Positions 1 through 64,000 of a stretch of DNA of 64,000 nucleotides are shown here, one piece after another. Origin of the DNA: Flavihumibacter profundi (GTDB lineage: Bacteria > Bacteroidota > Bacteroidia > Chitinophagales > Chitinophagaceae); contig NZ_JAIQXE010000003.1 in assembly GCF_020076305.1 (NCBI RefSeq), positions 620,001 through 684,000 of the forward strand, read 5' to 3'. Under the pieces are notes generated by a model. That model was not told the origin of the DNA, searched no databases, and was given only the letters and a program-made list of their open reading frames with translations. The position numbers were made by a program, and so were the translations under genes. Every line of letters begins with the position of its first letter. The first letter of the stretch is position 1.

Positions 1-719
1 AAAAAGTACCTGGCAAGGTCAAGGTAAGCCTGCTTGCCGGTAACCCTGTACATTCGTGCCAGGCCCATTTCCACAACCTGGTGGCCGGGGAAATATGCAG
101 CTTTGCCAGGACCAAAGTCCTTAACGAGCAGGTCGGCATTTTTAATGGCGATATTTAATAAGGATTTCTTTCCGGTTGCCATAAAATGAGCTACAGCCGC
201 TTCATACAAATGACCCGCATTATATAACTCATGACTCAATTCGGGGTCTGCCTCCCACCTGTTGGGACTGATCCATTCGTGCAATTTCTCAGGTTTCATT
301 GTGCGGAATGTATAGAGGTAGCCATCCGGTTCCTGCGCATCACCAATAATAACAATAAGGCTGTCGAGCGTTTTATCCATCGCCGGGTCGGGATTAACCT
401 GTAATGAATAGGAAATGCCTTCAATAAGTTTATATAAATCAGAATCGTCAAAAGGATATTCTGTTATTTTACCCACAGGCATCTTGCCCGCAGCCTTAAG
501 GAAATTATCTATACGGCCTGTTTCACGGCATTTGCGTAAAGTATAAGGGATGGTAACCCTTGCGTTAGTAGCAATTTTGGGGGCCCAGAAATTATCATGC
601 AAATGGACTTTGGTGAAAGGTACCGGCTGAATAGGATAATCACCGGTAACGGATTGAGCAAATCCGGCAATGCAGGAACCTACAAGAAAAATGATTCCAA
701 ATAATTTCACTTTGACCAT
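1..719 (-). CDS. GH127-family beta-L-arabinofuranosidase, N-terminal part (cut by window edge)
   Basis: The frame opens with ATG at 719 and runs off the left edge, giving about 239 residues; translated by eye because it has no stop in the window. A signal peptide (residues 1-21, ending GFAQ) points to export. The mature part carries GH127/DUF1680 features: an HDNFWAPK segment at the start, FDDSDLYKLIEG, a PDGYLYT motif and the ELYNAGHLYEAAVAHF helix. From memory these align well with Bifidobacterium longum HypBA1, which releases L-arabinose from beta-1,2-linked arabinose on hydroxyproline. The catalytic cysteine region lies beyond the edge, so activity cannot be checked. Its neighbours handle hydroxyproline, which fits the family's best-known substrate. 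It is more HypBA1-like at the N-terminus than the second GH127 at 15139-17493. Confidence 0.85.
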   Translation of the reverse strand, partial: MVKVKLFGIIFLVGSCIAGFAQSVTGDYPIQPVPFTKVHLHDNFWAPKIATNARVTIPYTLRKCRETGRIDNFLKAAGKMPVGKITEYPFDDSDLYKLIEGISYSLQVNPDPAMDKTLDSLIVIIGDAQEPDGYLYTFRTMKPEKLHEWISPNRWEADPELSHELYNAGHLYEAAVAHFMATGKKSLLNIAIKNADLLVKDFGPGKAAYFPGHQVVEMGLARMYRVTGKQAYLDLARYF

Positions 720-745
720 AATTTTGAGATTGACCTTTGGGAATA

Positions 746-773
746 TAAATGTACGGCTGACATTTAATACAAA
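746..773 (-). promoter_or_regulatory. Bacteroidota-type promoter for the GH127 gene
   Basis: On the minus strand TTTG (773-770) is followed after 16 nt by TACATTTA (753-746), one base from TAnnTTTG. The predicted start of transcription falls near 740, about 20 nt before the ATG at 719. The spacer is a little shorter than usual. Confidence 0.4.
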
Positions 774-876
774 GTTTACACAAATTGGCAGTTGCTAGCC
801 GGATTTTCCCATTTCCTGGAATGGATTAGGATAATGTTTGTAAATTAATCAGCAATACGATTAAAATATAATTGCC

Positions 877-2196
877 ATGAACAATCCCCGTCGCAAGTTT
901 ATTCGAACCAGTGGTAGCCTTTTACTGGGAACAGCAGTACTTCCAGCTATCGGATCTGAACTATTACCTGCATACCCATTTCGGACAGGAGCTGCTGACC
1001 GTTTGAATGTGGGTGTAATTGGTGTAAATGGAATGGGTTGGAGCGATCTCCAGGCCATTTTAAAAATTGATGGTGTAAAATGCATTGCCCTTTGCGATGT
1101 TGATGATAATGTATTAAAAAGAAGGGCGGCAGAATTGGAAAAGATGAATATGCCTGTAAAAACCTATTCCGATTACAGGAAGCTTTTAGAAAACAAGGAT
1201 GTTGATATTGTGATTATCGGAACACCGGACCATTGGCATTGCCTGATTATGGTAGAAGCCTGTGCTGCAGGAAAACATGTTTATGTTGAAAAGCCATGTG
1301 GCAACTCCATTACCGAGTGCCGCATTATGGAGGCAGCCCAGCAAAAATATAAAAGCATTGTACAGGTAGGTCAATGGCAAAGAAGTGCACCGCATTTCCA
1401 GGATGCCATTGAATTCGTCCACAGCGGAAAGCTGGGCAATATCCGTACGGTAAAATCGTGGGCATACATGGGCTGGATGAAGCCAGTGCCCATAAAACCT
1501 GATGGGCCGGCTCCTGAAGGCGTTGACTATACACGTTGGCTGGGCCCTGCTACAAACAGGCCTTTTAATGGCAACCGCTTTCATTTTAATTTCCGCTGGT
1601 TCTGGGATTATGCTGGTGGGTTAATGACTGACTGGGGCGTTCACATGATTGATTATGCGCTATTGGGTATGAAAGCAGGGTTCCCTAAACAGGTAATGGC
1701 ATCAGGCGGAAAGATGGCTTACCCGGATGATGCTTCCGAAACACCAGACACCCTCACCGCTATTTTTGAATATGAAAAATTCAACCTGGTATGGGAGCAT
1801 GCAACCGGGATTGACCTTGGCCCATATGGATTAACACATGGCACTGCATTCATAGGCAACAATGGTACATTGGTATTAAACAGGGAAGGCTGGTATGTAA
1901 CGGCAGAAGAAGATAAAATGGCACCGGTACCGATGCAGAAAGACCAGGGTAATTCTTTGGTACGGCATATGCAGAATTTTGTAGACGCTATCCGTGCGGG
2001 TAATGGAAGCACGCTGCATACCCCAATACAGGAAGCATCAAAAACTGCACAGGTTTGCCAGTTGGGTAATATAGCATTCCGCACAAGGGAAAAATTAAGC
2101 TGGAATACTGCTACAAATTCATTTGATTCAAAAGCAGCCAAAGAACTCATGACAGCAGGTTACCACAATGGATATACCCTGCCAAAGCTGGGCTAA
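877..2196 (+). CDS. Tat-exported Gfo/Idh/MocA-family oxidoreductase (possible GH109-like glycosidase)
   Basis: This 439-residue protein starts with a twin-arginine signal (RRKFIR at residues 5-10 followed by a hydrophobic stretch), so it is probably exported folded with its cofactor. A Rossmann NAD(P)-binding segment (GVIGVNGMG, about 46-54), a TPDHWH motif (116-121) and the EKP signature (138-140) identify the Gfo/Idh/MocA family; a later DWGVHMIDY segment supplies the usual active-site histidine. Exported members in Bacteroidota act on sugars, some as NAD-dependent glycosidases (GH109), others as dehydrogenases; the sequence alone does not decide. It lies divergently from the GH127 gene and ahead of the permease, with a terminator hairpin between it and the permease, so it is probably its own transcription unit within the plant glycoprotein locus. 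Confidence 0.8.
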   Translation: MNNPRRKFIRTSGSLLLGTAVLPAIGSELLPAYPFRTGAADRLNVGVIGVNGMGWSDLQAILKIDGVKCIALCDVDDNVLKRRAAELEKMNMPVKTYSDYRKLLENKDVDIVIIGTPDHWHCLIMVEACAAGKHVYVEKPCGNSITECRIMEAAQQKYKSIVQVGQWQRSAPHFQDAIEFVHSGKLGNIRTVKSWAYMGWMKPVPIKPDGPAPEGVDYTRWLGPATNRPFNGNRFHFNFRWFWDYAGGLMTDWGVHMIDYALLGMKAGFPKQVMASGGKMAYPDDASETPDTLTAIFEYEKFNLVWEHATGIDLGPYGLTHGTAFIGNNGTLVLNREGWYVTAEEDKMAPVPMQKDQGNSLVRHMQNFVDAIRAGNGSTLHTPIQEASKTAQVCQLGNIAFRTREKLSWNTATNSFDSKAAKELMTAGYHNGYTLPKLG

Positions 2197-2224
2197 TATC
2201 CGGCCAATACAGATTAAAATTTAC

Positions 2225-2253
2225 AAAGCGATCGCCCCATAGCGATCGCTTTT
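2225..2253 (+). terminator. Intrinsic terminator after the Gfo/Idh gene
   Basis: A perfect 11-bp stem (2225-2235 with 2242-2252, half-site AAAGCGATCGC) closes a 6-nt loop and ends in TTTT, 28 nt after the stop at 2196. The A-rich left arm could allow it to work on the other strand too. Confidence 0.8.
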
Positions 2254-2291
2254 GATGTTATATATTACAGCAATTGAAATTACAGGGTATT

Positions 2292-3695
2292 ATGAGTGAA
2301 CCAAACTTTAAGCCGACCCTTCGTTTACTGGATGCAACCATGATTGTAGCCGGATCTATGATCGGTTCCGGCATATTTATTGTCAGCGCAGATATAACCC
2401 GGAATATTGGAAGCTCGGGATGGTTAATCGCTGTGTGGCTGATTACCGGTTTCATGACCATTACCGCAGCATTAAGTTATGGCGAACTCAGCGCAATGTT
2501 CCCAAAGGCCGGCGGGCAATATGTTTATCTTAAGGAAGCGTACAATCCCCTGATAGGGTTCCTGTTCGGGTGGAGTTTCTTCTCAGTAATACAAACAGCC
2601 ACTATAGCGGCAGTAGCCGTAGCTTTTGCAAAGTTCACCGCCTATCTTTTCCCGGTTTTCAGTGAAGACAAAGTAGCCCTGAAATTTGGGGCACTGGCTA
2701 TCTCACCGGCCCAGTTATTATCTATCGTTGTAATAGTTTTACTTACGTTTATCAATACACGAGGAATAAAAAGCGGCAAGCTGATCCAGACAACATTCAC
2801 CCTCACCAAACTGCTAAGCCTGTTCGGATTAATACTGTTTGGTTTAATGGCTTTCCGGCCTGGTGTATGGGACTTAAACTGGACCAATGCATGGCACCTG
2901 CAATCGAGGACCCCGGCAGGCATATTGGGAGATTACAGCCTGTTTGCCGCACTTGGTGCCATAGCGGCTTCGATGGTGGGGTCAATATTCAGCAGCGACT
3001 CATGGAACAATGTGACATTTATTGCGGGTGAAATAAAAAACCCGCAACGCAATATCGGCCTGAGTCTTTTCCTGGGTACACTGATTGTTACTATTATCTA
3101 TGTATTAACCAATATCACCTACACTGCGGTACTGCCGCTTGACGCAATTGCCGGCGCTGAAAAAGACAGGGTTGCTGTAGCTGCAGCACAGGAGATTTTC
3201 GGGCCTGCAGGCACCATGATTATTGCGATCATGATCATGATTTCAACCTTTGGCTGTAACAATGGAATCATTCTGGCCGGCGCCAGGGTTTATTATACCA
3301 TGGCGAAAGATGGTTTATTCTTCAGCAAAGCCGGTTCCCTCAACAAGAATGGCGTTCCTGCATATGCCTTATGGCTACAATGCTTATTTGCCTGTGCCTG
3401 GAGCCTTAGCGGCAAATACGGACAGTTATTGGATATGATTTCTTTTGTAGTTGTTGGGTTTTATATGCTCACTATTGCTGGTATTTTTATCCTTCGCAGG
3501 AAAAGACCCGATGCCCTGCGGCCTTATAAAGCATTCGGGTACCCGGTGTTGCCAGTTATTTACATTATGATGGGCCTAAGCTTCTGTATTTTACTGATCA
3601 TTTTTAAACCATCCTTTACCTGGCCAGGACTTATTATTACTCTTTTGGGAATCCCTATTTATAAGATTATTCCCAAAAAGAATAGCCCTGTTTAG
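2292..3695 (+). CDS. APC-family amino acid permease
   Basis: An inner-membrane amino acid/polyamine/organocation transporter of 467 residues with about twelve hydrophobic segments and the family signature GSMIGSGIF in the first helix. The first ATG giving a normal N-terminus (MSEPNFKP) is at 2292; an in-frame TTG 18 nt upstream is not needed. The substrate cannot be read from the sequence. Its position, convergent with and 14 nt from the hydroxyproline catabolic operon, makes an amino acid such as hydroxyproline or a released proline-type amino acid a reasonable guess. It sits just after a strong terminator, so it needs its own promoter in the short gap 2254-2291, where nothing convincing was found. 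Confidence 0.88.
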   Translation: MSEPNFKPTLRLLDATMIVAGSMIGSGIFIVSADITRNIGSSGWLIAVWLITGFMTITAALSYGELSAMFPKAGGQYVYLKEAYNPLIGFLFGWSFFSVIQTATIAAVAVAFAKFTAYLFPVFSEDKVALKFGALAISPAQLLSIVVIVLLTFINTRGIKSGKLIQTTFTLTKLLSLFGLILFGLMAFRPGVWDLNWTNAWHLQSRTPAGILGDYSLFAALGAIAASMVGSIFSSDSWNNVTFIAGEIKNPQRNIGLSLFLGTLIVTIIYVLTNITYTAVLPLDAIAGAEKDRVAVAAAQEIFGPAGTMIIAIMIMISTFGCNNGIILAGARVYYTMAKDGLFFSKAGSLNKNGVPAYALWLQCLFACAWSLSGKYGQLLDMISFVVVGFYMLTIAGIFILRRKRPDALRPYKAFGYPVLPVIYIMMGLSFCILLIIFKPSFTWPGLIITLLGIPIYKIIPKKNSPV

Positions 3696-3709
3696 TCTTA
3701 AAGGAGCAG

Positions 3710-4951
3710 TTAAAACCTGTTGGGGTCAAAGGCTTCGATGGAAACTGAAGTTTTTTTGCGGGAAGCGAGCTCAGCAACCAATTTACCGGTTGCAGGGCCA
3801 AGGCTTAAACCCATCATTGCATGGCCTCCGGCTACGATGAGGTTATCTAACGATTTTATATAACCGATATAAGGTAAGCCGTCCGGGGAGCAGGGCCTGA
3901 AGCCATACCAAACATCCTGTTCTGCCGGCATAGCGACCTGAAGACCGGGAAAATACGCTGGAATAGACTCAACAATTCCCCTTACCCTGTTCATATTTTT
4001 CGAATGGTTTACCGGGCCTAGTTCCATGGTTCCACCATACCTCATTTTACCTGCCATCGGTGTAATGGCTACCCTTGCTTCGCAAAGGATCGCAGGTATA
4101 TTCAGGCTTTTTTGGGGATGATCTAACGTAAAGGAATACCCTTTACCCGGCATCAGGGGAATTTGCTGTCCGCATTTTTTCAATAATTCCGGTAACCAGG
4201 AACCTGCTGCAAGAATAAACAGGTCGGCTCCTATTGTCTGGGTTTCAGTTTGCACAGCGCTGACCTTTCCCTGTTTGCTGTCGATTCGGGTAATTTCAGT
4301 ACCGGTAATAACGCGAACACCCCTCGCCTGTAAATGCTGCAGTAATTGCTGGTTAAGCTTATTGGGATATAAATGGGCATCACATTTATAATGTACAGCA
4401 CCTAACACATCCAACGTCACAGCGGGTTCCAGTTGTTGTGCAGCCTGCCTGCCAAGGGTATCAACATCCAGTCCCATTGACCTTGCTTTTTCAGCAAGAT
4501 GAGCTTCTTCTTCACCAACTTTCGGATCTTTGAAATACATCATGATTCCCTTCCTCTCGTAGGCAAAATCAAAACCAGGTAAAGACTTCAATTCCTCGTA
4601 CAAGGAACGGCTCAACAGGTTAATATCCCTTAAATAGGGCGCCGCCGCCTCTGCTTTTGCCTTTGTAGCGCTTTGCATGAATTTTAATCCCCAGGAAACG
4701 AGGTTCCAGCTCAGCGAAGGTTTTACATAAAATGGACTCTTTGCATCAAACATCCAGCGAATGCCCTGTGATATAATACCCGGGGCCGCCAAAGGAACAA
4801 AGTGGCTGGGAACGATCATTCCCAAATTACCATAGGAACAATTATCTGCCAGGTCAGTGCGATCAATTATAGTTACATCCCATCCTGCTTCTGCCAGGTA
4901 GTAAGCGCTGCACAAACCAATAATACCTCCGCCAATAATTACTGCTTTCAT
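3710..4951 (-). CDS. FAD-dependent D-amino acid dehydrogenase, probable cis-4-hydroxy-D-proline dehydrogenase
   Basis: A 413-residue DAO/DadA-type flavoprotein. The N-terminal GGGIIG (residues 7-12) is the FAD-binding Rossmann loop, and the C-terminal YGFRPCSPDGLPYIG and GGHAMMGLSLGPATG segments are typical of DadA-like enzymes. In hydroxyproline catabolism this family oxidises cis-4-hydroxy-D-proline to 1-pyrroline-4-hydroxy-2-carboxylate, passing electrons to the respiratory chain. The assignment rests on context: its ATG overlaps the stop of the semialdehyde dehydrogenase by 4 nt (4948-4951), and the deaminase precedes that gene, so the three are translated from one message. A general D-amino acid dehydrogenase is the alternative. 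It ends 14 nt from the convergent permease. Confidence 0.85.
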   Translation of the reverse strand: MKAVIIGGGIIGLCSAYYLAEAGWDVTIIDRTDLADNCSYGNLGMIVPSHFVPLAAPGIISQGIRWMFDAKSPFYVKPSLSWNLVSWGLKFMQSATKAKAEAAAPYLRDINLLSRSLYEELKSLPGFDFAYERKGIMMYFKDPKVGEEEAHLAEKARSMGLDVDTLGRQAAQQLEPAVTLDVLGAVHYKCDAHLYPNKLNQQLLQHLQARGVRVITGTEITRIDSKQGKVSAVQTETQTIGADLFILAAGSWLPELLKKCGQQIPLMPGKGYSFTLDHPQKSLNIPAILCEARVAITPMAGKMRYGGTMELGPVNHSKNMNRVRGIVESIPAYFPGLQVAMPAEQDVWYGFRPCSPDGLPYIGYIKSLDNLIVAGGHAMMGLSLGPATGKLVAELASRKKTSVSIEAFDPNRF

Positions 4952-6549
4952 AAATTAGCGGGTACAATAGGTTCGCGGGTATATTCGCCATTAACTTTTC
5001 GCATTATGCCAAGCGGATTGCTGTTTTGCAAAGCCTCGGGCAAGCTGGATTCCGGACAATCCTGTAAACAGATGGGCCGGAGGAAGCGCTTTATTGCTTC
5101 TGCACCCACCGAGGTGGAACGCGCGTCCGTAGTTGCCGGGAATGGCCCGCCATGCACCATAGCATGACATACTTCAACGCCTGTTGGTACATTATTGTAA
5201 ATCACCCGGCCAACCTTACCGGATAAGGCTTCCACAAATGAACTATATTTTTTAACGTCTTCTCCAGTTGCATAAATGGAACCAGTTAACTGGCCATGAA
5301 GCCCCTGGATTGCTTCCAGCATTTCACTTTCATTCTCGCAAATTACTAACAGGGAAGCCGGACCGAAAATTTCATCCTGTAACATTTGCTGCTGAATAAA
5401 TGCCTTCGCGCTAACCTGCAGCAGGCTTGGGGAGCCTTTATAATTCCCCTGTTCATCCGCTCCTTCCAGTAAAACAGTAACACCATCCACGGCGCTGATT
5501 TTTTTACGATCGCGGTAATAGCTGGAACAAATTGTCTTATTCAACATTACACCCGCAGGAACTGCAGCCAGGGCAGCCTGTAAGGCTACAATAAAATCTT
5601 CCGTAAGTCCATCCCTTGTTACAAATAATAAACCCGGGTTTGTGCAAAACTGCCCAACGCCAAGGGTAATGGAACCCGCCAGTTGCTGCGCAATGGCAGC
5701 ATGATCTTCCGATAATTTCCCGGGTAATAACAGCACCGGGTTTATACTGCTCATTTCTGCATATACAGGAATTGGTGTAAGCCGATCATGGGAAGCAGTT
5801 CGGAATAAAGACATTCCTGCTTTAAACGAACCGGTAAATCCAATTGCTTTGATCCCTTCATGTTTGGCCAGCACCTGTCCAAGTGTTGCACCTTCACCTA
5901 TAAGTGAAGAGAAGACCCCATCTGGCATACCCGATTTCTTCGCAGCATTTTGAATGGCCGTTGCCATCATTTCGTTTGTACCCAGATGCGCGCTGTGCGC
6001 TTTTACAATTACCGGATTCCCTCCAGCCAGTGCTGAAGCGGTATCGCCGCCGGCTGTTGAAAAAGCAAATGGAAAATTGCTCGCAGCAAAAACCGCAACC
6101 GGGCCAATTGGTACCTGAATTTTACGAAGGTCTGCCCGGGGTAAAGGTTTCCGATCAGGTTGTGCAGTATCAATCACCGCTTCCACCCATGAACCTTCCC
6201 GCAAAACAGCGGCAAATAAACGCAATTGGTTAACAGTCCTGTCGCGTTCTCCTGTCAGTCTTCCCATGGGTAAGCCGGATTCCAGGTTAGCACGTTCCAG
6301 CAGCTGGTCTCCCAAAGCCATGATTTCCTGGGCAATTGTTTCGAGGAATACTGCCCTTCCAATAGCGCTAATCCTGCTGTATACAGGGAAGGCTTTAGTT
6401 GCTTTATCAATGGCCAGCTGAATCTCTGCTGCAGAAGCAACGGAAAACCCTTCGGGTAACTGGGCACCTTTTAGTGTGCTGAAGGAAAATAATTTTTCTG
6501 TTTGTTCAGCGGCAATTCCGTGCCCGATTATACTAAGACCAGTTAGCAT
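4948..6549 (-). CDS. 2-oxoglutarate semialdehyde (2,5-dioxovalerate) dehydrogenase
   Basis: A 533-residue NAD(P)-dependent aldehyde dehydrogenase that would oxidise 2-oxoglutarate semialdehyde to 2-oxoglutarate, the last step of hydroxyproline breakdown. Seen: the oxyanion asparagine in SNFPFAF (N158), GFTGS (237-241), the general-base glutamate in AEMSS (E265) and the nucleophile in GQFCTNPG (C302). The length and the KAHSAHLGTNE segment resemble KGSADH type III, the class found in hydroxyproline operons. The ATG at 6549 is preferred to a TTG six bases upstream; it overlaps the end of the deaminase by 17 nt, while its own end overlaps the dehydrogenase by 4 nt, so translation is probably coupled through the operon. 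Confidence 0.9.
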   Translation of the reverse strand: MLTGLSIIGHGIAAEQTEKLFSFSTLKGAQLPEGFSVASAAEIQLAIDKATKAFPVYSRISAIGRAVFLETIAQEIMALGDQLLERANLESGLPMGRLTGERDRTVNQLRLFAAVLREGSWVEAVIDTAQPDRKPLPRADLRKIQVPIGPVAVFAASNFPFAFSTAGGDTASALAGGNPVIVKAHSAHLGTNEMMATAIQNAAKKSGMPDGVFSSLIGEGATLGQVLAKHEGIKAIGFTGSFKAGMSLFRTASHDRLTPIPVYAEMSSINPVLLLPGKLSEDHAAIAQQLAGSITLGVGQFCTNPGLLFVTRDGLTEDFIVALQAALAAVPAGVMLNKTICSSYYRDRKKISAVDGVTVLLEGADEQGNYKGSPSLLQVSAKAFIQQQMLQDEIFGPASLLVICENESEMLEAIQGLHGQLTGSIYATGEDVKKYSSFVEALSGKVGRVIYNNVPTGVEVCHAMVHGGPFPATTDARSTSVGAEAIKRFLRPICLQDCPESSLPEALQNSNPLGIMRKVNGEYTREPIVPANL

Positions 6550-7477
6550 GTGCAAGGGGTTTCAGGTTTTTGTAATCTGGCAATTCAGGGCGAACTGCAA
6601 GTGCATCATTAATTGTTTTCAAAACAGTGACCCTTTCGGTGCCACTTAGGGGCATACGCGGTGCCCGGACATATTCACTGCCAATTCCGGTTGCTGTTGC
6701 GGCAAGTTTGATATACTGAACCAGCTTGGGATGAATATCGAGCTCAAGCAAAGGCATAAACCAGCGGTAGATAGAAAGCGCTTCCTGTATGCGGCCAGCT
6801 TTCACTAACCTAAAGATAGCTACTGTTTCCTGCGGGAAAGCATCTACCAGTCCGGCTACCCAGCCATCAGCACCCAAAACAAGGCTTTCCAGGGCAATCG
6901 GGTCAACACCTGTCAGTATTTTATAACGGTCCCCAAAGCGGTTAATCATCCTGGTTATATTCATTGTATTACGGGTGGACTCCTTAACAGACTGAATATT
7001 TTCAAAAGGCAGAAGTTCTTCAAACATGCTGATAGTGACCTCAATTTTGTAATCAACCGGATTATTATAGACCATAATCGGAAGGGAAGTATTGCGGGCT
7101 ACAGCCTGGAAATAGGCTACTGTTTCATCATCAGAAGACTTATAACGCATAGGTGGTAAAAGCATCAACCCATCAGCTCCGTTTGCCTCGGCTTTCTGTG
7201 CCAATTCTACGGCAACAGCAGTGCTTTGCTCTGCAATACCGACGATTACCGGTGAATTCTTTGGAGAAATTTCCTTTGCATAAATCAGGAGGTCCCTTTT
7301 CTCTTCCATCAGCAATGTGCTTGCCTCACCAAGGGATCCACCAATAATCACACCATCAACCCCGGCGCTGACCTGCGCATCGAGATTGGTCTTAAACAAA
7401 TCAAAGTCCACTTTATCCTCTTTATTAAAGGGTGTGAGTAATGCCGGGAATACACCACTCCAGTTAAAATTTGCCAT
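6533..7477 (-). CDS. DapA-family lyase, probable 1-pyrroline-4-hydroxy-2-carboxylate deaminase
   Basis: A 314-residue class I aldolase-fold protein of the dihydrodipicolinate synthase family. The Schiff-base lysine is K165 (SVKEST), the proton-relay tyrosine Y137 (MVYNNP), and the substrate-carboxylate loop GGSLGEAS (47-54) replaces the usual GTTGE form. In hydroxyproline operons a DapA relative deaminates 1-pyrroline-4-hydroxy-2-carboxylate to 2-oxoglutarate semialdehyde. A true DHDPS is less likely because the gene is first in an operon with the semialdehyde dehydrogenase and the D-amino acid dehydrogenase and because lysine genes are absent. A good -7 element lies 27-34 nt upstream of the ATG. 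Exact substrate is inferred from context. Confidence 0.87.
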   Translation of the reverse strand: MANFNWSGVFPALLTPFNKEDKVDFDLFKTNLDAQVSAGVDGVIIGGSLGEASTLLMEEKRDLLIYAKEISPKNSPVIVGIAEQSTAVAVELAQKAEANGADGLMLLPPMRYKSSDDETVAYFQAVARNTSLPIMVYNNPVDYKIEVTISMFEELLPFENIQSVKESTRNTMNITRMINRFGDRYKILTGVDPIALESLVLGADGWVAGLVDAFPQETVAIFRLVKAGRIQEALSIYRWFMPLLELDIHPKLVQYIKLAATATGIGSEYVRAPRMPLSGTERVTVLKTINDALAVRPELPDYKNLKPLAHANWS

Positions 7478-7503
7478 AGATAAAAAATTTTATGCTTGAA
7501 ATG

Positions 7504-7535
7504 CAAAAATAGGTCCGTATGATTCAATAACCTAT
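7504..7535 (-). promoter_or_regulatory. Promoter and possible operator of the hydroxyproline catabolic operon
   Basis: The minus strand carries a perfect -7 element TATTTTTG (7511-7504); the -33 region is weak. An inverted repeat, ATAGGT (7509-7514) and ACCTAT (7530-7535) with 15 nt between, overlaps the -7 element and would suit a dimeric regulator. Predicted leader is about 20 nt. Confidence 0.45.
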
Positions 7536-7592
7536 GTGCTTATTAATATAAAATTTACCAATATTAACAGTTTCGTGGAATAGCTACCCGTC

Positions 7593-9329
7593 TTATTTAG
7601 CAGGTAAAGGATAAAACCGCCACTTAGTGGTAAAATCAATATTGGGTGGTTTCTGCAACAAAATTGTTCTCAATAATTCCACGGGCATTTCATTTTCCTG
7701 GAGGACCGCATCATGAAATTGCTTAGCAGTCATCTTTCCAGTTCCCACCAATTCTTTATTCAATGCATAAAACTGCAATCCACCAACCAGGTATGCGACC
7801 TGGTATAAAGGACCATAACCTCCGGTAAACGAACGACGTACTTCCCCTTCAGCGTTGGCACGTTCATGGCCGACCCGGTTTACCAGGAAGTCAATACATT
7901 GCTGTGGTGTCCATTTCCCCAGGTGATAGTTTAATGAAAAAATAATCCTTGCGCAGCGGTGCATCCGCCAGAACAACATACCGATCCTATCTTCCGGACC
8001 ACGCGGAAAGCCTTTATCCCAAAGAATCATTTCCCAGTAGAGCGCCCAGCCTTCTATCCAGAAAGGTGTGCCGAAATTCCTGTAAGCATGGTTACGGCTG
8101 TTCATAAACATCTGGAGATGGTGACCGGCAATCAGTTCGTGATGAACTGTTGCCCTTGAAAAATGCGGATTATTGCCCCGCATACTCATTAACTTATCTT
8201 CTTCAGACATGCTATTCGTGGGGTAAGAAATAATAATTTCTTCACCCCCGAGGAAAAACGGGTTCACCAATTGGCGCTCCGGGCTCATCATACTCATCCG
8301 CCAGGTTTCCTCAGCAATAGGCGGGATTGTCACGAGGTCGTTTTTCTTAAGAAAATCAACACTCTGGTTATACAGGTCAAGGATCATTTCGGGTTGTTTA
8401 CCCGCAGGAACATAAGTGTTTTTCACTTTCTCGAGGGCTTTTTTCCAATCGTTCCCAAACCCCATTTCATTACTGGCTTTCAGCATTTCCTTATCGCACC
8501 AGGCAAATTCCTTTTCAGCTATTGCAATCAATTCCTCCGGGCTATATGCTATGTATTCCTGTTTTAGCTGCCTCAAAACCTCGGCCTTGCCGATGGGCCT
8601 GCCAATTATCCCAGATCCATCGTCGGCACCAACAGCGTTTTTACGGCCCTGTTTTACCAGGTTTTGCCTGTAAATTTTTAAAAGGCTATCCACGGATCTA
8701 TAAGGGGTTTCCATCCACCAGGAATATTGGGGATCATACCCGTTATAAAAATCATGTATGCTTTTTAAAGCCATTGATAAATCATTGGATAACTTCTCAG
8801 TTGCAAAGGCTGAATTAAGGTCAATCTGTTTGTCGTTGTCCAGGTTCTTAATAGCAGCCTTCAGTTGCACTGCCCAGCCATTCATGGTTTTAGCCAAATT
8901 CGGAGCATCAGGAGCAAGCCCCCTGCGCCTGTCTTTTTCGGCAGCAAATACTGCATCTGAAAAGGAAAGGTATTTCGAAGCCAGGCGGGTATTTTTTTCA
9001 TCTTCGGTTAACCTGAACTGGTCATCCTGAATATTCTTTCTAAACAATATAAAATCAACTTTCCCTTCATCACTAAGCTGGTCAAAGCTGAATTGATCCA
9101 GTTTCCGGCTATATTGATTATCCAGTTCTTTTAACCTGGTTATTCTTTCCGGTGAGGATTCCAGGAAATAAAACCGGTCAAGGCTACCCCTGTCTTCACG
9201 ATACTGGATAATAGTATTGGTTAACTCAGTGGCCTGAAGGGAAATTTCTTTATTGGTATTTACCTGCGAGAAAACCAACCCTGGGAAAACATATAACCAG
9301 GCGAATGCCAAACAGATTATTTTTTTCAT
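7593..9329 (-). CDS. Secreted DUF885-family zinc metallopeptidase
   Basis: A 578-residue DUF885 protein with a signal peptide (residues 1-21, ending VFSQ). The family's metal site is visible: HHELIAGHH at 396-404, with the HE pair at 397-398 and GHH at 402-404, and a downstream EGWALYWE whose glutamate (about 426) is the likely third ligand. Members are poorly characterised and predicted to be zinc-dependent peptidases in the periplasm or outside the cell. Its place directly after susD and beside hydroxyproline genes suggests it trims imported hydroxyproline-containing peptides; that is inference. The ATG lies only 28 nt beyond a strong hairpin that follows susD, so expression may depend on read-through from the susCD message. 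Confidence 0.85.
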   Translation of the reverse strand: MKKIICLAFAWLYVFPGLVFSQVNTNKEISLQATELTNTIIQYREDRGSLDRFYFLESSPERITRLKELDNQYSRKLDQFSFDQLSDEGKVDFILFRKNIQDDQFRLTEDEKNTRLASKYLSFSDAVFAAEKDRRRGLAPDAPNLAKTMNGWAVQLKAAIKNLDNDKQIDLNSAFATEKLSNDLSMALKSIHDFYNGYDPQYSWWMETPYRSVDSLLKIYRQNLVKQGRKNAVGADDGSGIIGRPIGKAEVLRQLKQEYIAYSPEELIAIAEKEFAWCDKEMLKASNEMGFGNDWKKALEKVKNTYVPAGKQPEMILDLYNQSVDFLKKNDLVTIPPIAEETWRMSMMSPERQLVNPFFLGGEEIIISYPTNSMSEEDKLMSMRGNNPHFSRATVHHELIAGHHLQMFMNSRNHAYRNFGTPFWIEGWALYWEMILWDKGFPRGPEDRIGMLFWRMHRCARIIFSLNYHLGKWTPQQCIDFLVNRVGHERANAEGEVRRSFTGGYGPLYQVAYLVGGLQFYALNKELVGTGKMTAKQFHDAVLQENEMPVELLRTILLQKPPNIDFTTKWRFYPLPAK

Positions 9330-9357
9330 ACTTTCTGATATTATACATCAATTTATT

Positions 9358-9389
9358 AAAAAGCGACCCACCATATGGCGAGTCGCTTT
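9358..9389 (-). terminator. Terminator between susD and the DUF885 gene
   Basis: Read on the minus strand, AAAGCGAC plus five more pairs (two G-U) form a 13-bp stem around an ATAT loop, followed by a T-run. It starts 27 nt after the susD stop (9417) and ends 28 nt before the DUF885 ATG. Confidence 0.75.
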
Positions 9390-9416
9390 ATATAACCAGG
9401 TTCCGGCAATTAAAAA

Positions 9417-10811
9417 CTATTGTGCATCCCACCAAAGGCGGTCAGTAAGTTTTGCTGTTTGCTGCGGTTGCGGGTTTGAAATTTTTTCTGACTGCGGATA
9501 TAAAAACCTTCTTGGAATATCCGATAAGGCATTGGGGACTTTGGTCAGAACCGGGAAGCCGGTGCGGCGCCAGTCAACCCAATTTTCTATATTCAGGAAA
9601 TTAGCCGTGGACTTTTCTTCAATAATACGTTGCAATGCATTTGCATCAGTTAATACACCGCGGATGGCCAGGTAGTTCATTACAGGCGCTGAAGCCGGGT
9701 CCAATCCAAGTCTTTCCATATTTGATTGAATTGCCGCAATATAAATGGGTTGTGCTGCTTCTGCCCCCAATTTAATCAATGTTGCTTCTGCTTTCAAAAA
9801 AGCAGCTTCGTCATACGTTAGCAGGAAATTATCAGAACTGGCACCGCCATAAAAAGTATTAGGAATAGAATAATCTTCAAGACTACCAACAAAATCCTCA
9901 CCAATATCTTTACCATTATATTCACCTGTTGCAACAGCAGGAGCAACGATAACGGGTAAACGCGGATCATTCCTGTTTTTCAGTTCATCCACTAAATGTG
10001 AAGATAAAACAAGGGTTGAGCCGGGAAGGAAAGTAAGGTACCAGGGGTTTTCATTTCCTGCACTGCCAGGATAAGAAAACTTAAAATCATCATCTCTTGA
10101 ACTCATGCCATTTTCAAGTGCCGACAGTGCCAGGGTTGCCTGGCCGGTGGCTGTATAACCTGGTGCTTTGGTTAAATGCATATAATACCTTGCCTTAAGG
10201 GTGTAGGCCAGTTTTTTCCACTTGTCAAGGTCGCCGCCATAAAAGAAATCATCGGAGGCTGGCGATTTTTTGCTATCCTTTGCAAGATCAGCAATACCAT
10301 CATCAAGTTTTTGCTGTACTGCCTTGTATACGTCTTCCTGGGCGGTGTAAATGGGAACAAAATTTTCACTTCCCTTTAATGCTTCCACCAGGGGTAAATC
10401 GCCCCAAAAGTCCGTAGCCGCACCCAATGTATAGGCAAACAGGATTTTCCCTACGCCGGCATAAGCCGGATTGCCATTGGTTTCTGCTTTATTGATCATA
10501 CTATTCAGGTTATTCAGTATGGTCACATATACATTACTCCAGTCGCCATCGGCTTCAGAATTCGTCATCAGGTAAGTTCCAGTATTGGGCACCGGTTGGT
10601 TGAGGCAAACTGTCTGCAAATAATGCTGTGTATAAATACCCAGCAATCCTGCATTCAAACTATGGGAAATAGAAAGTTCCGCAGGTGGAAGAATCAAAGA
10701 TTCCTGCACATTTATCGGGCGGTTTGGATCATCGTTTACATCAATGAATTTTTTACAACCAGCAACCAGGACAAATCCTCCGAAAATTATTATTGTGATT
10801 AATTTTTTCAT
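9417..10811 (-). CDS. SusD/RagB-family surface lipoprotein
   Basis: A 464-residue SusD-like lipoprotein: the lipobox LVAG-C puts the lipidated cysteine at residue 19, directly followed by KKFIDVNDDPNRP, a hallmark start of the SusD-like_2 type. Such proteins cap the SusC barrel on the outer membrane and bind the ligand before import. It follows its susC partner by 21 nt and is co-transcribed. RagB-type partners in Porphyromonas import oligopeptides rather than glycans, so with a peptidase gene next in line a glycopeptide or peptide ligand is plausible; the ligand cannot be told from the sequence. Confidence 0.92.
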   Translation of the reverse strand: MKKLITIIIFGGFVLVAGCKKFIDVNDDPNRPINVQESLILPPAELSISHSLNAGLLGIYTQHYLQTVCLNQPVPNTGTYLMTNSEADGDWSNVYVTILNNLNSMINKAETNGNPAYAGVGKILFAYTLGAATDFWGDLPLVEALKGSENFVPIYTAQEDVYKAVQQKLDDGIADLAKDSKKSPASDDFFYGGDLDKWKKLAYTLKARYYMHLTKAPGYTATGQATLALSALENGMSSRDDDFKFSYPGSAGNENPWYLTFLPGSTLVLSSHLVDELKNRNDPRLPVIVAPAVATGEYNGKDIGEDFVGSLEDYSIPNTFYGGASSDNFLLTYDEAAFLKAEATLIKLGAEAAQPIYIAAIQSNMERLGLDPASAPVMNYLAIRGVLTDANALQRIIEEKSTANFLNIENWVDWRRTGFPVLTKVPNALSDIPRRFLYPQSEKISNPQPQQTAKLTDRLWWDAQ

Positions 10812-10832
10812 AATACTTGTGATTTAAAACCA

Positions 10833-13800
10833 TTAAAAAGAAACCCTCACTGAAAAATTCACAGACTTTGAAGTCGGTGTCGAGAAAGAATAAAGCCCCT
10901 GGGAACCATTAGAAGATCCAAATGAACTCACCTCGGGATCACCTCCTGTAAAATGCGGTGCATAGATCCAGAGGTTTCTTCCGGTTACAGAGAAGACCAG
11001 GCCCTTCACTACGGATCTTTCCAATAATTTCTTAGGAAGTTCATAAGTAAGGCTTACGTTGCGGAGTTTTAAATAAGTGCCATCCTGGATTACTGCTTCA
11101 GTAATACTGTTTAGCCTCCGCCAGTAACTCTGCCCGCTTACTGTAATATCATTTGCTTTCCCGTCAGATTCTTTTATTCCCGGCACTATGCGGTCTGCGC
11201 GGTCTTCGGTTATTTTAGGTGTGCCATAAAAATAGCCATATCCATCAACGTTATTCTCGATATCACCGCCCATTTTCATATCAAAGAAGAAACTAAAACT
11301 GAATTGTCCATACCTGAAATTGTTATTTATGCCCGCCAGCCAATCTGGTGTAATATTTCCAATTATACCATCATTTTCGTCCCTGAATGGCAGGCCGTCA
11401 TCATCAATTTTCAATTGTCCGTCTGCAGTACGGGCAAACCTGCCGCCGAATTTTACGCCATATGGCTGTCCCTTTATAATTTGAGTAAAGCCATTGCCTA
11501 ATTGTTCAATTGGCGGATTAGCTGCATCATTAATTTCCAGAACCTTATTCCGGATCCTGCTATAATTGAAAGCAACATCCCAACTAAAACGGGAGGTTCT
11601 TACGGGAGTTGCGTTGATCAGGACCTCGAGGCCCTTATTCTCAAGTTTCGCACTATTGATAGTGGTAGAAGAATAACCAGAAGCTGCACTAACAACAACA
11701 CCAGGAATTATTCCATCAATTGTTTGCTTATCAAAATAAGATAACTCTATACCTAGTTTGTTCTTGAAAAAACGACCCTCAAAACCAATTTCAAACTCAT
11801 TTAACCTTTCGTTTTTAAGATTTGGGTTACCCAAAGTTGAACTCAGCGCAAAACCAGATTGTCCCTGGAATGGAAAGGTAATTGATCCAACAGTTGCTGA
11901 GCTATACGGCGTCAGTAATGAATATGGGGCAACCTGGTCATTTCCTACAGTTGCATAAGAAACCCTCAGTTTGGCGATATCGACCCATGACCTTGCCCTC
12001 TCACCCATAAATTCTGAAAAAATAAATGCTGCAGCCGCGGATCCGTAAGGATAGAAAGAGTTTTCCTTTGACAACACAGAGCTTCCATCATAACGACCAG
12101 TCAGTGACAGGTTCAGGAACCTGTTATAATCTATATTAGCCTGCATGTAGAAACCAACTTTCCTTTGCAGGTAGTTACTTTCACTAAAAGTAATTGTTGA
12201 AGCGTTGCTGATATTGTCGAAATCTTCAATAGTTGTACCCAAACCATTTCCCCGGTTATATTGCGAATAGGTGGAAATCATATTACTTCCCAGCAACAGG
12301 TTGGTGTTGAATTTTCCAAATTCCTTGTGGGCATTTACAATAAGGTCATTATTAAATTGCCTGAAACTGGTATTCTGGTCGATGATATGACCAGGTGTTG
12401 CGAGTGCGCTGCTGGGTGCTTCAACATATTTTGCCTGCTCTGAATAAAGGTCAGCGCCAAGCCTTTCTGTAACCGTCAGCCAATTGGTTGGTGTATAATT
12501 AAAAGTAATTACCGGGATTACACGATTAACTGTTGCACTGTTATTGATATTATCCAATACCCAATATGGATTATTACGTGAATACCTATACACTCTTTGT
12601 GTGCCATCCTCATTCAGGTATGGCAATGGATTCCAGGATATTGGCGCAGTATAAACAGTCCAGATCGGACTTTCCAGAACGTACCCTTCCGGTGGACGGT
12701 TACTATTGGTGCCGGAATAAGTAGCCTGGACGGTACTTGTCAGTTTATCGCTGATTTTATTGGTAAATTTTGTAAACAGGGAATGTCTTTTATAATCACT
12801 ATTAGGAACAGTTCCTGTCTGGTCAAAATAGGAATAAGACATAAAATAGCTCGATGCTGCACCGCCCCCACTTACGCTTACCGAATTATTTGAAGTGATA
12901 CCTGTTTTGAAAAACAAATCAGTTTGGTTATACCTGGGTGCAGGCGCCCCATTTATCTTTAAGGTATCCATTAAAGGACCCCAAACCCCACTTGTTTTCT
13001 GGTCTTCCCCATTATAAAACTGGCCGCCAAGTCCCTGGCCATATTTGTTTTGAATTTCCGGTAAAAACGGTTTTTCAAAAGAAAGGTCAGAAGAAAAAGT
13101 AAGGGTTGGTTTCCTGTTTACAGTGCCAGCCTTGGTGGTAAGCATAACTACGCCCCTTGCTCCGGATGAACCGTACAATGCAGTAGCAGCAGCGCCTTTC
13201 AATACGTTAACAGATTCAATGGTAGCAGGATCAATATCAGACAAACGATTGGTACCAGGGCCTGAATACAGGTTTCCGGTTTCATCATTATTGATAGGCA
13301 CACCATCGACTACAATCAACGCCTGGTTATCGCCATAAATAGAAGTGTTACCCCGGATTACGATTCTTGATGAGGCACCTGGCGTACCGGAAGAACTGGT
13401 AACCTGCATCCCTGCTACCTTTCCCGCCAATGCATTTACCACATTGGGTTCTTTGGTTTTAAGCAACTCCTCACCTTTAACCTCCTGGGTACTGTAAGTA
13501 AGGTTTCTTTTCTCCTTTTTCACGCCTAGTGCCGTTACCACCACTTCCTCCAATTGTGCGCTTGAATTGGTTAATGTAATGCTGATATCATTCTGGCCAT
13601 TAAGGGCAAGTTCCTGCTCTTTAAATCCCAGAGAAGAAACTACAAGAATCGCATTGCCGGAATATGGCAAAGTAAAACTTCCATCAGCATTGGTGGAAGC
13701 ACCTGAAGCAGAATTTTTTATTTTTACTGTCGCAGATGGAACAGGAGCCCCGTTCTTATCCAGGATTTTTCCTCTCAGCAGTATTGTTTGTGAAAAGACC

Positions 13801-13859
13801 AATAAGCTACAAATAGCCATAAGGGTGGTCAGCAAACCCCTTTTAACGAGTAGTGTCAT
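10833..13859 (-). CDS. SusC/RagA-family TonB-dependent outer-membrane transporter
   Basis: A 1008-residue SusC-type transporter. After a signal peptide (1-24, ending VFSQ) comes a carboxypeptidase-regulatory-like domain (about 27-105), a TonB-box-like EEVVVTALG, the plug domain with RIVIRGNTSI and ALIVVDGVPINN, then a 22-strand barrel ending in an aromatic residue (SVRVSF). It imports a ligand captured by the SusD partner using proton-motive force passed through TonB. It is transcribed divergently from the hydroxyproline epimerase across a 267-bp gap, which fits shared induction. No anti-sigma or hybrid two-component regulator is adjacent. Confidence 0.95.
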   Translation of the reverse strand: MTLLVKRGLLTTLMAICSLLVFSQTILLRGKILDKNGAPVPSATVKIKNSASGASTNADGSFTLPYSGNAILVVSSLGFKEQELALNGQNDISITLTNSSAQLEEVVVTALGVKKEKRNLTYSTQEVKGEELLKTKEPNVVNALAGKVAGMQVTSSSGTPGASSRIVIRGNTSIYGDNQALIVVDGVPINNDETGNLYSGPGTNRLSDIDPATIESVNVLKGAAATALYGSSGARGVVMLTTKAGTVNRKPTLTFSSDLSFEKPFLPEIQNKYGQGLGGQFYNGEDQKTSGVWGPLMDTLKINGAPAPRYNQTDLFFKTGITSNNSVSVSGGGAASSYFMSYSYFDQTGTVPNSDYKRHSLFTKFTNKISDKLTSTVQATYSGTNSNRPPEGYVLESPIWTVYTAPISWNPLPYLNEDGTQRVYRYSRNNPYWVLDNINNSATVNRVIPVITFNYTPTNWLTVTERLGADLYSEQAKYVEAPSSALATPGHIIDQNTSFRQFNNDLIVNAHKEFGKFNTNLLLGSNMISTYSQYNRGNGLGTTIEDFDNISNASTITFSESNYLQRKVGFYMQANIDYNRFLNLSLTGRYDGSSVLSKENSFYPYGSAAAAFIFSEFMGERARSWVDIAKLRVSYATVGNDQVAPYSLLTPYSSATVGSITFPFQGQSGFALSSTLGNPNLKNERLNEFEIGFEGRFFKNKLGIELSYFDKQTIDGIIPGVVVSAASGYSSTTINSAKLENKGLEVLINATPVRTSRFSWDVAFNYSRIRNKVLEINDAANPPIEQLGNGFTQIIKGQPYGVKFGGRFARTADGQLKIDDDGLPFRDENDGIIGNITPDWLAGINNNFRYGQFSFSFFFDMKMGGDIENNVDGYGYFYGTPKITEDRADRIVPGIKESDGKANDITVSGQSYWRRLNSITEAVIQDGTYLKLRNVSLTYELPKKLLERSVVKGLVFSVTGRNLWIYAPHFTGGDPEVSSFGSSNGSQGLYSFSTPTSKSVNFSVRVSF

Positions 13860-13881
13860 AAGCAGTAGTTTTCCTTAATCT

Positions 13882-13889
13882 CAAACATA
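13882..13889 (-). promoter_or_regulatory. -7 element of the susC promoter
   Basis: The minus strand has TATGTTTG, a perfect TAnnTTTG, 22-30 nt before the susC ATG at 13859. No clear -33 TTTG is present, as expected for a regulator-dependent promoter. Confidence 0.4.
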
Positions 13890-13947
13890 ACCCGAATTGC
13901 CGTTTACCTGTTTGTTCCGTTTATCTTAAACTTTACGAATATTAACC

Positions 13948-13957
13948 TTTCATGAAA
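13948..13957. promoter_or_regulatory. Palindrome in the susC-epimerase intergenic region
   Basis: TTTCATGAAA is a perfect 10-bp palindrome lying between the two divergent promoters. Its flank TGAAATGC also occurs at 7497-7504, next to the dapA-type promoter, which hints at a shared operator half-site. Confidence 0.3.
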
Positions 13958-13976
13958 TGCTTACTGGTAGTTATTA

Positions 13977-14005
13977 TTGTTTATAATACATTTATTTTTA
14001 ATTTG
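13977..14005 (+). promoter_or_regulatory. Promoter of the hydroxyproline epimerase-GH127-GH43 operon
   Basis: TTG (13977-13979), an 18-nt spacer and TTAATTTG (13998-14005), one base off TAnnTTTG. The leader would be about 115 nt, leaving room for regulation. Confidence 0.4.
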
Positions 14006-14126
14006 ATTTGGCTAATGCCTCAATGCTAAAAATGGTAAACAAATCACTAATTAACGGTGACCCATTATTATCACGGTAAATTATCTTCGGGCAATCAACC
14101 AGCAACTGCTAAACAAAGCAGAAAAC

Positions 14127-15128
14127 ATGAAAAAAACATTCTTTTGTATTGACGCGCACACCTGTGGTAATCCGGTTAGGGTGGTTGCCGGGGGTGGGCC
14201 AGCGCTTATTGGGAATTCCATGAGTGAGAAAAGGCAGGACTTCCTGAAAAACTATGACTGGATCCGCAAAGGGCTTATGTTTGAACCCCGCGGGCACGAT
14301 ATGATGAGCGGGTCAATCCTCTATGCTCCGCATGATCCCGCAAATGATGTGGCAGTACTGTTCATTGAAACCAGTGGATGCCTGCCCATGTGCGGCCATG
14401 GCACTATTGGTACAATTACAATAGGCGTTGAAGAAGGCCTGATTGTTCCCAGGACACCTGGTGTTATCAGGATGGAAGCTCCTGCAGGGTTGGTCAATAT
14501 TGAATACAGGCAGCAGGGGCCAAAGGTAAAATCCGTAAAGCTTACCAATGTGCCTGCTTACCTGGCCGCATCTGAGTTAACAGTAGATTGTCCCGATTTG
14601 GGAGAACTGGTGATCGATGTTTCCTATGGCGGCAATTTTTATGCGATTGTAGATGTGCAGAAGAATTTTGCCGGGCTTGAACACTATTCTGCTGATAAAC
14701 TAATTACATGGGCCCGCGAATTACGGAAACGCATCAATGAAAAATATGAATTCGTGCATCCTGAAAATGATACGATCAATGGATGCTCGCATATTCTTTG
14801 GACCGGCGCAGTTCTTGATCCTGCATCAACGGCAAGGAACGCTGTATTCTATGGCGATAAAGCAATTGACCGAAGCCCTTGCGGAACAGGCACTTCAGCC
14901 CGAATGGCGCAATGGTACACAAAAGGCAAGCTGAAGAAAGGCGATCAATTTATCCACGAAAGTATTATCGGATCAACTTTTATTGGCACCATTGAAGAAG
15001 AAACCGAAGTTGCGGGAAAGCCGGCAATCCGTCCGGGAATAGAAGGCTGGGCAAGGATCTATGGATACAATACTATTTCAATTGATCCTGAAGACGATCC
15101 TTATGCCTATGGTTTCCAGGTGATATAA
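14127..15128 (+). CDS. 4-hydroxyproline 2-epimerase (proline racemase family)
   Basis: A 333-residue proline racemase-family enzyme converting trans-4-hydroxy-L-proline to cis-4-hydroxy-D-proline, the first step of the pathway completed by the genes at 3710-7477. Both catalytic cysteines are present: C89 in MCGHGT and C252 in SPCGTGTSA. The second one separates it from trans-3-hydroxyproline dehydratases, which carry threonine there. A proline racemase cannot be fully excluded, but the three downstream pathway enzymes in the same locus make the epimerase role strong. No signal peptide is seen, so it works in the cytoplasm. It is first in an operon with GH127 (10-nt gap) and a GH43-like enzyme, directly tying amino acid catabolism to arabinosidase production. 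Confidence 0.93.
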   Translation: MKKTFFCIDAHTCGNPVRVVAGGGPALIGNSMSEKRQDFLKNYDWIRKGLMFEPRGHDMMSGSILYAPHDPANDVAVLFIETSGCLPMCGHGTIGTITIGVEEGLIVPRTPGVIRMEAPAGLVNIEYRQQGPKVKSVKLTNVPAYLAASELTVDCPDLGELVIDVSYGGNFYAIVDVQKNFAGLEHYSADKLITWARELRKRINEKYEFVHPENDTINGCSHILWTGAVLDPASTARNAVFYGDKAIDRSPCGTGTSARMAQWYTKGKLKKGDQFIHESIIGSTFIGTIEEETEVAGKPAIRPGIEGWARIYGYNTISIDPEDDPYAYGFQVI

Positions 15129-15138
15129 TAACTACTAC

Positions 15139-17493
15139 ATGAAAAGACTTTTTCCCTGCATGCTGGCTGTTGCAATGATTTCTTCAGCAATCCAGGCGCA
15201 ATCTTATATTCCGGTAAAAAATGATACCCGATTTAAGGTGCATCCGGTAGCACCCATAAAGGCTTATGGCTTTGACCTGAAAGATATTCATATTGATAAC
15301 GGGAGCCCCCTTAAAAATGCCATGGATAAAGACGCTGCATATTTGCTATTCCTGGATCCAAACAGGCTACTGAGCCGGTTTTATACCAATGCAGGACTCC
15401 CGGCTAAAGGTGAAAAATACGATGGATGGGAAAGCGAAGCAATATCCGGACATACCCTTGGCCATTACCTGTCGGCGATCAGTATGATGTATGCTTCATC
15501 AGGTAATAAAGAGTTCAAAAAAAGGGCGGATTATATAGTTGCAGAACTGGCCCGCTGCCAATCTGCCAGAGGGACGGGTTATGTAGGCGCCATGCCGGGC
15601 GAAGACAGCTGCTTTGCCAAACTATCACGCGGAGATATTAAAACAGGTGGCTTTGACCTGAACGGGCTTTGGTCGCCATGGTATGTAGTGCATAAAGTGA
15701 TGGACGGATTAGTGGATGCCTATTATTATACCGGTAACAAGGAGGCATTGCAGGTAGTCATTGGCATAAGCGACTGGACGGCCAGGATTCTTAAAGACCT
15801 TAATGCAGAGCAGTTACAAAAAATGTTGCGCTGTGAATATGGCGGGATGAATGATGTACTGGCGCAGGTATATGCGATTACCGGTGATAAAAGACACCTG
15901 GCAACTTCCTATAAATTTTATGATGATTTTGTAATGGCGCCTTTGTCAAAACAAATCGATCCGCTACCTGGCAAACACAGCAATACCAATGTCCCGAAAG
16001 CCATCGGCAGTGCTACCCAATATGAAATAACCGGCAACAAAAGCGACCAGACCATTGCCTCCTTTTTCTGGAATACCATGGTGCATCACCATAGTTATGT
16101 AATAGGCGGGAACAGCAATTATGAATATTGCGGCGAGGAGGATAAACTAAGCGACAGGCTGAGTGACAATACCTGTGAAACCTGCAATACTTACAATATG
16201 CTTAAACTGACCCGGCATTTGTTTTCCTGGTCACCATCGGCAAAACTGGGCGATTACTATGAGCGGGCTTTATATAACCATATCCTTGCCTCGCAAAACC
16301 CGGAGGATGGTATGATGTGTTATTTTGTGCCGTTACGGATGGGCACTAAAAAACAGTTTTCCGATTCACTGCACACTTTCACCTGTTGTGTGGGAAGTGG
16401 TATGGAGAACCACAGTAAATATGGTGAAGGCATTTATTATGAAGGAGCTGACGGCAGTTTATATGTAAACCTGTTTATCCCTTCAACACTAAACTGGCGA
16501 TCCAAAAAAATAAGCATCCGGCAGGAGACCGATTTCCCGACAGGCGACACAGTCAATTTCACAATTCAATCTAAAGGTGCTTCAGTATTCCCCTTAAAGA
16601 TCAGGAAACCGGCCTGGTCCGATAAAACAATTATTTACGTGAATGGACAACCGCTTTCTGTGACTGTTGATATCGATGGATTCATTGTGATCAATCGTTC
16701 CTGGAAAAACAAAGACCGGGTACAACTGGTCTTATCCAAACAATTATACACGGAAGCCATGCCCGATAATGCCAATCGGATTGCTATATTATATGGCCCA
16801 CTGGTACTGGCCGGTTCTTTAGGTACCACTATGCCCGACCCTGTATTTGGCACACCGGTTTTACTTACGGATGATAAAAACGTTAAGAACTGGATTAAAC
16901 CCCTGGATAACCAGCCCCTTCATTTTGAAATGGTTGGCGTAGGAAAACCAAAAGATGTTCCATTGAGGCCCTTTTACCAGGTGTATAAGGAATACTACAG
17001 TGTTTATTGGGATTATTTCACCACCGCAGACTGGCAGAAGAGGCAGGCAGAATATGAAGCTGAGAAAAAGAGATTACAGGAAGTTACGGCACGCACTGTA
17101 GACTTTTTCCGCATCGGTGAAATGCAGCCCGAGCGTGACCATAATTTACAAGCCAGTGAAAAAAGTTACGTAAGTGATGCCATTGGTGTGAACGGCCGTG
17201 AAGTGAGGGCGGGTGGATTCTTCTCATTTGAAATGAATGTTGATACTACCGGGCAAAACACATTGATGCTTACATATATTGGTGATGATAAGGACCGGAA
17301 ATTTGATATAGTGGTAAACGGGACCAAAATCAAAACTGAAGAATTGACCGGTGGCAAATCCGGCAAATTCTACGACCGGGAATATGTGTTGCCCGGGGAA
17401 TTGATTGGTACCCATAAAAAAGCAACCATTCGCATAGAATCAAACTATGGTAAAACAGCCGGGCGTATATTTGGTGTAAGGATAATTAAATAA
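15139..17493 (+). CDS. GH127/DUF1680-family beta-L-arabinofuranosidase-like enzyme
   Basis: A 784-residue exported enzyme (signal peptide 1-20, ending IQAQ). The alpha/alpha-barrel carries the GH127 metal and nucleophile set: E347 and C349 in CETCNTYN, and C416-C417 in FTCCVGSGMENH, matching the Glu-x-Cys and Cys-Cys of HypBA1 where zinc holds the cysteine nucleophile. A beta-sandwich follows, and the C-terminal 120 residues (from about FFRIGEMQPERDHN) form an extra DUF4986/DUF6805-like domain not found in HypBA1. Expected to release beta-L-arabinofuranose from plant glycans or hydroxyproline-linked chains; relatives in GH146 act on the same bond type. It sits between the epimerase and the GH43-like gene with 10-nt gaps. 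Confidence 0.9.
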   Translation: MKRLFPCMLAVAMISSAIQAQSYIPVKNDTRFKVHPVAPIKAYGFDLKDIHIDNGSPLKNAMDKDAAYLLFLDPNRLLSRFYTNAGLPAKGEKYDGWESEAISGHTLGHYLSAISMMYASSGNKEFKKRADYIVAELARCQSARGTGYVGAMPGEDSCFAKLSRGDIKTGGFDLNGLWSPWYVVHKVMDGLVDAYYYTGNKEALQVVIGISDWTARILKDLNAEQLQKMLRCEYGGMNDVLAQVYAITGDKRHLATSYKFYDDFVMAPLSKQIDPLPGKHSNTNVPKAIGSATQYEITGNKSDQTIASFFWNTMVHHHSYVIGGNSNYEYCGEEDKLSDRLSDNTCETCNTYNMLKLTRHLFSWSPSAKLGDYYERALYNHILASQNPEDGMMCYFVPLRMGTKKQFSDSLHTFTCCVGSGMENHSKYGEGIYYEGADGSLYVNLFIPSTLNWRSKKISIRQETDFPTGDTVNFTIQSKGASVFPLKIRKPAWSDKTIIYVNGQPLSVTVDIDGFIVINRSWKNKDRVQLVLSKQLYTEAMPDNANRIAILYGPLVLAGSLGTTMPDPVFGTPVLLTDDKNVKNWIKPLDNQPLHFEMVGVGKPKDVPLRPFYQVYKEYYSVYWDYFTTADWQKRQAEYEAEKKRLQEVTARTVDFFRIGEMQPERDHNLQASEKSYVSDAIGVNGREVRAGGFFSFEMNVDTTGQNTLMLTYIGDDKDRKFDIVVNGTKIKTEELTGGKSGKFYDREYVLPGELIGTHKKATIRIESNYGKTAGRIFGVRIIK

Positions 17494-17503
17494 GAAAAAT
17501 ACC

Positions 17504-18430
17504 ATGACTAAGTGGCCCTTGCTTTTCTGCATCTTCCTATCGTTTTTTTCCAGGGCACAAAAAAAGGACAGTGTTTTTCTATTTGCCTATTTTAAGAACA
17601 ATGGTGAAGACGGGCTTCACCTTGCATCCAGCCAGGACGGTTTGAAGTGGGAGGCACTTAATAAGGACCGGCCCTTCCTGGCTCCCGCTGTTGCAAAAGA
17701 TAAACTCATGCGTGATCCCTGTATTATCAGGGGGGCAGATGGCAAATTTCATATGACCTGGACCGTTAGTTGGAAGGATCGGGGGATTGGTTATGCCAGT
17801 TCATCCGACCTCGTTCATTGGTCAGCTCAACAGTTCATTCCTGTAATGTCTGATGAACCCGGAACCGAGAACTGCTGGGCACCGGAAATTTTCTATGACG
17901 CCGCAACCAAACAGTATATTCTATATTGGTCTTCAACTATTCCCGGGCGTTTTCCTGAAACTGCAAATAACGGCGACCACAATCATCGCATCTATTATGT
18001 TACCACCCGAGACTTTAAACAATTTAGCAAAGCAGCCCTGTTGTATGATGGCGGTTTTAACGTAATTGATGCAACCATCCAGTTAGCCGGTAGCCAATAC
18101 CTGATGTTTTTAAAAGATGAGACCTTACGACCAGTACCCCAAAAAAATATCCGGATTGCTACAAGTCAGACAGCCACAAGCGGTTACTCTGCAGCAACAG
18201 GCCCTATAACAGGTAAATATTGGGCAGAGGGCCCAACTGCAATATTTAACAAAGGTCGCTGGCTGGTATATTTTGATAAATATACGGAGGACAGGTATGG
18301 GGCCGTTACCTCTGTAGATTTAAAAAATTGGACAGATATTTCAGACCAGGTCAAATTTCCTGATGGTGCCAGGCATGGGACAGTTCTAAGAATCAGCAAA
18401 GATGAACTTGACAGGCTGGTAAAGAGATAA
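17504..18430 (+). CDS. Secreted GH43-like (five-bladed beta-propeller) glycosidase
   Basis: A 308-residue exported protein (signal peptide ending FFSRAQ). Repeated blades and the motifs MRDPCIIRG (about 68-76), NCWAPEIFYD (about 123-132) and WAEGPTA (about 244-250) place it in the GH43-like clan; the glutamates of the last two are candidates for catalytic acid and pKa modulators, and the first aspartate for the base. GH43 enzymes commonly act on alpha-L-arabinofuranosides or xylosides. As third gene of the epimerase-GH127 operon it may remove the outer alpha-linked arabinose of extensin chains, exposing the beta-linked ones; that step is inferred. The ATG is 10 nt after the GH127 stop. Confidence 0.8.
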   Translation: MTKWPLLFCIFLSFFSRAQKKDSVFLFAYFKNNGEDGLHLASSQDGLKWEALNKDRPFLAPAVAKDKLMRDPCIIRGADGKFHMTWTVSWKDRGIGYASSSDLVHWSAQQFIPVMSDEPGTENCWAPEIFYDAATKQYILYWSSTIPGRFPETANNGDHNHRIYYVTTRDFKQFSKAALLYDGGFNVIDATIQLAGSQYLMFLKDETLRPVPQKNIRIATSQTATSGYSAATGPITGKYWAEGPTAIFNKGRWLVYFDKYTEDRYGAVTSVDLKNWTDISDQVKFPDGARHGTVLRISKDELDRLVKR

Positions 18431-18444
18431 AAGACTAAATAAAC

Positions 18445-18452
18445 TAGCTTTG
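18445..18452 (+). promoter_or_regulatory. -7 element for the lipid kinase gene
   Basis: TAGCTTTG is a perfect TAnnTTTG 17 nt before the ATG at 18469; the -33 region overlaps the end of the preceding gene and is not recognisable. It supports the ATG at 18469 over an upstream TTG at 18457. Confidence 0.45.
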
Positions 18453-18468
18453 TCTTTTGTATACCCGA

Positions 18469-19383
18469 ATGCCGAAACAACCAATCCATAGGAAAATTAT
18501 TTTTCTGATAAATCCCATTTCCGGTACCAGGGCCAAGACTGAATTACATAAAAAAGTTTTGGCGGCTGCGGCCATGCATCACTGTGATGCCATCGTATTA
18601 CCAACTGTTGCCAGTGGCGATTACAGTTTTGTAGAGCAAAAAATACTTGAAGATGCTTTTACTGATATAGTCATTTGCGGCGGAGACGGCACTGTTAACC
18701 AGGTTGTAAACAGTTTACACCATACAGGTATATATTTTGGCATTATACCGATGGGCTCAGGAAACGGATTGGCAAATACAGCAGGCATACCCAGTGTAAC
18801 CGACAAGGCTATTGACCTCCTCTTTTCCGGCAAGCCCCGGTTCATAGATGCCTTTATGGTGAACGATCAGTTTGCCTGTATGTTATGTGGTATTGGTTTT
18901 GATGCAAAGGTCGCCCATGATTTTGCACAACAACCCGGAAGGGGGTTATTAACCTATACCCAACAAACCCTGAAGAACTACTTCACCGCAACACCCTACC
19001 AATTTGAATTGGTGGTTAATGACCAGGTCATCCAGACAGCAGCATTTTTCATCAGTATTGCCAATAGCAACCAGTTTGGCAACCAATTCACCATTGCCCC
19101 TAAAGCCAGCCTGAATGACGGATTACTGGATATTGTAATAGTTCCCAAAATGAATAAGGCAATATTACCCTTCGCATTAATCCAGCAAATCAGGGGAGGC
19201 AAACCGGCATCAGCAAAAGATTCATCCGGTACTACAATCCAATATTTCCAGACAGCCAAAATACAAATCCGGAATAAAGACAATGCGCCGTTGCATATAG
19301 ACGGGGAACCGCGGGAAACCACGAAAGTATTGAATATAGGTATTGTGCCAAGATGCTTCCAACTGATCCAGCCGGCATCGTAG
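18469..19383 (+). CDS. Diacylglycerol kinase-family lipid kinase
   Basis: A 304-residue DAGK catalytic-domain protein (DgkB/YegS type). The nucleotide-binding GGDGTVNQV and the PMGSGNGLAN segments are intact, as is the N-terminal INPISG. It would phosphorylate a lipid such as diacylglycerol or a sphingoid base; Bacteroidota make sphingolipids, so the substrate is open. No signal peptide; peripheral inner-membrane location expected. The start chosen is ATG 18469 (MPKQPIHRK) rather than an in-frame TTG twelve bases earlier. It converges with the patatin gene with only 5 nt between stops. Confidence 0.87.
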   Translation: MPKQPIHRKIIFLINPISGTRAKTELHKKVLAAAAMHHCDAIVLPTVASGDYSFVEQKILEDAFTDIVICGGDGTVNQVVNSLHHTGIYFGIIPMGSGNGLANTAGIPSVTDKAIDLLFSGKPRFIDAFMVNDQFACMLCGIGFDAKVAHDFAQQPGRGLLTYTQQTLKNYFTATPYQFELVVNDQVIQTAAFFISIANSNQFGNQFTIAPKASLNDGLLDIVIVPKMNKAILPFALIQQIRGGKPASAKDSSGTTIQYFQTAKIQIRNKDNAPLHIDGEPRETTKVLNIGIVPRCFQLIQPAS

Positions 19384-19388
19384 TTTTC

Positions 19389-21647
19389 TCATCGAAATGA
19401 CGATGTCCTGTTAGATGAATCCGCCATCTGGACCTGCCTGAAAAGGTTAAATCCCTGTTTATTGAACTCATTATCAAGGGCCAGCACAATATCCCGTTTT
19501 TCCTCTTTGGTAAGGTGAAAATTCAGGGCGGCCTTTGAATCTTCCTTTACTGGTGTATACTGGAAACTGAGTTTATGAAACTGGTTTCCCATCATATCAG
19601 CAATAAACCCAAGCTGTTCATTTTGATTGTATTGCTGCATTTTATACCAATTATATTGCAACAATAACAAAGGTTTGGTCACCACTTCGGAAATATCTTT
19701 TGACTCGAAAGGATACTCCCATCCGCCACCGCGCCTGTCGCGGATTTGCAATAACACAACCCCGCCTGTATTTTCCCGAATCCAGTCGCGGAATACATTT
19801 ATAAACCGCAATGCAGTTTCCAAACCATAATTATCCCTTAATCCAGCATCCATCACGTCTATTTTAGGTTCGGTGGGTAACCATACATTAGGCAGAACAT
19901 ATGGGAAAGTAGCGTTCATCCGGAGTGCCGTGAGTAAGCGCAGGTTCATGGGATCCTGCTTTGAAAATAAAGCAGCAAAATCAATAGCATCAGGATCCCG
20001 GCTATCCTGCAGCGAGCTGTCGCCAGCCGGTTTCATCAGGAAACTAAGCGGTAACGTGCTGATCAGCATTTTACGGCCGTCCCGGGTAATCACCGAATTG
20101 AACAGCATGTTCGGAATCACTGCAGCGCGTTCATCTGCGGCGAGTTCACTAAGTTCATGGTCCAATAAAAACCTGGTATTCCTGTTTAGTTTTTGTTCGA
20201 AAGAATAAGCCCTGTCTTTTACATATTCATATTCTCCCACTTTGAATTTTTGGGCAGGCGCTGCAAGGTCCCGCGCAATAAAAGAAGAAAAAGTGGGGTT
20301 TAGCAAATCCTTTGAAATATCATCCAGGTACTGCCGGTCCTGCAAATTAACAGGGTAACCCATATCCTTACGGCGGGCCAAAGCCCTGAAATAAGCAGCC
20401 CCAAGCATTCCGCCTGATGCACCTGTGATCATAAAGGTTTGCCGCATAAGGTGCCCATGGGATATGCTATCCAGTTTCTGCATTATCCCCATAGTAAATG
20501 TTGCACTGCGTGTACCCCCGCCACTTACCGCAATAAGGTATAAATATGGTTTTGCAGCTTTTTGCCTGGCTTTCCAATTCTCCAGCACCCGGATCATTAC
20601 TTTTTTATCGGCAGCCACCTTTTCGGGAGTACTTAAGCTTTGCAGGTTTTCAGGTGTATACGCAGCACGGGCAATATCTTTCCTGTAATCCAATCCATAT
20701 GCTTTATTTGTCGGATCAATGATACCGTAGCGGTACATTAAATTCAGGAAAAGAAATAGTATGACCGCAAATGGCACACTCCAGCTTTGCAAAAAATAGG
20801 AGAAAGCGCCAACAACCGCTACCAGGATAGCCAGGAAAACGGTTACGCTTGCAGCAGCGGGCAACTGGAAGATTTCATAATCGAGTAAAAAGCCGAGGAG
20901 CATCAGAAACAAAAAGGCAATAAAAATAGACAGCACTGCTGAAAAGTGGTGCCGGTTGAAAATATTCTCGAGGAACTCTTTACTATAGTGCGCCACGTCC
21001 CGTACAGCTTTCACCGAACCCCTGCCACTCAGGTAAGTCGTTACTTTAATCAGCCTGCTGCCACCGCTATTTAAAACTATATGAGGTTTTAATCCACGGT
21101 GAAAAGGCACCGGAGATGGCGAGAGGTTAATCATATTTCGTGAAATATGCATGTCTGCTCCAAAAAAATAGCCAAAAGAAATGGCAATAAGCAGAATTAG
21201 ACCAGACAGGAACCCAGTAGTCAGCACCAAAACTTCGCCGACAGTCATCAGTTCCTTGTGCATATCAAAGTTCACCACCCTGATGAAGTAGAAAAGAAGG
21301 AAAACAAGCGGGATGATGGCATTATTAATACAATACTTTAAAAAAGGTCTTGTGGTTGTTGCCAGAAACCTGAAATGGCGGCTGAACAGGATGAATGTGG
21401 TGATATTCCAGCTCATAATGAATATGCCAATGGCAATACCAACTATGGCCGCACTGATTGCATCCACCCGTCCCATATATTCCGGGGACAGGTAAAGGGA
21501 GTTAACACCAAACGCACTCATGAAACTACCGTTCACAGCGCCGAATAGAATAAACCAAAAGAGCAATAATATCTGGAACTTCTTAAAGTGAAGCAGGATC
21601 AGCTGAACCGGGAAAGAATAAAATATGGCTTTCAACTTCTGCTTCAT
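19389..21647 (-). CDS. Membrane-anchored patatin-like phospholipase
   Basis: A 752-residue protein with a long N-terminal membrane part (several hydrophobic helices within about residues 25-330) and a C-terminal patatin domain. The oxyanion loop SGGGTRSA (about 373-380), the nucleophile elbow GASGG (near 411, GxSxG form) and the dyad aspartate in DAGLRDNYG (near 597; DAG instead of the usual DGG or DGA) are visible. It probably hydrolyses acyl chains of membrane lipids at the inner-membrane surface. It converges with the lipid kinase, so a lipid-turnover pairing is possible but not shown. About double the length of plain patatins because of the membrane part. Confidence 0.82.
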   Translation of the reverse strand: MKQKLKAIFYSFPVQLILLHFKKFQILLLFWFILFGAVNGSFMSAFGVNSLYLSPEYMGRVDAISAAIVGIAIGIFIMSWNITTFILFSRHFRFLATTTRPFLKYCINNAIIPLVFLLFYFIRVVNFDMHKELMTVGEVLVLTTGFLSGLILLIAISFGYFFGADMHISRNMINLSPSPVPFHRGLKPHIVLNSGGSRLIKVTTYLSGRGSVKAVRDVAHYSKEFLENIFNRHHFSAVLSIFIAFLFLMLLGFLLDYEIFQLPAAASVTVFLAILVAVVGAFSYFLQSWSVPFAVILFLFLNLMYRYGIIDPTNKAYGLDYRKDIARAAYTPENLQSLSTPEKVAADKKVMIRVLENWKARQKAAKPYLYLIAVSGGGTRSATFTMGIMQKLDSISHGHLMRQTFMITGASGGMLGAAYFRALARRKDMGYPVNLQDRQYLDDISKDLLNPTFSSFIARDLAAPAQKFKVGEYEYVKDRAYSFEQKLNRNTRFLLDHELSELAADERAAVIPNMLFNSVITRDGRKMLISTLPLSFLMKPAGDSSLQDSRDPDAIDFAALFSKQDPMNLRLLTALRMNATFPYVLPNVWLPTEPKIDVMDAGLRDNYGLETALRFINVFRDWIRENTGGVVLLQIRDRRGGGWEYPFESKDISEVVTKPLLLLQYNWYKMQQYNQNEQLGFIADMMGNQFHKLSFQYTPVKEDSKAALNFHLTKEEKRDIVLALDNEFNKQGFNLFRQVQMADSSNRTSSFR

Positions 21648-21690
21648 AACGCTTCAATATAGTGTTATAAACGCTTAGACAAGTGGTAAA

Positions 21691-22764
21691 TTATGCCTGC
21701 TGCCTCCGTTTACCGAAAAGATAATACATGGCCACAAGTGATAATAACAGGAACATTGCTACCAGCTGGTGTAATTGCGCCATCCATTCAAAATTACCCC
21801 AATGGCCGGGCACTATCCCCTGGCTGGTCAGCACAGATAAAATGCCTAGCATCACCTGTACGACAACTAAAATAATTGGCGACCTGTTCCATTTTTTAAT
21901 GAATGCCGGATTATCTGCCTGGCTTGATTTCCGGTACCAGAATATAACCAAAATAGTAATCAGGTATGCAAGGTTACGGTGCACAAAATGAATGGTTACC
22001 GGGTTGTCAATAAAGTTCAGCATAAGCGGACTGTCACGCCACAGTGAATCTGGCCACCACCGGCCATTAATTGTTGGCCATGTAGGCGCAACAGTAGCAG
22101 CCTTGTGACCGGCCATCAGGGCTCCATACATCAGTTGTAACCCAAGCAATACCAGCACAATAAGGGTCAATTTCCGAACCGGGGAAGATTCAGTCCGGTC
22201 TGTGTCCTGCACCAGTAACCGTAGTGCAAACCAAAATGTGTAACAGAGCAATCCGAGAGCAAGGATAAAATGTAATGCAAGACGAGTAGGCTTAACATAA
22301 ACCGCATTGCCAGTCAAACCACTTGCAACCATGATCCAACCTACAGCGCCCTGTAATGCCCCCAGTAAAAACAATACCAGCAAAGGGTTGACCATATCCT
22401 TCCGCAAGAACTTTTTGGCAACCAGGTATACAAAACCAATTATAAAGACAAAACCCAGGAGCCTGGCCCAAACGCGGTGGAACCATTCCCAGAAAAAGAT
22501 GAATTTAAAATCCTGCAGGTTAAACCCTGTATTCAACAAGCGATACTGTGGGGTTTGCTGGTATTCCTGGAATTTCTGCAACCATTGCTGTTCATTCAAT
22601 GGGGGCAAGGCTCCTGTAACCACATCCCATTCAGTAATGGATAGGCCCGATCCAGTAAGCCTTGTTATTCCACCAAGTAATACCTGAACCATGATCATTC
22701 CCACGCCAATAAGCAGCCATATTGCCACTGCCCGGTTGCCTTTCTTAATTAAATTATCCATCAT
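21691..22764 (-). CDS. ctaA: Heme A synthase (COX15/CtaA)
   Basis: A 357-residue, eight-helix inner-membrane enzyme that oxidises the heme O methyl group to give heme A for cytochrome oxidase. The family start GGITRLTGSGLSITEWD and the heme-ligand histidines (WFHRVWARL with H96, ALHFILALG, FVHRNLAYL, QLHQLVAMF) are all present, so both halves of the bundle are intact. Two adjacent ATGs (22764, 22761) could start it. It is monocistronic here, without the ctaB or cox genes. Its promoter lies so close that the message may be almost leaderless. Confidence 0.93.
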   Translation of the reverse strand: MMDNLIKKGNRAVAIWLLIGVGMIMVQVLLGGITRLTGSGLSITEWDVVTGALPPLNEQQWLQKFQEYQQTPQYRLLNTGFNLQDFKFIFFWEWFHRVWARLLGFVFIIGFVYLVAKKFLRKDMVNPLLVLFLLGALQGAVGWIMVASGLTGNAVYVKPTRLALHFILALGLLCYTFWFALRLLVQDTDRTESSPVRKLTLIVLVLLGLQLMYGALMAGHKAATVAPTWPTINGRWWPDSLWRDSPLMLNFIDNPVTIHFVHRNLAYLITILVIFWYRKSSQADNPAFIKKWNRSPIILVVVQVMLGILSVLTSQGIVPGHWGNFEWMAQLHQLVAMFLLLSLVAMYYLFGKRRQQA

Positions 22765-22767
22765 AGG

Positions 22768-22812
22768 GTTGCAAAGTTATTTTATACCATTCACCTGCCA
22801 ATACTTTGCAAC
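22768..22812 (-). promoter_or_regulatory. ctaA promoter embedded in an inverted repeat
   Basis: On the minus strand TTG (22801-22799), a 19-nt spacer and a perfect TAACTTTG (22779-22772) predict transcription from near 22765, right at the ATG. A perfect 10-bp inverted repeat GTTGCAAAGT/ACTTTGCAAC (22768-22777 and 22803-22812) brackets the promoter and covers part of the -7 element, suggesting an operator. Confidence 0.6.
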
Positions 22813-22831
22813 AAGAAAGGATTAAAAGAGC

Positions 22832-23662
22832 TTATTTATGCTCCGTTGGTAAGGCCAGGAGTGGTATATGCACACCGTCTGCAACCCGCGAAGTAATACT
22901 ATAGTTGAATAGTTTTTCCAATACCGTCCGTTCATGTACAAACATGAGCAAAACAGCCTGTGAATAGTTAGCAGTAAACTGGACCAGGTTGCGCCATAAA
23001 GGCAAGTCGTCTTTTTTTAGCACCAGGTGCAGTTTTACAGCCGGGTAATCTTTCCTGAAAGAATCTGCCAAATCCTGTTCAGCTTCAGGAATGGAACTAA
23101 TGGTAACAAGTTCAGGTGAAGCCTGCAGCCAGTTTGCCCATTTCAACACATTTCCCATAAACCTGCCGGTTTCCCGCAACGAAATAGCTGCCAATACTTC
23201 CTTAAACAGCACAGGTTGCCATGTACGGGGAATAGCCAGGACAGGGAAAATGGCGTGGTTAATCATTGTAGAAGTGTTTGAGCCCCAAAACCTGTCCAGC
23301 GCATTTGTTGCACCATGGGTGCCCATGATGATAAGTTCAGATTTACTCAGCAACATCTGGTTGATGATACCGCCATTGACCATAACGCTCTCTTTTACAA
23401 GACCGGAAATCTCCAATGGCTCATCACCAATACAATGCTTTTTACGAAATGCAATAGCTTCGTCGAGCTTCTGCCGGATAAAATCAGTATCCGTTTTATG
23501 GGCAGGATAATTCCAGCCTGCAGGATAATCTCTTATCACTTCCGCATTGGTAATATGTAACACGATAATGCTGCGCTTCGCCTGTTTAGCAAGAAGGATT
23601 GCCTGATCTAAAGCTGCGGCAGCATTTGCTGAAAAATCGAAGGGAACTAAAATATTTGCCAT
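22832..23662 (-). CDS. Tandem universal stress protein (UspA family)
   Basis: A 276-residue cytoplasmic protein with two Usp folds. The first opens with MANILVPFDFSANAAAAL and closes with the ATP-binding loop IIMGTHGAT followed by TMINHAIFPVLAIP; the second (about 145-276) is degenerate and lacks a clear glycine loop, ending VHIPLLALP. Such tandem proteins are common in Bacteroidota and associated with energy or redox stress. Lying downstream of sulfide:quinone oxidoreductase on the same strand, it may be co-induced, but a 120-nt gap with an inverted repeat separates them. Confidence 0.87.
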   Translation of the reverse strand: MANILVPFDFSANAAAALDQAILLAKQAKRSIIVLHITNAEVIRDYPAGWNYPAHKTDTDFIRQKLDEAIAFRKKHCIGDEPLEISGLVKESVMVNGGIINQMLLSKSELIIMGTHGATNALDRFWGSNTSTMINHAIFPVLAIPRTWQPVLFKEVLAAISLRETGRFMGNVLKWANWLQASPELVTISSIPEAEQDLADSFRKDYPAVKLHLVLKKDDLPLWRNLVQFTANYSQAVLLMFVHERTVLEKLFNYSITSRVADGVHIPLLALPTEHK

Positions 23663-23741
23663 GGATGAAGGATTATTCTATATCAAGTCACAGACTTTTC
23701 ACCAGATAAAGACAATTTACCAGCCAGGGGAAATTTCTTTA

Positions 23742-23779
23742 CTGACAGCATAACTGAACTTTAGTTCAATATACGTCAG
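23742..23779. promoter_or_regulatory. Nested inverted repeats between sqr and the usp gene
   Basis: TGAACT-TT-AGTTCA (23755-23768) is a near-gapless palindrome flanked by CTGAC (23742-23746) and GTCAG (23775-23779). It follows the sqr stop by 4 nt and precedes usp. No T-run follows, so an operator or mRNA-end hairpin is more likely than a terminator. Confidence 0.4.
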
Positions 23780-23782
23780 AAA

Positions 23783-24985
23783 TCAGGCTGTTCCTTTTAA
23801 AATTTTATGCCAGTACAGCCAGGGTAATACATATTTTTTAAGGGCCCACATGCTCCACCGGGGTTTAGATTGATCAAACGGAAATGTTTCATCAATAACA
23901 TTATCATAGTCAAATTCTGCCAGTATCAATTTTCCATAACCTACCACTAAAGGGCAACTGCCATAACCGCTATAGCTTCCCTCCAGGGCCTTTCCATCAA
24001 TTAAGCTAAGGAGGTTCTTCACCAGGACTGGAGCTTGTTTGCGCACTGCCGCGCCGGTTTTGGCATTTGGAGTATTTGTAACGTCACCAATGCCGAAGAT
24101 ATTCCTGAAAGTAGTATGCTGCAGTGTATGCTTGTCCACATCAACCCAACCCGCTTCATTGACCAGTTTGCTGCTTTTAATAAAATCCGGAGCACTTTGT
24201 GGCGGTGTTACATGGATCATATCAAAATGCTTCACCACAGTTGAGGAAACGCCCTGTGCATCAATAACTTTAAAAGTCGCTGTTTTTCCGGGTCCGTCTA
24301 TTGCAATAAGGTCATGTTTAAAATTCAGGTTAATCCGGTACTCATTAACCTTTTTCATAAGCTCATCTGCATACTTTTTAATACCAAAAATAACACCCCC
24401 TGCTGTTACAAATTCCACTTTTACCTGCTGGTTTCCCAAACCATGTTTGCGGAGGTAATCAGCAGCCAGGTACATGATTTTCTGGGGAGCACCTCCACAT
24501 TTTACAGGGGTACCCGGACTTGTAAACAATGCTGTTTGGCCGGCTTTTAAGTTTTTAAGGCATTCGAAGGTATAGTTCGCATATTCGAAAGAATAGTTAC
24601 TGGTTACCCCATTTTTTCCCAGGGTTTCTTTCAGTCCCTGCACCTGGTTCCAATTCAATTGGATTCCAGGGGCCACAACCATATAATCGTAAGTGTAGTT
24701 TGCACCACTATTGGTGGTAACCTGGTTGGATTCGGGCTGAAAACTAACAGCCGCTTCTTTTATCCATGTTACTCCTTCAGGCATTACTGACGCTTCAGGC
24801 CTGACAGTATCTTTCAAATCAAATACCCCACCCCCGACTAGCGTCCAGGCAGGTTGGTAAAAATGTTTTTCTGAAGGTTCGATAATGGCAATATTCAGGT
24901 TTCCCCTTTTTATCAGTAATTGTGCTGCTACAGAAATCCCGGCATTACCACCACCAATAATGAGGATCTGATAATGATTGTTCAT
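23783..24985 (-). CDS. sqr: Sulfide:quinone oxidoreductase, SQOR-like type
   Basis: A 400-residue FAD enzyme that oxidises sulfide to persulfide and reduces the quinone pool. The N-terminal IIGGGNAGIS (9-18) binds FAD; the redox cysteines are C163 (TPVKCGGAPQK) and C344 (SGYGSCPLVVGYGK); the C-terminal ETFPFDQSKPRWSMW and LPWLYWHKIL segments match the mitochondrial SQOR-like class from memory. The start at 24985 (MNNHYQIL) is chosen over an ATG 84 nt upstream because the longer N-terminus is unlike the family and would run through a Crp-type operator at 25033-25048. Partner genes upstream (CstB-like, rhodaneses, thioredoxin) handle the persulfide product. Confidence 0.92.
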   Translation of the reverse strand: MNNHYQILIIGGGNAGISVAAQLLIKRGNLNIAIIEPSEKHFYQPAWTLVGGGVFDLKDTVRPEASVMPEGVTWIKEAAVSFQPESNQVTTNSGANYTYDYMVVAPGIQLNWNQVQGLKETLGKNGVTSNYSFEYANYTFECLKNLKAGQTALFTSPGTPVKCGGAPQKIMYLAADYLRKHGLGNQQVKVEFVTAGGVIFGIKKYADELMKKVNEYRINLNFKHDLIAIDGPGKTATFKVIDAQGVSSTVVKHFDMIHVTPPQSAPDFIKSSKLVNEAGWVDVDKHTLQHTTFRNIFGIGDVTNTPNAKTGAAVRKQAPVLVKNLLSLIDGKALEGSYSGYGSCPLVVGYGKLILAEFDYDNVIDETFPFDQSKPRWSMWALKKYVLPWLYWHKILKGTA

Positions 24986-25003
24986 GGCAATACTATTATT
25001 GCA

Positions 25004-25048
25004 TGAATGTAGCCATTGGCCGGATCTTAATAGGTGACCAGTATCACA
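25004..25048 (-). promoter_or_regulatory. Crp-type operator and -7 element upstream of sqr
   Basis: On the plus strand GGTGA-CCAGTA-TCACA (25033-25048) is one base from the Crp palindrome TGTGA-N6-TCACA. Exactly 21 nt downstream (minus strand) lies TACATTCA (25011-25004), a weak -7 element. Operator centre is about 42 nt from the predicted transcription start, a class II activator position. Confidence 0.6.
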
Positions 25049-25093
25049 TACCCATAAGATAAAAATCAAAAGATAAACTGATCCACGACCAAT

Positions 25094-25618
25094 TTAATGT
25101 GGCAGTTTATCCCTGAATTTTCCATATACCCAGGTTCCGGCGATTGCACTCAACAAGGTAACCGCAATAACAGTTGCACCGCTTCCAATTTGGGCAAACA
25201 GCGGGCCGGGGCAGGCGCCGGTGATAGCCCAGCCAAAACCGAACATAAGTCCGCCAAAAACCTGACCCTTGTTGAATTTTTTAGGGTGTATGCTGATGGG
25301 CTCGCCATAAATAGTTTTTAAATTAAGCTTCTTAATCAACAATACTGACACCATACCCACAATAACTGCAGACCCTATGACACCATACATATGGAAGCTT
25401 TGCAGCCTGAACATTTCCTGTATCCTGAACCAGGAAATAATTTCGGCTTTAACAAGAACAATCCCAAAAACGATACCCACAGCCAGGTATTTCAAATTAT
25501 AAAGCATGGGCTCGTCTTTCTGCATTTCATTAACGCACATCGCATCGAGAGACCTCACTTCGAAATCGGTATTATCTACTTCCAGCGGATCGGTTTTTAA
25601 AAATGGTGCATTACCCAT
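25094..25618 (-). CDS. YeeE/YedE-like membrane protein (DUF6691), half-transporter
   Basis: A 174-residue membrane protein with four hydrophobic segments and the conserved GGLMFGFGWAITGACPGP, the DUF6691/YedE mark with a cysteine in the pore loop. Two such halves together equal one full YeeE/YedE sulfur (thiosulfate or related) transporter. The ATG at 25618 gives a cytoplasmic N-terminus of about 40 residues before the first helix; longer in-frame starts would overlap the upstream gene. It follows its partner half by 13 nt. Likely moves a reduced sulfur compound across the inner membrane for the sulfide detoxification block. Confidence 0.85.
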   Translation of the reverse strand: MGNAPFLKTDPLEVDNTDFEVRSLDAMCVNEMQKDEPMLYNLKYLAVGIVFGIVLVKAEIISWFRIQEMFRLQSFHMYGVIGSAVIVGMVSVLLIKKLNLKTIYGEPISIHPKKFNKGQVFGGLMFGFGWAITGACPGPLFAQIGSGATVIAVTLLSAIAGTWVYGKFRDKLPH

Positions 25619-25631
25619 ATTTTCAGATAGC

Positions 25632-26201
25632 TTAAAGTGAAAGAATAAGTGGAAGGATGAAATTCGCCATAATAAATCCACCGGCCATAAAACAACAGGT
25701 CGCTACGAGTGAGGGCCATTGCAGCGTGCTTAAACCCATGATGGAGTGACCAGAAGTACAACCTCCTGCATAGCGGGTTCCGAATCCGACCAGGAATCCG
25801 CCACCAACCATCATAATTAATCCGCGAATTGTAAATAACTGTTGCCAGCTAAATACCTCGGTGGGCAAAAGTCCATGGTAATCTGCAATACCATATTTAC
25901 CCAACTCATTAACCAGGTTGGCATTCACCGCAATTGGAGAAGGGTCAGCTAAAAATTGCGCTGCTATTATGCCCCCTAACAAAATCCCGGATACAAAAAA
26001 TAAATTCCAGATTTCCTTTTTCCAGTCATAATGGAAAAAGGGGATTTTTGCTGGTATACAAGCGGCACAGATATGCCGTAATGAAGAGGAAACTCCAAAG
26101 GATTTATTCCCCATGATCAATAATATAGGAACCGTTAAGCCAATTAAGGGCCCGGCAACATACCAGGGCCATGGCTGCCTAAGCCAATCTAAAAAATTCA
26201 T
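25632..26201 (-). CDS. YeeE/YedE family membrane protein, half-transporter
   Basis: A 189-residue inner-membrane protein of the YeeE/YedE (sulphur transport, PF04143) family, recognised by GFGTRYAGGCTSGHSIMG with the conserved cysteine, plus a CAACIPAK segment earlier. Pairs with the DUF6691 half downstream. Position in an operon with thioredoxin, rhodaneses and a CstB-like enzyme supports transport of thiosulfate or a related sulfur species. The ATG at 26201 lies 40 nt after the thioredoxin stop. Confidence 0.88.
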   Translation of the reverse strand: MNFLDWLRQPWPWYVAGPLIGLTVPILLIMGNKSFGVSSSLRHICAACIPAKIPFFHYDWKKEIWNLFFVSGILLGGIIAAQFLADPSPIAVNANLVNELGKYGIADYHGLLPTEVFSWQQLFTIRGLIMMVGGGFLVGFGTRYAGGCTSGHSIMGLSTLQWPSLVATCCFMAGGFIMANFILPLILSL

Positions 26202-26241
26202 GACACAGTTAGTTTATAACAAATAGCTATAACCAGGCTTA

Positions 26242-26544
26242 TTAACCGGAAAGAGCTGACTTTAATACGGATTCAATTTGACGGGCCTGAACAACACCAC
26301 TTTGCCGCCATTTCACCTGCCCCTGCTGAAAAACCATTAAGGTTGGAACACCCTGTATGCCATATTTCTGAGCTGCACCAGGATTCCTGTCTACATCTAC
26401 CTTGATGATCGTAACAGCATCCCCCAATTTGGCTTTCACTTCTTTCAGAATGGGCGCCATCATTTTACAAGGGCCGCACCACTCAGCAAAAAAGTCCACC
26501 AGAACCGGCTTTTCTGATTGGATAATATCATTAAAGCTTGACAT
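26242..26544 (-). CDS. Thioredoxin
   Basis: A 100-residue single-domain thioredoxin with the active site WCGPC (C23, C26) and the cis-proline GVPT (P67). No signal peptide, so it is cytoplasmic. In this operon it can reduce persulfides formed on SQR or rhodanese, releasing sulfide or feeding electrons; the general thioredoxin of the cell is probably elsewhere. It begins 23 nt after the small membrane protein. Confidence 0.93.
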   Translation of the reverse strand: MSSFNDIIQSEKPVLVDFFAEWCGPCKMMAPILKEVKAKLGDAVTIIKVDVDRNPGAAQKYGIQGVPTLMVFQQGQVKWRQSGVVQARQIESVLKSALSG

Positions 26545-26567
26545 AAAGATAATTTAAATAATTTATT

Positions 26568-26807
26568 TCATTTTACCTCTTCAAAGGAGATATCTTTTGT
26601 TGCGTCTTCGTTCCGTTTTGAACTTTTAAAATTTGGCGCACATGCTATTCCACAGCATCCTATGTTAAAAACTGCCATTGCCGATAAAAAGACCCCGGCA
26701 GCTGCCAACATGGGATCCCAGTCAATAGCTACCTGGACTAAAGCATATAAGCCAACAGCTAACCTTAAAAAGCGCATCCAGTTCCAACCATGCAATATCT
26801 GCTGCAT
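26568..26807 (-). CDS. Small membrane protein, YgaP-type (DUF2892-like)
   Basis: A 79-residue protein with two hydrophobic helices (about 14-28 and 33-55) and a cysteine cluster FNIGCCGIAC between them and a charged tail. This resembles the DUF2892 membrane part of YgaP, where it is fused to a rhodanese; here the rhodanese is the separate gene just upstream (4-nt gap between stop and ATG), a split version of the same pair. Probably anchors or accepts sulfane sulfur at the inner membrane. Confidence 0.75.
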   Translation of the reverse strand: MQQILHGWNWMRFLRLAVGLYALVQVAIDWDPMLAAAGVFLSAMAVFNIGCCGIACAPNFKSSKRNEDATKDISFEEVK

Positions 26808-26811
26808 ATAA

Positions 26812-27117
26812 TTACAATTTTTTTATGAGCTTGTTCCATGGCCCACCGTTATACACTTCAATTCCGGACTTTTCGATCTGGGCCTTAGCCATGCCACTCC
26901 GGGCACCGCTTCTGCAAACAGTAATCAGCGGTTTGCCTTTTTTCTTTAGATCATTAATCTTTTTAGGCAATACATTCAAAGGAATATTTACAGAGCCGGG
27001 GATATTACCTGATGCAAATTCCTCTTCAGTTCTCACATCTATTATCAGGGCACCGCGTTCTTTGATTGCTTTGAAATCGACTGGCTTACCGAATAAATTC
27101 TTTAAAATATTAAACAT
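26812..27117 (-). CDS. Single-domain rhodanese
   Basis: A 101-residue rhodanese with the loop VCRSGARSG whose cysteine (C68) carries the persulfide, and the conserved IDVRTEEEFASGNIPGSVNIP strand-turn. It would transfer sulfane sulfur between SQR products, thiosulfate or glutathione-type carriers and downstream acceptors. The N-terminal FNILKNLFGK is short and amphipathic. Together with the following small membrane protein it reproduces YgaP as two genes. Confidence 0.92.
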   Translation of the reverse strand: MFNILKNLFGKPVDFKAIKERGALIIDVRTEEEFASGNIPGSVNIPLNVLPKKINDLKKKGKPLITVCRSGARSGMAKAQIEKSGIEVYNGGPWNKLIKKL

Positions 27118-27158
27118 CGTTTTCCCTTTACTTATTTAAAAATCACAACTGCCATAAC

Positions 27159-28574
27159 CTATAACAATGTTGTCGGGCAAACATACTTAGTCACTTTAAA
27201 TAAATTACTTTCCTTAATAGCCTTGTAGCCGCCCTTTACATCAACCAGGTTATCAAATCCCCTGGCCCGCAGGATAGAAGTAAAAATCATAGACCTGTAC
27301 CCACCAGCGCAATGCACGTAATAAATCTTATTCTTATCGATCTGCGCCATGCTTTCATTCACAAAATCAAGTGGTGCATTTTCTGCCCCAACTATATGTT
27401 CACTCAGGTACTCACTTTTTTTTCTAACATCAAGAATGTGCAGGTCTTCCAGCTTAGCCTTAGCAGCCATTCCTTCTGCCGTTACAGATAGGATCTGGTC
27501 GACTTCTTTTCCGGATTTCAACCAGGTTTCAAATCCCCCTTCCAGGAACCCAATCGTATAATCATAGCCAACCCTGGCCAGCCTGGTTATCACTTCTTCG
27601 ATCCTTTCAGGTTCGGCAACTAATAAAAGCTGCTGTTTCACATCCGGAATAAGGGAGCCCACCCAAGGGGCAAAATTACCATCAATACCGATGTTAATAG
27701 AGTTGGGAATAAATCCTTTAGCAAATGAAGCTGCATCGCGGGTATCCAATATTAAAGCACCTGTTTCATTAGCTGCTGCTTCAAAAGCTTCTGCATTTAA
27801 TGCATGTTGCCCGCGTTTCAACACCTTATCAATGCTATCATATCCCTGCTTATTCAGCATCACATTCAGCGGGAAATAAGCGGGTGGAGGTGTCAGTCCT
27901 GCAGTAACTTCTTTTACAAATTCTGCCCTGGTCATATCTTTTCTCAAAGCATAATTTGTTGCTTTCTGGTGACCCAGGGTATCAGTTGTTTCCTTACTCA
28001 TATTTTTGCCGCAGGCACTCCCGGCACCATGTGCAGGATAAACAATAATATCATCAGCCAATGGCATGATCTTATTGCGAAGGGAATCGAACAGGGTTTC
28101 TGCCAACTGTTCCTGGGTTAAGTGCGCTGCCTTCTGGGCGAGGTCGGGACGGCCAACATCGCCAATAAATAATGTATCTCCAGAAAAAAGTCCAATTGCT
28201 TTTCCCGTTTCATCCTGCAACAGAAAGCAGGAGCTTTCCATGGTATGCCCGGGCGTATGTAAGACCTTAATAGTGAGCTTTCCAACTTTGAGTATTTCAC
28301 CATCTTTTGCAATATGTGCGCTGAAGCTTGGGTTGGCTCCCGGACCATAAACAATTTCCGCCCCGGTTTTGCCTGCCAGGTCTAAGTGGCCGCTAACAAA
28401 ATCAGCATGAAAATGTGTCTCCAGTACATACTTGATTTTAGCACCATCTTTTTCGGCCCTGTTCAGGTAGGGCTCTACTTCCCGAAGCGGGTCAATCACT
28501 ACTGCTTCCCCCGCACTTTCAATATAATATGCGCCTTGTGCAAGGCAACCGGTATATATTTGTTCAATTCTCAT
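27159..28574 (-). CDS. CstB-like persulfide dioxygenase-rhodanese fusion
   Basis: A 471-residue three-domain protein: an N-terminal metallo-beta-lactamase persulfide dioxygenase (H54, H56, D58, H63 in THFHADFVSGH; further ligands in HTPGHTMES and YPAHGAGS), a middle rhodanese homology domain in which the active loop reads LLVAEPERIEE and has no cysteine, and a C-terminal rhodanese with the loop HCAGGYRS. This order, with a cysteine-less middle domain, is that of Staphylococcus aureus CstB, which turns persulfides into thiosulfate. ATG 28574 (MRIEQIYTG) is chosen over a TTG at 28607. A Crp-type operator lies 60 nt upstream. First gene of the operon leading to the YeeE pair. Confidence 0.9.
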   Translation of the reverse strand: MRIEQIYTGCLAQGAYYIESAGEAVVIDPLREVEPYLNRAEKDGAKIKYVLETHFHADFVSGHLDLAGKTGAEIVYGPGANPSFSAHIAKDGEILKVGKLTIKVLHTPGHTMESSCFLLQDETGKAIGLFSGDTLFIGDVGRPDLAQKAAHLTQEQLAETLFDSLRNKIMPLADDIIVYPAHGAGSACGKNMSKETTDTLGHQKATNYALRKDMTRAEFVKEVTAGLTPPPAYFPLNVMLNKQGYDSIDKVLKRGQHALNAEAFEAAANETGALILDTRDAASFAKGFIPNSINIGIDGNFAPWVGSLIPDVKQQLLLVAEPERIEEVITRLARVGYDYTIGFLEGGFETWLKSGKEVDQILSVTAEGMAAKAKLEDLHILDVRKKSEYLSEHIVGAENAPLDFVNESMAQIDKNKIYYVHCAGGYRSMIFTSILRARGFDNLVDVKGGYKAIKESNLFKVTKYVCPTTLL

Positions 28575-28604
28575 ATTGAAAATTTTCTGTTTGTATTGTA
28601 CATG

Positions 28605-28649
28605 CAAATTTGAAGGAGAAACAGCCTTTTAACTATGACTTTTGTCACA
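28605..28649 (-). promoter_or_regulatory. Crp-type operator and -7 element upstream of the CstB-like operon
   Basis: Minus strand TGTGA-CAAAAG-TCATA (28649-28634) differs by one base from TGTGA-N6-TCACA. After 21 nt comes CAAATTTG (28612-28605), one base from TAnnTTTG. Spacing is identical to that before sqr. Confidence 0.65.
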
Positions 28650-28707
28650 CTCGGTTAAACCTTTCACTGCCTGCCAGTAGGTTCGGGTTTCCTTTGGAAA
28701 GCCCGAC

Positions 28708-29343
28708 TTAACTAAGTTTAATGATCTCTATGGAATTCCTGTTAAGTCGCACTTTCCCTAATTGTTCCATTTTTTTAAGCAGGCGTGAAATCACTTCCCG
28801 GGAGGAATTCAGTTCATCGGCAATTTCCTGGTGGCTGAGGGGGATAATATTAGTCTGCAAGGTCTCCTGGTGTTTTTTCAGGTAAAATTCCAGCCTTTCG
28901 TCCATCGCCTGGAAAGCGATATGGTCAACCGTGCGAAGTAATTCTTCAAATCGGGCCCGGTATGTTTCCATTACGAACTTAGCCCAGGACCGGTATTTAG
29001 TCATCCACTCATCCATAAAGTGAAGGGGAATAGCAATCACTTCTGTATCCTTCACAGCCTTTGCCATTATTTCACTGGCTTCCTGTTTCAGCGCGCAAAC
29101 CATACTTAACGCACAGGCTTCCCCAGGTTGCAGGTAATACATAAAAAATTCATTACCCTGGTCGTCTTCACGATACACTTTTACCAATCCGTCAAGGATC
29201 AGCATGGTGCTTCTGAAGTATTGCCCTGTCTTCATTAATTCATCACCGGCTTTGAAATACCTGATTTCGCTATTTTGATTAATTTCTTCCCTAAGTGATG
29301 ATTCAAAACCGGGAAAAAGCCGATTGATTGTTGGTGTAGACAT
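28708..29343 (-). CDS. Crp/Fnr-family transcriptional regulator of the sulfide block
   Basis: A 211-residue regulator: an N-terminal cyclic-nucleotide-binding-like barrel (about 1-115), a dimer helix (about 120-155) and a winged helix (169-191). The recognition helix reads SREVISRLL, so R182, E183 and R187 occupy the places of E. coli Crp R180, E181 and R185, which read TGTGA; matching operators lie at 28634-28649 and 25033-25048. The ligand pocket lacks the Crp Arg-Ser pair and has two cysteines (C77, C83) in [12 protein letters not shown], so a redox or persulfide signal is more likely than cAMP. It is transcribed ahead of the CstB-like gene. Confidence 0.88.
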
Positions 29344-29352
29344 TTCAGCAAA

Positions 29353-29380
29353 TTTACAATAAAAGAATCTTCTAAATTTG
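29353..29380 (+). promoter_or_regulatory. rnhB promoter
   Basis: TTTA (29353-29356), 16 nt, then perfect TAAATTTG (29373-29380). The predicted transcription start coincides with the ATG at 29386, so the message may be leaderless. Confidence 0.5.
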
Positions 29381-29385
29381 GCCCT

Positions 29386-29994
29386 ATGCTGCGAGCTTAC
29401 TACCAGGAAGAGTTATTGGAAGCCGGCTGCGATGAGGCAGGAAGAGGTTGCTATGCAGGCCCTGTGTTTGCAGCTGCGGTAATACTTCCTCGTGCGTTCA
29501 ACCATCCCCTCCTGAATGATTCCAAGCAGGTAAAGGAAAAACAACGCTATGAACTGCGCTCTGTTATTGAAGAGCATGCTATTGCATGGGGGGTAGCGGC
29601 ATCCTCTGAAGAAGAAATTGACCGGATAAATATACTGCAGGCATCATGGCTGGCCATGCACAGGGCTATAGAACAGTTGGCAACCCGTCCCGAATTATTA
29701 TTGATTGATGGAAACCGATTCAGGGCTTATCCGCATATCCCACATCGTTGTATTGTCAAAGGAGATGCACTGTTTACAGCAATAGCTGCTGCAAGTATCC
29801 TTGCCAAGACTTACCGGGATGACCATATGCGGCAGTTGCACCAGCAATACCCGCAATACGACTGGAAACAAAATAAAGGCTACGGCACAAAAACACATCG
29901 TGATGCAATAGAACAATTCGGGCTTTGCGAATACCACCGGAAAAGCTTTCAGATAGACCCGTCAAAATTTGGAGGGAATACGCTTATTCTTTAA
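29386..29994 (+). CDS. rnhB: Ribonuclease HII
   Basis: A 202-residue RNase HII that nicks RNA-DNA hybrids and removes single ribonucleotides from DNA. The metal-binding D16-E17 lie in [11 protein letters not shown], the third acid in LLLIDGNRF, and the fourth in TYRDDHM; the [11 protein letters not shown] segment near the C-terminus is conserved. Normal length. Its stop overlaps that of the convergent acetyltransferase by 4 nt. Divergent from the Crp-type regulator over only 42 nt. Confidence 0.94.
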
Positions 29995-30584
29995 AGCCTG
30001 GAAAGTAATTTCTCCTTTGCCAATAACCATTCCGACTTTAACAGGCTGTAATAAACCGAGTCCCTCCTCCTTTCACCAGGCATAGCCATATGGCTGCGAA
30101 GAATACCCTCCTCCGTCATACCCAGTTTTCTTATGGCAGCCCTTGAACGTTCATTCAATGCGTCGGTTTTTATTTCCACCCTTTCAAAATGCAGTGTTTC
30201 AAAGGCATACTGCAGCAGCAGGAATTTACAATGGGTATTAATTCCCGTTCCCCTATACGCTTCACCGTACCAGGTCCAACCAATTTCAATACGCTTATCG
30301 GGAAAGGATATGTTACCGAAACTGGTGCTGCCAGCCAAAGAACCGTTTAACCTGTCGATTACTACAAATGGAAACCTTAGCTGTTGTTGCTGTTGAACGA
30401 ATGCTTCCTCCATCCATGCCTCCAGTTGGGGCCTGTTATCCAGGCGCCGGTTGAACCAGGTCCACAGACCGGGCACCTGGGATAAAGCCCAGAGGCCATC
30501 AATATCATTAGGCTGCATATTTCGCATAATCACCCTGGTGGACTGCAGCTGAAGGCTAGGCTGAAAAAAGTCTCCGTATATCAT
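29991..30584 (-). CDS. GNAT-family (RimJ/RimL-type) N-acetyltransferase
   Basis: A 197-residue acetyltransferase of the RimJ/RimL group. The acetyl-CoA loop is seen in [18 protein letters not shown], with the strands [14 protein letters not shown] and [21 protein letters not shown] before and after it. Substrate unknown: ribosomal protein, other protein N-terminus or a small amine. It follows tsaC by 6 nt, so the pair probably forms an operon. Ends by overlapping the convergent rnhB stop. Confidence 0.88.
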
Positions 30585-30590
30585 AAAACA

Positions 30591-31205
30591 TTATTCAATA
30601 ATTTCCCATTCCCCGGCTCCCTGCCGCAAAACTATTGGGGGTTCCTGTACGCAATCAATTATGGTAGAAGGCACCCATCCGCCAATACCACCATCAACCA
30701 CCAGGTCAACCAGGTTACGGAAGTTTTCCTGCATTAATTCTGGGTCAGTATATTCCTCTACCATCTCGCCAGGTAAAGAGGCACTTAGAATTGGCCTGCC
30801 TAATTCCTGAACAATAGTGCGCGCGATATTATTACCCGGGACCCGCAAGCCAATTGTATCTTTTTTGCTTTTCAGCAATTTGGGCACTTCCCGGCTGGCC
30901 GGCAGGATAAATGTATAAGGACCAGGTAAATGGCTTTTTAATAAGCGGTATAATGGCGTTGAAATAGTTTTAGTGTACTTGCTAAGGTCACTAAGGTCAT
31001 AGCAAATAAAGGAAAGCTGCGCCTTTTGAGGATCAACCTGTTTTATACGACATATCCTTTCAATAGCCTTAGGTTGGAAAATATCACAACCAATTCCGTA
31101 TATTGTATCTGTTGGATAAATGATAACACCTCCTTTCTGAAGTGTTTCTACTATAGTTTTAATTGCCCTGGGCTGTGGGTTGTCGGGATGCACATGAATA
31201 AGCAT
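30591..31205 (-). CDS. Sua5/YciO/YrdC-family protein, probable L-threonylcarbamoyladenylate synthase
   Basis: A 204-residue YrdC-fold protein. The PTDTIYGIGCD loop, KQVDPQK and SASLPGE segments match the YciO/TsaC group, which makes threonylcarbamoyl-AMP for the t6A37 tRNA modification. It lacks the C-terminal Sua5 domain, and its overall pattern (IHVHPDNPQPRAI) is nearer to YciO, so it may be a paralog rather than the essential enzyme. First gene of a pair with the acetyltransferase. Confidence 0.85.
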   Translation of the reverse strand: MLIHVHPDNPQPRAIKTIVETLQKGGVIIYPTDTIYGIGCDIFQPKAIERICRIKQVDPQKAQLSFICYDLSDLSKYTKTISTPLYRLLKSHLPGPYTFILPASREVPKLLKSKKDTIGLRVPGNNIARTIVQELGRPILSASLPGEMVEEYTDPELMQENFRNLVDLVVDGGIGGWVPSTIIDCVQEPPIVLRQGAGEWEIIE

Positions 31206-31275
31206 GAACTAAGTTAGGAAGTTTACTGCTGTTCTTTTTTAACAGTAGCCTATTCGTTAAACTTTAAAATCTTAT

Positions 31276-31283
31276 TAGTTTTG
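31276..31283 (+). promoter_or_regulatory. -7 element for the cupin gene
   Basis: Perfect TAGTTTTG, preceded by TTCG at 31253-31256 after a 19-nt spacer; leader about 14 nt to the ATG at 31303. Confidence 0.5.
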
Positions 31284-31302
31284 CCAGCTAAATAACTACA
31301 CC

Positions 31303-32172
31303 ATGCTATTAAAACCGGTAGATGTAGTTGATAACATAAACCCTGCATCTTTCAAGTCAGATTATTATGAGACCATGCAACCCGTGGTTATCAGGAATCT
31401 TTCAAAGGAATGGCCTGCTTTATCGAAGTGGAACTGGGATTACTTTAAAAATTTATTAGGTAATATAGAGGTTGGTGTATACAATAATATTAAAAGCGAT
31501 GCATATACGCCGGTTAATAAAGCCGATGATTATATGCAGTTTGGTGTTTACCTGGACCTGGTAAAGCAGGGGCCGGTTGGGTTGCGCATCTTTCTTTTCA
31601 ATCTTTTCGCCCATGCACCAAACCTGGTACAGGATTTTACCTGGCCCGAAGAGCTTTTAACAGGCTTTGTCAAACGGTTCCCAATGCTATTCATTGGTGG
31701 TGCAGGCTCAGTAACACATATGCATTTTGATATTGATATGTCACATATCCTGCACACCCAGTTTATAGGCAGAAAGCGGGTATTGCTCTTTCCTTTTGAA
31801 GAACAACACCATCTATACAGGAAGCCCTGGGAAGTACTAAGTTTAGTCAACTTTGAAAAATACTATGACCCTGCTTCCAGCAAACTAAATATTGACCAAT
31901 ATCCTGCGTTAAGGAAGGCAAAAGGGTTTGAGGTAATCCTGAACCATGGCGATACCTTGTTTATGCCAGCAGGCTACTGGCACCATATGGAATACATTGA
32001 CAGCGGATTTGCCATGAGTCTCCGCGCCATGCAAAATACTGTTGGCGGTAAATTAAAAGGGGCATGGAACCTGATCGGAATGCGTAATATTGACACATTG
32101 CTTAAAAAGACAGCACCGGAATGGTGGTATAACTATAAAAAAGAGAAAACTTTTGAAGCTGCGGGCCATTAA
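31303..32172 (+). CDS. Cupin-like (JmjC/Cupin_8) 2-oxoglutarate/Fe(II) dioxygenase
   Basis: A 289-residue cupin_8 protein. The iron ligands are predicted from THMHFDIDMSH (His and Asp near 139-143) and the second histidine in PAGYWHHMEYI (near 226). An early PVVIRNLSKEWPAL segment is typical of FIH/JmjC hydroxylases, which hydroxylate amino acid side chains in proteins or, in other members, small molecules. The target is unknown. Monocistronic with its own promoter. Confidence 0.85.
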   Translation: MLLKPVDVVDNINPASFKSDYYETMQPVVIRNLSKEWPALSKWNWDYFKNLLGNIEVGVYNNIKSDAYTPVNKADDYMQFGVYLDLVKQGPVGLRIFLFNLFAHAPNLVQDFTWPEELLTGFVKRFPMLFIGGAGSVTHMHFDIDMSHILHTQFIGRKRVLLFPFEEQHHLYRKPWEVLSLVNFEKYYDPASSKLNIDQYPALRKAKGFEVILNHGDTLFMPAGYWHHMEYIDSGFAMSLRAMQNTVGGKLKGAWNLIGMRNIDTLLKKTAPEWWYNYKKEKTFEAAGH

Positions 32173-32249
32173 AAAACGGTAATTTCTTTTGCAGGAACGT
32201 GACGTTCATAATAAGTGGAAAAAAACATTTATCTTTTTTGGAATAAATG

Positions 32250-32280
32250 TTGCGTTGTATTCATTCAGGCTTTAATTTTA
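32250..32280 (+). promoter_or_regulatory. Candidate promoter in a gene-free stretch
   Basis: TTG (32250-32252), 20 nt, then TAATTTTA (32273-32280), one base off TAnnTTTG. Nothing protein-coding follows, so it would drive an untranslated RNA. Confidence 0.4.
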
Positions 32281-32286
32281 GGCATC

Positions 32287-32537
32287 ACTTGTAGATCACT
32301 TCACAGTATTATCCAATTTCCACGTCAGACTAAGCATTTCTTCAACCTATCCTTAAGGCCAAATCTGGAAAAACCGACCTGATCAAATATTCCCTTTGAA
32401 CATACAGTTTATTAATTTAATCCACCTGGTGGAGCCAACCACTTATGTAGATTATTGAAAACCCATATATCACCTCTTTCTTTTTGTGGTTTCAGAGGTA
32501 AGCACAGGCCGGCGATGTCCATCGCTGGCTTTTTTTG
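32287..32537 (+). ncRNA. Candidate small RNA ending at an intrinsic terminator
   Basis: The stretch 32173-32662 (490 nt) has no credible reading frame. Between a plausible promoter (32250-32280) and a strong terminator (32508-32537) lie about 250 nt containing a hairpin ACCTCT/AGAGGT (about 32471-32500) right before the terminator, as in many bacterial sRNAs. No known RNA family (tmRNA, RNase P, SRP, riboswitch) was recognised; 6S RNA was considered but a long closing stem was not found. It could instead be the 3' untranslated region of the cupin gene. Confidence 0.35.
32508..32537 (+). terminator. Intrinsic terminator
   Basis: GCCGGCGAT pairs with ATCGCTGGC (one G-U) around a GTCC loop and is followed by seven T residues. 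Confidence 0.85.
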
Positions 32538-32658
32538 TGTAAGTGGTGAACGGTAAACTGTGAGCGGTGGTATACAAGGAAAAAGCCACCTTATTCAGGT
32601 AGCTTTTTTATTTGTAAGAAATTTTCATTTTAATGTTTCTTACCGCTTACTTATTACC
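32538..32658. repeat. Inverted heptamer-repeat element A
   Basis: The left arm is four in-phase heptamers: TGTAAGT, GGTGAAC, GGTAAAC, TGTGAGC (32538-32565), then GGTGG. The right arm is the complement: TCTTACC, GCTTACT, TATTACC (32638-32658), ending at the korB-like stop. Between the arms are the terminator at 32580-32609 and an 8-bp inverted repeat GTAAGAAA/TTTCTTAC (32614-32621, 32636-32643). The same heptamer type recurs at 55101-55166. Confidence 0.65.
32580..32609 (-). terminator. Terminator of the korB-like gene
   Basis: On the minus strand AAAAAGCT-ACCT pairs with AGGT-GGCTTTTT (one G-U) around a 5-nt loop, ending in a T-run, about 54 nt past the stop at 32663. Confidence 0.7.
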
Positions 32659-32662
32659 AATT

Positions 32663-33700
32663 TCACGCAATCGTCCATACCTCATTCCCTCTTAGCAGTT
32701 TATCCAGGTTGCCCTTGCCTTTAAGGGCAATGGTTTCTTCAATTTGCATTGCCATTACATCTTCGTAGCAAGCCCTTCCAGTTTCGAAGAAAACGCCAAA
32801 AGGACGTGGCATATGCCCTTCTTTTGATGGGTCATCAAACAGGCGCACAAGGATTTGCGCTTTATAGAAATCAAACTCATCATGGATCCAGCAATCATCA
32901 GCACTAGCCCCACTATTCAAATCAACAATAACCGGCTTCATTCCATCTAACTTTATCCCTTTATCCTTCGCAGCGCCAAACAACAGGGGCTTACCCTGTT
33001 CAAGGAATAATGCCTGTTCCGGCTTAGTCGATTTTTCTGTAAATATTTCAAAAGCACCATCATTAAAAATATTGCAGTTCTGGTAGATCTCCAGGAATGA
33101 AGCCCCTTTATGCTTGTAGCTTCTTTGCAGCATTTCCTGCAAATGTTTCGGATCGCGGTCCATGCTCCTGGCGATAAAGCTGGCATCTGCCCCCATTGCC
33201 AGCGCCAATGGATTGAATGGATGGTCTATCGACCCAAATGGAGAACTTTTGGTAATTTTATGCTCTTCAGAAGTAGGGGAATACTGTCCCTTTGTTAGAC
33301 CATAAATCTGGTTATTAAACAGCAATATATTCACATCAAAGTTTCTGCGGAGAAGGTGGATGGTATGGTTTCCACCAATACTCAGGCCATCGCCGTCGCC
33401 TGTAACGATCCAAACACTCAATTCTGGCCGGGTTGCTTTCAACCCACTGGCAATGGCGGTAGCCCGGCCATGGATGGAATGCATGCCATAGGTATTCATA
33501 TAATAAGGGAAGCGGCTGCTGCAGCCAATACCAGAAATGATCACAATATTTTCCCTGGGAACGCCCAGTCCGGGCATTATTTTCTGCACCTGGGCCAAAA
33601 TGGAATAGTCTCCGCATCCTGGACACCAGCGCACTTCCTGGTCTGTGGCGAAATCTTTAGCGGTAAGGGCCGGTATTTGGTTGGCAATTGTCGTATTCAT
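32663..33700 (-). CDS. korB: 2-oxoacid:ferredoxin oxidoreductase beta subunit (KorB-like), without an alpha subunit nearby
   Basis: A 345-residue thiamine-diphosphate subunit of 2-oxoglutarate (or other 2-oxoacid):ferredoxin oxidoreductase. Seen: WCPGCGDYS (C26, C29), GIGCSSRFPYY, the metal-pyrophosphate loop GDGDGLSIGGNH (101-112) and NNQIYGLTKGQ. The enzyme makes succinyl-CoA and reduced ferredoxin. Normally the alpha/gamma subunit gene korA lies directly beside it; here one flank is a LacI gene and the other a non-coding stretch and a cupin gene, so korA must be elsewhere. The 400-nt upstream region has a leader hairpin and a LacI-type palindrome. 2-oxoglutarate is also the end product of the hydroxyproline route. 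Confidence 0.9.
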   Translation of the reverse strand: MNTTIANQIPALTAKDFATDQEVRWCPGCGDYSILAQVQKIMPGLGVPRENIVIISGIGCSSRFPYYMNTYGMHSIHGRATAIASGLKATRPELSVWIVTGDGDGLSIGGNHTIHLLRRNFDVNILLFNNQIYGLTKGQYSPTSEEHKITKSSPFGSIDHPFNPLALAMGADASFIARSMDRDPKHLQEMLQRSYKHKGASFLEIYQNCNIFNDGAFEIFTEKSTKPEQALFLEQGKPLLFGAAKDKGIKLDGMKPVIVDLNSGASADDCWIHDEFDFYKAQILVRLFDDPSKEGHMPRPFGVFFETGRACYEDVMAMQIEETIALKGKGNLDKLLRGNEVWTIA

Positions 33701-33781
33701 ATCCTCGGAATATAGCGTTAAAGGTACTAACTATTCCCAAAGTTTTCAGTACGAATAAGGTTTTGCTTTCTGGACACAGGG

Positions 33782-33810
33782 AATAATAAAGGGGGTCCCT
33801 AAGGACCCCC
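33782..33810 (-). terminator. Leader hairpin/attenuator upstream of the korB-like gene
   Basis: GGGGGTCC and GGACCCCC (33791-33798 and 33803-33810) form a perfect 8-bp GC-rich stem with a 4-nt loop. On the minus strand it is followed by TTTATTATT, so it is a terminator for transcripts heading to the korB-like ATG about 85 nt further on. Confidence 0.6.
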
Positions 33811-33837
33811 GGAATTAACCAAAACAAAAATTGCCAT
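33799..33837 (-). CDS. Possible 12-residue leader peptide MAIFVLVNSGGP
   Basis: An ATG at 33837 opens twelve codons whose stop lies in the loop of the hairpin at 33791-33810, so a translating ribosome would cover the left arm and melt the stem. This is the arrangement of translation-coupled attenuation. The peptide holds a run of Ile-Phe-Val-Leu-Val codons. Too short to support by composition; a longer overlapping frame exists (33657-33920). Confidence 0.3.
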   Translation of the reverse strand: MAIFVLVNSGGP

Positions 33838-33941
33838 CTGAAAATTAAAATGAGCCTTATCCAAGATTCAGCCAGATATTTATTGTAGGACATACTATCT
33901 GCAGCAATAAATTTGGCCAATATCTGTCAGAAAAAAACAAA

Positions 33942-33951
33942 CAAACGTTTG
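33942..33951. promoter_or_regulatory. LacI-family operator candidate 1
   Basis: CAAACGTTTG is a perfect 10-bp palindrome with the central CG typical of LacI-family sites. It lies 154 nt before the lacI-type ATG and in the upstream region of the divergent korB-like gene. Confidence 0.5.
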
Positions 33952-34104
33952 CGCTGAATTACGGATTATGGAACAGATACCTTAATTAAGGATATAAGTT
34001 GCAGAATATGAACCAGTTAGCAAAATATCCCAACAAAACCAGTTAATATGATTTCCAAGATACACTAGGCAATTATCTGTATTTTTAGCTATCGCTTCCG
34101 TGTC

Positions 34105-35124
34105 ATGAAAAACAAGAAACTCCCGACAATTAAAGAAATAGCGAAACAATTGAACATCTCTGTTTCTACTGTTTCCAGGGCGCTGCACGACCATCCCAGC
34201 ATCGGGTTAAGAACAAAAAGCAGGGTTCAGGAACTTGCAAAAGAGTTAGGATATGAACCAAACCAGACTGCCATATTTTTTAAGCAACGCAGGACTTTTA
34301 CGATTGGTGTAGTGCTTCCTTACCTGATAGAGGATTTTTTTGCAGGAGCAATAAGCGGAATTGAAGAAGTAGTAAATGCCAGTAAATACAATGTGCTGAT
34401 CGGGCAGTCTAATGATGATGTTGAGCGCGAAAAAGCCATCATTACTGCCATGAAAAATCAACGGGTTGATGGCATTATTGTTTCCCTGTCCAAACACACA
34501 AAGAATCTCGACCACTTTACAGCGCTGGAACGATATGATCTTCCTGTTGTGTTTTTTGATCGGGTCCCTGCATCCAATACATATAATAAAGTTGCATTCG
34601 ACATGCCGCATGGCACACACCAGGCCATATCATTCCTGATGGAAAAAGGACATCGCCGGATAGGTATTATCAATGGTCCAAAAGAAATGAAATCTTCCAA
34701 GGAAAGAACAGATACCTATATGCAGGTATTACAGAAAAAAAGGTTGAAAATTGATCTTTCACTGGTAGCCTATTGTGATTTGACAAAAGAAGGCACATCC
34801 CTGGCAATGGAAACCCTCCTTGCCCTGAAACATCCGCCTACTGCAATTTTAGCTATTAATGACTATGTTGCCCTTGATGCTATCCAGTATGCCAAATCAA
34901 AAAACCTGATAAACAATAAGGATATATTTTTTGTCAGTTATGCCAACCTGCCAATTTCAAAATACCTGGAAAATCCCCCTATGGCATCTATTGAACAATA
35001 CCCCAAGAAACAAGGTGAAAAAGCTGCTGAAATACTATTAAGTATGATTACCCACGAGGGTCCGGATCCCCTCGAACCACAGAATATTTTAATCCCCGGC
35101 GAATTGGTTGTCCATATAAGATAA
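34105..35124 (+). CDS. LacI-family transcriptional regulator
   Basis: A 339-residue LacI/GalR regulator. The helix-turn-helix is at about 8-27 (IKEIAKQLNISVSTVSRAL), the hinge around 50-60, and the rest is a periplasmic-binding-protein fold (starting TFTIGVVLPYL). The ligand is unknown, but the next two genes encode secreted carbohydrate-active-looking proteins and a matching operator precedes a sugar transporter 15 kb away, so a sugar is likely. Candidate operators share AAACGwTTG: 33942-33951, 35127-35137 and 50673-50683. Confidence 0.92.
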   Translation: MKNKKLPTIKEIAKQLNISVSTVSRALHDHPSIGLRTKSRVQELAKELGYEPNQTAIFFKQRRTFTIGVVLPYLIEDFFAGAISGIEEVVNASKYNVLIGQSNDDVEREKAIITAMKNQRVDGIIVSLSKHTKNLDHFTALERYDLPVVFFDRVPASNTYNKVAFDMPHGTHQAISFLMEKGHRRIGIINGPKEMKSSKERTDTYMQVLQKKRLKIDLSLVAYCDLTKEGTSLAMETLLALKHPPTAILAINDYVALDAIQYAKSKNLINNKDIFFVSYANLPISKYLENPPMASIEQYPKKQGEKAAEILLSMITHEGPDPLEPQNILIPGELVVHIR

Positions 35125-35126
35125 GT

Positions 35127-35137
35127 CAAACGATTGC
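35127..35137. promoter_or_regulatory. LacI-family operator candidate 2
   Basis: CAAACGATTGC lies 57 nt before the ATG of the DUF6067-like gene, upstream of a weak -7 element TAGATTTA (35163-35170). Confidence 0.45.
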
Positions 35138-35193
35138 AAAACAAACCTGCAATAGTTATGCTTAGATTTATTCTTACATAACGGAATTGCTAC

Positions 35194-38178
35194 ATGAAAA
35201 AATTATTATTGCTGGCCTCATTTATAATGGCTTTGATGTGCCTCAATGCCCAGGATCCGAAATACACTGACGGGAAACACAGCTGGAATGAAGATTCGCT
35301 TGGCAACCATCGCGCAGTAATAACGTTTTCAGGCAAGGGACAGGTAGCCAGGGTAATCATTTCCTGGAGAAGGCCAGATGAAAACCCCGACCTGAAAAGG
35401 ATCATTGTTCAGGATGCAAGGACCAGCCAAAAAATCCTGAATACTTACTCCCGCCTCATTACAAACGAAAAAGGGGATATCCAGTTTGAACCTGTTTCAG
35501 GTCCCGGAACTTATTATATTTATTTCATGCCTTACAAAAACGAAGGCCGCGCCAACTATCCGAAAGGCAGTTATCTTCCTCCAGAAAATACCAGTTCAAA
35601 ATCATGGTTGGCATCCTTGAAACAAAACCAACCTGTGAATGCCTTCGCGCATGAAATCCAGGCGATTGACGCTTTCAATAGTTTTTATCCGATGGAAGTT
35701 TGCGCAACGGCAGCGGAAACCCAGGCACTGGTAGCTAAATCTGGCCGCAAAGACTTTATCGTTTTCACGGAAGCCCGTGATAACCCCATCCGGATGCCTT
35801 CAACACTGCCATACCATTGGATAAAAAAAGGAACAAAAGCAAATTTTTCGGGTATAGCATCCCGTGGTGAAAAATATAGTTTCCAGATCGGGTTGTATAC
35901 TTTGCAAAAGGTTGATAGTATCCAGCTTTCTTTTTCAGCACTTACTGATCAAAACGGCAATTCGATTCCAGCCGGAAACCTTTCCTGTATTAATACCCGT
36001 GGCATTGACTATAAGGGCCAGGCTTTTGAAAAAACCCTGTCGGTGCCTGCAAGCCAGGTGCAGGCGCTGTGGTGCCTTGCAAATATTCCAGCCGAAACAA
36101 GACCCGGCACATACACCGGGAAAGTCCTGATTCATTCTGCAAAAACAAAACCATATACGTTAACTGTCACCATAAAGGTTAATGATAAAATCCTGGCGGA
36201 CGGCGGGATCAGCGAACCCTGGAAACAAACCCGATTGCACTGGTTAAACTCAACCCTATTCCAGGATAATACCGTAATTGATCCCTATATCCCTATCAAA
36301 GTTGAAAACAATACCCTCAGCTTCCTTGGCAGGAAAGTTGAATTGAATGAAGACGGATTTCCCAAACAAATCCAAACTTTTTTCTCGCCGGAAATGACCG
36401 GTTACACTTCTACCCCGAATAACCTGCTGGCCAGCCCGATCCGGTTTGAATTTTCAGGAATTGATTCAGGAAGTATTAAATATGGTCCACCCGTATTCAC
36501 AAAAAAACAGGAAGGGACAGTAGAATGGTCTGCTACCAGCAATATTGGAAACATCCAGATGAAGGTAAACGGTTCTCTTGAGTTTGACGGATTCATGACT
36601 TATACTGTGAAAATAACAGCACTATCAGATACAAAGGTGAACGATATCAGTATGCAGATTCCATTAGAAAAAGATGCAGCAAAATACATGATGGGACTTG
36701 GACAAACCGGTGGAACAAGGGCACAAAATTTCAATTGGAAATGGAATGTAGCATATAAAAACCAGGATGGTGCATGGCTTGGAAATGTAAATGCCGGCTT
36801 ACAATATTCCCTGCGGGATGAAAATTATTCCCGCCCCTTAAATACAAATTTTTACCTGCAAAAACCATTGAACCTGCCAACATCCTGGGGCAATGAAAAC
36901 AAGGGTGGTATAAGGATTACCGAAAATGGAAACTCCGTTTTAGTGAATAATTACAGTGGAGACCGGCTGGTCAAAGAGGGTGAGTCACTGTATTACAATT
37001 TCACCTTGCTCATTACCCCGTTTCATCCTATCAATACAGACTTTCAATGGGAAAACCGTTTCTACCACCGTGCCCACCCCATAGAAACCATTAAAGCCAG
37101 CGGGGCAACTGTTGTTAATATACACCATGGCACCCGAATAAATCCATGGATTAATTATCCCTTTATTGAATACAGGCAAATGAAGGCCTTTATCGATTCG
37201 GCCCACCAGGCCGGACTGAAAGTCAAAATTTACAACACCGTCCGGGAACTTTCAGATAAAGCCTATGAAACCTTCCCGATGCGAAGCCTTGGACACGAAA
37301 TTTATTCTCCCGGAAAAGGCGGCGGATTCAGTTGGCTTCAGGAACATATTGGTAAAGATTATATCGCAGCATGGTTTGTTCCTGAGGTGAAAGATGCAGC
37401 TATTGTTAACAGTGGTATGAGCCGCTGGCATAATTATTACGTTGAAGGCATGAACTGGCTGGTACAAAATGTTGGTATTGATGGTATTTACCTGGATGAT
37501 GTTGCTTTTGACCGCATTACCATGAAAAGGATCAAACGCGCACTAACAAAAGATGGCCATCCCGGAATTATTGACCTCCATTCAGCAAACCAATTCAATA
37601 AAAATGACGGGTTCAATAATAGCGCTAACCTTTACCTTGAACACTTCCCTTACCTCAACAGGTTATGGTTCGGCGAATATTTCGACTATGAAAAAAACAA
37701 ACCCGATTTCTATTTAACTGAAGTGAGTGGTATACCATTCGGATTAATGGGTGAAATGCTGGAAGGTGGTGGTAACCCATGGCGGGGTATGGTGTATGGA
37801 ATGACGAACAGGTATCCGTGGGATGAAAAAGCGGATCCCCGGAATATCTGGAAAGCCTGGGATTCATTTGGTATGAAAGGTACCAGTATGGTTGGTTACT
37901 GGAGCCCGAACTGCCCGGTTACAACATCGGTACCCGGAGTATTGGCAACTGTTTACCAAAAACAAGGTGCAGCAATGATTTCAGTGGCAAGTTGGGCAGA
38001 TGAAAATACAAATTTTAAATTGTTGATCGATTGGAAGAAACTTGGCATAAACCCGGAAAAAGCAACCATTTCAGCTCCCGCTATTAAAAATTTCCAGGAA
38101 GCCAAAACCTTCCATCAGGATGACCTGATTCCGGTGGAAAAAAACAAAGGATGGCTGATTATCATAAAAGAAGGCTAA
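35194..38178 (+). CDS. Secreted glycoside hydrolase-like protein (DUF6067/GH123_N type)
   Basis: A 994-residue exported protein (signal peptide 1-20, ending LNAQ). The N-terminal half is beta-rich; the C-terminal half (about 610-900) looks like a TIM barrel with TVVNIHHGTRINPW, KVKIYNTVREL and GIDGIYLDDVAFDR (near 760-773), where an acidic pair ends a strand as in retaining glycosidases. This matches, from memory, the DUF6067 or GH123_N group, whose substrates are mostly unknown. It follows a LacI-type operator and is probably co-transcribed with the DUF5107 gene (17-nt gap). Assignment to a specific glycan is not possible. Confidence 0.7.
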   Translation: MKKLLLLASFIMALMCLNAQDPKYTDGKHSWNEDSLGNHRAVITFSGKGQVARVIISWRRPDENPDLKRIIVQDARTSQKILNTYSRLITNEKGDIQFEPVSGPGTYYIYFMPYKNEGRANYPKGSYLPPENTSSKSWLASLKQNQPVNAFAHEIQAIDAFNSFYPMEVCATAAETQALVAKSGRKDFIVFTEARDNPIRMPSTLPYHWIKKGTKANFSGIASRGEKYSFQIGLYTLQKVDSIQLSFSALTDQNGNSIPAGNLSCINTRGIDYKGQAFEKTLSVPASQVQALWCLANIPAETRPGTYTGKVLIHSAKTKPYTLTVTIKVNDKILADGGISEPWKQTRLHWLNSTLFQDNTVIDPYIPIKVENNTLSFLGRKVELNEDGFPKQIQTFFSPEMTGYTSTPNNLLASPIRFEFSGIDSGSIKYGPPVFTKKQEGTVEWSATSNIGNIQMKVNGSLEFDGFMTYTVKITALSDTKVNDISMQIPLEKDAAKYMMGLGQTGGTRAQNFNWKWNVAYKNQDGAWLGNVNAGLQYSLRDENYSRPLNTNFYLQKPLNLPTSWGNENKGGIRITENGNSVLVNNYSGDRLVKEGESLYYNFTLLITPFHPINTDFQWENRFYHRAHPIETIKASGATVVNIHHGTRINPWINYPFIEYRQMKAFIDSAHQAGLKVKIYNTVRELSDKAYETFPMRSLGHEIYSPGKGGGFSWLQEHIGKDYIAAWFVPEVKDAAIVNSGMSRWHNYYVEGMNWLVQNVGIDGIYLDDVAFDRITMKRIKRALTKDGHPGIIDLHSANQFNKNDGFNNSANLYLEHFPYLNRLWFGEYFDYEKNKPDFYLTEVSGIPFGLMGEMLEGGGNPWRGMVYGMTNRYPWDEKADPRNIWKAWDSFGMKGTSMVGYWSPNCPVTTSVPGVLATVYQKQGAAMISVASWADENTNFKLLIDWKKLGINPEKATISAPAIKNFQEAKTFHQDDLIPVEKNKGWLIIIKEG

Positions 38179-38195
38179 AGCCTAAAAATATTACC

Positions 38196-41100
38196 ATGAA
38201 GAAATTAATCCTTTTGCTGATACTAACGGTAATTTATAATTTATCTTTTGCACAGGTCCATCCGGCCACAGCAAAAGAATACAAAAAAATATATGCCACA
38301 TACCCATTTTCGGATCCCAACCCGATTCCCCTTCTTACGGCCGTTTACCCCTATTTCAGGTTTGACGGTTTTACTACCAAACCAGAACAACATGCATGGA
38401 AAGTAGTTGAGTTGGAAAATGATTTTATAAAATTGCTGATACTGCCTGAAATTGGCGGGAAAATATGGACGGCCATTGACAAAACAACCAATAAGCCGTT
38501 TTTGTACGATAACGGCGTGGTTAAATTCAGGGATATTGCCATGCGCGGACCCTGGACCAGTGGCGGACTGGAAGCGAATTACGGCATTATAGGACATACC
38601 CCTAATTGCGCTACGCCCGTAGATTATACCATTCAGAAAAATGAAGATGGAAGTGTCAGCTGTTTTATTGGTGTATTGGAATTATTAAGCAGGAGCTACT
38701 GGCGAATGGAAATTAACCTGCCTGCAGATAAAGCATATTTCACAACGAGGTCTTTCTGGTATAATGCAACACCATTGGAACAACCTTATTACCATTGGAT
38801 GAATGCAGGCCTGAAAGCAAGTGGTAACCTGGAATTTATTTATCCGGGTAATAAATACCTTGGCCACGAAGGGGAACATGCAAGCTGGCCGGTTAACAGT
38901 GATGGGAAAAAAATTTCCTGGTACAATGAAAACAATTTTGGCGGTTATAAAAGCTACCATGTATTCGGCAAATATGCAGAGTTCTCAGGTGCTTACTGGC
39001 ATGACGAGGATATGGGCATGGTAAGATATGCTTCCAGGGAAAACAAAGCCGGAACAAAAATCTGGATCTGGGGATTGTCAAACCAGGGAATGATCTGGGA
39101 AAAATTACTGACTGACAAAGATGGGCAATACGTTGAACTCCAAAGCGGCCGGCTTTTTAACCAGAACGCTGAAAAAAGTAGTTTAACCCCTTTCAAACAT
39201 GTAACATTTGCACCGTATGCGACAGATACCTGGACAGAATATTGGTACCCCGTGGGTGCTACCGAAGGAATTGTGAAAGCCACAGATCTTGGCGCATTAA
39301 ACATCATGGAAGAAAATGGATGGCTGAAGATCCGGTTTAGTCCGGTTCAATCATTTACAGATACCTTACAAATCCGTGAAGGCAACAACCTTGTATACAG
39401 TAAAGTTGTTCAAGCGGTACCATTGCGTGTATTTAAGGATTCCATCCCGCTAAACACACACAAAAATCCCCTGACAGCCGACTTTGCAGAACATTCATTC
39501 AGCTATAACAGTGATCCGGCTTCCGGCGACCTTGCAAGGCCGGCTGATGCACCTGCCAATTTTAACTGGAATTCATTTTATGGTTTATATGTACAAGGCA
39601 AAGAAGCTATGGCCATGAAAAATTTTGCTCTGGCAGAAGAGAAATTTATAGCCTCCCTGCGTATGGATGAAAATTACCTGCCATCATTGGTTATGCTGGC
39701 AGAAATTTATTACCGGAATATGAGGTATGAAGAAGCCTTATCCATGGCATCAAAGGCCATCAGCATTGATGCACATGATGGTGCAGCGAATTACTTTTAC
39801 GGCCTTGCCAATGAGGCATTGGGCCATAGCACTGACGCCAAAGATGGTTTTTCACTGGCTACTTTATCTATGAATTACCGCTCTGCAGCATACAACAGGT
39901 TGAGCCGTATAGCTATCAGGGAAAATAATCCCGAAAGGGCATTGGATTTTGCCAATAAAGCACTTGATTTCAATAGTTTTAATATGGATGCGGCCCAGCT
40001 AAAGGCTGTCAGCTTTAGGTTGCAACACAATGAATCCGCTGAAGGCACAACACTGGAAGCAATTCGCAGGCTGGATCCATTAAGTCATTTTGCTGCTATT
40101 GAAACATACTTAAACCATCCAACAGAAGAAAATAAAACGCTGTTAAGCCAACTGATCGTAAACGAATTACCGCAGGAATCATACCTGGAGTTGGCAACCT
40201 GGTATTATTCAATCGGCCAGGAATCTTATGCATTGCAGGTTTTAGAACTGTCCCCTAATTGCCCTGAAGTACAATTCTGGAAGAGCTTCCTGAACAAAGC
40301 AAAAATCGATTTCACTAAAATAAATCTTCGGTTATCCTTTCCATTCAGGTCAGAGACAGCAATGGTCCTTAACAACCTGCTTAAGGAACAGGACCATTGG
40401 ATGTTGAAGTACCAACTCGCACTCATCTATAAGGACAGGAACCGGATCACAGAAGCAAAAGATTTGCTGAATAGCTGTGGCGATAAACCAGACTATGCCC
40501 CATTTTATGCTACCAGGGCCGCCATTTGCGGAAGCGATAACAACGGTAATGCCATTGCCGACTACCAAAAAGCTTTGTCCCTCGATAATAACTGGCGGTA
40601 TAATAAATTACTTGCCCAACTTTATATTTCCCGCCAGGAACCTGAAAAAGCATTGCCCATAGTACAGCAATTCTATAAGGCAAATCCCGATAATTATATC
40701 ATGGGTATGCTATATGCCAAGACACTCCTGCTTAACAGGAAATTCCCTGAAACAGATGCAGTACTAAAACAATTAAATATTATTCCCTTTGAAGGCGCGA
40801 CCGATGGCCGTGAATTATACCGGGAAGCTAAATTGATGCAGGCGGTGGAACAAATGAAAAAAAACCAATACAAGAAAGCATTGAAATTCATCGAGGCTTC
40901 CAGGTTATGGCCGGAAAACCTTGGTGTTGGAAAACCATATGAAGAAGATATTGACTACAGGCTTGAAAATTGGCTGACCTACAGCTGCAATGAGAAAACC
41001 GGCCAATCAAAAAAGAACGAGGCTATCTTGCAGGAAATAATTGCATTTCGTCCCCGAATAGAGAATACCATTCGAAATTTTATACCTTCCAATGAACTCG

Positions 41101-41306
41101 TTACTGCATGGACTTATAAAGCCTTGAAAAGGCCCGAAAAGGGGGCGGCCTGGATGGAGCAGCAATCAAAAACCTACCCAGATAACAAACTGATTGCCTG
41201 GGGAAAAGCCGTATTTGAAAACCAACCGCAACCCATATTGCAGCTTTCCGAAAAAGATGCCAACACAAGGATACTGGAAGCCTATATGCAGCTTGAAAAA
41301 AAATAA
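38196..41306 (+). CDS. Secreted DUF5107-TPR protein
   Basis: A 1036-residue exported protein (signal peptide ending LSFAQ after ATG 38196; an in-frame start at 38151 inside the previous gene is rejected). Residues about 20-360 form a DUF5107 domain (LENDFIKLLILPEIGGKIW, a galactose-mutarotase-like fold that recurs in carbohydrate-active proteins), and about 455-900 carry tetratricopeptide repeats. DUF5107-TPR fusions are frequent in polysaccharide loci of Bacteroidota but have no firm function. Paired with the DUF6067-like gene, both under the nearby LacI regulator by inference. Confidence 0.75.
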   Translation: MKKLILLLILTVIYNLSFAQVHPATAKEYKKIYATYPFSDPNPIPLLTAVYPYFRFDGFTTKPEQHAWKVVELENDFIKLLILPEIGGKIWTAIDKTTNKPFLYDNGVVKFRDIAMRGPWTSGGLEANYGIIGHTPNCATPVDYTIQKNEDGSVSCFIGVLELLSRSYWRMEINLPADKAYFTTRSFWYNATPLEQPYYHWMNAGLKASGNLEFIYPGNKYLGHEGEHASWPVNSDGKKISWYNENNFGGYKSYHVFGKYAEFSGAYWHDEDMGMVRYASRENKAGTKIWIWGLSNQGMIWEKLLTDKDGQYVELQSGRLFNQNAEKSSLTPFKHVTFAPYATDTWTEYWYPVGATEGIVKATDLGALNIMEENGWLKIRFSPVQSFTDTLQIREGNNLVYSKVVQAVPLRVFKDSIPLNTHKNPLTADFAEHSFSYNSDPASGDLARPADAPANFNWNSFYGLYVQGKEAMAMKNFALAEEKFIASLRMDENYLPSLVMLAEIYYRNMRYEEALSMASKAISIDAHDGAANYFYGLANEALGHSTDAKDGFSLATLSMNYRSAAYNRLSRIAIRENNPERALDFANKALDFNSFNMDAAQLKAVSFRLQHNESAEGTTLEAIRRLDPLSHFAAIETYLNHPTEENKTLLSQLIVNELPQESYLELATWYYSIGQESYALQVLELSPNCPEVQFWKSFLNKAKIDFTKINLRLSFPFRSETAMVLNNLLKEQDHWMLKYQLALIYKDRNRITEAKDLLNSCGDKPDYAPFYATRAAICGSDNNGNAIADYQKALSLDNNWRYNKLLAQLYISRQEPEKALPIVQQFYKANPDNYIMGMLYAKTLLLNRKFPETDAVLKQLNIIPFEGATDGRELYREAKLMQAVEQMKKNQYKKALKFIEASRLWPENLGVGKPYEEDIDYRLENWLTYSCNEKTGQSKKNEAILQEIIAFRPRIENTIRNFIPSNELVTAWTYKALKRPEKGAAWMEQQSKTYPDNKLIAWGKAVFENQPQPILQLSEKDANTRILEAYMQLEKK

Positions 41307-41310
41307 AAGA

Positions 41311-41661
41311 TTATTTCCTTACACTTGTCAGTTCCTCCCAATACTCAGCAGCCCGCCTCGTATGTGGAATAACAATGGTTCCGCCTACAATATTGGCTAC
41401 TGCAAATATTTCATATAATTGGGCAGTGGTTACCCCCTGCTCAAAACATTTTCCCAAATGGTATTTAATGCAGTCATCGCACCTCAAAACCATGCTTGCA
41501 ACCAGTCCCAGCATTTCCTTTGTATGTGTTGAAAGAGCCCCCTCTTCATAGGTATTGGTATCGAGGTTCCATAAACGCTTCATCACCAGGTTATTTTTAC
41601 TCAAGATTACTTCGTTCATTCTTGCCCGGTAATCATTAAAGTCCTGTATTAAATTGCTCAT
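41311..41661 (-). CDS. AhpD-like carboxymuconolactone decarboxylase-family protein
   Basis: A 116-residue CMD-family protein with the redox motif CDDCIKYH (C61, C64, H68) used by AhpD-type peroxidase partners. Whether it is an antioxidant disulfide reductase or a decarboxylase relative is undecided; the CxxC-H motif favours the former. Its stop lies 4 nt from the convergent DUF5107-TPR stop. Divergent from the S9 peptidase. Confidence 0.88.
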   Translation of the reverse strand: MSNLIQDFNDYRARMNEVILSKNNLVMKRLWNLDTNTYEEGALSTHTKEMLGLVASMVLRCDDCIKYHLGKCFEQGVTTAQLYEIFAVANIVGGTIVIPHTRRAAEYWEELTSVRK

Positions 41662-41680
41662 AAAAGACGATTTACAGTGC

Positions 41681-41719
41681 CAAATGTACGGAAGCAGAAC
41701 TGCACATTTCGTACATTAG
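41681..41719. promoter_or_regulatory. Divergent promoter pair (AhpD-like / S9 peptidase)
   Basis: Minus strand TACATTTG (41688-41681) is a perfect -7 element 20 nt before the AhpD-like ATG; plus strand TACATTAG (41712-41719) is one base off, 17 nt before the peptidase ATG. The two elements create the visible AATGTACG/CGTACATT inverted repeat. Confidence 0.45.
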
Positions 41720-41735
41720 ACCGTAAAGCAATAGT

Positions 41736-43880
41736 ATGAAAGCCAGCCTACTTTTATTAATCCAGCTTTTTACCCTGGCTGTCATGGCCCAATCTTCAAA
41801 AGATCCTGTTAAGCTTACCGACATGTTAAAAATCAAACAAGTCTATGGCCTGCAATTATCTAAAGATGGCAGCAAAGCTTATTTTATGGTAACATCAATT
41901 GAACCTGACGCAGAAAAAAAATGGGAGTACCAATTCCAGACACAAATCTGGTCGGTAAATACGGACGGACTATCTGCACCCAAACAACTCACTTCAGCTA
42001 AGGACGGAGCATCACAAATCGCCCTGAGCCCCGATGGCCAGCAGATAGCGTTTATCCGGTCAGCAGACAGCAAGTCACAGCTTTTCCTTCTTCCATTAAA
42101 TGGTGGTGAAGCAATCCAGTTAACAAAGTCAAAATATGGTGTTTCCTCGCCTAAATGGAGCCCCGATGGCAAACAAATCGTATTCATTGGTAATATTCCA
42201 TGGAAAGACCTGGCCAATGATTCTTCATTAAATTCCCGGCGTGAATTGCCCTTATGGGCAACCGAAAAGCCCGGATTTACAGATTATAGTTTCCTGAATA
42301 ATGGCCGCAGCATTGCAGATCCAGATGGTTCTGTTGCAGAAGCAAGGGCCTGGTTGCAACTAAATGAAAAAGATAAAAAAGCAAAAGTGATCAATCGCCT
42401 GCAATTCCAGGAAGAATCAACCACTACAGGCGATATCGTAATTTCGCAGGTATTTATTATTGCTGCATCACCTGGTGCCACGGCCCGCCAATTGACAAGC
42501 GGATTCAATAGTTATAGTAACCCCCAGTTCATTTCAAATTCAAAATTACTTGTTGAAGGCGAGGCCGATGAAACAATTCTTCCCGACCGAAACGAGGCCG
42601 TTGCTTTATATACTTTGAAAACTGACGGGACAAACCCTGTAAAATTCCTTTCGGCCAAAGACAGTAGTTATTATGGCGCTGCAATTTCTCCGTCAGGAAA
42701 ATGGATTTCCTTTCAATATGCACCGGTTGATTCAACAGCCGTTCCGGATCTGGCTATAATACCATCAAATGGCACACAGAAAGACATAATTAAAATTCCG
42801 CTTGACCGCAGTAAAAGCAACCTGGTGTGGAAAGGCGATGAATGTTTATATGGTGTGGCCCAAAGCAATGGTGGAGCAATTTTGTTTCAATACGACCTCA
42901 AGTCTAAAAAATTAATAACACTTGGATCAACAGACGAAGGTATCAGTAGCCCTGTTATAACGGGAAACCAAATGGCTTATGTTAAAACTACAGTCAACAA
43001 CCCATTTGAAGTTTATACCAATAACGTTGCCGGAAAAAACGAAAAGCGAATTTCCGGATTCAACGAGGAATGGCTCACAGGCAGGTCAATCGCTCAACCC
43101 GTTAAATATAGTTTTGTCAATAAAAAAGGGCTGACTATAGAATACTGGGTAATGAAGCCCACTAATTATATACCCGGGAAAAAATATCCATTGCTGCTTG
43201 AAATACATGGAGGACCCAAAGCTATGTGGGGCCCTGGTGAAAGTACCATGTGGCATGAGTTCCAGTTCTGGTGCAGCAAAGGCTATGGAGTCGTTTACTG
43301 CAATCCCCGCGGATCAGGCGGTTACGGCAGCTCTTTCCTGAAATCCAATTTCAAAGACTGGGGCAAGGGTCCGATGGAAGATGTACTCCATGCACTGGAT
43401 AATACTGTTGAAGAAGGATGGGCCGATTCCAGCCATCTTTTTGTTACCGGCGGCTCCTATGCCGGTTATCTTGTAGCCTATATAATAGGGCACGACCAAC
43501 GCTTTAAAGCAGCCTGCAGCCAGCGGGGTGTTTATGACCTGAATACTTTTTTTGGGGAAGGAAATGCCTGGAAGCTTGTGCCAGAATATTTCGGTGGTTA
43601 TCCGTGGGACAGGTCAACAAAGGAAATCCTTGATTGCGAATCGCCCATTAGTTATGTTAAAAACATTAACACTCCCCTCATAATTTTCCATGGTGAAAAC
43701 GACCTGAGAACCGGGGTAATTGGTAGTGAAGAGCTCTATAAAAGCCTTAAAGTATTGGGCCGACCTGTTGAATATGTGCGGCAACCCAACGCAACCCATG
43801 AGATAACCCGCAGCGGGAATAACCGGCAACGGTTGGATCAATTATTGCGCACATGGGAATACTTTGAAAGGTTCAGGTAA
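41736..43880 (+). CDS. Secreted S9-family (prolyl oligopeptidase) serine peptidase
   Basis: A 714-residue exported peptidase (signal peptide 1-19, ending VMAQ). The N-terminal half is a beta-propeller with PD40-type repeats (LSPDGQQIAF, WSPDGKQIVF); the C-terminal alpha/beta hydrolase domain has the triad S574 in GGSYAGY, D656 in HGENDLRTG and H688 in NATHEITRSG. These match acylaminoacyl/dipeptidyl peptidases of the S9 family. Periplasmic cleavage of oligopeptides is expected; exact specificity is open. A role in cutting proline-rich peptides from the hydroxyproline locus is possible but the genes are 24 kb apart. Confidence 0.9.
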   Translation: MKASLLLLIQLFTLAVMAQSSKDPVKLTDMLKIKQVYGLQLSKDGSKAYFMVTSIEPDAEKKWEYQFQTQIWSVNTDGLSAPKQLTSAKDGASQIALSPDGQQIAFIRSADSKSQLFLLPLNGGEAIQLTKSKYGVSSPKWSPDGKQIVFIGNIPWKDLANDSSLNSRRELPLWATEKPGFTDYSFLNNGRSIADPDGSVAEARAWLQLNEKDKKAKVINRLQFQEESTTTGDIVISQVFIIAASPGATARQLTSGFNSYSNPQFISNSKLLVEGEADETILPDRNEAVALYTLKTDGTNPVKFLSAKDSSYYGAAISPSGKWISFQYAPVDSTAVPDLAIIPSNGTQKDIIKIPLDRSKSNLVWKGDECLYGVAQSNGGAILFQYDLKSKKLITLGSTDEGISSPVITGNQMAYVKTTVNNPFEVYTNNVAGKNEKRISGFNEEWLTGRSIAQPVKYSFVNKKGLTIEYWVMKPTNYIPGKKYPLLLEIHGGPKAMWGPGESTMWHEFQFWCSKGYGVVYCNPRGSGGYGSSFLKSNFKDWGKGPMEDVLHALDNTVEEGWADSSHLFVTGGSYAGYLVAYIIGHDQRFKAACSQRGVYDLNTFFGEGNAWKLVPEYFGGYPWDRSTKEILDCESPISYVKNINTPLIIFHGENDLRTGVIGSEELYKSLKVLGRPVEYVRQPNATHEITRSGNNRQRLDQLLRTWEYFERFR

Positions 43881-43929
43881 CACCGACGGTAAATTATTTA
43901 TCTTTCCAAATTAATCTGAAGTCCACAAT

Positions 43930-46353
43930 ATGAAATTCGGTGATTTATTAAAAGCCTCCTTATTGCCTTCTCTGGTTCTGGTATGTTCATTATTACATGC
44001 GCAGCAATTTGATTCTGCCTTAATGAAACTGGAATCAAATTTTCCGCAGGAGAAACTGTACCTGCATTTCGATAAAAATGCCTATAACCCCGGAGAAACG
44101 ATCTGGACTAAATCCTATATTCTCGTGGGTAATTCTGTATCGAACATCAGTAAAAACGTTTATTCAGAATTGCTTGACCAGCAAGGAAAATTAATCCAGA
44201 GAAAAATTACACCCATAATTTTATCAGGTTCTGCAGCCTCTTTTGAGTTGCCAACAAACTTAACGGATTCGATTGTTTATGTGCGCGCATATACAAACTG
44301 GATGCTCAATTTTGACACCGCTTTCTTATTTGTAAAAGCAATACCAATAATCACAGATAAGAAAATCAATGCCGCAAAACCAGCCCTTGTCCCAACCACT
44401 TTCCTTCATTTTTTTCCTGAAGGAGGCGACCTGGTAGAAAGTGTTGGATCGGCTGTTGCATTTAAAGCAAATGATGCAAGGGGGCTGCCGGTTAAAATTA
44501 GTGGAGATATCCTCAATAGCAAAGGTGTAAAAGTTGGTTCATTTGCTTCGGAACATGATGGAATGGGCAAATTTCCGTTTACCCCGGAACCAGGAGAACA
44601 ATACAAGGCAGTATGGAAAGATCAGGCAGGGAAACCACAGCAAACCAATTTACCTGCGGCAAAAAATAACGGCGTTGTACTTTCCATTTCCCAGGTGCCT
44701 GATGGCATCCAGTTTATTTTGAAAAGAAGGGAGGACGCCACAGGACAATTCCCTGTATTGCATATTGTGGCCCAGGAACAACAACAAATTGTTTACCAGG
44801 CAAAGGCCAACCTTACAAAATCTTCGGCCGTACGTTCCATAATTCCCACGGAAAATATCCCAACGGGAATACTACAGGTAACCATTTTTGATGAAAATAA
44901 AAGGCCCCTCGCCGAAAGAATTGTGTTTGTTAACCACCAGGATTATTATTTTATCACCGACCTGAATGTGCAATTAAAATCACTTGAAAAGAGAGGGAAA
45001 AATGTATTACAGGTAGACGTTCCTGACACCCTGACCTGTAATTTGTCTATGGCCATTACCGACCTTGGTCTTAACCCGGTCCAGCCCGGGGAGAGTGATA
45101 TTTTTTCGCACCTGTTGTTAACCAGTGATATAAAAGGTTATGTGCACAATCCCGGATATTATTTTTCAAGCGATGCCGATTCTGTTGCAAAGCATCTCGA
45201 CCTGGTGATGATGACTAATGGATGGAGAAGATTCAAATGGGAAGATATACTTGCAGAAAAATGGCCAGCCATTTCGCATATGCCCGATAACTACATTACG
45301 CTGGAAGGGAATATCTCCGGACTAATTAAATCCGAATTAGTGAACCAGGAACTTTCAGGGTTCCTTAATTTAAAAAATGGTGGGCAGCAAATGATCAATA
45401 TCCCAGTCCAGAGAGATGGAAAATTTTATATACCCGGTCTCTATTACTATGATACTGCTAAAATTTATTACCAGTTTAACAATGATAAAAACAAGCTGCT
45501 CACCACTAAGGCAGTTATAGATATAAAGAATAATTTCATGCTTAACAGCGGACCATTTTATCCAGATCCGCTATCGGTTTACCAGGTTAACAGGCCAGAC
45601 AACCAGGCAGCCCTGCGAAATAAAAATATAGCCAAGAAAAACATTGAGGTTATTGAAGGGGAGCGTAAGGTTCAAACACTTGCTAATGTTGATGTTGTGG
45701 CAAAGCAAAAGTCCAAAAAGGCTAAGATGGATGAACAATATGCTTCCGGATTTTTCAGTGGCGGAGATGCCTATACATTTATTTTGGAAGATGATCCTTC
45801 AGCACAGGGATCACTAAGCGTATTGGAATATTTACAGGGAAAAGTTGCGGGATTACAAATTACCGGATCAGGTACGCAAATGAGCATGAGCTGGCGCGGA
45901 GCAACTCCCAGCCTGTTTCTAAATGAAATGTCTGGTGATGTTTCTCTTATCCAAAATCTTTCTATGAGTGATGTTGCCATGGTAAAAGTATTCAGGCCCC
46001 CGTTTTTCGGGGCACCTGGCGGGGGAAGTGGCGGCGCCATTGCAGTATATTCAAAAAAGGGCGGACGCATGAATAATGATAAGGTGAAGGGACTTAATTT
46101 TTCAAAGATCCCGGGATATGCCCCGGAAAAACAGTTCTATTCGCCTGATTATTTAAGCCTGGATACAGACCGGAGCCAGGATGACCTGCGGACAACCTTA
46201 TATTGGAACCCAACTATTTATACCGATAAAAATAACCGCAGGCTATATTTCACATTTTTTAATAATGATGTGGCTAAGAAATACAGGATTATTATTGAAG
46301 GGGTAAATACAGAAGGCAAATTGACGAGGATCGAAAAAATTGTAGGGCAATAG
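43930..46353 (+). CDS. Macroglobulin-MG2/TonB-plug-like protein, copy 1
   Basis: An 807-residue exported protein (signal peptide ending LHAQ). It begins with an MG2-type beta-sandwich (KLYLHFDKNAYNPGETIW), continues with further beta domains, and ends with a TonB-receptor plug-like segment (about 630-715: YLQGKVAGLQITG through GGGSGGAIAVYSKKGG) but with no outer-membrane barrel after it. A conserved core reads SDIKGYVHNPGYYF and LVMMTNGWRRFKW. It is a paralog of the next gene (17-nt gap). Such barrel-less plug proteins are widespread in Bacteroidota and have no established role; periplasmic or surface assembly functions can be guessed. Confidence 0.75.
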   Translation: MKFGDLLKASLLPSLVLVCSLLHAQQFDSALMKLESNFPQEKLYLHFDKNAYNPGETIWTKSYILVGNSVSNISKNVYSELLDQQGKLIQRKITPIILSGSAASFELPTNLTDSIVYVRAYTNWMLNFDTAFLFVKAIPIITDKKINAAKPALVPTTFLHFFPEGGDLVESVGSAVAFKANDARGLPVKISGDILNSKGVKVGSFASEHDGMGKFPFTPEPGEQYKAVWKDQAGKPQQTNLPAAKNNGVVLSISQVPDGIQFILKRREDATGQFPVLHIVAQEQQQIVYQAKANLTKSSAVRSIIPTENIPTGILQVTIFDENKRPLAERIVFVNHQDYYFITDLNVQLKSLEKRGKNVLQVDVPDTLTCNLSMAITDLGLNPVQPGESDIFSHLLLTSDIKGYVHNPGYYFSSDADSVAKHLDLVMMTNGWRRFKWEDILAEKWPAISHMPDNYITLEGNISGLIKSELVNQELSGFLNLKNGGQQMINIPVQRDGKFYIPGLYYYDTAKIYYQFNNDKNKLLTTKAVIDIKNNFMLNSGPFYPDPLSVYQVNRPDNQAALRNKNIAKKNIEVIEGERKVQTLANVDVVAKQKSKKAKMDEQYASGFFSGGDAYTFILEDDPSAQGSLSVLEYLQGKVAGLQITGSGTQMSMSWRGATPSLFLNEMSGDVSLIQNLSMSDVAMVKVFRPPFFGAPGGGSGGAIAVYSKKGGRMNNDKVKGLNFSKIPGYAPEKQFYSPDYLSLDTDRSQDDLRTTLYWNPTIYTDKNNRRLYFTFFNNDVAKKYRIIIEGVNTEGKLTRIEKIVGQ

Positions 46354-46370
46354 CCTAATACTTTGAAAAT

Positions 46371-48809
46371 ATGCTGGAAAGAATAATTCCCGGATATAAC
46401 AGGCTTCGCCTTTGCCTCTTATATCTTGTATTGGCACTATCCGGCATTGAAGGAGCATCAGCACAAGATTTCGATTCCCTACTCAATACCCTTAATAATA
46501 ACTACCCTAAAGAAAAACTTCATATCCACTTTGATAAAGCAGTTTATAATCCAGGTGAAACAATTTGGCTAAAAGCTTACCTGTTTAATGGGAATACACC
46601 TTCTGAACTCAGCAAAAATATTTATACAGAACTGATTGATGAGAAAGGAAAAGTACTACAGCGAAATATTTCGCCGGTAATATTTTCAAGCGCTGCGGCA
46701 TCCTTTGAAATCCCACCAGGCAGCACCGATTCCGTATTATTTATCAGGGCCTATACGAGATGGATGTTAAACTTCGATGCCTCTTTTCTTTATATAAAAT
46801 CAATCCCGGTTATACAAACAGGCAATAGCGCAAAAAAAAGCACAACTATTGTTCCGGTTGCATTTCTCCAATTTTTCCCAGAAGGTGGCGACCTTGTGCA
46901 AGGCATCGAATCTGTCTTAGCTTTTAAAGCAACAGATGCAAAAGGACTGCCTGTAAACATAAAAGGGGAAATTAAAAATTCCAAAGGAGTTACCATAACA
47001 AGTTTCCAATCACAGCATGATGGAATGGGAATTTGCAAATTAACGCCACTTCCAAAAGAGCAGTACAAAGCAGTATGGACGGGCCCGGAAGGTAAAATGC
47101 AGGAAAGCCGGTTACCTGAAACAAAATTGCATGGCATAGTTATAGAAGCTCAATGCCTGGGCGGAGGTATACAATTTGCCATCAAAAGAAATGAATCAGC
47201 TGCAGGGGAATTTCCTGCTGTAAATATTGTTGCCCAGGCGCAACAGCAATTGGTTTACCAGGCTACAGTATTCTTAACAAAATCTGCAACAATTACTACT
47301 GCCATTCCGGCTTTGAACCTTCCCTCGGGGATTGTGCAATTAACCGTTTTTTCAACCGACGGAAAGCCATTGGCAGAAAGAATAGTTTTTGTAAACCATG
47401 GTGATTACTCATTTGCAACCGAACTGCATTCGCCTGAAAAATGCCTTGAAAAAAGAGGCAAAAACATAATCCAGATAGACGTACCTGATTCCCTGACCAG
47501 CAACCTGTCTGTTTCTGTTTCAGATGAAAGCGGTAATCCCTCGCTTGGCGAAAGCGATGATATTTATTCCCATATACTGCTAACCAGCGACATTAAGGGA
47601 TATGTGCATAATCCGGCCTACTATTTTTCATCTGGTGCTGATTCGGTTTCCCGACATCTTGACCTTGTAATGCTTACAAACGGCTGGAGAAGATTCACCT
47701 GGAATGATGTATTGGCGGGAAATTTTCCCTCACTAATACATGATGCCGAGGACCCGTTGACCATCAATGGGATTCTGGACGGACTTCCCCAAAAACAACT
47801 CAATAAAAAAAGGGATTTAACCCTTATTGTTGGAATAAAAAACAGCCAACAGGAAATATTAAGTATTCCGGTTTCCAGTGATGGCAGGTTTACCGTAAAC
47901 AATATATTGTTTTATGATACCGCCAGGGTTTTTTACCAGATCAACAAGGATAAAAATAAATTTCTCACAAGTAATACGAGCTTGAAACTCAGTACTAATT
48001 TTCTGCTTAGTGCTCCCCCATTTTCAATAGATTCCCTTGTTACTTACAGTTTACCACAATTTGAATCTGCAGTCACTATGTATAACGAGGATATTACTTC
48101 AAAGAATTTTGCCGTAATTGAAAGCCATCGAAAAGTACAAACTCTGGATAGTGTCACCGTAGTTGGCCGCCAGAAAACCAAAAGGGAACTTTTGGATGAC
48201 CGTTATACTACCGGACAGTTTAAAGGTGGTAATGATTTTATTTTTATTCCGGATGATGACCCTTCCGGATTTGGCGCAACCAATGTATTCATGTACCTGC
48301 AGAATAAGGTGCCCGGATTAACTATCTGGAATTATGGATCCTATGTAGAAGTTTTCATGCGCGGAGGTAAACCGGGGCTCTATTTCAACGAAATGCCTGT
48401 ATCATTAGGTCAACTTTACGATACACCAATGGAAGATATTGCTATGGTAAAAGTTTTCCGGCCACCATTTATTGGAAATTTTGGCGGGGGTTCAGGTGCA
48501 ATTGCTGTTTATCGGAAAACGGGTAAAGATTTACTGAAAAGTATAAAAGGGTTGAACACAACAAAAGTAACCGGTTACACCAGCGACAAGCAATTCTATT
48601 CGCCTGATTATGCAAAATATGACCCGGCATACAATGATGAAGACCTTCGGACCACATTATACTGGAATCCATTTGTAATAACAGATAAGGATAACCGCAG
48701 TGTAACATATAGCTTTTACAATAATGATTCAACAAAAAAATTCAGGATCGTCATTGAAGGCATAAACACAGCAGGAAAGCTGACCCATATTGAAAAAATT
48801 GTGGAGTAA
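46371..48809 (+). CDS. Macroglobulin-MG2/TonB-plug-like protein, copy 2
   Basis: An 812-residue paralog of the preceding protein with the same layout: signal peptide (ending ASAQ), MG2 start (KLHIHFDKAVYNPGETIW), the SDIKGYVHNPAYYF and LVMLTNGWRRFTW core, and a terminal plug-like domain (YLQNKVPGLTIWN, GGGSGAIAVYRK) without barrel. The two differ throughout, with roughly half of residues shared by eye, so the duplication is old. Downstream is a bidirectional terminator at 48823-48846. Confidence 0.75.
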   Translation: MLERIIPGYNRLRLCLLYLVLALSGIEGASAQDFDSLLNTLNNNYPKEKLHIHFDKAVYNPGETIWLKAYLFNGNTPSELSKNIYTELIDEKGKVLQRNISPVIFSSAAASFEIPPGSTDSVLFIRAYTRWMLNFDASFLYIKSIPVIQTGNSAKKSTTIVPVAFLQFFPEGGDLVQGIESVLAFKATDAKGLPVNIKGEIKNSKGVTITSFQSQHDGMGICKLTPLPKEQYKAVWTGPEGKMQESRLPETKLHGIVIEAQCLGGGIQFAIKRNESAAGEFPAVNIVAQAQQQLVYQATVFLTKSATITTAIPALNLPSGIVQLTVFSTDGKPLAERIVFVNHGDYSFATELHSPEKCLEKRGKNIIQIDVPDSLTSNLSVSVSDESGNPSLGESDDIYSHILLTSDIKGYVHNPAYYFSSGADSVSRHLDLVMLTNGWRRFTWNDVLAGNFPSLIHDAEDPLTINGILDGLPQKQLNKKRDLTLIVGIKNSQQEILSIPVSSDGRFTVNNILFYDTARVFYQINKDKNKFLTSNTSLKLSTNFLLSAPPFSIDSLVTYSLPQFESAVTMYNEDITSKNFAVIESHRKVQTLDSVTVVGRQKTKRELLDDRYTTGQFKGGNDFIFIPDDDPSGFGATNVFMYLQNKVPGLTIWNYGSYVEVFMRGGKPGLYFNEMPVSLGQLYDTPMEDIAMVKVFRPPFIGNFGGGSGAIAVYRKTGKDLLKSIKGLNTTKVTGYTSDKQFYSPDYAKYDPAYNDEDLRTTLYWNPFVITDKDNRSVTYSFYNNDSTKKFRIVIEGINTAGKLTHIEKIVE

Positions 48810-48822
48810 CTGCATAAAAAAA

Positions 48823-48846
48823 CAGGCCATCATTTCTGATGGCCTG
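48823..48846. terminator. Bidirectional intrinsic terminator
   Basis: CAGGCCATCA and TGATGGCCTG form a perfect 10-bp stem with a TTTC loop, with a T-run on the minus side and AAATTTTT on the plus side, between convergent genes ending at 48809 and 48885. Confidence 0.85.
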
Positions 48847-48884
48847 CAAATTTTTGGGTGATGACCTAAGTCATCGGCTGGTGT

Positions 48885-49226
48885 TTACCAACGGCTTCCG
48901 CTGTTAGAACCACTGAAAGAGCGACGGTTTCCACCACCGCTGCCGCCGAAGTTACCACCGCCACCATTGCTACCACCACGCTCTTCGCGGGGTTTTGCAA
49001 CTGATACGCGGATAGCACGTCCTTCAACCATACCACCATCCAGTTCGCCGATTGCTTTCTGGGCAGCTGTTTCATCGGCCATCTCCACAAAACCAAAGCC
49101 ACGGCTTTTGTTGGTGAATTTGTCCATGATTACACGGGCAGAAGTTACTTCGCCATACTCGGCAAAAAATTCTCTCAGGTCTTCGTCTTCAACATTGAAG
49201 CTCAGATTTGAAACGTAAATGTTCAT
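48885..49226 (-). CDS. RRM-type RNA-binding protein with glycine-rich tail
   Basis: A 113-residue protein: an RNA recognition motif (RNP2 IYVSNL at 3-8, RNP1 SRGFGFVEM at 41-49) and a glycine/serine-rich tail (about 84-113). Small RRM proteins of this form in Bacteroidota and cyanobacteria are abundant, often cold-induced, RNA chaperones or post-transcriptional regulators. The leader is about 117 nt by promoter prediction, longer than for other genes here, which leaves room for autoregulation. Ends in the bidirectional terminator. Confidence 0.94.
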   Translation of the reverse strand: MNIYVSNLSFNVEDEDLREFFAEYGEVTSARVIMDKFTNKSRGFGFVEMADETAAQKAIGELDGGMVEGRAIRVSVAKPREERGGSNGGGGNFGGSGGGNRRSFSGSNSGSRW

Positions 49227-49348
49227 ACTAAAAATAAAAAAATAAAAAATAATGAGCGATAAGATACAGGCGGGAGATTACCAGATAGCAGAAAATGCGT
49301 AGCAGAATAACTCGATCCAATCCGGGATCATTAACTCAAATGACGCTG

Positions 49349-49379
49349 CAAAGATATACCCAAATACCTTCACCACCAA
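49349..49379 (-). promoter_or_regulatory. Promoter of the RRM gene
   Basis: Minus strand TTG (49379-49377), 20 nt, then perfect TATCTTTG (49356-49349). Transcription start predicted near 49343. Confidence 0.65.
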
Positions 49380-49411
49380 TTAAAATATGTTAACAACCTT
49401 TTCGGCAACTG

Positions 49412-50644
49412 CTATTTTGATGCGCTTTGTGGCTTATTGGTTCCGTGCAGGCCCCGGTATGCCAGGAATGAGCTAACCAATACAAGTAGGGCTGACATCA
49501 GGAAAGGAGCGCCCGGAAACCTTACAGGTGCCTGGGGCCGGGTAAACCATGAAAACAGGTTGGTCATCAGCGGCGGGCCAATTATTGAGGTTGCACTCAT
49601 CAGGCTGGTTAAGGCACCCTGCAACTCACCCTGTTCATTGGAAGGTACTGCAGAGGAAATAATGCCCTGTATTGCAGGCCCGGCAATTCCACCCATACTA
49701 TACACTACGGTAAATACAAACATCATCCAGCTTTGTGTGGCAAAAGCATATAACAAAAATCCAACACTATAAAATAACAACCCGATGTAAACACTTCGTT
49801 CATTCCCAAGCCTGGGGATTATTGCCCTGATCAAACCGCCCTGCACAATAGCAACCATCAATCCGGCAAACCCTAATGAGTACCCTATGATCTTCTCATT
49901 CCATCCGAACTTTTCAATATTGTAAAAGGTCCATGTGCTTTGCACCGCGTGAACTGAAATATAAACCAGCACAAGCGACACGATTAATCCGCTTACGGCA
50001 GGATATTTTTTCAGCTGAATTAATGAACCAAGCGGATTTGCCCTTTTCCAGTCGAAAAAGCGGCGATTTTCTACAGATAATGATTCCGGTAAAATAATAT
50101 ATCCGTAAAGGGCATTAAGCAAACTGAGTATGGCTGCAGCAATAAAGGGGATCCTGGCACCATACTGGCCCAGCAGGCCGCCAATAACGGGACCAATAAT
50201 AAAACCCAACCCAAATGCAGCACCGATGATACCAAAATTCTGTGCCCTGTTTTCCGGCGTGCTGATATCAGCAATATAAGCAGACGCTGTTGTAAAACTT
50301 GCCCCGAATATGCCTGCAAAGATCCGCCCTACAAAAAGCCAGCCTATGGTTGGAGCAAATGCCAGGAATAAATAATCAATCCCAAAGCCCAGGAGCGATA
50401 AAAGCAATACCGGACGCCGACCATACTTATCGCTTAAATTTCCAATTATGGGAGCAAAAATAAACTGCATAATAGCATATGAAAATCCCATCCATCCGCC
50501 ATATTTAGAGGCCTCACTTATATTGCCATGGATCAGCCCCTGGATCAGTTTTGGGATGACCGGTATGATAATTCCTAACCCTGTAACATCCAGCAATAGC
50601 GTAACAAAAATAAAACCAAGCGCTGCTTTTCTATTTGTTGCCAT
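49412..50644 (-). CDS. MFS drug-efflux transporter (TCR/Tet family)
   Basis: A 410-residue, twelve-helix major facilitator of the TetA-like DHA1 group. Motif A is [14 protein letters not shown], motif C-like [15 protein letters not shown], and the N-terminus [16 protein letters not shown] is characteristic. It would export a drug or metabolite in exchange for protons at the inner membrane; no claim of tetracycline resistance is made. Divergent from the sugar transporter over a 93-nt gap holding a LacI-type operator. Confidence 0.9.
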
Positions 50645-50672
50645 AAAAAATGGATTATCGCTTTTACCTGTG

Positions 50673-50683
50673 AAAACGATTGC
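50673..50683. promoter_or_regulatory. LacI-family operator candidate 3
   Basis: AAAACGATTGC matches candidate 2 in ten of eleven bases. It lies 29 nt before the MFS efflux ATG and 54 nt before the sugar transporter ATG. Confidence 0.4.
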
Positions 50684-50702
50684 GTGAAATTAATCCCTTT
50701 TG

Positions 50703-50737
50703 ATTGACTATTTTGAGAGTTCATATAATTAGTCAAT
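50703..50737. promoter_or_regulatory. Inverted repeat abutting the sugar transporter start
   Basis: ATTGACTA (50703-50710) and TAGTCAAT (50730-50737) are perfect complements 19 nt apart; the second ends directly at the ATG. A TTTG at 50699-50702 could be the -33 element. Either a second operator or a translation-masking hairpin. Confidence 0.4.
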
Positions 50738-52033
50738 ATGCCCAGTCAATCTTCCACGCAACAACGAAATGCAATCATCATCATTGGCATCCTCTTTTTC
50801 TGTTTTGGTTTCATCACCTGGCTGAATAGTACATTGATCCCGTTTTTAAAAATTGCCTGCCAGCTGGATAATGATATCCAGGCTTTCTTTGTTACGTCTG
50901 CTTTCTACATGGCCTATTTCTTCCTGGCACTACCTTCGGCTAAGATCCTGGAAAAGGTAGGGTATAAAAAAGGAATGGCCCTGGGCCTCTTTATTATGGC
51001 GATTGGTTCCCTTGTTTTTATCCCTGCATCATATAACCGCAGTTTTCCATTATTCCTAACAGGCCTTTTCGTCCAGGGAATGGGACTTGCCCTCTTACAA
51101 ACCGCATCCAATCCATATATCAGTATTGTTGGGCCAATTGAAAGTGCAGCCAAAAGAATTAGTATGATGGGCATTTGCAATAAGCTGGCCGGGGTATTAA
51201 GTCCAATTATCCTGGGAGCCATTGTTTTAAAAAACGCCCAGTCAATTGAAAACAATATTTTATCCGCAACAGATCCACTAATAAGGGAAGGGCTCCTGGG
51301 TCAATTGGCACAAAGGATAATCACTCCTTATATAATTATTACTATTGTCCTGGTTTTGTTATCTGTTTTTATACTGCTTTCAAAGCTGCCGGAGATTAAC
51401 AATCCTGAAACAGCAGAAACTCCGGGTATACCAGAGAAAAATTCCATTCTTTCTTTTCCGCACCTTTTATTGGGGGTGGTTTGCCTGTTCTTTTATGTTG
51501 GTGTCGAAGTTCTTGCCGGTGACGCAATCGGTACCTATGGAAAAGCTATGGGAATGAGCCTTGATATCACCAAATACTTTACTGCATTTACTTTAGGGGC
51601 CATGCTTCTTGGATATATCATTGGGGTTTTTGCTATCCCAAAATACTTAAGCCAGCAACAAGCCCTGCTCGGGTCTGCCATACTGGGTATCATTTTAAGT
51701 TTGGGCATTTATTTTACCCATGGATATGTGTCAATTACCTGCATTGCGTTACTTGGATTGGCAAATGCCCTGATGTGGCCTGCCTTTTTTCCCCTCGCAA
51801 TTGACGGATTGGGAAAGTTTACACAAATAGGGTCTGCACTATTAATTATGGGTATAGCGGGTGGGGCCATTATCCCGCTTTTATATACATCAATGAAAGA
51901 CAAGCTGTTTATACCGAATGAATTGTCCTTCTTTTTATGTGTTTTCCCTGCTTATGTATACATTCTCTACTATGCTACAAGAGGGCATAAGGCCGGCAAA
52001 TTAAAAATGGCAGTTTTGAAAAGCGGGGATTAA
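50738..52033 (+). CDS. Sugar MFS transporter (fucose/glucose/galactose:H+ symporter family)
   Basis: A 431-residue, twelve-helix transporter of the FGHS/GluP type. The start FFCFGFITWLNSTLIPFLK, the GLALLQTASNPYISIVGP segment in helix 4 and GDAIGTYG in the second half are family marks. Members import glucose, galactose, fucose or arabinose-like sugars with protons. It precedes gnd-zwf-pgl, so glucose or another sugar feeding the oxidative pentose phosphate route is likely. A LacI-type operator and a tight inverted repeat lie just upstream. Confidence 0.9.
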   Translation: MPSQSSTQQRNAIIIIGILFFCFGFITWLNSTLIPFLKIACQLDNDIQAFFVTSAFYMAYFFLALPSAKILEKVGYKKGMALGLFIMAIGSLVFIPASYNRSFPLFLTGLFVQGMGLALLQTASNPYISIVGPIESAAKRISMMGICNKLAGVLSPIILGAIVLKNAQSIENNILSATDPLIREGLLGQLAQRIITPYIIITIVLVLLSVFILLSKLPEINNPETAETPGIPEKNSILSFPHLLLGVVCLFFYVGVEVLAGDAIGTYGKAMGMSLDITKYFTAFTLGAMLLGYIIGVFAIPKYLSQQQALLGSAILGIILSLGIYFTHGYVSITCIALLGLANALMWPAFFPLAIDGLGKFTQIGSALLIMGIAGGAIIPLLYTSMKDKLFIPNELSFFLCVFPAYVYILYYATRGHKAGKLKMAVLKSGD

Positions 52034-52058
52034 CAATTTCCTGGGGTAATTATCCGGG

Positions 52059-52090
52059 TTTGCTCCTTAAAGTGAACGGGCTTACCTTTG
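52059..52090 (+). promoter_or_regulatory. Consensus promoter of gnd-zwf-pgl
   Basis: TTTG (52059-52062), 20 nt, TACCTTTG (52083-52090): both elements perfect and spacing ideal. The leader would be about 16 nt to ATG 52112, which also rules out an in-frame TTG at 52088. Confidence 0.8.
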
Positions 52091-52111
52091 CGGCCTACGC
52101 AACCTGATGCA

Positions 52112-53539
52112 ATGACTAATCAACAATTTGATTTTGGTATGGTAGGACTTGGCGTTATGGGACGCAACCTCCTGCTCAATGTGGCTGATCATGGATTTAA
52201 AGCGATCGGATTTGATAAAGACCCGGGGAAAACAACTGACTTCGAAAAATCGGCCTCGCCCGGTACAATTGTTAAAGGGGTAAATACCCTCCAGGAAATG
52301 GTCAGCCAGCTCTCTGTGCCGCGTCGCATTATGATTCTTGTGCCTGCAGGCAAGCCGGTTGATGATGTTATTGAAAGCCTTTTGCCATTAGTGAATGAAG
52401 GGGATATCATTATCGATGGCGGAAATACCTATTATACAGATACCCTTCGTCGTTACCAATACCTGCAACCCAAAGGAATTCATTTTATCGGGGTTGGAGT
52501 TTCCGGCGGAGAAGAAGGTGCAAGGTTCGGACCCAGCATGATGCCTGGTGGCGATCTCGTTGCCTGGGAACACCTGAAACCCATTTTAGAATCCATCGCT
52601 GCCAAAGTAAACGGAGAGCCATGCGTTGACTATATGGGAAAAGGGGCAGCCGGCCATTTTGTTAAAATGGTGCATAACGGTATCGAATATTCTATAATGC
52701 AACTGATTTGCGAAGTATATGATATCCTGCACCGCGGCGCTGGTTTAACCAACGAAGAACTGCACCGGCTCTTCACCAAATGGAACGAAGGTGATTTGAA
52801 ATCATACCTGATCGAAATCACTGCGGAAATTTTCTCGCAGAAAGATAATAAGACTGATGCGTTTCTGGTTGATATGATCCTGGATAAAGCCGGATCAAAA
52901 GGTACCGGAAAGTGGACTTCGCAAATTGCCATGGATATGGGAGTTGCTATTCCTTCAATAGATATGGCCGTAACTATGCGAAATATCTCATCATTGAAAA
53001 CAGAGCGGGAAACTGCCGCTGAATTGCACCATCCTCAGCAAAACCAGGCCTTTAATACATTCTTCAGGGATGATTCACTTGTTGAAAACTGCCGGAAAGG
53101 ATTATACACCGCCATCATACTAAGTTATGTGCAAGGCATGGCCATGCTGCATACTGCGTCGAAAGACCTGGATATGGAAATTCCACTCGACAATGCTGTT
53201 AAAGTATGGCGGGGTGGCTGTATCATCAGGTCAACACTGTTGGAATCATTTTATAATGCTTACCAGAAGAACCCGGAAACACCAAACCTGTTACTTGATT
53301 CATCCATATCCGAACTGGTTAAAAATAATATTGGCTCACTCAGGCAGATTGCCGCAGCATCAGCCCTTGCCGGGGTTCCGGCCGGAGCGCTAATGAATGC
53401 ACTGGCCTATTATGATGCCTATACAACTGCAAGGCTTCCTTTGAACTTGCTGCAGGCTCAACGTGATTTCTTTGGTGCCCACACATATGAAAGGATTGAC
53501 CAGGAAGGGAAGTTTCATACACAGTGGGGTAAGGCTTGA
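52112..53539 (+). CDS. gnd: 6-phosphogluconate dehydrogenase (decarboxylating)
   Basis: A 475-residue enzyme oxidising 6-phosphogluconate to ribulose 5-phosphate and CO2 with NADP. The coenzyme loop GLGVMGRNL starts at residue 12, the catalytic lysine lies in GHFVKMVHNGIEY, and the C-terminal YDAYTTARLPLNLLQAQRDFFGAHTYERID is the 6PGDH signature. Full length as in the common dimeric class. First of the gnd-zwf-pgl operon. Confidence 0.96.
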   Translation: MTNQQFDFGMVGLGVMGRNLLLNVADHGFKAIGFDKDPGKTTDFEKSASPGTIVKGVNTLQEMVSQLSVPRRIMILVPAGKPVDDVIESLLPLVNEGDIIIDGGNTYYTDTLRRYQYLQPKGIHFIGVGVSGGEEGARFGPSMMPGGDLVAWEHLKPILESIAAKVNGEPCVDYMGKGAAGHFVKMVHNGIEYSIMQLICEVYDILHRGAGLTNEELHRLFTKWNEGDLKSYLIEITAEIFSQKDNKTDAFLVDMILDKAGSKGTGKWTSQIAMDMGVAIPSIDMAVTMRNISSLKTERETAAELHHPQQNQAFNTFFRDDSLVENCRKGLYTAIILSYVQGMAMLHTASKDLDMEIPLDNAVKVWRGGCIIRSTLLESFYNAYQKNPETPNLLLDSSISELVKNNIGSLRQIAAASALAGVPAGALMNALAYYDAYTTARLPLNLLQAQRDFFGAHTYERIDQEGKFHTQWGKA

Positions 53540-53578
53540 ATCGTTAGTAACCGACTTATTTAATTAATTAGAAAACCA

Positions 53579-55096
53579 ATGTCTTCGAACCATAAAAGGC
53601 CACCAGCCTCACTAATCTTCATTTTTGGCGGAAGCGGTGACCTTAATCACCGCAAACTTTCGCCGGCCTTATACAATCTTTTCATTGATGAATGGATGCC
53701 GGAGAAATTTGATATTGTTGGTATCGGCCGCCGTCCATATGATAATAATAGCTATCGCCAACACCTGTTCAACGGTATTGGTCAATTCAGTCGTAGAAAA
53801 GATGACCAGGTCGGTATTTGGCAAACTTTTTCCAACCATGTTACTTACCTGCAGATGGATGCAGAAAAGGAAGAAGAATTTGAAAAAATTGCCGAAATAG
53901 TAAAACAAAAGGAAGCGGAATACGGTGAACACCCTAATGTGATTTTTTACCTGGCAGTTGCCCCACAATTAGTACCTGGAATAGTAAGTAAACTTGGACC
54001 ACTAAATATCTGCGCAGATACCAAATGCACCAGGGTGGTAGTGGAGAAACCTTTTGGTCATGACCTGGCCAGTGCACTTGAACTGAATAAGTTACTTGCC
54101 AGCATGTTCGATGAAAAACAGATCTATCGCATTGATCATTACCTGGGAAAAGAGACAGTCCAGAATATTCTTGCCCTGCGTTTTGCAAATGCCTTATTTG
54201 AACCCATCTGGAACCGGAATTATATTGACCACATCCAGATTACAGCAGCAGAAACTGTGGGGGTAGAAGGCCGTGGCGATTTTTATGAAAGCTCGGGTGC
54301 CCTGCGTGATATGGTACAAAATCATATTCTCCAACTTCTTTGTATGGTCGCCATGGAGGCCCCGGTTAATTTTGATGCCGACGAAATCCGTAATAAAAAA
54401 GTAGATGTTTTGCATGCCATGCGGAAAATAGCCCGCGAGGAAGTTCACCAGTTTGCTGTACGCGGACAATATAGTATGGGTTGGATGAAAGGAACACAGA
54501 TAAACGGTTACCGCCAGGAAAAAAATGTAGCTCCCGATTCACAGGTTGACACATTTGCCGCTGTAAAGTTTTATATCGATAACTGGCGCTGGCAGGATGT
54601 GCCTTTTTACGTTCGTACAGGAAAAAGGATGCACGAAAAAGAAACCATCATTACAATCCAGTTTAAGGCGGCTCCCAATTATGCCTTCCCACCAGAGGCG
54701 GCAGAAACATGGAGACCCAATCGACTGACCATCAGCATTGCACCTGAAATGGACATCAGGCTAAGGTTCCAGGCAAAAAGACCCGGACAAGGCGTTTCCT
54801 TAAGTCCGGTTGATATGATTTTCAACTACAAGGATGCTTATGAGGAACAGGAACCTGAAGCTTATGAAACTCTTTTACTGGATGTAATGGAAGGCAATGC
54901 CACTTTGTTTATGCGCGAAGACCAGGTGGCTGCTGCATGGAAAGTCATCATGCCGATCCAGGAGGCCTGGGAACAAAGGGAACCTGTTGACTTCCCGAAC
55001 TACGCACCAGACTCCTGGGGACCTGAAGACGCTGAGGCCCTGATTGCCCGTGATGGAAGGAACTGGGTTACGGTCCCCGCACCGCACCAGGAGTAA
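53579..55096 (+). CDS. zwf: Glucose-6-phosphate 1-dehydrogenase
   Basis: A 505-residue G6PD giving 6-phosphogluconolactone and NADPH. Seen: the coenzyme loop GGSGDLNHRKL (17-27), VEKPFGHD, and the active-site RIDHYLGKE (184-192, with the substrate-binding histidine). Full length. Second gene of the operon, 39 nt after gnd; a heptamer-repeat element separates it from pgl. Confidence 0.97.
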   Translation: MSSNHKRPPASLIFIFGGSGDLNHRKLSPALYNLFIDEWMPEKFDIVGIGRRPYDNNSYRQHLFNGIGQFSRRKDDQVGIWQTFSNHVTYLQMDAEKEEEFEKIAEIVKQKEAEYGEHPNVIFYLAVAPQLVPGIVSKLGPLNICADTKCTRVVVEKPFGHDLASALELNKLLASMFDEKQIYRIDHYLGKETVQNILALRFANALFEPIWNRNYIDHIQITAAETVGVEGRGDFYESSGALRDMVQNHILQLLCMVAMEAPVNFDADEIRNKKVDVLHAMRKIAREEVHQFAVRGQYSMGWMKGTQINGYRQEKNVAPDSQVDTFAAVKFYIDNWRWQDVPFYVRTGKRMHEKETIITIQFKAAPNYAFPPEAAETWRPNRLTISIAPEMDIRLRFQAKRPGQGVSLSPVDMIFNYKDAYEEQEPEAYETLLLDVMEGNATLFMREDQVAAAWKVIMPIQEAWEQREPVDFPNYAPDSWGPEDAEALIARDGRNWVTVPAPHQE

Positions 55097-55100
55097 GAAA

Positions 55101-55166
55101 GGTAAACGGTAAGCAGTGAGCGGTAGGTATTTCTCACGATTCAGTTTTCAAAATTCACAATTGACA
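55101..55166. repeat. Inverted heptamer-repeat element B
   Basis: The gap between zwf and pgl is almost wholly phased heptamers: GGTAAAC, GGTAAGC, AGTGAGC, GGTAGGT (55101-55128), three more bases, then the complementary type TCTCACG, ATTCAGT, TTTCAAA, ATTCACA, ATTGACA (55132-55166), ending directly at the pgl ATG. It has the same heptamer units and inverted design as element A at 32538-32658. Confidence 0.7.
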
Positions 55167-55895
55167 ATGCCCCCCATCATAAATATACATCCCAATGCAG
55201 AGGCTGTCGCCCAGGCAGCAGCTGCACTAATTGCTGAACGAATTAGTACTGTTTTGCAAAAACAAAACCGGTTCACCCTGGCTCTATCCGGTGGAAGTAC
55301 TCCAAAAAGACTACACCAGATTCTGGCTGCATCTCCATATAAGGAATCAATTGACTGGAGCCGGGTTCATATTTTTTGGGGAGATGAACGCTATGTGCCA
55401 CTGGAAGATGAACGAAATAATGCCAGGATGGCCTATGACACTTTGCTTAACCATGTGATGGTTCCGGAAAGCCAGGTGCACATCATGCGAACCGATTTGC
55501 CCGATCCAAGGGAATCTGCAGTTCAGTATGAAAAGATATTGCACAGGTATTTCGACGGTAAGGAAAACAGTTTTGACCTGTTGATATTAGGAATGGGTGA
55601 CGACGGCCACACCTTATCCCTATTCCCGGGCACAGAAATAGTACACGAAACCCAAAGATGGTGTGCTGCATTTTTTCTGGAACAGCAGGATATGTTCCGC
55701 ATTACTATCACTAAAACTATTGCCAACCGTTCTGCCTGTATTCTGTTCCTTACTACAGGTAAAACAAAAGCCCCCGCATTAAAACAGGTACTCAATGGCC
55801 CGGTAAATATCAACCTTTACCCCGCCCAAACAATACAGCCAGAAAACGGGGAACTGCACTGGATTATTGATAACGCTGCCGCAGGTCAGGAATGA
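55167..55895 (+). CDS. pgl: 6-phosphogluconolactonase
   Basis: A 242-residue DevB/NagB-fold lactonase completing the oxidative pentose phosphate branch. GGSTPKRLHQ, FWGDERYVPL and GMGDDGHTLSLFPG are the substrate-phosphate and catalytic segments. ATG 55167 (MPPIINIHPNA) is chosen; a GTG at 55116 would translate the heptamer repeats. Third gene of the operon. Confidence 0.94.
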   Translation: MPPIINIHPNAEAVAQAAAALIAERISTVLQKQNRFTLALSGGSTPKRLHQILAASPYKESIDWSRVHIFWGDERYVPLEDERNNARMAYDTLLNHVMVPESQVHIMRTDLPDPRESAVQYEKILHRYFDGKENSFDLLILGMGDDGHTLSLFPGTEIVHETQRWCAAFFLEQQDMFRITITKTIANRSACILFLTTGKTKAPALKQVLNGPVNINLYPAQTIQPENGELHWIIDNAAAGQE

Positions 55896-55949
55896 TTCCC
55901 GGCTATTTAAGCCCTGTTATCGGCAAAATCATCACTTCCGTCTAACAAA

Positions 55950-55981
55950 TTTAGATTAGGAGTAAACCCTTACTTTATTTG
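55950..55981 (+). promoter_or_regulatory. Possible promoter of the T9SS-type secreted protein
   Basis: TTTA (55950-55953), 20 nt, TTTATTTG (55974-55981); each one base off consensus. Confidence 0.35.
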
Positions 55982-56022
55982 TATTCCCAAACAGCTATTG
56001 CTTTAGGGGAAACTAATATTGT

Positions 56023-56649
56023 ATGAAGTTTATACTTAACCTATTCACCTTGGTACTTGTACTAGCTGCAACGAAAACGGGGCTAGCACAGCAACAATCT
56101 CTAGCAGGTGAGAATACAAACAGTATTACTGTATTGCCAATAAGATGGGCAGCTCCACTTTGTACTAAAATTCCAGGTAATAAAAACAGGATCACCTGGA
56201 CCGTTGCTGAAACAGTGGATACAAAAACATTTGAAGTTCAGCGTTCAGGCAACGGGAAAGACTTTTCCATTATTGGCTCTGTTGCCGCAACAGCACAAAC
56301 TATTTCCGGAGCTTTTATATTTGAGGATGTGCAACCCCTTGCTATTGCTTATTACAGGATTTGTTCTGTAGACGTACAAGGGAAAAAAATGTATTCCCCT
56401 GAAATAAAAGCATTGAGTCAGAAAAGGAATACTTCAATAAGGCAGAGCTTAACCGAAACCATTATTTTATTCGGTGATAGTGAAAAGCGCCTGATAACCT
56501 TATTAAATATTTCAGGTCAGCAACTATCCAATACTGTCTCTACCAGTAATCAATACTCGATAAAAAATAACTCATTAAAAAAAGGGATATACCTGCTAAA
56601 AATAGATACAGAGGGATTATGTGAAGTGCAAAAATTTATGGTTTTATAA
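56023..56649 (+). CDS. Secreted protein with type IX secretion-like C-terminal domain
   Basis: A 208-residue exported protein (signal peptide ending GLAQ). The middle (about 55-125) resembles a fibronectin III-like fold with the FEVQRSGNGKDFSIIGSV pattern often seen before Bacteroidota sorting domains, and the last 70 residues end SLKKGIYLLKIDTEG...KFMVL, like a T9SS type A sorting domain. No enzymatic part is present, so it may be a small surface or adhesin-type protein. Function unknown. Convergent with the Dabb gene, 7 nt apart. Confidence 0.7.
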   Translation: MKFILNLFTLVLVLAATKTGLAQQQSLAGENTNSITVLPIRWAAPLCTKIPGNKNRITWTVAETVDTKTFEVQRSGNGKDFSIIGSVAATAQTISGAFIFEDVQPLAIAYYRICSVDVQGKKMYSPEIKALSQKRNTSIRQSLTETIILFGDSEKRLITLLNISGQQLSNTVSTSNQYSIKNNSLKKGIYLLKIDTEGLCEVQKFMVL

Positions 56650-56656
56650 TATAGAA

Positions 56657-57070
56657 TCAGGCCTCTTCCACTGCATCGTAAACCACTACTTTTTGCCATA
56701 ACATACTACACTCCTCAATAAATTTGAGGTGGTCGGCATCCTTTTGGTAGCTCTCCTGGTCCGCTGCATTGTCAAATACAAGTAGCCATGACACTGAATA
56801 GGTCGTATCAATTACCTCTCTCCGGGTTGCAGCCGGGATACCAATATGTGACATCCTGATGGTTTTTACCCTGGCCAGCTTTTTAAGACCTTCAATCAGT
56901 TTTTTCTTGTCATTCGCACTATCCGGATGCTTTAGCCAAAAGTAAACATGGTGAATAAACTTATGGGATAGTTGGTTTTCCCAGACTGCAGATGAGAATG
57001 CGCCCAATGCGCCCAGATTCCTTGCATTACCAGTTTCGGAAATTAATCCCTGACGAGTTTGGGTTTCCAT
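56657..57070 (-). CDS. Dabb (stress-responsive alpha/beta-barrel) domain protein
   Basis: A 137-residue protein whose residues 37-133 form a Dabb domain (KFIHHVYFWLK, SVSWLLVFDNAADQESYQ, HLKFIEEC...WQKVVVYD). The first 36 residues are extra, not a signal peptide, and have no in-frame methionine to replace the start. Dabb proteins are small ferredoxin-fold dimers with varied roles, including polyketide cyclases and stress proteins. It is the last gene in line with the FG-GAP/haloperoxidase unit, 63 nt downstream of it, but may be independent. Confidence 0.75.
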   Translation of the reverse strand: METQTRQGLISETGNARNLGALGAFSSAVWENQLSHKFIHHVYFWLKHPDSANDKKKLIEGLKKLARVKTIRMSHIGIPAATRREVIDTTYSVSWLLVFDNAADQESYQKDADHLKFIEECSMLWQKVVVYDAVEEA

Positions 57071-57133
57071 GTGGTTGCTTTTGTTTTTGGGAATTTAAGC
57101 TACGAAAAATTACAGATATAACAGGTTACTGGT

Positions 57134-58813
57134 TTATCTGCGGCTAAATTTTAATACGAAAAATCCTACCACACCCAGACCCAGGCCAATAAGGACGTAA
57201 AGCAGAATATCAGGGGATTTCTTTGCCGGGATTTCTGTTATTGTGATCAATTGGTTTACTCCAATAGCCTTTAATTCCTGTTTATTTCCGCCGGTCCAGT
57301 AAACGGTTATTTTGTCAATTTTAGCGGCTTTACCGAGGCCAAAATGAGCTATATCAGAATTCTGGGAAAGGTGGCTGGATCCACCACCATCAATTTCACG
57401 GATCATTTTTATTCCGCCGGCTTCAACTTCAATTTTTGACCCTATCCCATGGGTTTCCGCCGCTACTCCCTTGAGGGCAATTTTAATCCAGTTACCGTGT
57501 GCAGAATCATTCCTGAATAATCTGGTCGTTGATGGCACCGGGTAATCGAGTACCGGGGCCTGGTTAACGACCAGGATATCCAGGTCACCATCGTTGTCGT
57601 AATCGAAAACAACTGAACCCCGTCCGATTCCATAATCTGCAAGCCCAACCGCACGGGCCTTTTCCTGAAATTTTTTTCCATCGTTCTCAAAATAAAAATT
57701 CGCCATGGGAACACAATTCGGATTCAGGTCTCCGTTTGCCACAAATAAATCCACGTCTCCATCATGGTCAAAGTCGGCGAAATTTGCACCCCAGCTTATC
57801 GCGAAAAATCCCAATCCCAATTCTGTGGCTTTGTTTACAAATGGTTTACCCACACCCTGGTTTACCATAAAATAATTGAACTTGATGTTGGTCATATAAT
57901 AGTCCATCAGTCCATCATTATTATAATCCCCAACTGCGGTTCCCATCGAATTGATTTTAAGGTCCATACCGGTTTCCTTTCCCACATCAGAAAAGGCACT
58001 TTTGGGAAAATGATTCTCCAGCAGCATATCGGGTGTACGCTTATACCCAAAGTCGTGGTTTATAAATAAGTCCTGGTCACCATCGTTGTCAAAGTCAGTG
58101 AAGACCCCACCAAAACCAAACCCCCTGAAATCCAATCCATATTCTTCATATACATCCCTGAACTTTTTGCCATTCTCATTTAGCAATAAATAACCCTTTG
58201 CAATCTGGTTTGCACCAACTACTGTTGCATCGTTAATTACACTCAGCTTACCCTTATATTCGTTGAAATAATTACCAACATAAAGATCAGGCCATCCGTC
58301 CGCATTAAAATCGCCAAAACTTGCGCCTGTACTAAATGAAAAAAGCTGGTCAAGGCCATATTCTTTTGTAGCATCCCGGAATGTGCCGTCTCCGTTATTG
58401 AGGAAAAACAGGTTAATCTCCCTCGGAATGACCTCCTTTCTATCCCTGCGTGTAATAGTGGTAACAAACAGGTCAATATATCCGTCACGGTTTACGTCTG
58501 CACCAGCAACTCCCTGCGTTACATAATTCTTTGTAACAGCCATACCTGATTTCTCAAAAACATTGGTGAAAGTGCCATTCCCATTGTTCTTATATAAGAC
58601 ATCATCATTCATGCCACCAGTAATATATAAATCCTCAAATCCATCTTTATTAAAATCCAGTACACAGGCCCCACCACCAAACATGCCCTCATATACTTTG
58701 AATACATGCTTTATGCCGGATTGATCTGTGACATCAGTAAAAGGGGTTTGACAGAAACCTTGATTATTATGAAAGCTTGCAAAAACCAGTATCGTTATAA
58801 TATAATGACGCAT
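57134..58813 (-). CDS. FG-GAP/VCBS-repeat protein with UnbV/ASPIC domain (CRTAC1-like), short
   Basis: A 559-residue exported protein (signal peptide 1-21). It holds a run of about six FG-GAP/VCBS blades with calcium-binding patterns (DFNKDGFEDLYI, DFDNDGDQDLFI, DYDNDGDLDILV), then an ASPIC/UnbV domain (about 435-525: GIGSKIEVEAG, LSQNSDIAHFGLG) and a C-terminal membrane helix (about 533-553, IGLGLGVVGFFVL) with RR at the end. A CRTAC1-like beta-propeller tethered to the membrane. Third gene of the SusD-linked unit, 14 nt after the haloperoxidase. Confidence 0.85.
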   Translation of the reverse strand: MRHYIITILVFASFHNNQGFCQTPFTDVTDQSGIKHVFKVYEGMFGGGACVLDFNKDGFEDLYITGGMNDDVLYKNNGNGTFTNVFEKSGMAVTKNYVTQGVAGADVNRDGYIDLFVTTITRRDRKEVIPREINLFFLNNGDGTFRDATKEYGLDQLFSFSTGASFGDFNADGWPDLYVGNYFNEYKGKLSVINDATVVGANQIAKGYLLLNENGKKFRDVYEEYGLDFRGFGFGGVFTDFDNDGDQDLFINHDFGYKRTPDMLLENHFPKSAFSDVGKETGMDLKINSMGTAVGDYNNDGLMDYYMTNIKFNYFMVNQGVGKPFVNKATELGLGFFAISWGANFADFDHDGDVDLFVANGDLNPNCVPMANFYFENDGKKFQEKARAVGLADYGIGRGSVVFDYDNDGDLDILVVNQAPVLDYPVPSTTRLFRNDSAHGNWIKIALKGVAAETHGIGSKIEVEAGGIKMIREIDGGGSSHLSQNSDIAHFGLGKAAKIDKITVYWTGGNKQELKAIGVNQLITITEIPAKKSPDILLYVLIGLGLGVVGFFVLKFSRR

Positions 58814-58827
58814 GACCTGTTAAGAGT

Positions 58828-60189
58828 TTATGATTTCGGCCTTTTCCAGTTTAACCGGTTAATATTATCAGCAATTATCTTCCCCTTCTCTAATCCCCTT
58901 GCATTGTCCTGTGGTATATGTATACCTCCATAAAACCGGGACATGGCTGTTTCTTCGGCGGCTTCCCAAAATGATTTAAAGTGCCGGGCCTTAAATTCTG
59001 TATTCCTTAATTCATCTCTTGGCCGACCCACATGTGCACTATCTGTAAATTCAAAATGATCCCCATATAAATCAGTCAGTACGGTTGCAGCAGCTGCCGC
59101 CTGTATTGCATGACCGGAAGGGAAAGCAGGAAATGGGGGATCTGGCCAGAATGATTCCCATTGCTGGTCTACATGTTGTGGAATAAATGTATTGGCGCGC
59201 TCTGTGAAAAACTGGTATTTCCATTTCCAGCAATTTCTGAAGGCATCAGCAACCGCCATACCGACACGTGCATAGGTCTCAGCACATTTTACCAGGTTGG
59301 GTTTTGTTTTTCGTATAGCAAGCGTAGCGAGGTAATAAGAATGACCAGGCGGAGTAAAAGTGACATCCGGATCATCACTCCACCATATCGCTGCTTCTTT
59401 TTCGGCCTGTGTCAACACTTTTCTCTTTTCATACACCTGCATAAATTGCTGGTAGTAGGCAGAAGAAGGAAGGGTATCATAGGGAATGTATTCTGGTGCG
59501 GCTATCGCTGAATCAACTGAAAGGAAGGTACGGTTCCGGCCCCAATGCGGGTGAAGCGGATAATGACTGAATGATTGGGCAAACAAAGGAGGCTTCCATC
59601 CTCCAGGCTTATTTTCAAATACGAGTTTCTTATCAAAATTGTTCAGGTAACCGCGGTGTCCACCATCAGTTTTCGACCATTCAAAAATTTGTTTCGCTAT
59701 CTTCTTTCCATATATAATGGACCTTCTTACAATTGAATCATCAGGTGTTGTTGACTTGAATAGTGTTTCAAAATGATGCTCTAATGAATCAATTTTATTT
59801 TTGTTTTCTGCAGAAGTTTGGATATAAATACTACTGATGATTTCAGACTGTGCAGAATTCAATACCAATTTCCAGTTATAGGCCTTACCTTTTTCCGGTA
59901 AAGGCAAATTACCTAAACCGTTCAGCTCTGCGGCTATGGACTGATACTCGGGGTAACCATTCACAACCGATTCGTACATCGTCAGGCCAATATACCCGAA
60001 ACAACGCGAGGCAAATGTGGGGGAATTTGCCGGAGTAGTTTTGGTAATATAATTCGTCATGTCTGCCCATGAGGTTGCCAATTCATAATCATCGGGCAAT
60101 TTTAGTTTTTCCTCTTTGCATGAAAATGCAAACCAGGAAACAACCAGGCAGACAATTGTATTTTTTCTCAATAACTTTTTTGTGGTCAT
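58828..60189 (-). CDS. Vanadium-dependent haloperoxidase-like lipoprotein (PAP2 superfamily)
   Basis: A 453-residue lipoprotein (lipobox AFS-C, C24) with an all-helical PAP2/vanadium chloroperoxidase fold. The oxyanion-binding set is present: the K/R region KYQFFTERANTF (about 324-335), H360 in FPSGHA, and R418 and H424 in SRFYGGIHIPQDN. It could hold vanadate and oxidise halides, or be a phosphatase of the same fold; the sequence does not settle this. Its ATG overlaps the stop of the large FG-GAP gene by 4 nt, so the two are translationally coupled. Confidence 0.85.
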   Translation of the reverse strand: MTTKKLLRKNTIVCLVVSWFAFSCKEEKLKLPDDYELATSWADMTNYITKTTPANSPTFASRCFGYIGLTMYESVVNGYPEYQSIAAELNGLGNLPLPEKGKAYNWKLVLNSAQSEIISSIYIQTSAENKNKIDSLEHHFETLFKSTTPDDSIVRRSIIYGKKIAKQIFEWSKTDGGHRGYLNNFDKKLVFENKPGGWKPPLFAQSFSHYPLHPHWGRNRTFLSVDSAIAAPEYIPYDTLPSSAYYQQFMQVYEKRKVLTQAEKEAAIWWSDDPDVTFTPPGHSYYLATLAIRKTKPNLVKCAETYARVGMAVADAFRNCWKWKYQFFTERANTFIPQHVDQQWESFWPDPPFPAFPSGHAIQAAAAATVLTDLYGDHFEFTDSAHVGRPRDELRNTEFKARHFKSFWEAAEETAMSRFYGGIHIPQDNARGLEKGKIIADNINRLNWKRPKS

Positions 60190-63100
60190 TTCTTTTGCTT
60201 CATCAGTGAATAAGCAATGAGGTCCTTACTATTTATGCCAAAATACAATTTGTCTTTTATTTGGATACAGCTTCTGACATCTCCCCAGATATTGAATCCT
60301 GATTCAGCCTGTGAAACGTAACCGAAATTGCCTTTGCCGTCCCCTGCAAGCAGTACACCATAATTTGCATCAAATTTTCCCAGCCTGATTTTCGTGCGAC
60401 TGTTATTGCCGCAAAGTAACAGGTCGGTCTTTCCATCTCCGTTAAAATCCAATTGGTTAATGGTATATACCGGAGCATATTGGACTTCCTGCGGCAATTC
60501 AGCCAATGTAAACTTCCGGCCCGGACTGCTCAAAAAACAACTTGTCTTCATATAATCGGCGACAAGATGCATGGCCTCTTTCAGTTCATTATTCTGAAAT
60601 AACTCATCCATTGTTATATCAGCATAACTCTTAAAATTGGAAAATCTTTTCCGCATAATGGGAAGCTGGCTAACTAACTCATCACGGGTAATATAGGGAT
60701 ACTTTTTGTGCTGGATAAAGAAACTAAACACAGGATCCACTGAGCCATTCTTGTCGAAGTCGCCGTAGAACATTTCCAATGGTTCTTTTTCTGATGCTTT
60801 GAATTGGGTATTCAGGCCCATGTTTCCAATTATAAGGTCCGGACGGCCATCGCCATTAAAATCGCCAACATTAATTGTATTCCAAAAGCCAGAATAGGAC
60901 TGGTCAAAATATTTCCCGCTGCTATTAACCAGCTTGCCATTATCCTGGCTGAAAACAGTAACCGGCATCCACTCACCAACAACCACCAATTCATTCTTTT
61001 TATCAAGGTCGAGGTCAATCCATGCGGCATCTGATATCATTCCCAATGCCGAAAGGGCCGGACAAATATTCCCTGTCTGGTCTGAAAATCTACCTTTTCC
61101 ATCATTTATTAAAATATAACTCTTTGGTGTCTCTGGATAACGGCCCGGGACAACCCTTCCTCCAACAAAAATGTCGGGCGAACCATCTCCATTGATATCC
61201 TGGATCCTCACACAAGACTTACTACCTGCCACTGCAGGAAGCCCATTGCTCCTGAAATAATTATTGTGGCCGTCATTAATATATAACCTGTCAGTTAGCA
61301 AACTATCCGTTGAAACCAGGTCATGATAGCCACCGCTTGCAATATAAATATCCGTATGGCCATCACCATTAGCATCAAAAACGGCTATAGCCGCATCGTC
61401 AAAAGCCTTGTCCTGTTCAAATGCAGGGACCTTTTTTTCAATGAAAGATCCATTCTTTTGCTGCATGAAAATTTTTGCTGCTTTACTGGCTTCCCCGCCA
61501 ATTAACACATCCTCCAGGCCATCTTTGTTCAGGTCATCCTTCGTCATGCACGGACCATGATAGGAAAATTGACTAATCAATAAGGGTTGCCTGTTGAAGT
61601 CATTTATAGTAGTATCGGAACTCTTATATTTTATGCCAGGCTGAATCTCGGTAAACCAGCTGGAAACAGGCTGCGGCATTTTTGCATTTTCAAGTGCATC
61701 TTTCTCATCAAGGTTTAGAACCTGGTTGGCCTTTACATCTATTAGTTTTTGTGATTTACCACTATTCCAGGTTATAAAAAGGGAGTCTGCTTTATTAGCA
61801 TTTCCTAATCCAAAATGAAGTGCATATGATACATTGGATAAATAACCCCTTGCCGGGTTTTGCTCCAGGGTTTGCCTGAGTCCATTGCAATAAATTTTCA
61901 CCATCGCCCCCAGGCCCTGCGTATTTCCTGCAGCACCTTTAAGATGCAACTGCAGGTAATGGTTGCCCGCCAGATTTTGTGATTCATTTTTATATACGAA
62001 TGCCTGCTGGTTGATATTGTTTACAACCAGGTCGAGGTCTCCGTCGTTGTCCAGGTCAGCATATATTGCACCATTACTATTAGAGGCCTGGTTAATGCCC
62101 CAGTCCTGGTTTTTATTCTGGAATTCACTGCCTTTCTTATTTTGGAAAATATAATTAAGCACATTAGAGGAAGGCATTTCCTTAATGATTTCCATTACAT
62201 CTTCGCGCTGAAGCCGTCCTTTAGCCTGCACGTACTCATTCATGTAATTAATAAAATCAAGGTTAGTGTAATCCCTGTAATATCCATTAGTAACGTATAG
62301 GTCTTTCCAGCCATCATTATCATAATCTGCAAGGAGTGCCGACCAGCTCCAGTCAGTATTGGATATGCCAGCGATCTGGCCGGTTTCACTAAAAGTACCG
62401 TTGCCGTTATTCAACTGAAGCATATTCCGCATGTATTGGTAATAAAACCCACTTCGAACATTCAGGTTAAATTTGTCGTAATTATCCGGGGATAGTAACA
62501 ATTTCTGCCTGTGGTTATCTTCCGGCAACATATCGAGGGTAAAAATATCGGGAAGGCCGTCATTGTTGACGTCTGCCACATCATTGCCCATTGAAAACTG
62601 GCTGGTATGGCCAATGCTTTTATTAAGCAGGTTGGAAAAGGTCCCGTTTTTATTATTGATATAGTAATAATCCGGCACAGCATAATCATTAGACACATAA
62701 AAATCAGGCCAGCCATCCCCATTAAAATCAGAGATACCAAGCCCTAACCCATAACTCAATTCAGAACCATTAATGCCGCTGCTTGTTGTAACATCTTCAA
62801 ATTTGCCATTTGCCTGCCTGAATAAACGCAGACCCTTTTCAGGGCTATCCTGCTTGAAAAGTTCAGCTGTACTGACCTCATTCAGGATGGGCAGGTTTTT
62901 TGGATTATGGTTCAACAGCAGCATATCAAGGTCACCATCTTTATCATAATCGAGAAAATAAGACTGGTTGCTGAACCCAGTACTTGCCAGTCCGTATTCT
63001 GCAGCTTTCTCTTCAAAGACTGGAATTCCCTGGTCATTATTTCCCTTGTTAATAAATAACTGGTTTACCCTTTTTTCTGCTGGCATTGCACCGGAATAAC

Positions 63101-63524
63101 AGAGGTAAATATCCAGTTTGCCATCTGCATTAATATCAACAGCGTTTACACCTGTTTTCCACGGACCAGGCCTGCCGCCTGCATTTGATGGAAGGGTAAT
63201 ATCCTGGAACTGTAAATTGCCTTTATTAAGGTAGAACTTGTTTTCACCCATATTTGAAGTGAAATAGAGATCCACCAGTCCGTCATTATTGAAGTCTCCG
63301 GCAGCAATACCACCGCCATTATAGAAATACTCGTACATCAGGATATTCGTATTTAATCCTTCCGTAAGGGTATTTTGAAAATTGATATTTGTAGCCGAAG
63401 AATCCAGTAAAGTGAACAACTGTTTACCAGTTGCTGCTTTGCCAGAATCGCCTTTATTATTGCAACTACTCATGGCCCAAAAGCAAATGAAAAAGGCAAT
63501 ATGGTATACTTTTTTAGGATTCAT
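60186..63524 (-). CDS. FG-GAP/VCBS-repeat lipoprotein with UnbV/ASPIC domain (CRTAC1-like), long
   Basis: A 1112-residue lipoprotein (lipobox MSS-C, C21). It carries two sets of FG-GAP/VCBS blades (about 55-500 and 650-1100; examples DFNNDGLVDLYF, DYDKDGDLDMLL, DLNKDGLEDVLI) with an ASPIC/UnbV domain between (about 530-620), so it looks like two propellers joined by UnbV. Likely surface exposed, binding ligand or protein partner for the SusCD system. It starts 17 nt after a perfect 15-bp terminator hairpin that follows susD and overlaps the haloperoxidase by 4 nt. Confidence 0.85.
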   Translation of the reverse strand: MNPKKVYHIAFFICFWAMSSCNNKGDSGKAATGKQLFTLLDSSATNINFQNTLTEGLNTNILMYEYFYNGGGIAAGDFNNDGLVDLYFTSNMGENKFYLNKGNLQFQDITLPSNAGGRPGPWKTGVNAVDINADGKLDIYLCYSGAMPAEKRVNQLFINKGNNDQGIPVFEEKAAEYGLASTGFSNQSYFLDYDKDGDLDMLLLNHNPKNLPILNEVSTAELFKQDSPEKGLRLFRQANGKFEDVTTSSGINGSELSYGLGLGISDFNGDGWPDFYVSNDYAVPDYYYINNKNGTFSNLLNKSIGHTSQFSMGNDVADVNNDGLPDIFTLDMLPEDNHRQKLLLSPDNYDKFNLNVRSGFYYQYMRNMLQLNNGNGTFSETGQIAGISNTDWSWSALLADYDNDGWKDLYVTNGYYRDYTNLDFINYMNEYVQAKGRLQREDVMEIIKEMPSSNVLNYIFQNKKGSEFQNKNQDWGINQASNSNGAIYADLDNDGDLDLVVNNINQQAFVYKNESQNLAGNHYLQLHLKGAAGNTQGLGAMVKIYCNGLRQTLEQNPARGYLSNVSYALHFGLGNANKADSLFITWNSGKSQKLIDVKANQVLNLDEKDALENAKMPQPVSSWFTEIQPGIKYKSSDTTINDFNRQPLLISQFSYHGPCMTKDDLNKDGLEDVLIGGEASKAAKIFMQQKNGSFIEKKVPAFEQDKAFDDAAIAVFDANGDGHTDIYIASGGYHDLVSTDSLLTDRLYINDGHNNYFRSNGLPAVAGSKSCVRIQDINGDGSPDIFVGGRVVPGRYPETPKSYILINDGKGRFSDQTGNICPALSALGMISDAAWIDLDLDKKNELVVVGEWMPVTVFSQDNGKLVNSSGKYFDQSYSGFWNTINVGDFNGDGRPDLIIGNMGLNTQFKASEKEPLEMFYGDFDKNGSVDPVFSFFIQHKKYPYITRDELVSQLPIMRKRFSNFKSYADITMDELFQNNELKEAMHLVADYMKTSCFLSSPGRKFTLAELPQEVQYAPVYTINQLDFNGDGKTDLLLCGNNSRTKIRLGKFDANYGVLLAGDGKGNFGYVSQAESGFNIWGDVRSCIQIKDKLYFGINSKDLIAYSLMKQKK

Positions 63525-63540
63525 TTGGAATGGGTAATAT

Positions 63541-63576
63541 AAAAAAATCTATCCCATTTCCGGGATAGATTTTTTT
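63541..63576. terminator. Strong terminator between susD and the FG-GAP gene
   Basis: A perfect 15-bp stem (63541-63555 with 63562-63576; core ATCTATCCC/GGGATAGAT flanked by A and T runs) with a 6-nt loop. It ends 17 nt before the FG-GAP ATG, leaving no space for a separate promoter. Confidence 0.85.
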
Positions 63577-63595
63577 CAATTTGCTAAATATCTGT

Positions 63596-64000
63596 TTAAT
63601 ACCCAGGATTCTGAACCAGTTTGTTATTCCTGCTCATTTCATCACGGGTAATAGGACGGTAATACATTTTATCATCCCATTTACGCCTTTCGTTTTCTGT
63701 ATTGTCTACTGGAGTGTATGTATAATCATAAACAGAAGTATCGTGCCTGTAAGGAACAAGGGCTGTTTTCCCAGTCTTCAGTTTTGCCGTTACATTAATG
63801 GCTTTAATTCCCCGACCAACTGTTTGCTCCGGAATCATCCAGCGTCTTGCATCATGGTAACGATGTTCTTCATAAACCAGTTCTATTCTCCGTTCATTAC
63901 GATAGAGGTTTACCAGGTCTGCACCGGTAACTGTATTTGGAATAGCAGGCATACCTGCACGGAACCTGATTTTATTCAGCCAATCCCTTGCTGAAGCTTC
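63596..64000 (-). CDS. SusD/RagB-family lipoprotein, C-terminal part (cut by window edge)
   Basis: The frame is open from the right edge to the stop at 63596, giving the last 134 residues. RNERRIELVYEEHRYHDARRW is the hallmark of the SusD/RagB C-terminal domain, followed by the usual MYYRPITRDEMSRNNKLVQNPGY end. The partner susC is expected beyond the window at higher coordinates. It heads the unit with the FG-GAP and haloperoxidase genes. Confidence 0.92.
   Translation of the reverse strand, partial: EASARDWLNKIRFRAGMPAIPNTVTGADLVNLYRNERRIELVYEEHRYHDARRWMIPEQTVGRGIKAINVTAKLKTGKTALVPYRHDTSVYDYTYTPVDNTENERRKWDDKMYYRPITRDEMSRNNKLVQNPGY

Follow-up and report, generated by a model that had tools for sequence, protein, structure and literature searches.

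Why should genes for enzymes predicted to remove arabinofuranose be interleaved with genes for the breakdown of hydroxyproline? The question is raised by the first 18,430 nucleotides of a 64,000-nucleotide stretch of DNA from Flavihumibacter profundi (Chitinophagaceae; contig NZ_JAIQXE010000003.1, positions 620,001 to 684,000), called the window here. The catabolism of trans-4-hydroxy-L-proline proceeds through an epimerase, an FAD dehydrogenase, a DapA-like deaminase, and an aldehyde dehydrogenase to 2-oxoglutarate, and the families of all four enzymes are present at this locus and recur with the epimerase in relatives. Judging from gene content and its recurrence, we think it likely that the locus serves the utilisation of hydroxyproline-rich glycoproteins (extensin type) from the walls of plants or green algae. 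All genes named in the original prediction for this DNA are open reading frames of the family given there, with Pfam matches above curated cut-offs. The features, in window coordinates, are as follows.

1..719 (open reading frame 3-719), minus strand: 5′ part of GH127a, a GH127 beta-L-arabinofuranosidase-like protein with a signal-peptide-like N-terminus; the gene extends left of the window
877..2196, plus strand: GFO/Idh/MocA oxidoreductase (Pfam)
2191..2206, plus strand: operator-like site GGCTAATATCCGGCCA (score 14.3), located 83 bp upstream of the permease start as listed
2274..3695, plus strand: amino acid permease, candidate for hydroxyproline uptake (Pfam; alternative ATG at 2292)
3710..4951, minus strand: DAO-family FAD oxidoreductase, candidate cis-4-hydroxy-D-proline dehydrogenase (Pfam; near the epimerase in relatives)
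4948..6555, minus strand: aldehyde dehydrogenase (ALDH), candidate 2-oxoglutarate semialdehyde dehydrogenase (Pfam, active-site pattern)
6533..7477, minus strand: DapA-superfamily protein, candidate pyrroline-4-hydroxy-2-carboxylate deaminase (Pfam, active-site pattern)
7554..7569, minus strand: weak operator-like site TGTTAATATTGGTAAA (sub-threshold score of 8.6), located 92 bp upstream of the DapA-like gene
7593..9329, minus strand: DUF885 protein, candidate secreted metallopeptidase with a signal-peptide-like N-terminus and HELIAGH (Pfam, active-site pattern)
9417..10811, minus strand: SusD-like lipoprotein (Pfam)
10833..13859, minus strand: SusC/RagA TonB-dependent outer-membrane transporter (Pfam; TIGR04056, 660 bits)
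13932..13947, minus strand: operator-like site GGTTAATATTCGTAAA (score 16.4), located 88 bp upstream of SusC, in the spacer that SusC has in common with the epimerase operon
14127..15128, plus strand: 4-hydroxyproline epimerase (Pfam; NF010578 equivalog)
15139..17493, plus strand: GH146 beta-L-arabinofuranosidase-like protein with a signal-peptide-like N-terminus (PF07944; nearest solved relative)
17504..18430, plus strand: GH43 protein with a signal-peptide-like N-terminus, candidate alpha-L-arabinofuranosidase (PF04616, 41.2 bits)

The layout is operon-like: the epimerase, GH146, and GH43 genes, originally described as one operon, follow one another with gaps of 10 and 10 bp, and neighbours overlap among the DapA-like, ALDH, and DAO genes. 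SusC adjoins SusD, and GH146 and GH43 lie in the divergent operon, which is the arrangement of a SusC/SusD utilisation locus. The GFO/Idh/MocA gene (877-2196), absent from the earlier description, lies between epimerase and GH127 in three related loci (L037, L059, and L090). Within the window, Rfam gave 0 matches at gathering scores, and there are no tRNA genes.

On the protein side, the epimerase exceeds the cut-off of the NCBIfam equivalog NF010578 (588 bits, cut-off 376) and carries the two active-site cysteines, C89 in CGHGT and C252 in SPCGTG. The other active-site patterns are Y137 and K165 in the DapA-like protein (the latter read directly off the sequence), GQFC at 301-304 in the ALDH, and HELIAGH at 397 in the DUF885 protein. 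No equivalog model scored over its cut-off for the DAO, DapA-like, and ALDH proteins, whose functions are named from superfamily and genomic context; the predicted "all four steps" hold as four enzyme families, three of them named in this way. Among 104 loci (partly duplicates), the corresponding protein clusters recur in 99 (epimerase), 81 (DAO), 74 (DapA-like), and 71 (ALDH).

On the glycan side, the two enzymes predicted to be GH127 are both PF07944 genes, and only one of them keeps that family. The full gene of GH127a (locus L085; G000:C3:618311-620719, 802 aa) encodes GH127 catalytic, middle, and C-terminal domains plus F5/8C and is GH127 both by these domains and by its nearest GH127 structures (6ex6, 4qjy, and 3wkw, at 729, 444, and 302 bits). 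It is tied to the hydroxyproline system by position only, beside an AraC gene (G000:C3:617386-618297) just left of the window whose relatives adjoin the hydroxyproline operon elsewhere (the AraC cluster was formed by single linkage, with identity down to 33%). The 15139-17493 protein matches 5opj at 480 bits, 8k7x at 247 bits, and 3wkw at 39 bits, entries that we take to be BT0349 (GH146), Bll3HypBA1, and HypBA1 (GH127), respectively; since the match to 5opj stands far above that to 3wkw, we reassign this protein to GH146. Its putative Zn ligands, E347/C349 and C416/C417, fall on the E-x-C and CC positions when aligned to 8k7x, and the Zn/nucleophile pattern is kept in 115/115 GH127/146 sequences. 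Passages of PMC10850190 state that XeHypBA1 and Bll4HypBA1 (GH146) cleave Araf-Hyp.

The GH43 protein (PF04616 cut-off, 32.2 bits) retains acidic residues D71, D189, and E242, invariant across 30 sequences, its own included, and scores 90 bits against the BAD_1527 GH43_22 model, below the cut-off of 500. One relative (G028) contains an in-frame stop codon. GH43 is found near the epimerase in 0/98 other loci, so that its linkage is unique to this genome; the copy in a same-genus genome lies 43 kb from the epimerase. Among the annotated proteins of the locus, there is no GH121 beta-L-arabinobiosidase, and a 444-aa protein encoded to the left of the window matches no Pfam family.

Do the two sides work together, or do they only adjoin? 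The locus could comprise two separate neighbours, namely, a hydroxyproline-peptide locus for collagen, gelatin, or any other source (SusC/SusD, DUF885, and catabolism) and a set of enzymes debranching arabinan, RG-I, or RG-II, a reading that we consider unlikely. In its favour, BT0349, taken to be the nearest solved relative of the GH146 protein, functions in an RG-I locus (according to parts of PMC10850190), and in other genomes the relatives of GH43 are found at a distance from the epimerase. Moreover, 26 of 47 epimerase-bearing host-family genomes (some with short contigs) have no GH127/146 gene within 15 kb of the epimerase among the matches listed, and thus the hydroxyproline pathway is not everywhere tied to arabinosides. 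In the same-genus genome G008, no PF07944 gene directly follows the epimerase, the nearest being 13 kb off.

Against two separate systems stands the frequency with which the genes are found together. The search for co-occurrence that the original prediction had proposed came out in its favour: across 97 host-family genomes, a GH127/146 gene is present in 39/47 genomes with the epimerase versus 16/50 without it (odds ratio 10.4, p 5e-7; p 0.008, 0.001, and 0.19 within genome-size tertiles). A PF07944 gene lies within 15 kb of the epimerase in at least 21 of the 47 epimerase genomes where 0.8 is expected, the observed count being a lower bound because only stronger GH127/146 matches were carried over while the expectation used all matches. 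A GH3 control gave 0/47 among the matches listed (checked by eye). Co-presence, co-location far above chance, and this control rule out chance adjacency. PF07944 genes are also near the epimerase in 25 of 80 named loci, which, with the host-family count, is the rate to use, as the figure of 42/98 loci is biased by the inclusion of loci fetched for GH127/146. Outside the host family, the linkage occurs in 6/55 epimerase genomes, 3 of these 6 having the distant type of ~1000 aa.

Gene order and phylogeny likewise speak against separate systems. GH146 begins 10 bp after the epimerase, and GH127/146 lies between epimerase and DAO in 17/38 loci (most of the 38 picked for having GH127/146). In trees retaining 115 of 122 sequences (those <450 aa were dropped; GH127a and L026 were relabelled as linked on account of a short locus or a mis-called epimerase ORF), linked genes fall into several subclades: the GH127 tree has 11 linkage changes, of which at least 9 are forced, and the GH146 tree has 10, of which at least 7 are forced. 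Both numbers are below those of all 500 shuffles, and they show repeated change. These patterns suggest that arabinose stripping, peptide uptake, and hydroxyproline burning belong together. The core of the original prediction, a pairing of beta-arabinofuranosidases with hydroxyproline catabolism, gains from co-occurrence, co-location, repeated changes on the trees, and the motif considered below, whereas its GH43 component is linked only here.

An operator-like motif derived solely from catabolic promoters (the DapA promoters of relatives, 20 in all) also precedes some GH127/GH146 genes in relatives, a further point against separate systems. At a threshold of 10, it occurs in 7/31 GH promoters, 3/4 SusC promoters, and 5/369 promoters of other genes (5/31 GH and 4/369 other at 11.9); the promoters are phylogenetically dependent, 3 of the 7 GH sites being of the Mucilaginibacter type, and genes with short upstream gaps were left out. 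Without a fixed position, the motif is found in 3/12 linked and 1/47 unlinked GH promoters. Relatives' permease and epimerase promoters have it in 1/5 and 3/45 cases. In the F. profundi genome, the upstream regions of SusC/epimerase, AraC, and permease exceed the 2% threshold, the DapA (8.6) and epimerase (7.4) sites are below the threshold of 10, and the GH127a and GFO/Idh/MocA upstream regions have no motif. The site before the permease straddles the end of the preceding ORF, with a hairpin and T-run (~2225-2253) between site and gene. The bare operator pattern has 19 matches in the whole genome versus 16 for a reversed control, which is no enrichment, and we therefore claim no genome-wide regulon.

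Which glycoprotein would such a system serve? Passages of PMC5371791 describe extensin repeats in which Ser bears alpha-Gal and Hyp bears alpha/beta-Araf, glycans that the accessory genes of related loci fit: alpha-galactosidases, GH51, and araBAD. GH27 adjoins GH127 ahead of the hydroxyproline operon in 10/98 loci; as a family-wide partner, GH27 (PF16499) was rejected, being near the epimerase in 0/47 host-family genomes (by eye), so that the pairing is a Mucilaginibacter-type trait. Two further loci without GH127/146 contain a GH27 match: L053, whose contig is short, and L076, where the identity is 38%. In L102, a GH97 gene whose product is nearest to alpha-galactosidases stands ahead of GH127 with the operator motif. 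GH51 occurs in 5/98 loci and within 15 kb of the epimerase in 4/47 genomes (G017, G058, G077, and G038; counted by eye). The genes araA, araD, and araB lie beside the hydroxyproline operon in L092 (by Pfam/NCBIfam; this locus also has an aminopeptidase P gene) and in L006 and L014 (by cluster), as do araB/araD in L020. AraA was rejected as a family-wide partner (within 15 kb in only 2/47 genomes, G017 and G094, by eye), and the araA of this genome is on another contig.

The same coupled system might instead act on arabinosylated peptide hormones, solanaceous lectins, arabinogalactan-proteins, or chlorophyte wall glycoproteins, which strikes us as quite improbable. According to parts of PMC5371791, peptide hormones carry Hyp-Araf3 and Chlamydomonas extensins its inner two Araf, and several related loci are labelled lake or groundwater, both points in favour of another substrate; in relatives, genes of the alpha-galactosidase type next to GH127 agree with the Ser-alpha-Gal of extensin and weigh against it. 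The annotated genes of the locus in the window include no alpha-galactosidase, and extensin proper is thus not singled out here.

For use of an extensin-type glycoprotein, the preferred reading, secreted GH43, GH127, and GH146 enzymes would strip O-glycosylated hydroxyproline of its alpha- and beta-L-arabinofuranose. The bared peptides would be cut by the secreted DUF885 peptidase and imported with SusC/SusD, and free hydroxyproline would be taken up via the permease. In the cytosol, the epimerase would yield cis-4-hydroxy-D-proline, to be oxidised by the FAD enzyme, deaminated by the DapA-like enzyme, and converted by the aldehyde dehydrogenase to 2-oxoglutarate, while arabinose would enter a route whose isomerase gene, araA, is elsewhere in the genome. 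The AraC-type regulator probably acts via a putative GGTTAAnATnnGG operator before SusC/epimerase, the permease, and (weakly) the DapA operon.

The HypAA-HypBA2-HypBA1 systems of Bifidobacterium longum and Xanthomonas euvesicatoria likewise direct GH43 and GH127/GH146 against Hyp-linked arabinofuranosides; they have GH121, for which none is annotated here, but here SusC/SusD and the hydroxyproline pathway are in the same operons. In PMC6085000, which treats these systems, the word "catabolism" has 0 occurrences, and a passage notes a prolyl oligopeptidase pseudogene adjoining xehypAA. Trans-4-hydroxyproline catabolic operons contain the same four enzyme families, to which glycosidases and SusC/SusD are joined here; in PMC4113996, a genome-neighbourhood study of the proline racemase superfamily, "glycosid," "arabino," "Bacteroidetes," and "extensin" have 0 occurrences. 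Bacteroidota polysaccharide utilisation loci similarly combine SusC/SusD, exo-glycosidases, and a regulator, whereas here the target would be a glycoprotein, with its protein half burnt as well, and the regulator is of the AraC type and accompanies an amino acid pathway. An in silico account of extensin degradation in Latescibacteria proposes that GH127 acts on extensin but, in the passages of PMC4454575 consulted, describes neither hydroxyproline catabolic genes nor gene linkage, unlike the present locus. The titles and abstract openings of the best matches among open-licence PMC papers hold no description of deglycosylation joined to hydroxyproline catabolism.

For the wider group, we lean somewhat toward the view that, in Chitinophagaceae, Sphingobacteriaceae, and relatives, one AraC-type hydroxyproline regulator and one operator drive GH127/GH146 (in some lineages GH27/GH97 and GH51) together with the hydroxyproline-burning (in some, also arabinose-burning) enzymes, a "glycan plus protein" locus for extensin-type glycoproteins whose repeated assembly would have drawn on different families of glycosidases. 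For extensins and the other hydroxyproline-rich glycoproteins of the wall, the excerpted sources describe turnover by bacteria mainly from the sugar side. If true, a regulon joining deglycosylation and hydroxyproline catabolism would give testable functions to the linked GH127, GH146, GH27, GH97, and DUF885 proteins, for which related loci in cultured strains of Chitinophaga (C. japonensis), Flavihumibacter (F. solisilvae), and Mucilaginibacter would provide a ready test, and would supply a marker by which the use of hydroxyproline-rich glycoproteins could be recognised in genomes.

The window (bases 620001-684000 of contig C3) belongs to a genome of 4.87 Mb. All genes named in the original prediction were found, the left GH127 gene (GH127a) being truncated by the window edge, and the hydroxyproline (Hyp) locus is laid out as follows:

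SusC-SusD-DUF885, then DapA-ALDH-DAO: - strand; ends of DapA, ALDH, and DAO overlapping.
Epimerase-GH146-GH43: + strand; gaps of 10 bp; divergent from SusC.
Amino acid permease, GFO/Idh/MocA gene, and GH127a: left of the catabolic genes.
AraC-type regulator gene: in L085 (this genome's locus left of the window); tail to tail with GH127a.

Seen from GH127a, L085 has a second SusC/SusD pair past the AraC gene (L085:10009-15282, SusD-like_2 again), perhaps an additional importer of the system. Flavihumibacter solisilvae (locus L008) has the same layout of SusC and epimerase-GH146; next come genes for a lipid kinase, a patatin, and CtaA that resemble those of the window, with no match to GH43 in between. 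The window's own lipid kinase, patatin-domain, and CtaA genes (18457-22764, 3′ of GH43) have their counterparts in L008 in the same order, and this block forms a conserved boundary of the locus. A possible sulfide-handling gene group (23783-28607) contains a flavoprotein resembling type III sulfide:quinone reductase (224 bits, below the model cut-off), a protein with a partial Sulf_transp domain (25632-26201), and a metallo-beta-lactamase/rhodanese fusion.

The gene at 15139-17493 had been predicted to encode a GH127 enzyme; a glycosidase gene is indeed present there, but its nearest solved relative places it in another family (480 bits to 5opj versus 39 bits to 3wkw, which we take to be BT0349 and HypBA1, respectively). 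By sequence likeness, its product is assigned to GH146 rather than GH127, and GH127a to GH127 proper. The Glu-x-Cys and Cys-Cys pattern occurs in all 115 GH127/GH146 proteins of our trees. According to excerpts of one source, XeHypBA1 and Bll4HypBA1 (both GH146) act on Araf-Hyp, and other GH146 enzymes have beta1,2- or beta1,3-arabinofuranosides as substrates (PMC10850190). The GH43 protein bears a weak likeness to BAD_1527, described in PMC11264647 as an alpha-L-arabinofuranosidase.

The co-occurrence search suggested in the original prediction was made among 97 genomes of the same family (91 genera), where the epimerase is present in 47 and a gene of PF07944, the Pfam family spanning GH127 and GH146 (called at E ≤ 1e-30), in 55: PF07944 occurs in 39 of the 47 epimerase genomes versus 16 of the 50 without it (odds ratio, 10.4; p 5e-7), with p values of 0.008, 0.001, and 0.19 within genome-size tertiles. 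The genes also lie close together. PF07944 is found within 3, 10, and 15 kb of the epimerase in at least 14, 20, and 21 of the 47 genomes, versus 0.16, 0.53, and 0.79 expected if PF07944 genes were placed uniformly; the control, GH3, was near the epimerase in none of the 47 among the matches listed. Including short contigs, 25 of 80 named epimerase loci have a PF07944 gene. In a separate set of 38 loci, mostly picked for having such a gene, 17 have it between epimerase and DAO. In a same-genus genome (G008), 13 kb separates the epimerase from the closest PF07944 gene. In other families, six of 55 epimerase genomes (counted by eye) have PF07944 within 15 kb of the epimerase, three of the six linked genes being of a distant type (~1000 aa).

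Linked genes are scattered through several subclades of two quick trees, one with 64 GH127 proteins and one with 51 GH146 proteins. Those on the GH127 tree form three groups: proteins of ~650 aa, whose genes mostly follow the epimerase closely; proteins of the Mucilaginibacter type; and 800-aa proteins that include GH127a. Linkage on the GH146 tree falls mainly in a single clade of 30 rows, 21 of them linked and 9 unlinked, to which 15139-17493 belongs. The linkage label changes 11 times on the GH127 tree and 10 times on the GH146 tree, and starred branches force at least 9 and 7 of these changes, respectively. Each of 500 shuffles needed more changes; gains and losses are indistinguishable on these trees.

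A candidate regulator accompanies the locus: of 34 loci having both the epimerase and an AraC-type cluster member (some loci duplicate), 33 have the two 1.9 to 8.5 kb apart, and in the same-genus genome the distance is 15 kb. This genome's protein, whose gene adjoins GH127a, has 69% identity to the same-genus member and 33 to 66% to others. Motif discovery in upstream regions yielded GGTTAAnATnnGGnAA, often 80 to 105 bp 5′ of start codons. With a 16-bp model trained exclusively on DapA promoters of relatives (20 promoters), this genome's SusC/epimerase, AraC, and permease upstream regions score above the 2% false-positive threshold. Several results speak against shared regulation: this genome's DapA and epimerase sites score under a threshold of 10, and no site was found with the model before GH127a or the GFO gene. 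In addition, the permease site shares bases with the ORF before it, and a hairpin lies between the site and the permease gene. This terminator-like element (2225-2253, GCGATCGC, a hairpin then a T-run) sits between the GFO and permease genes, 3′ of the site. With orientation and position fixed, 7 of 31 GH promoters pass (GH127, 4/19; GH146, 3/11; GH27, 0/1) versus 5 of 369 other genes (Fisher p 5e-6, uncorrected for kinship), three of these five preceding GH97, M61 peptidase, and TonB receptor genes. Elsewhere in the loci, passing counts are 3/4 for SusC, 2/5 for DUF885, 1/5 for permease, 3/45 for epimerase, 0/2 for DPP4, 0/29 for AraC, and 18/56 for the training class, DapA. Away from the epimerase, one of 47 GH127/146 genes passes in the scan without fixed position, a GH127 (L194:7451-9835 in genome G049; site score, 15.9) near GH51 and AraA genes, possibly a distant member of the regulon. 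Also against shared regulation, the bare pattern is not enriched across the whole genome (19 matches versus 16 in the reversed control).

Genes accompanying the Hyp loci of relatives bear on the likely substrate. A GH27 alpha-galactosidase-type gene lies directly behind GH127, ahead of DapA-ALDH-epimerase-DAO, in 10 of 98 loci, and in L102, a GH97 gene directly before GH127 is closest to solved alpha-galactosidases (557 bits to 3a24; 167 to SusB). In extensin repeats, serine bears alpha-galactose and hydroxyproline bears alpha/beta-arabinofuranose (PMC5371791, in excerpt); the presence of two alpha-galactosidase families adjoining GH127 fits extensin glycans better than collagen, arabinan, or RG-II, although these genes are a trait of relatives and not of the window's locus. 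GH51 occurs in 5 of the 98 loci, and some relatives' loci contain peptidases (DPP4-type S9, M1, M61, and aminopeptidase P). L-arabinose genes stand beside Hyp genes in L092 (araA, araD, and araB, tested with Pfam and NCBIfam) and, by sequence cluster, in L006 and L014 (araA/araD/araB) and L020 (araB and araD). Near the epimerase in the 47 family genomes, GH51 was found in four, AraA in two, and GH27 in none. Four loci (L059, L088, L090, and L100) have a glutaminase-A-like (GtaA six-hairpin) protein of ~800 aa between epimerase and DAO along with GH127, and nine (e.g., L087, L088, L090, and L096) have a VPS10/BNR-repeat protein, mostly ~770 aa, near the epimerase. The bacillithiol synthesis gene bshC is in the neighborhood of 22 loci (e.g., L040:15503-17104), close behind DAO in several, perhaps merely through conserved gene order.

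The amino acid half of this arrangement, the Hyp epimerase pathway, is known. So is the sugar half, in Bifidobacterium and Xanthomonas, as GH43, GH121, and GH127/146 (PMC6085000, in excerpt). Their union in one set of Bacteroidota operons was not found in the titles and abstract openings of the literature searched, nor by a term search of PMC4113996.

Most likely, the locus encodes one system for Hyp-rich glycoproteins, each step of whose working we infer. Outside the cell or in the periplasm, GH43 would trim terminal alpha-arabinose, and GH146 and GH127a would take off beta-linked arabinose; DUF885 would cut the peptide, and SusC/SusD would import the resulting peptides. Inside the cell, the four Hyp enzymes would convert Hyp to 2-oxoglutarate, and the freed arabinose would be used by an arabinose pathway, araA being present in this genome at C2:145376.
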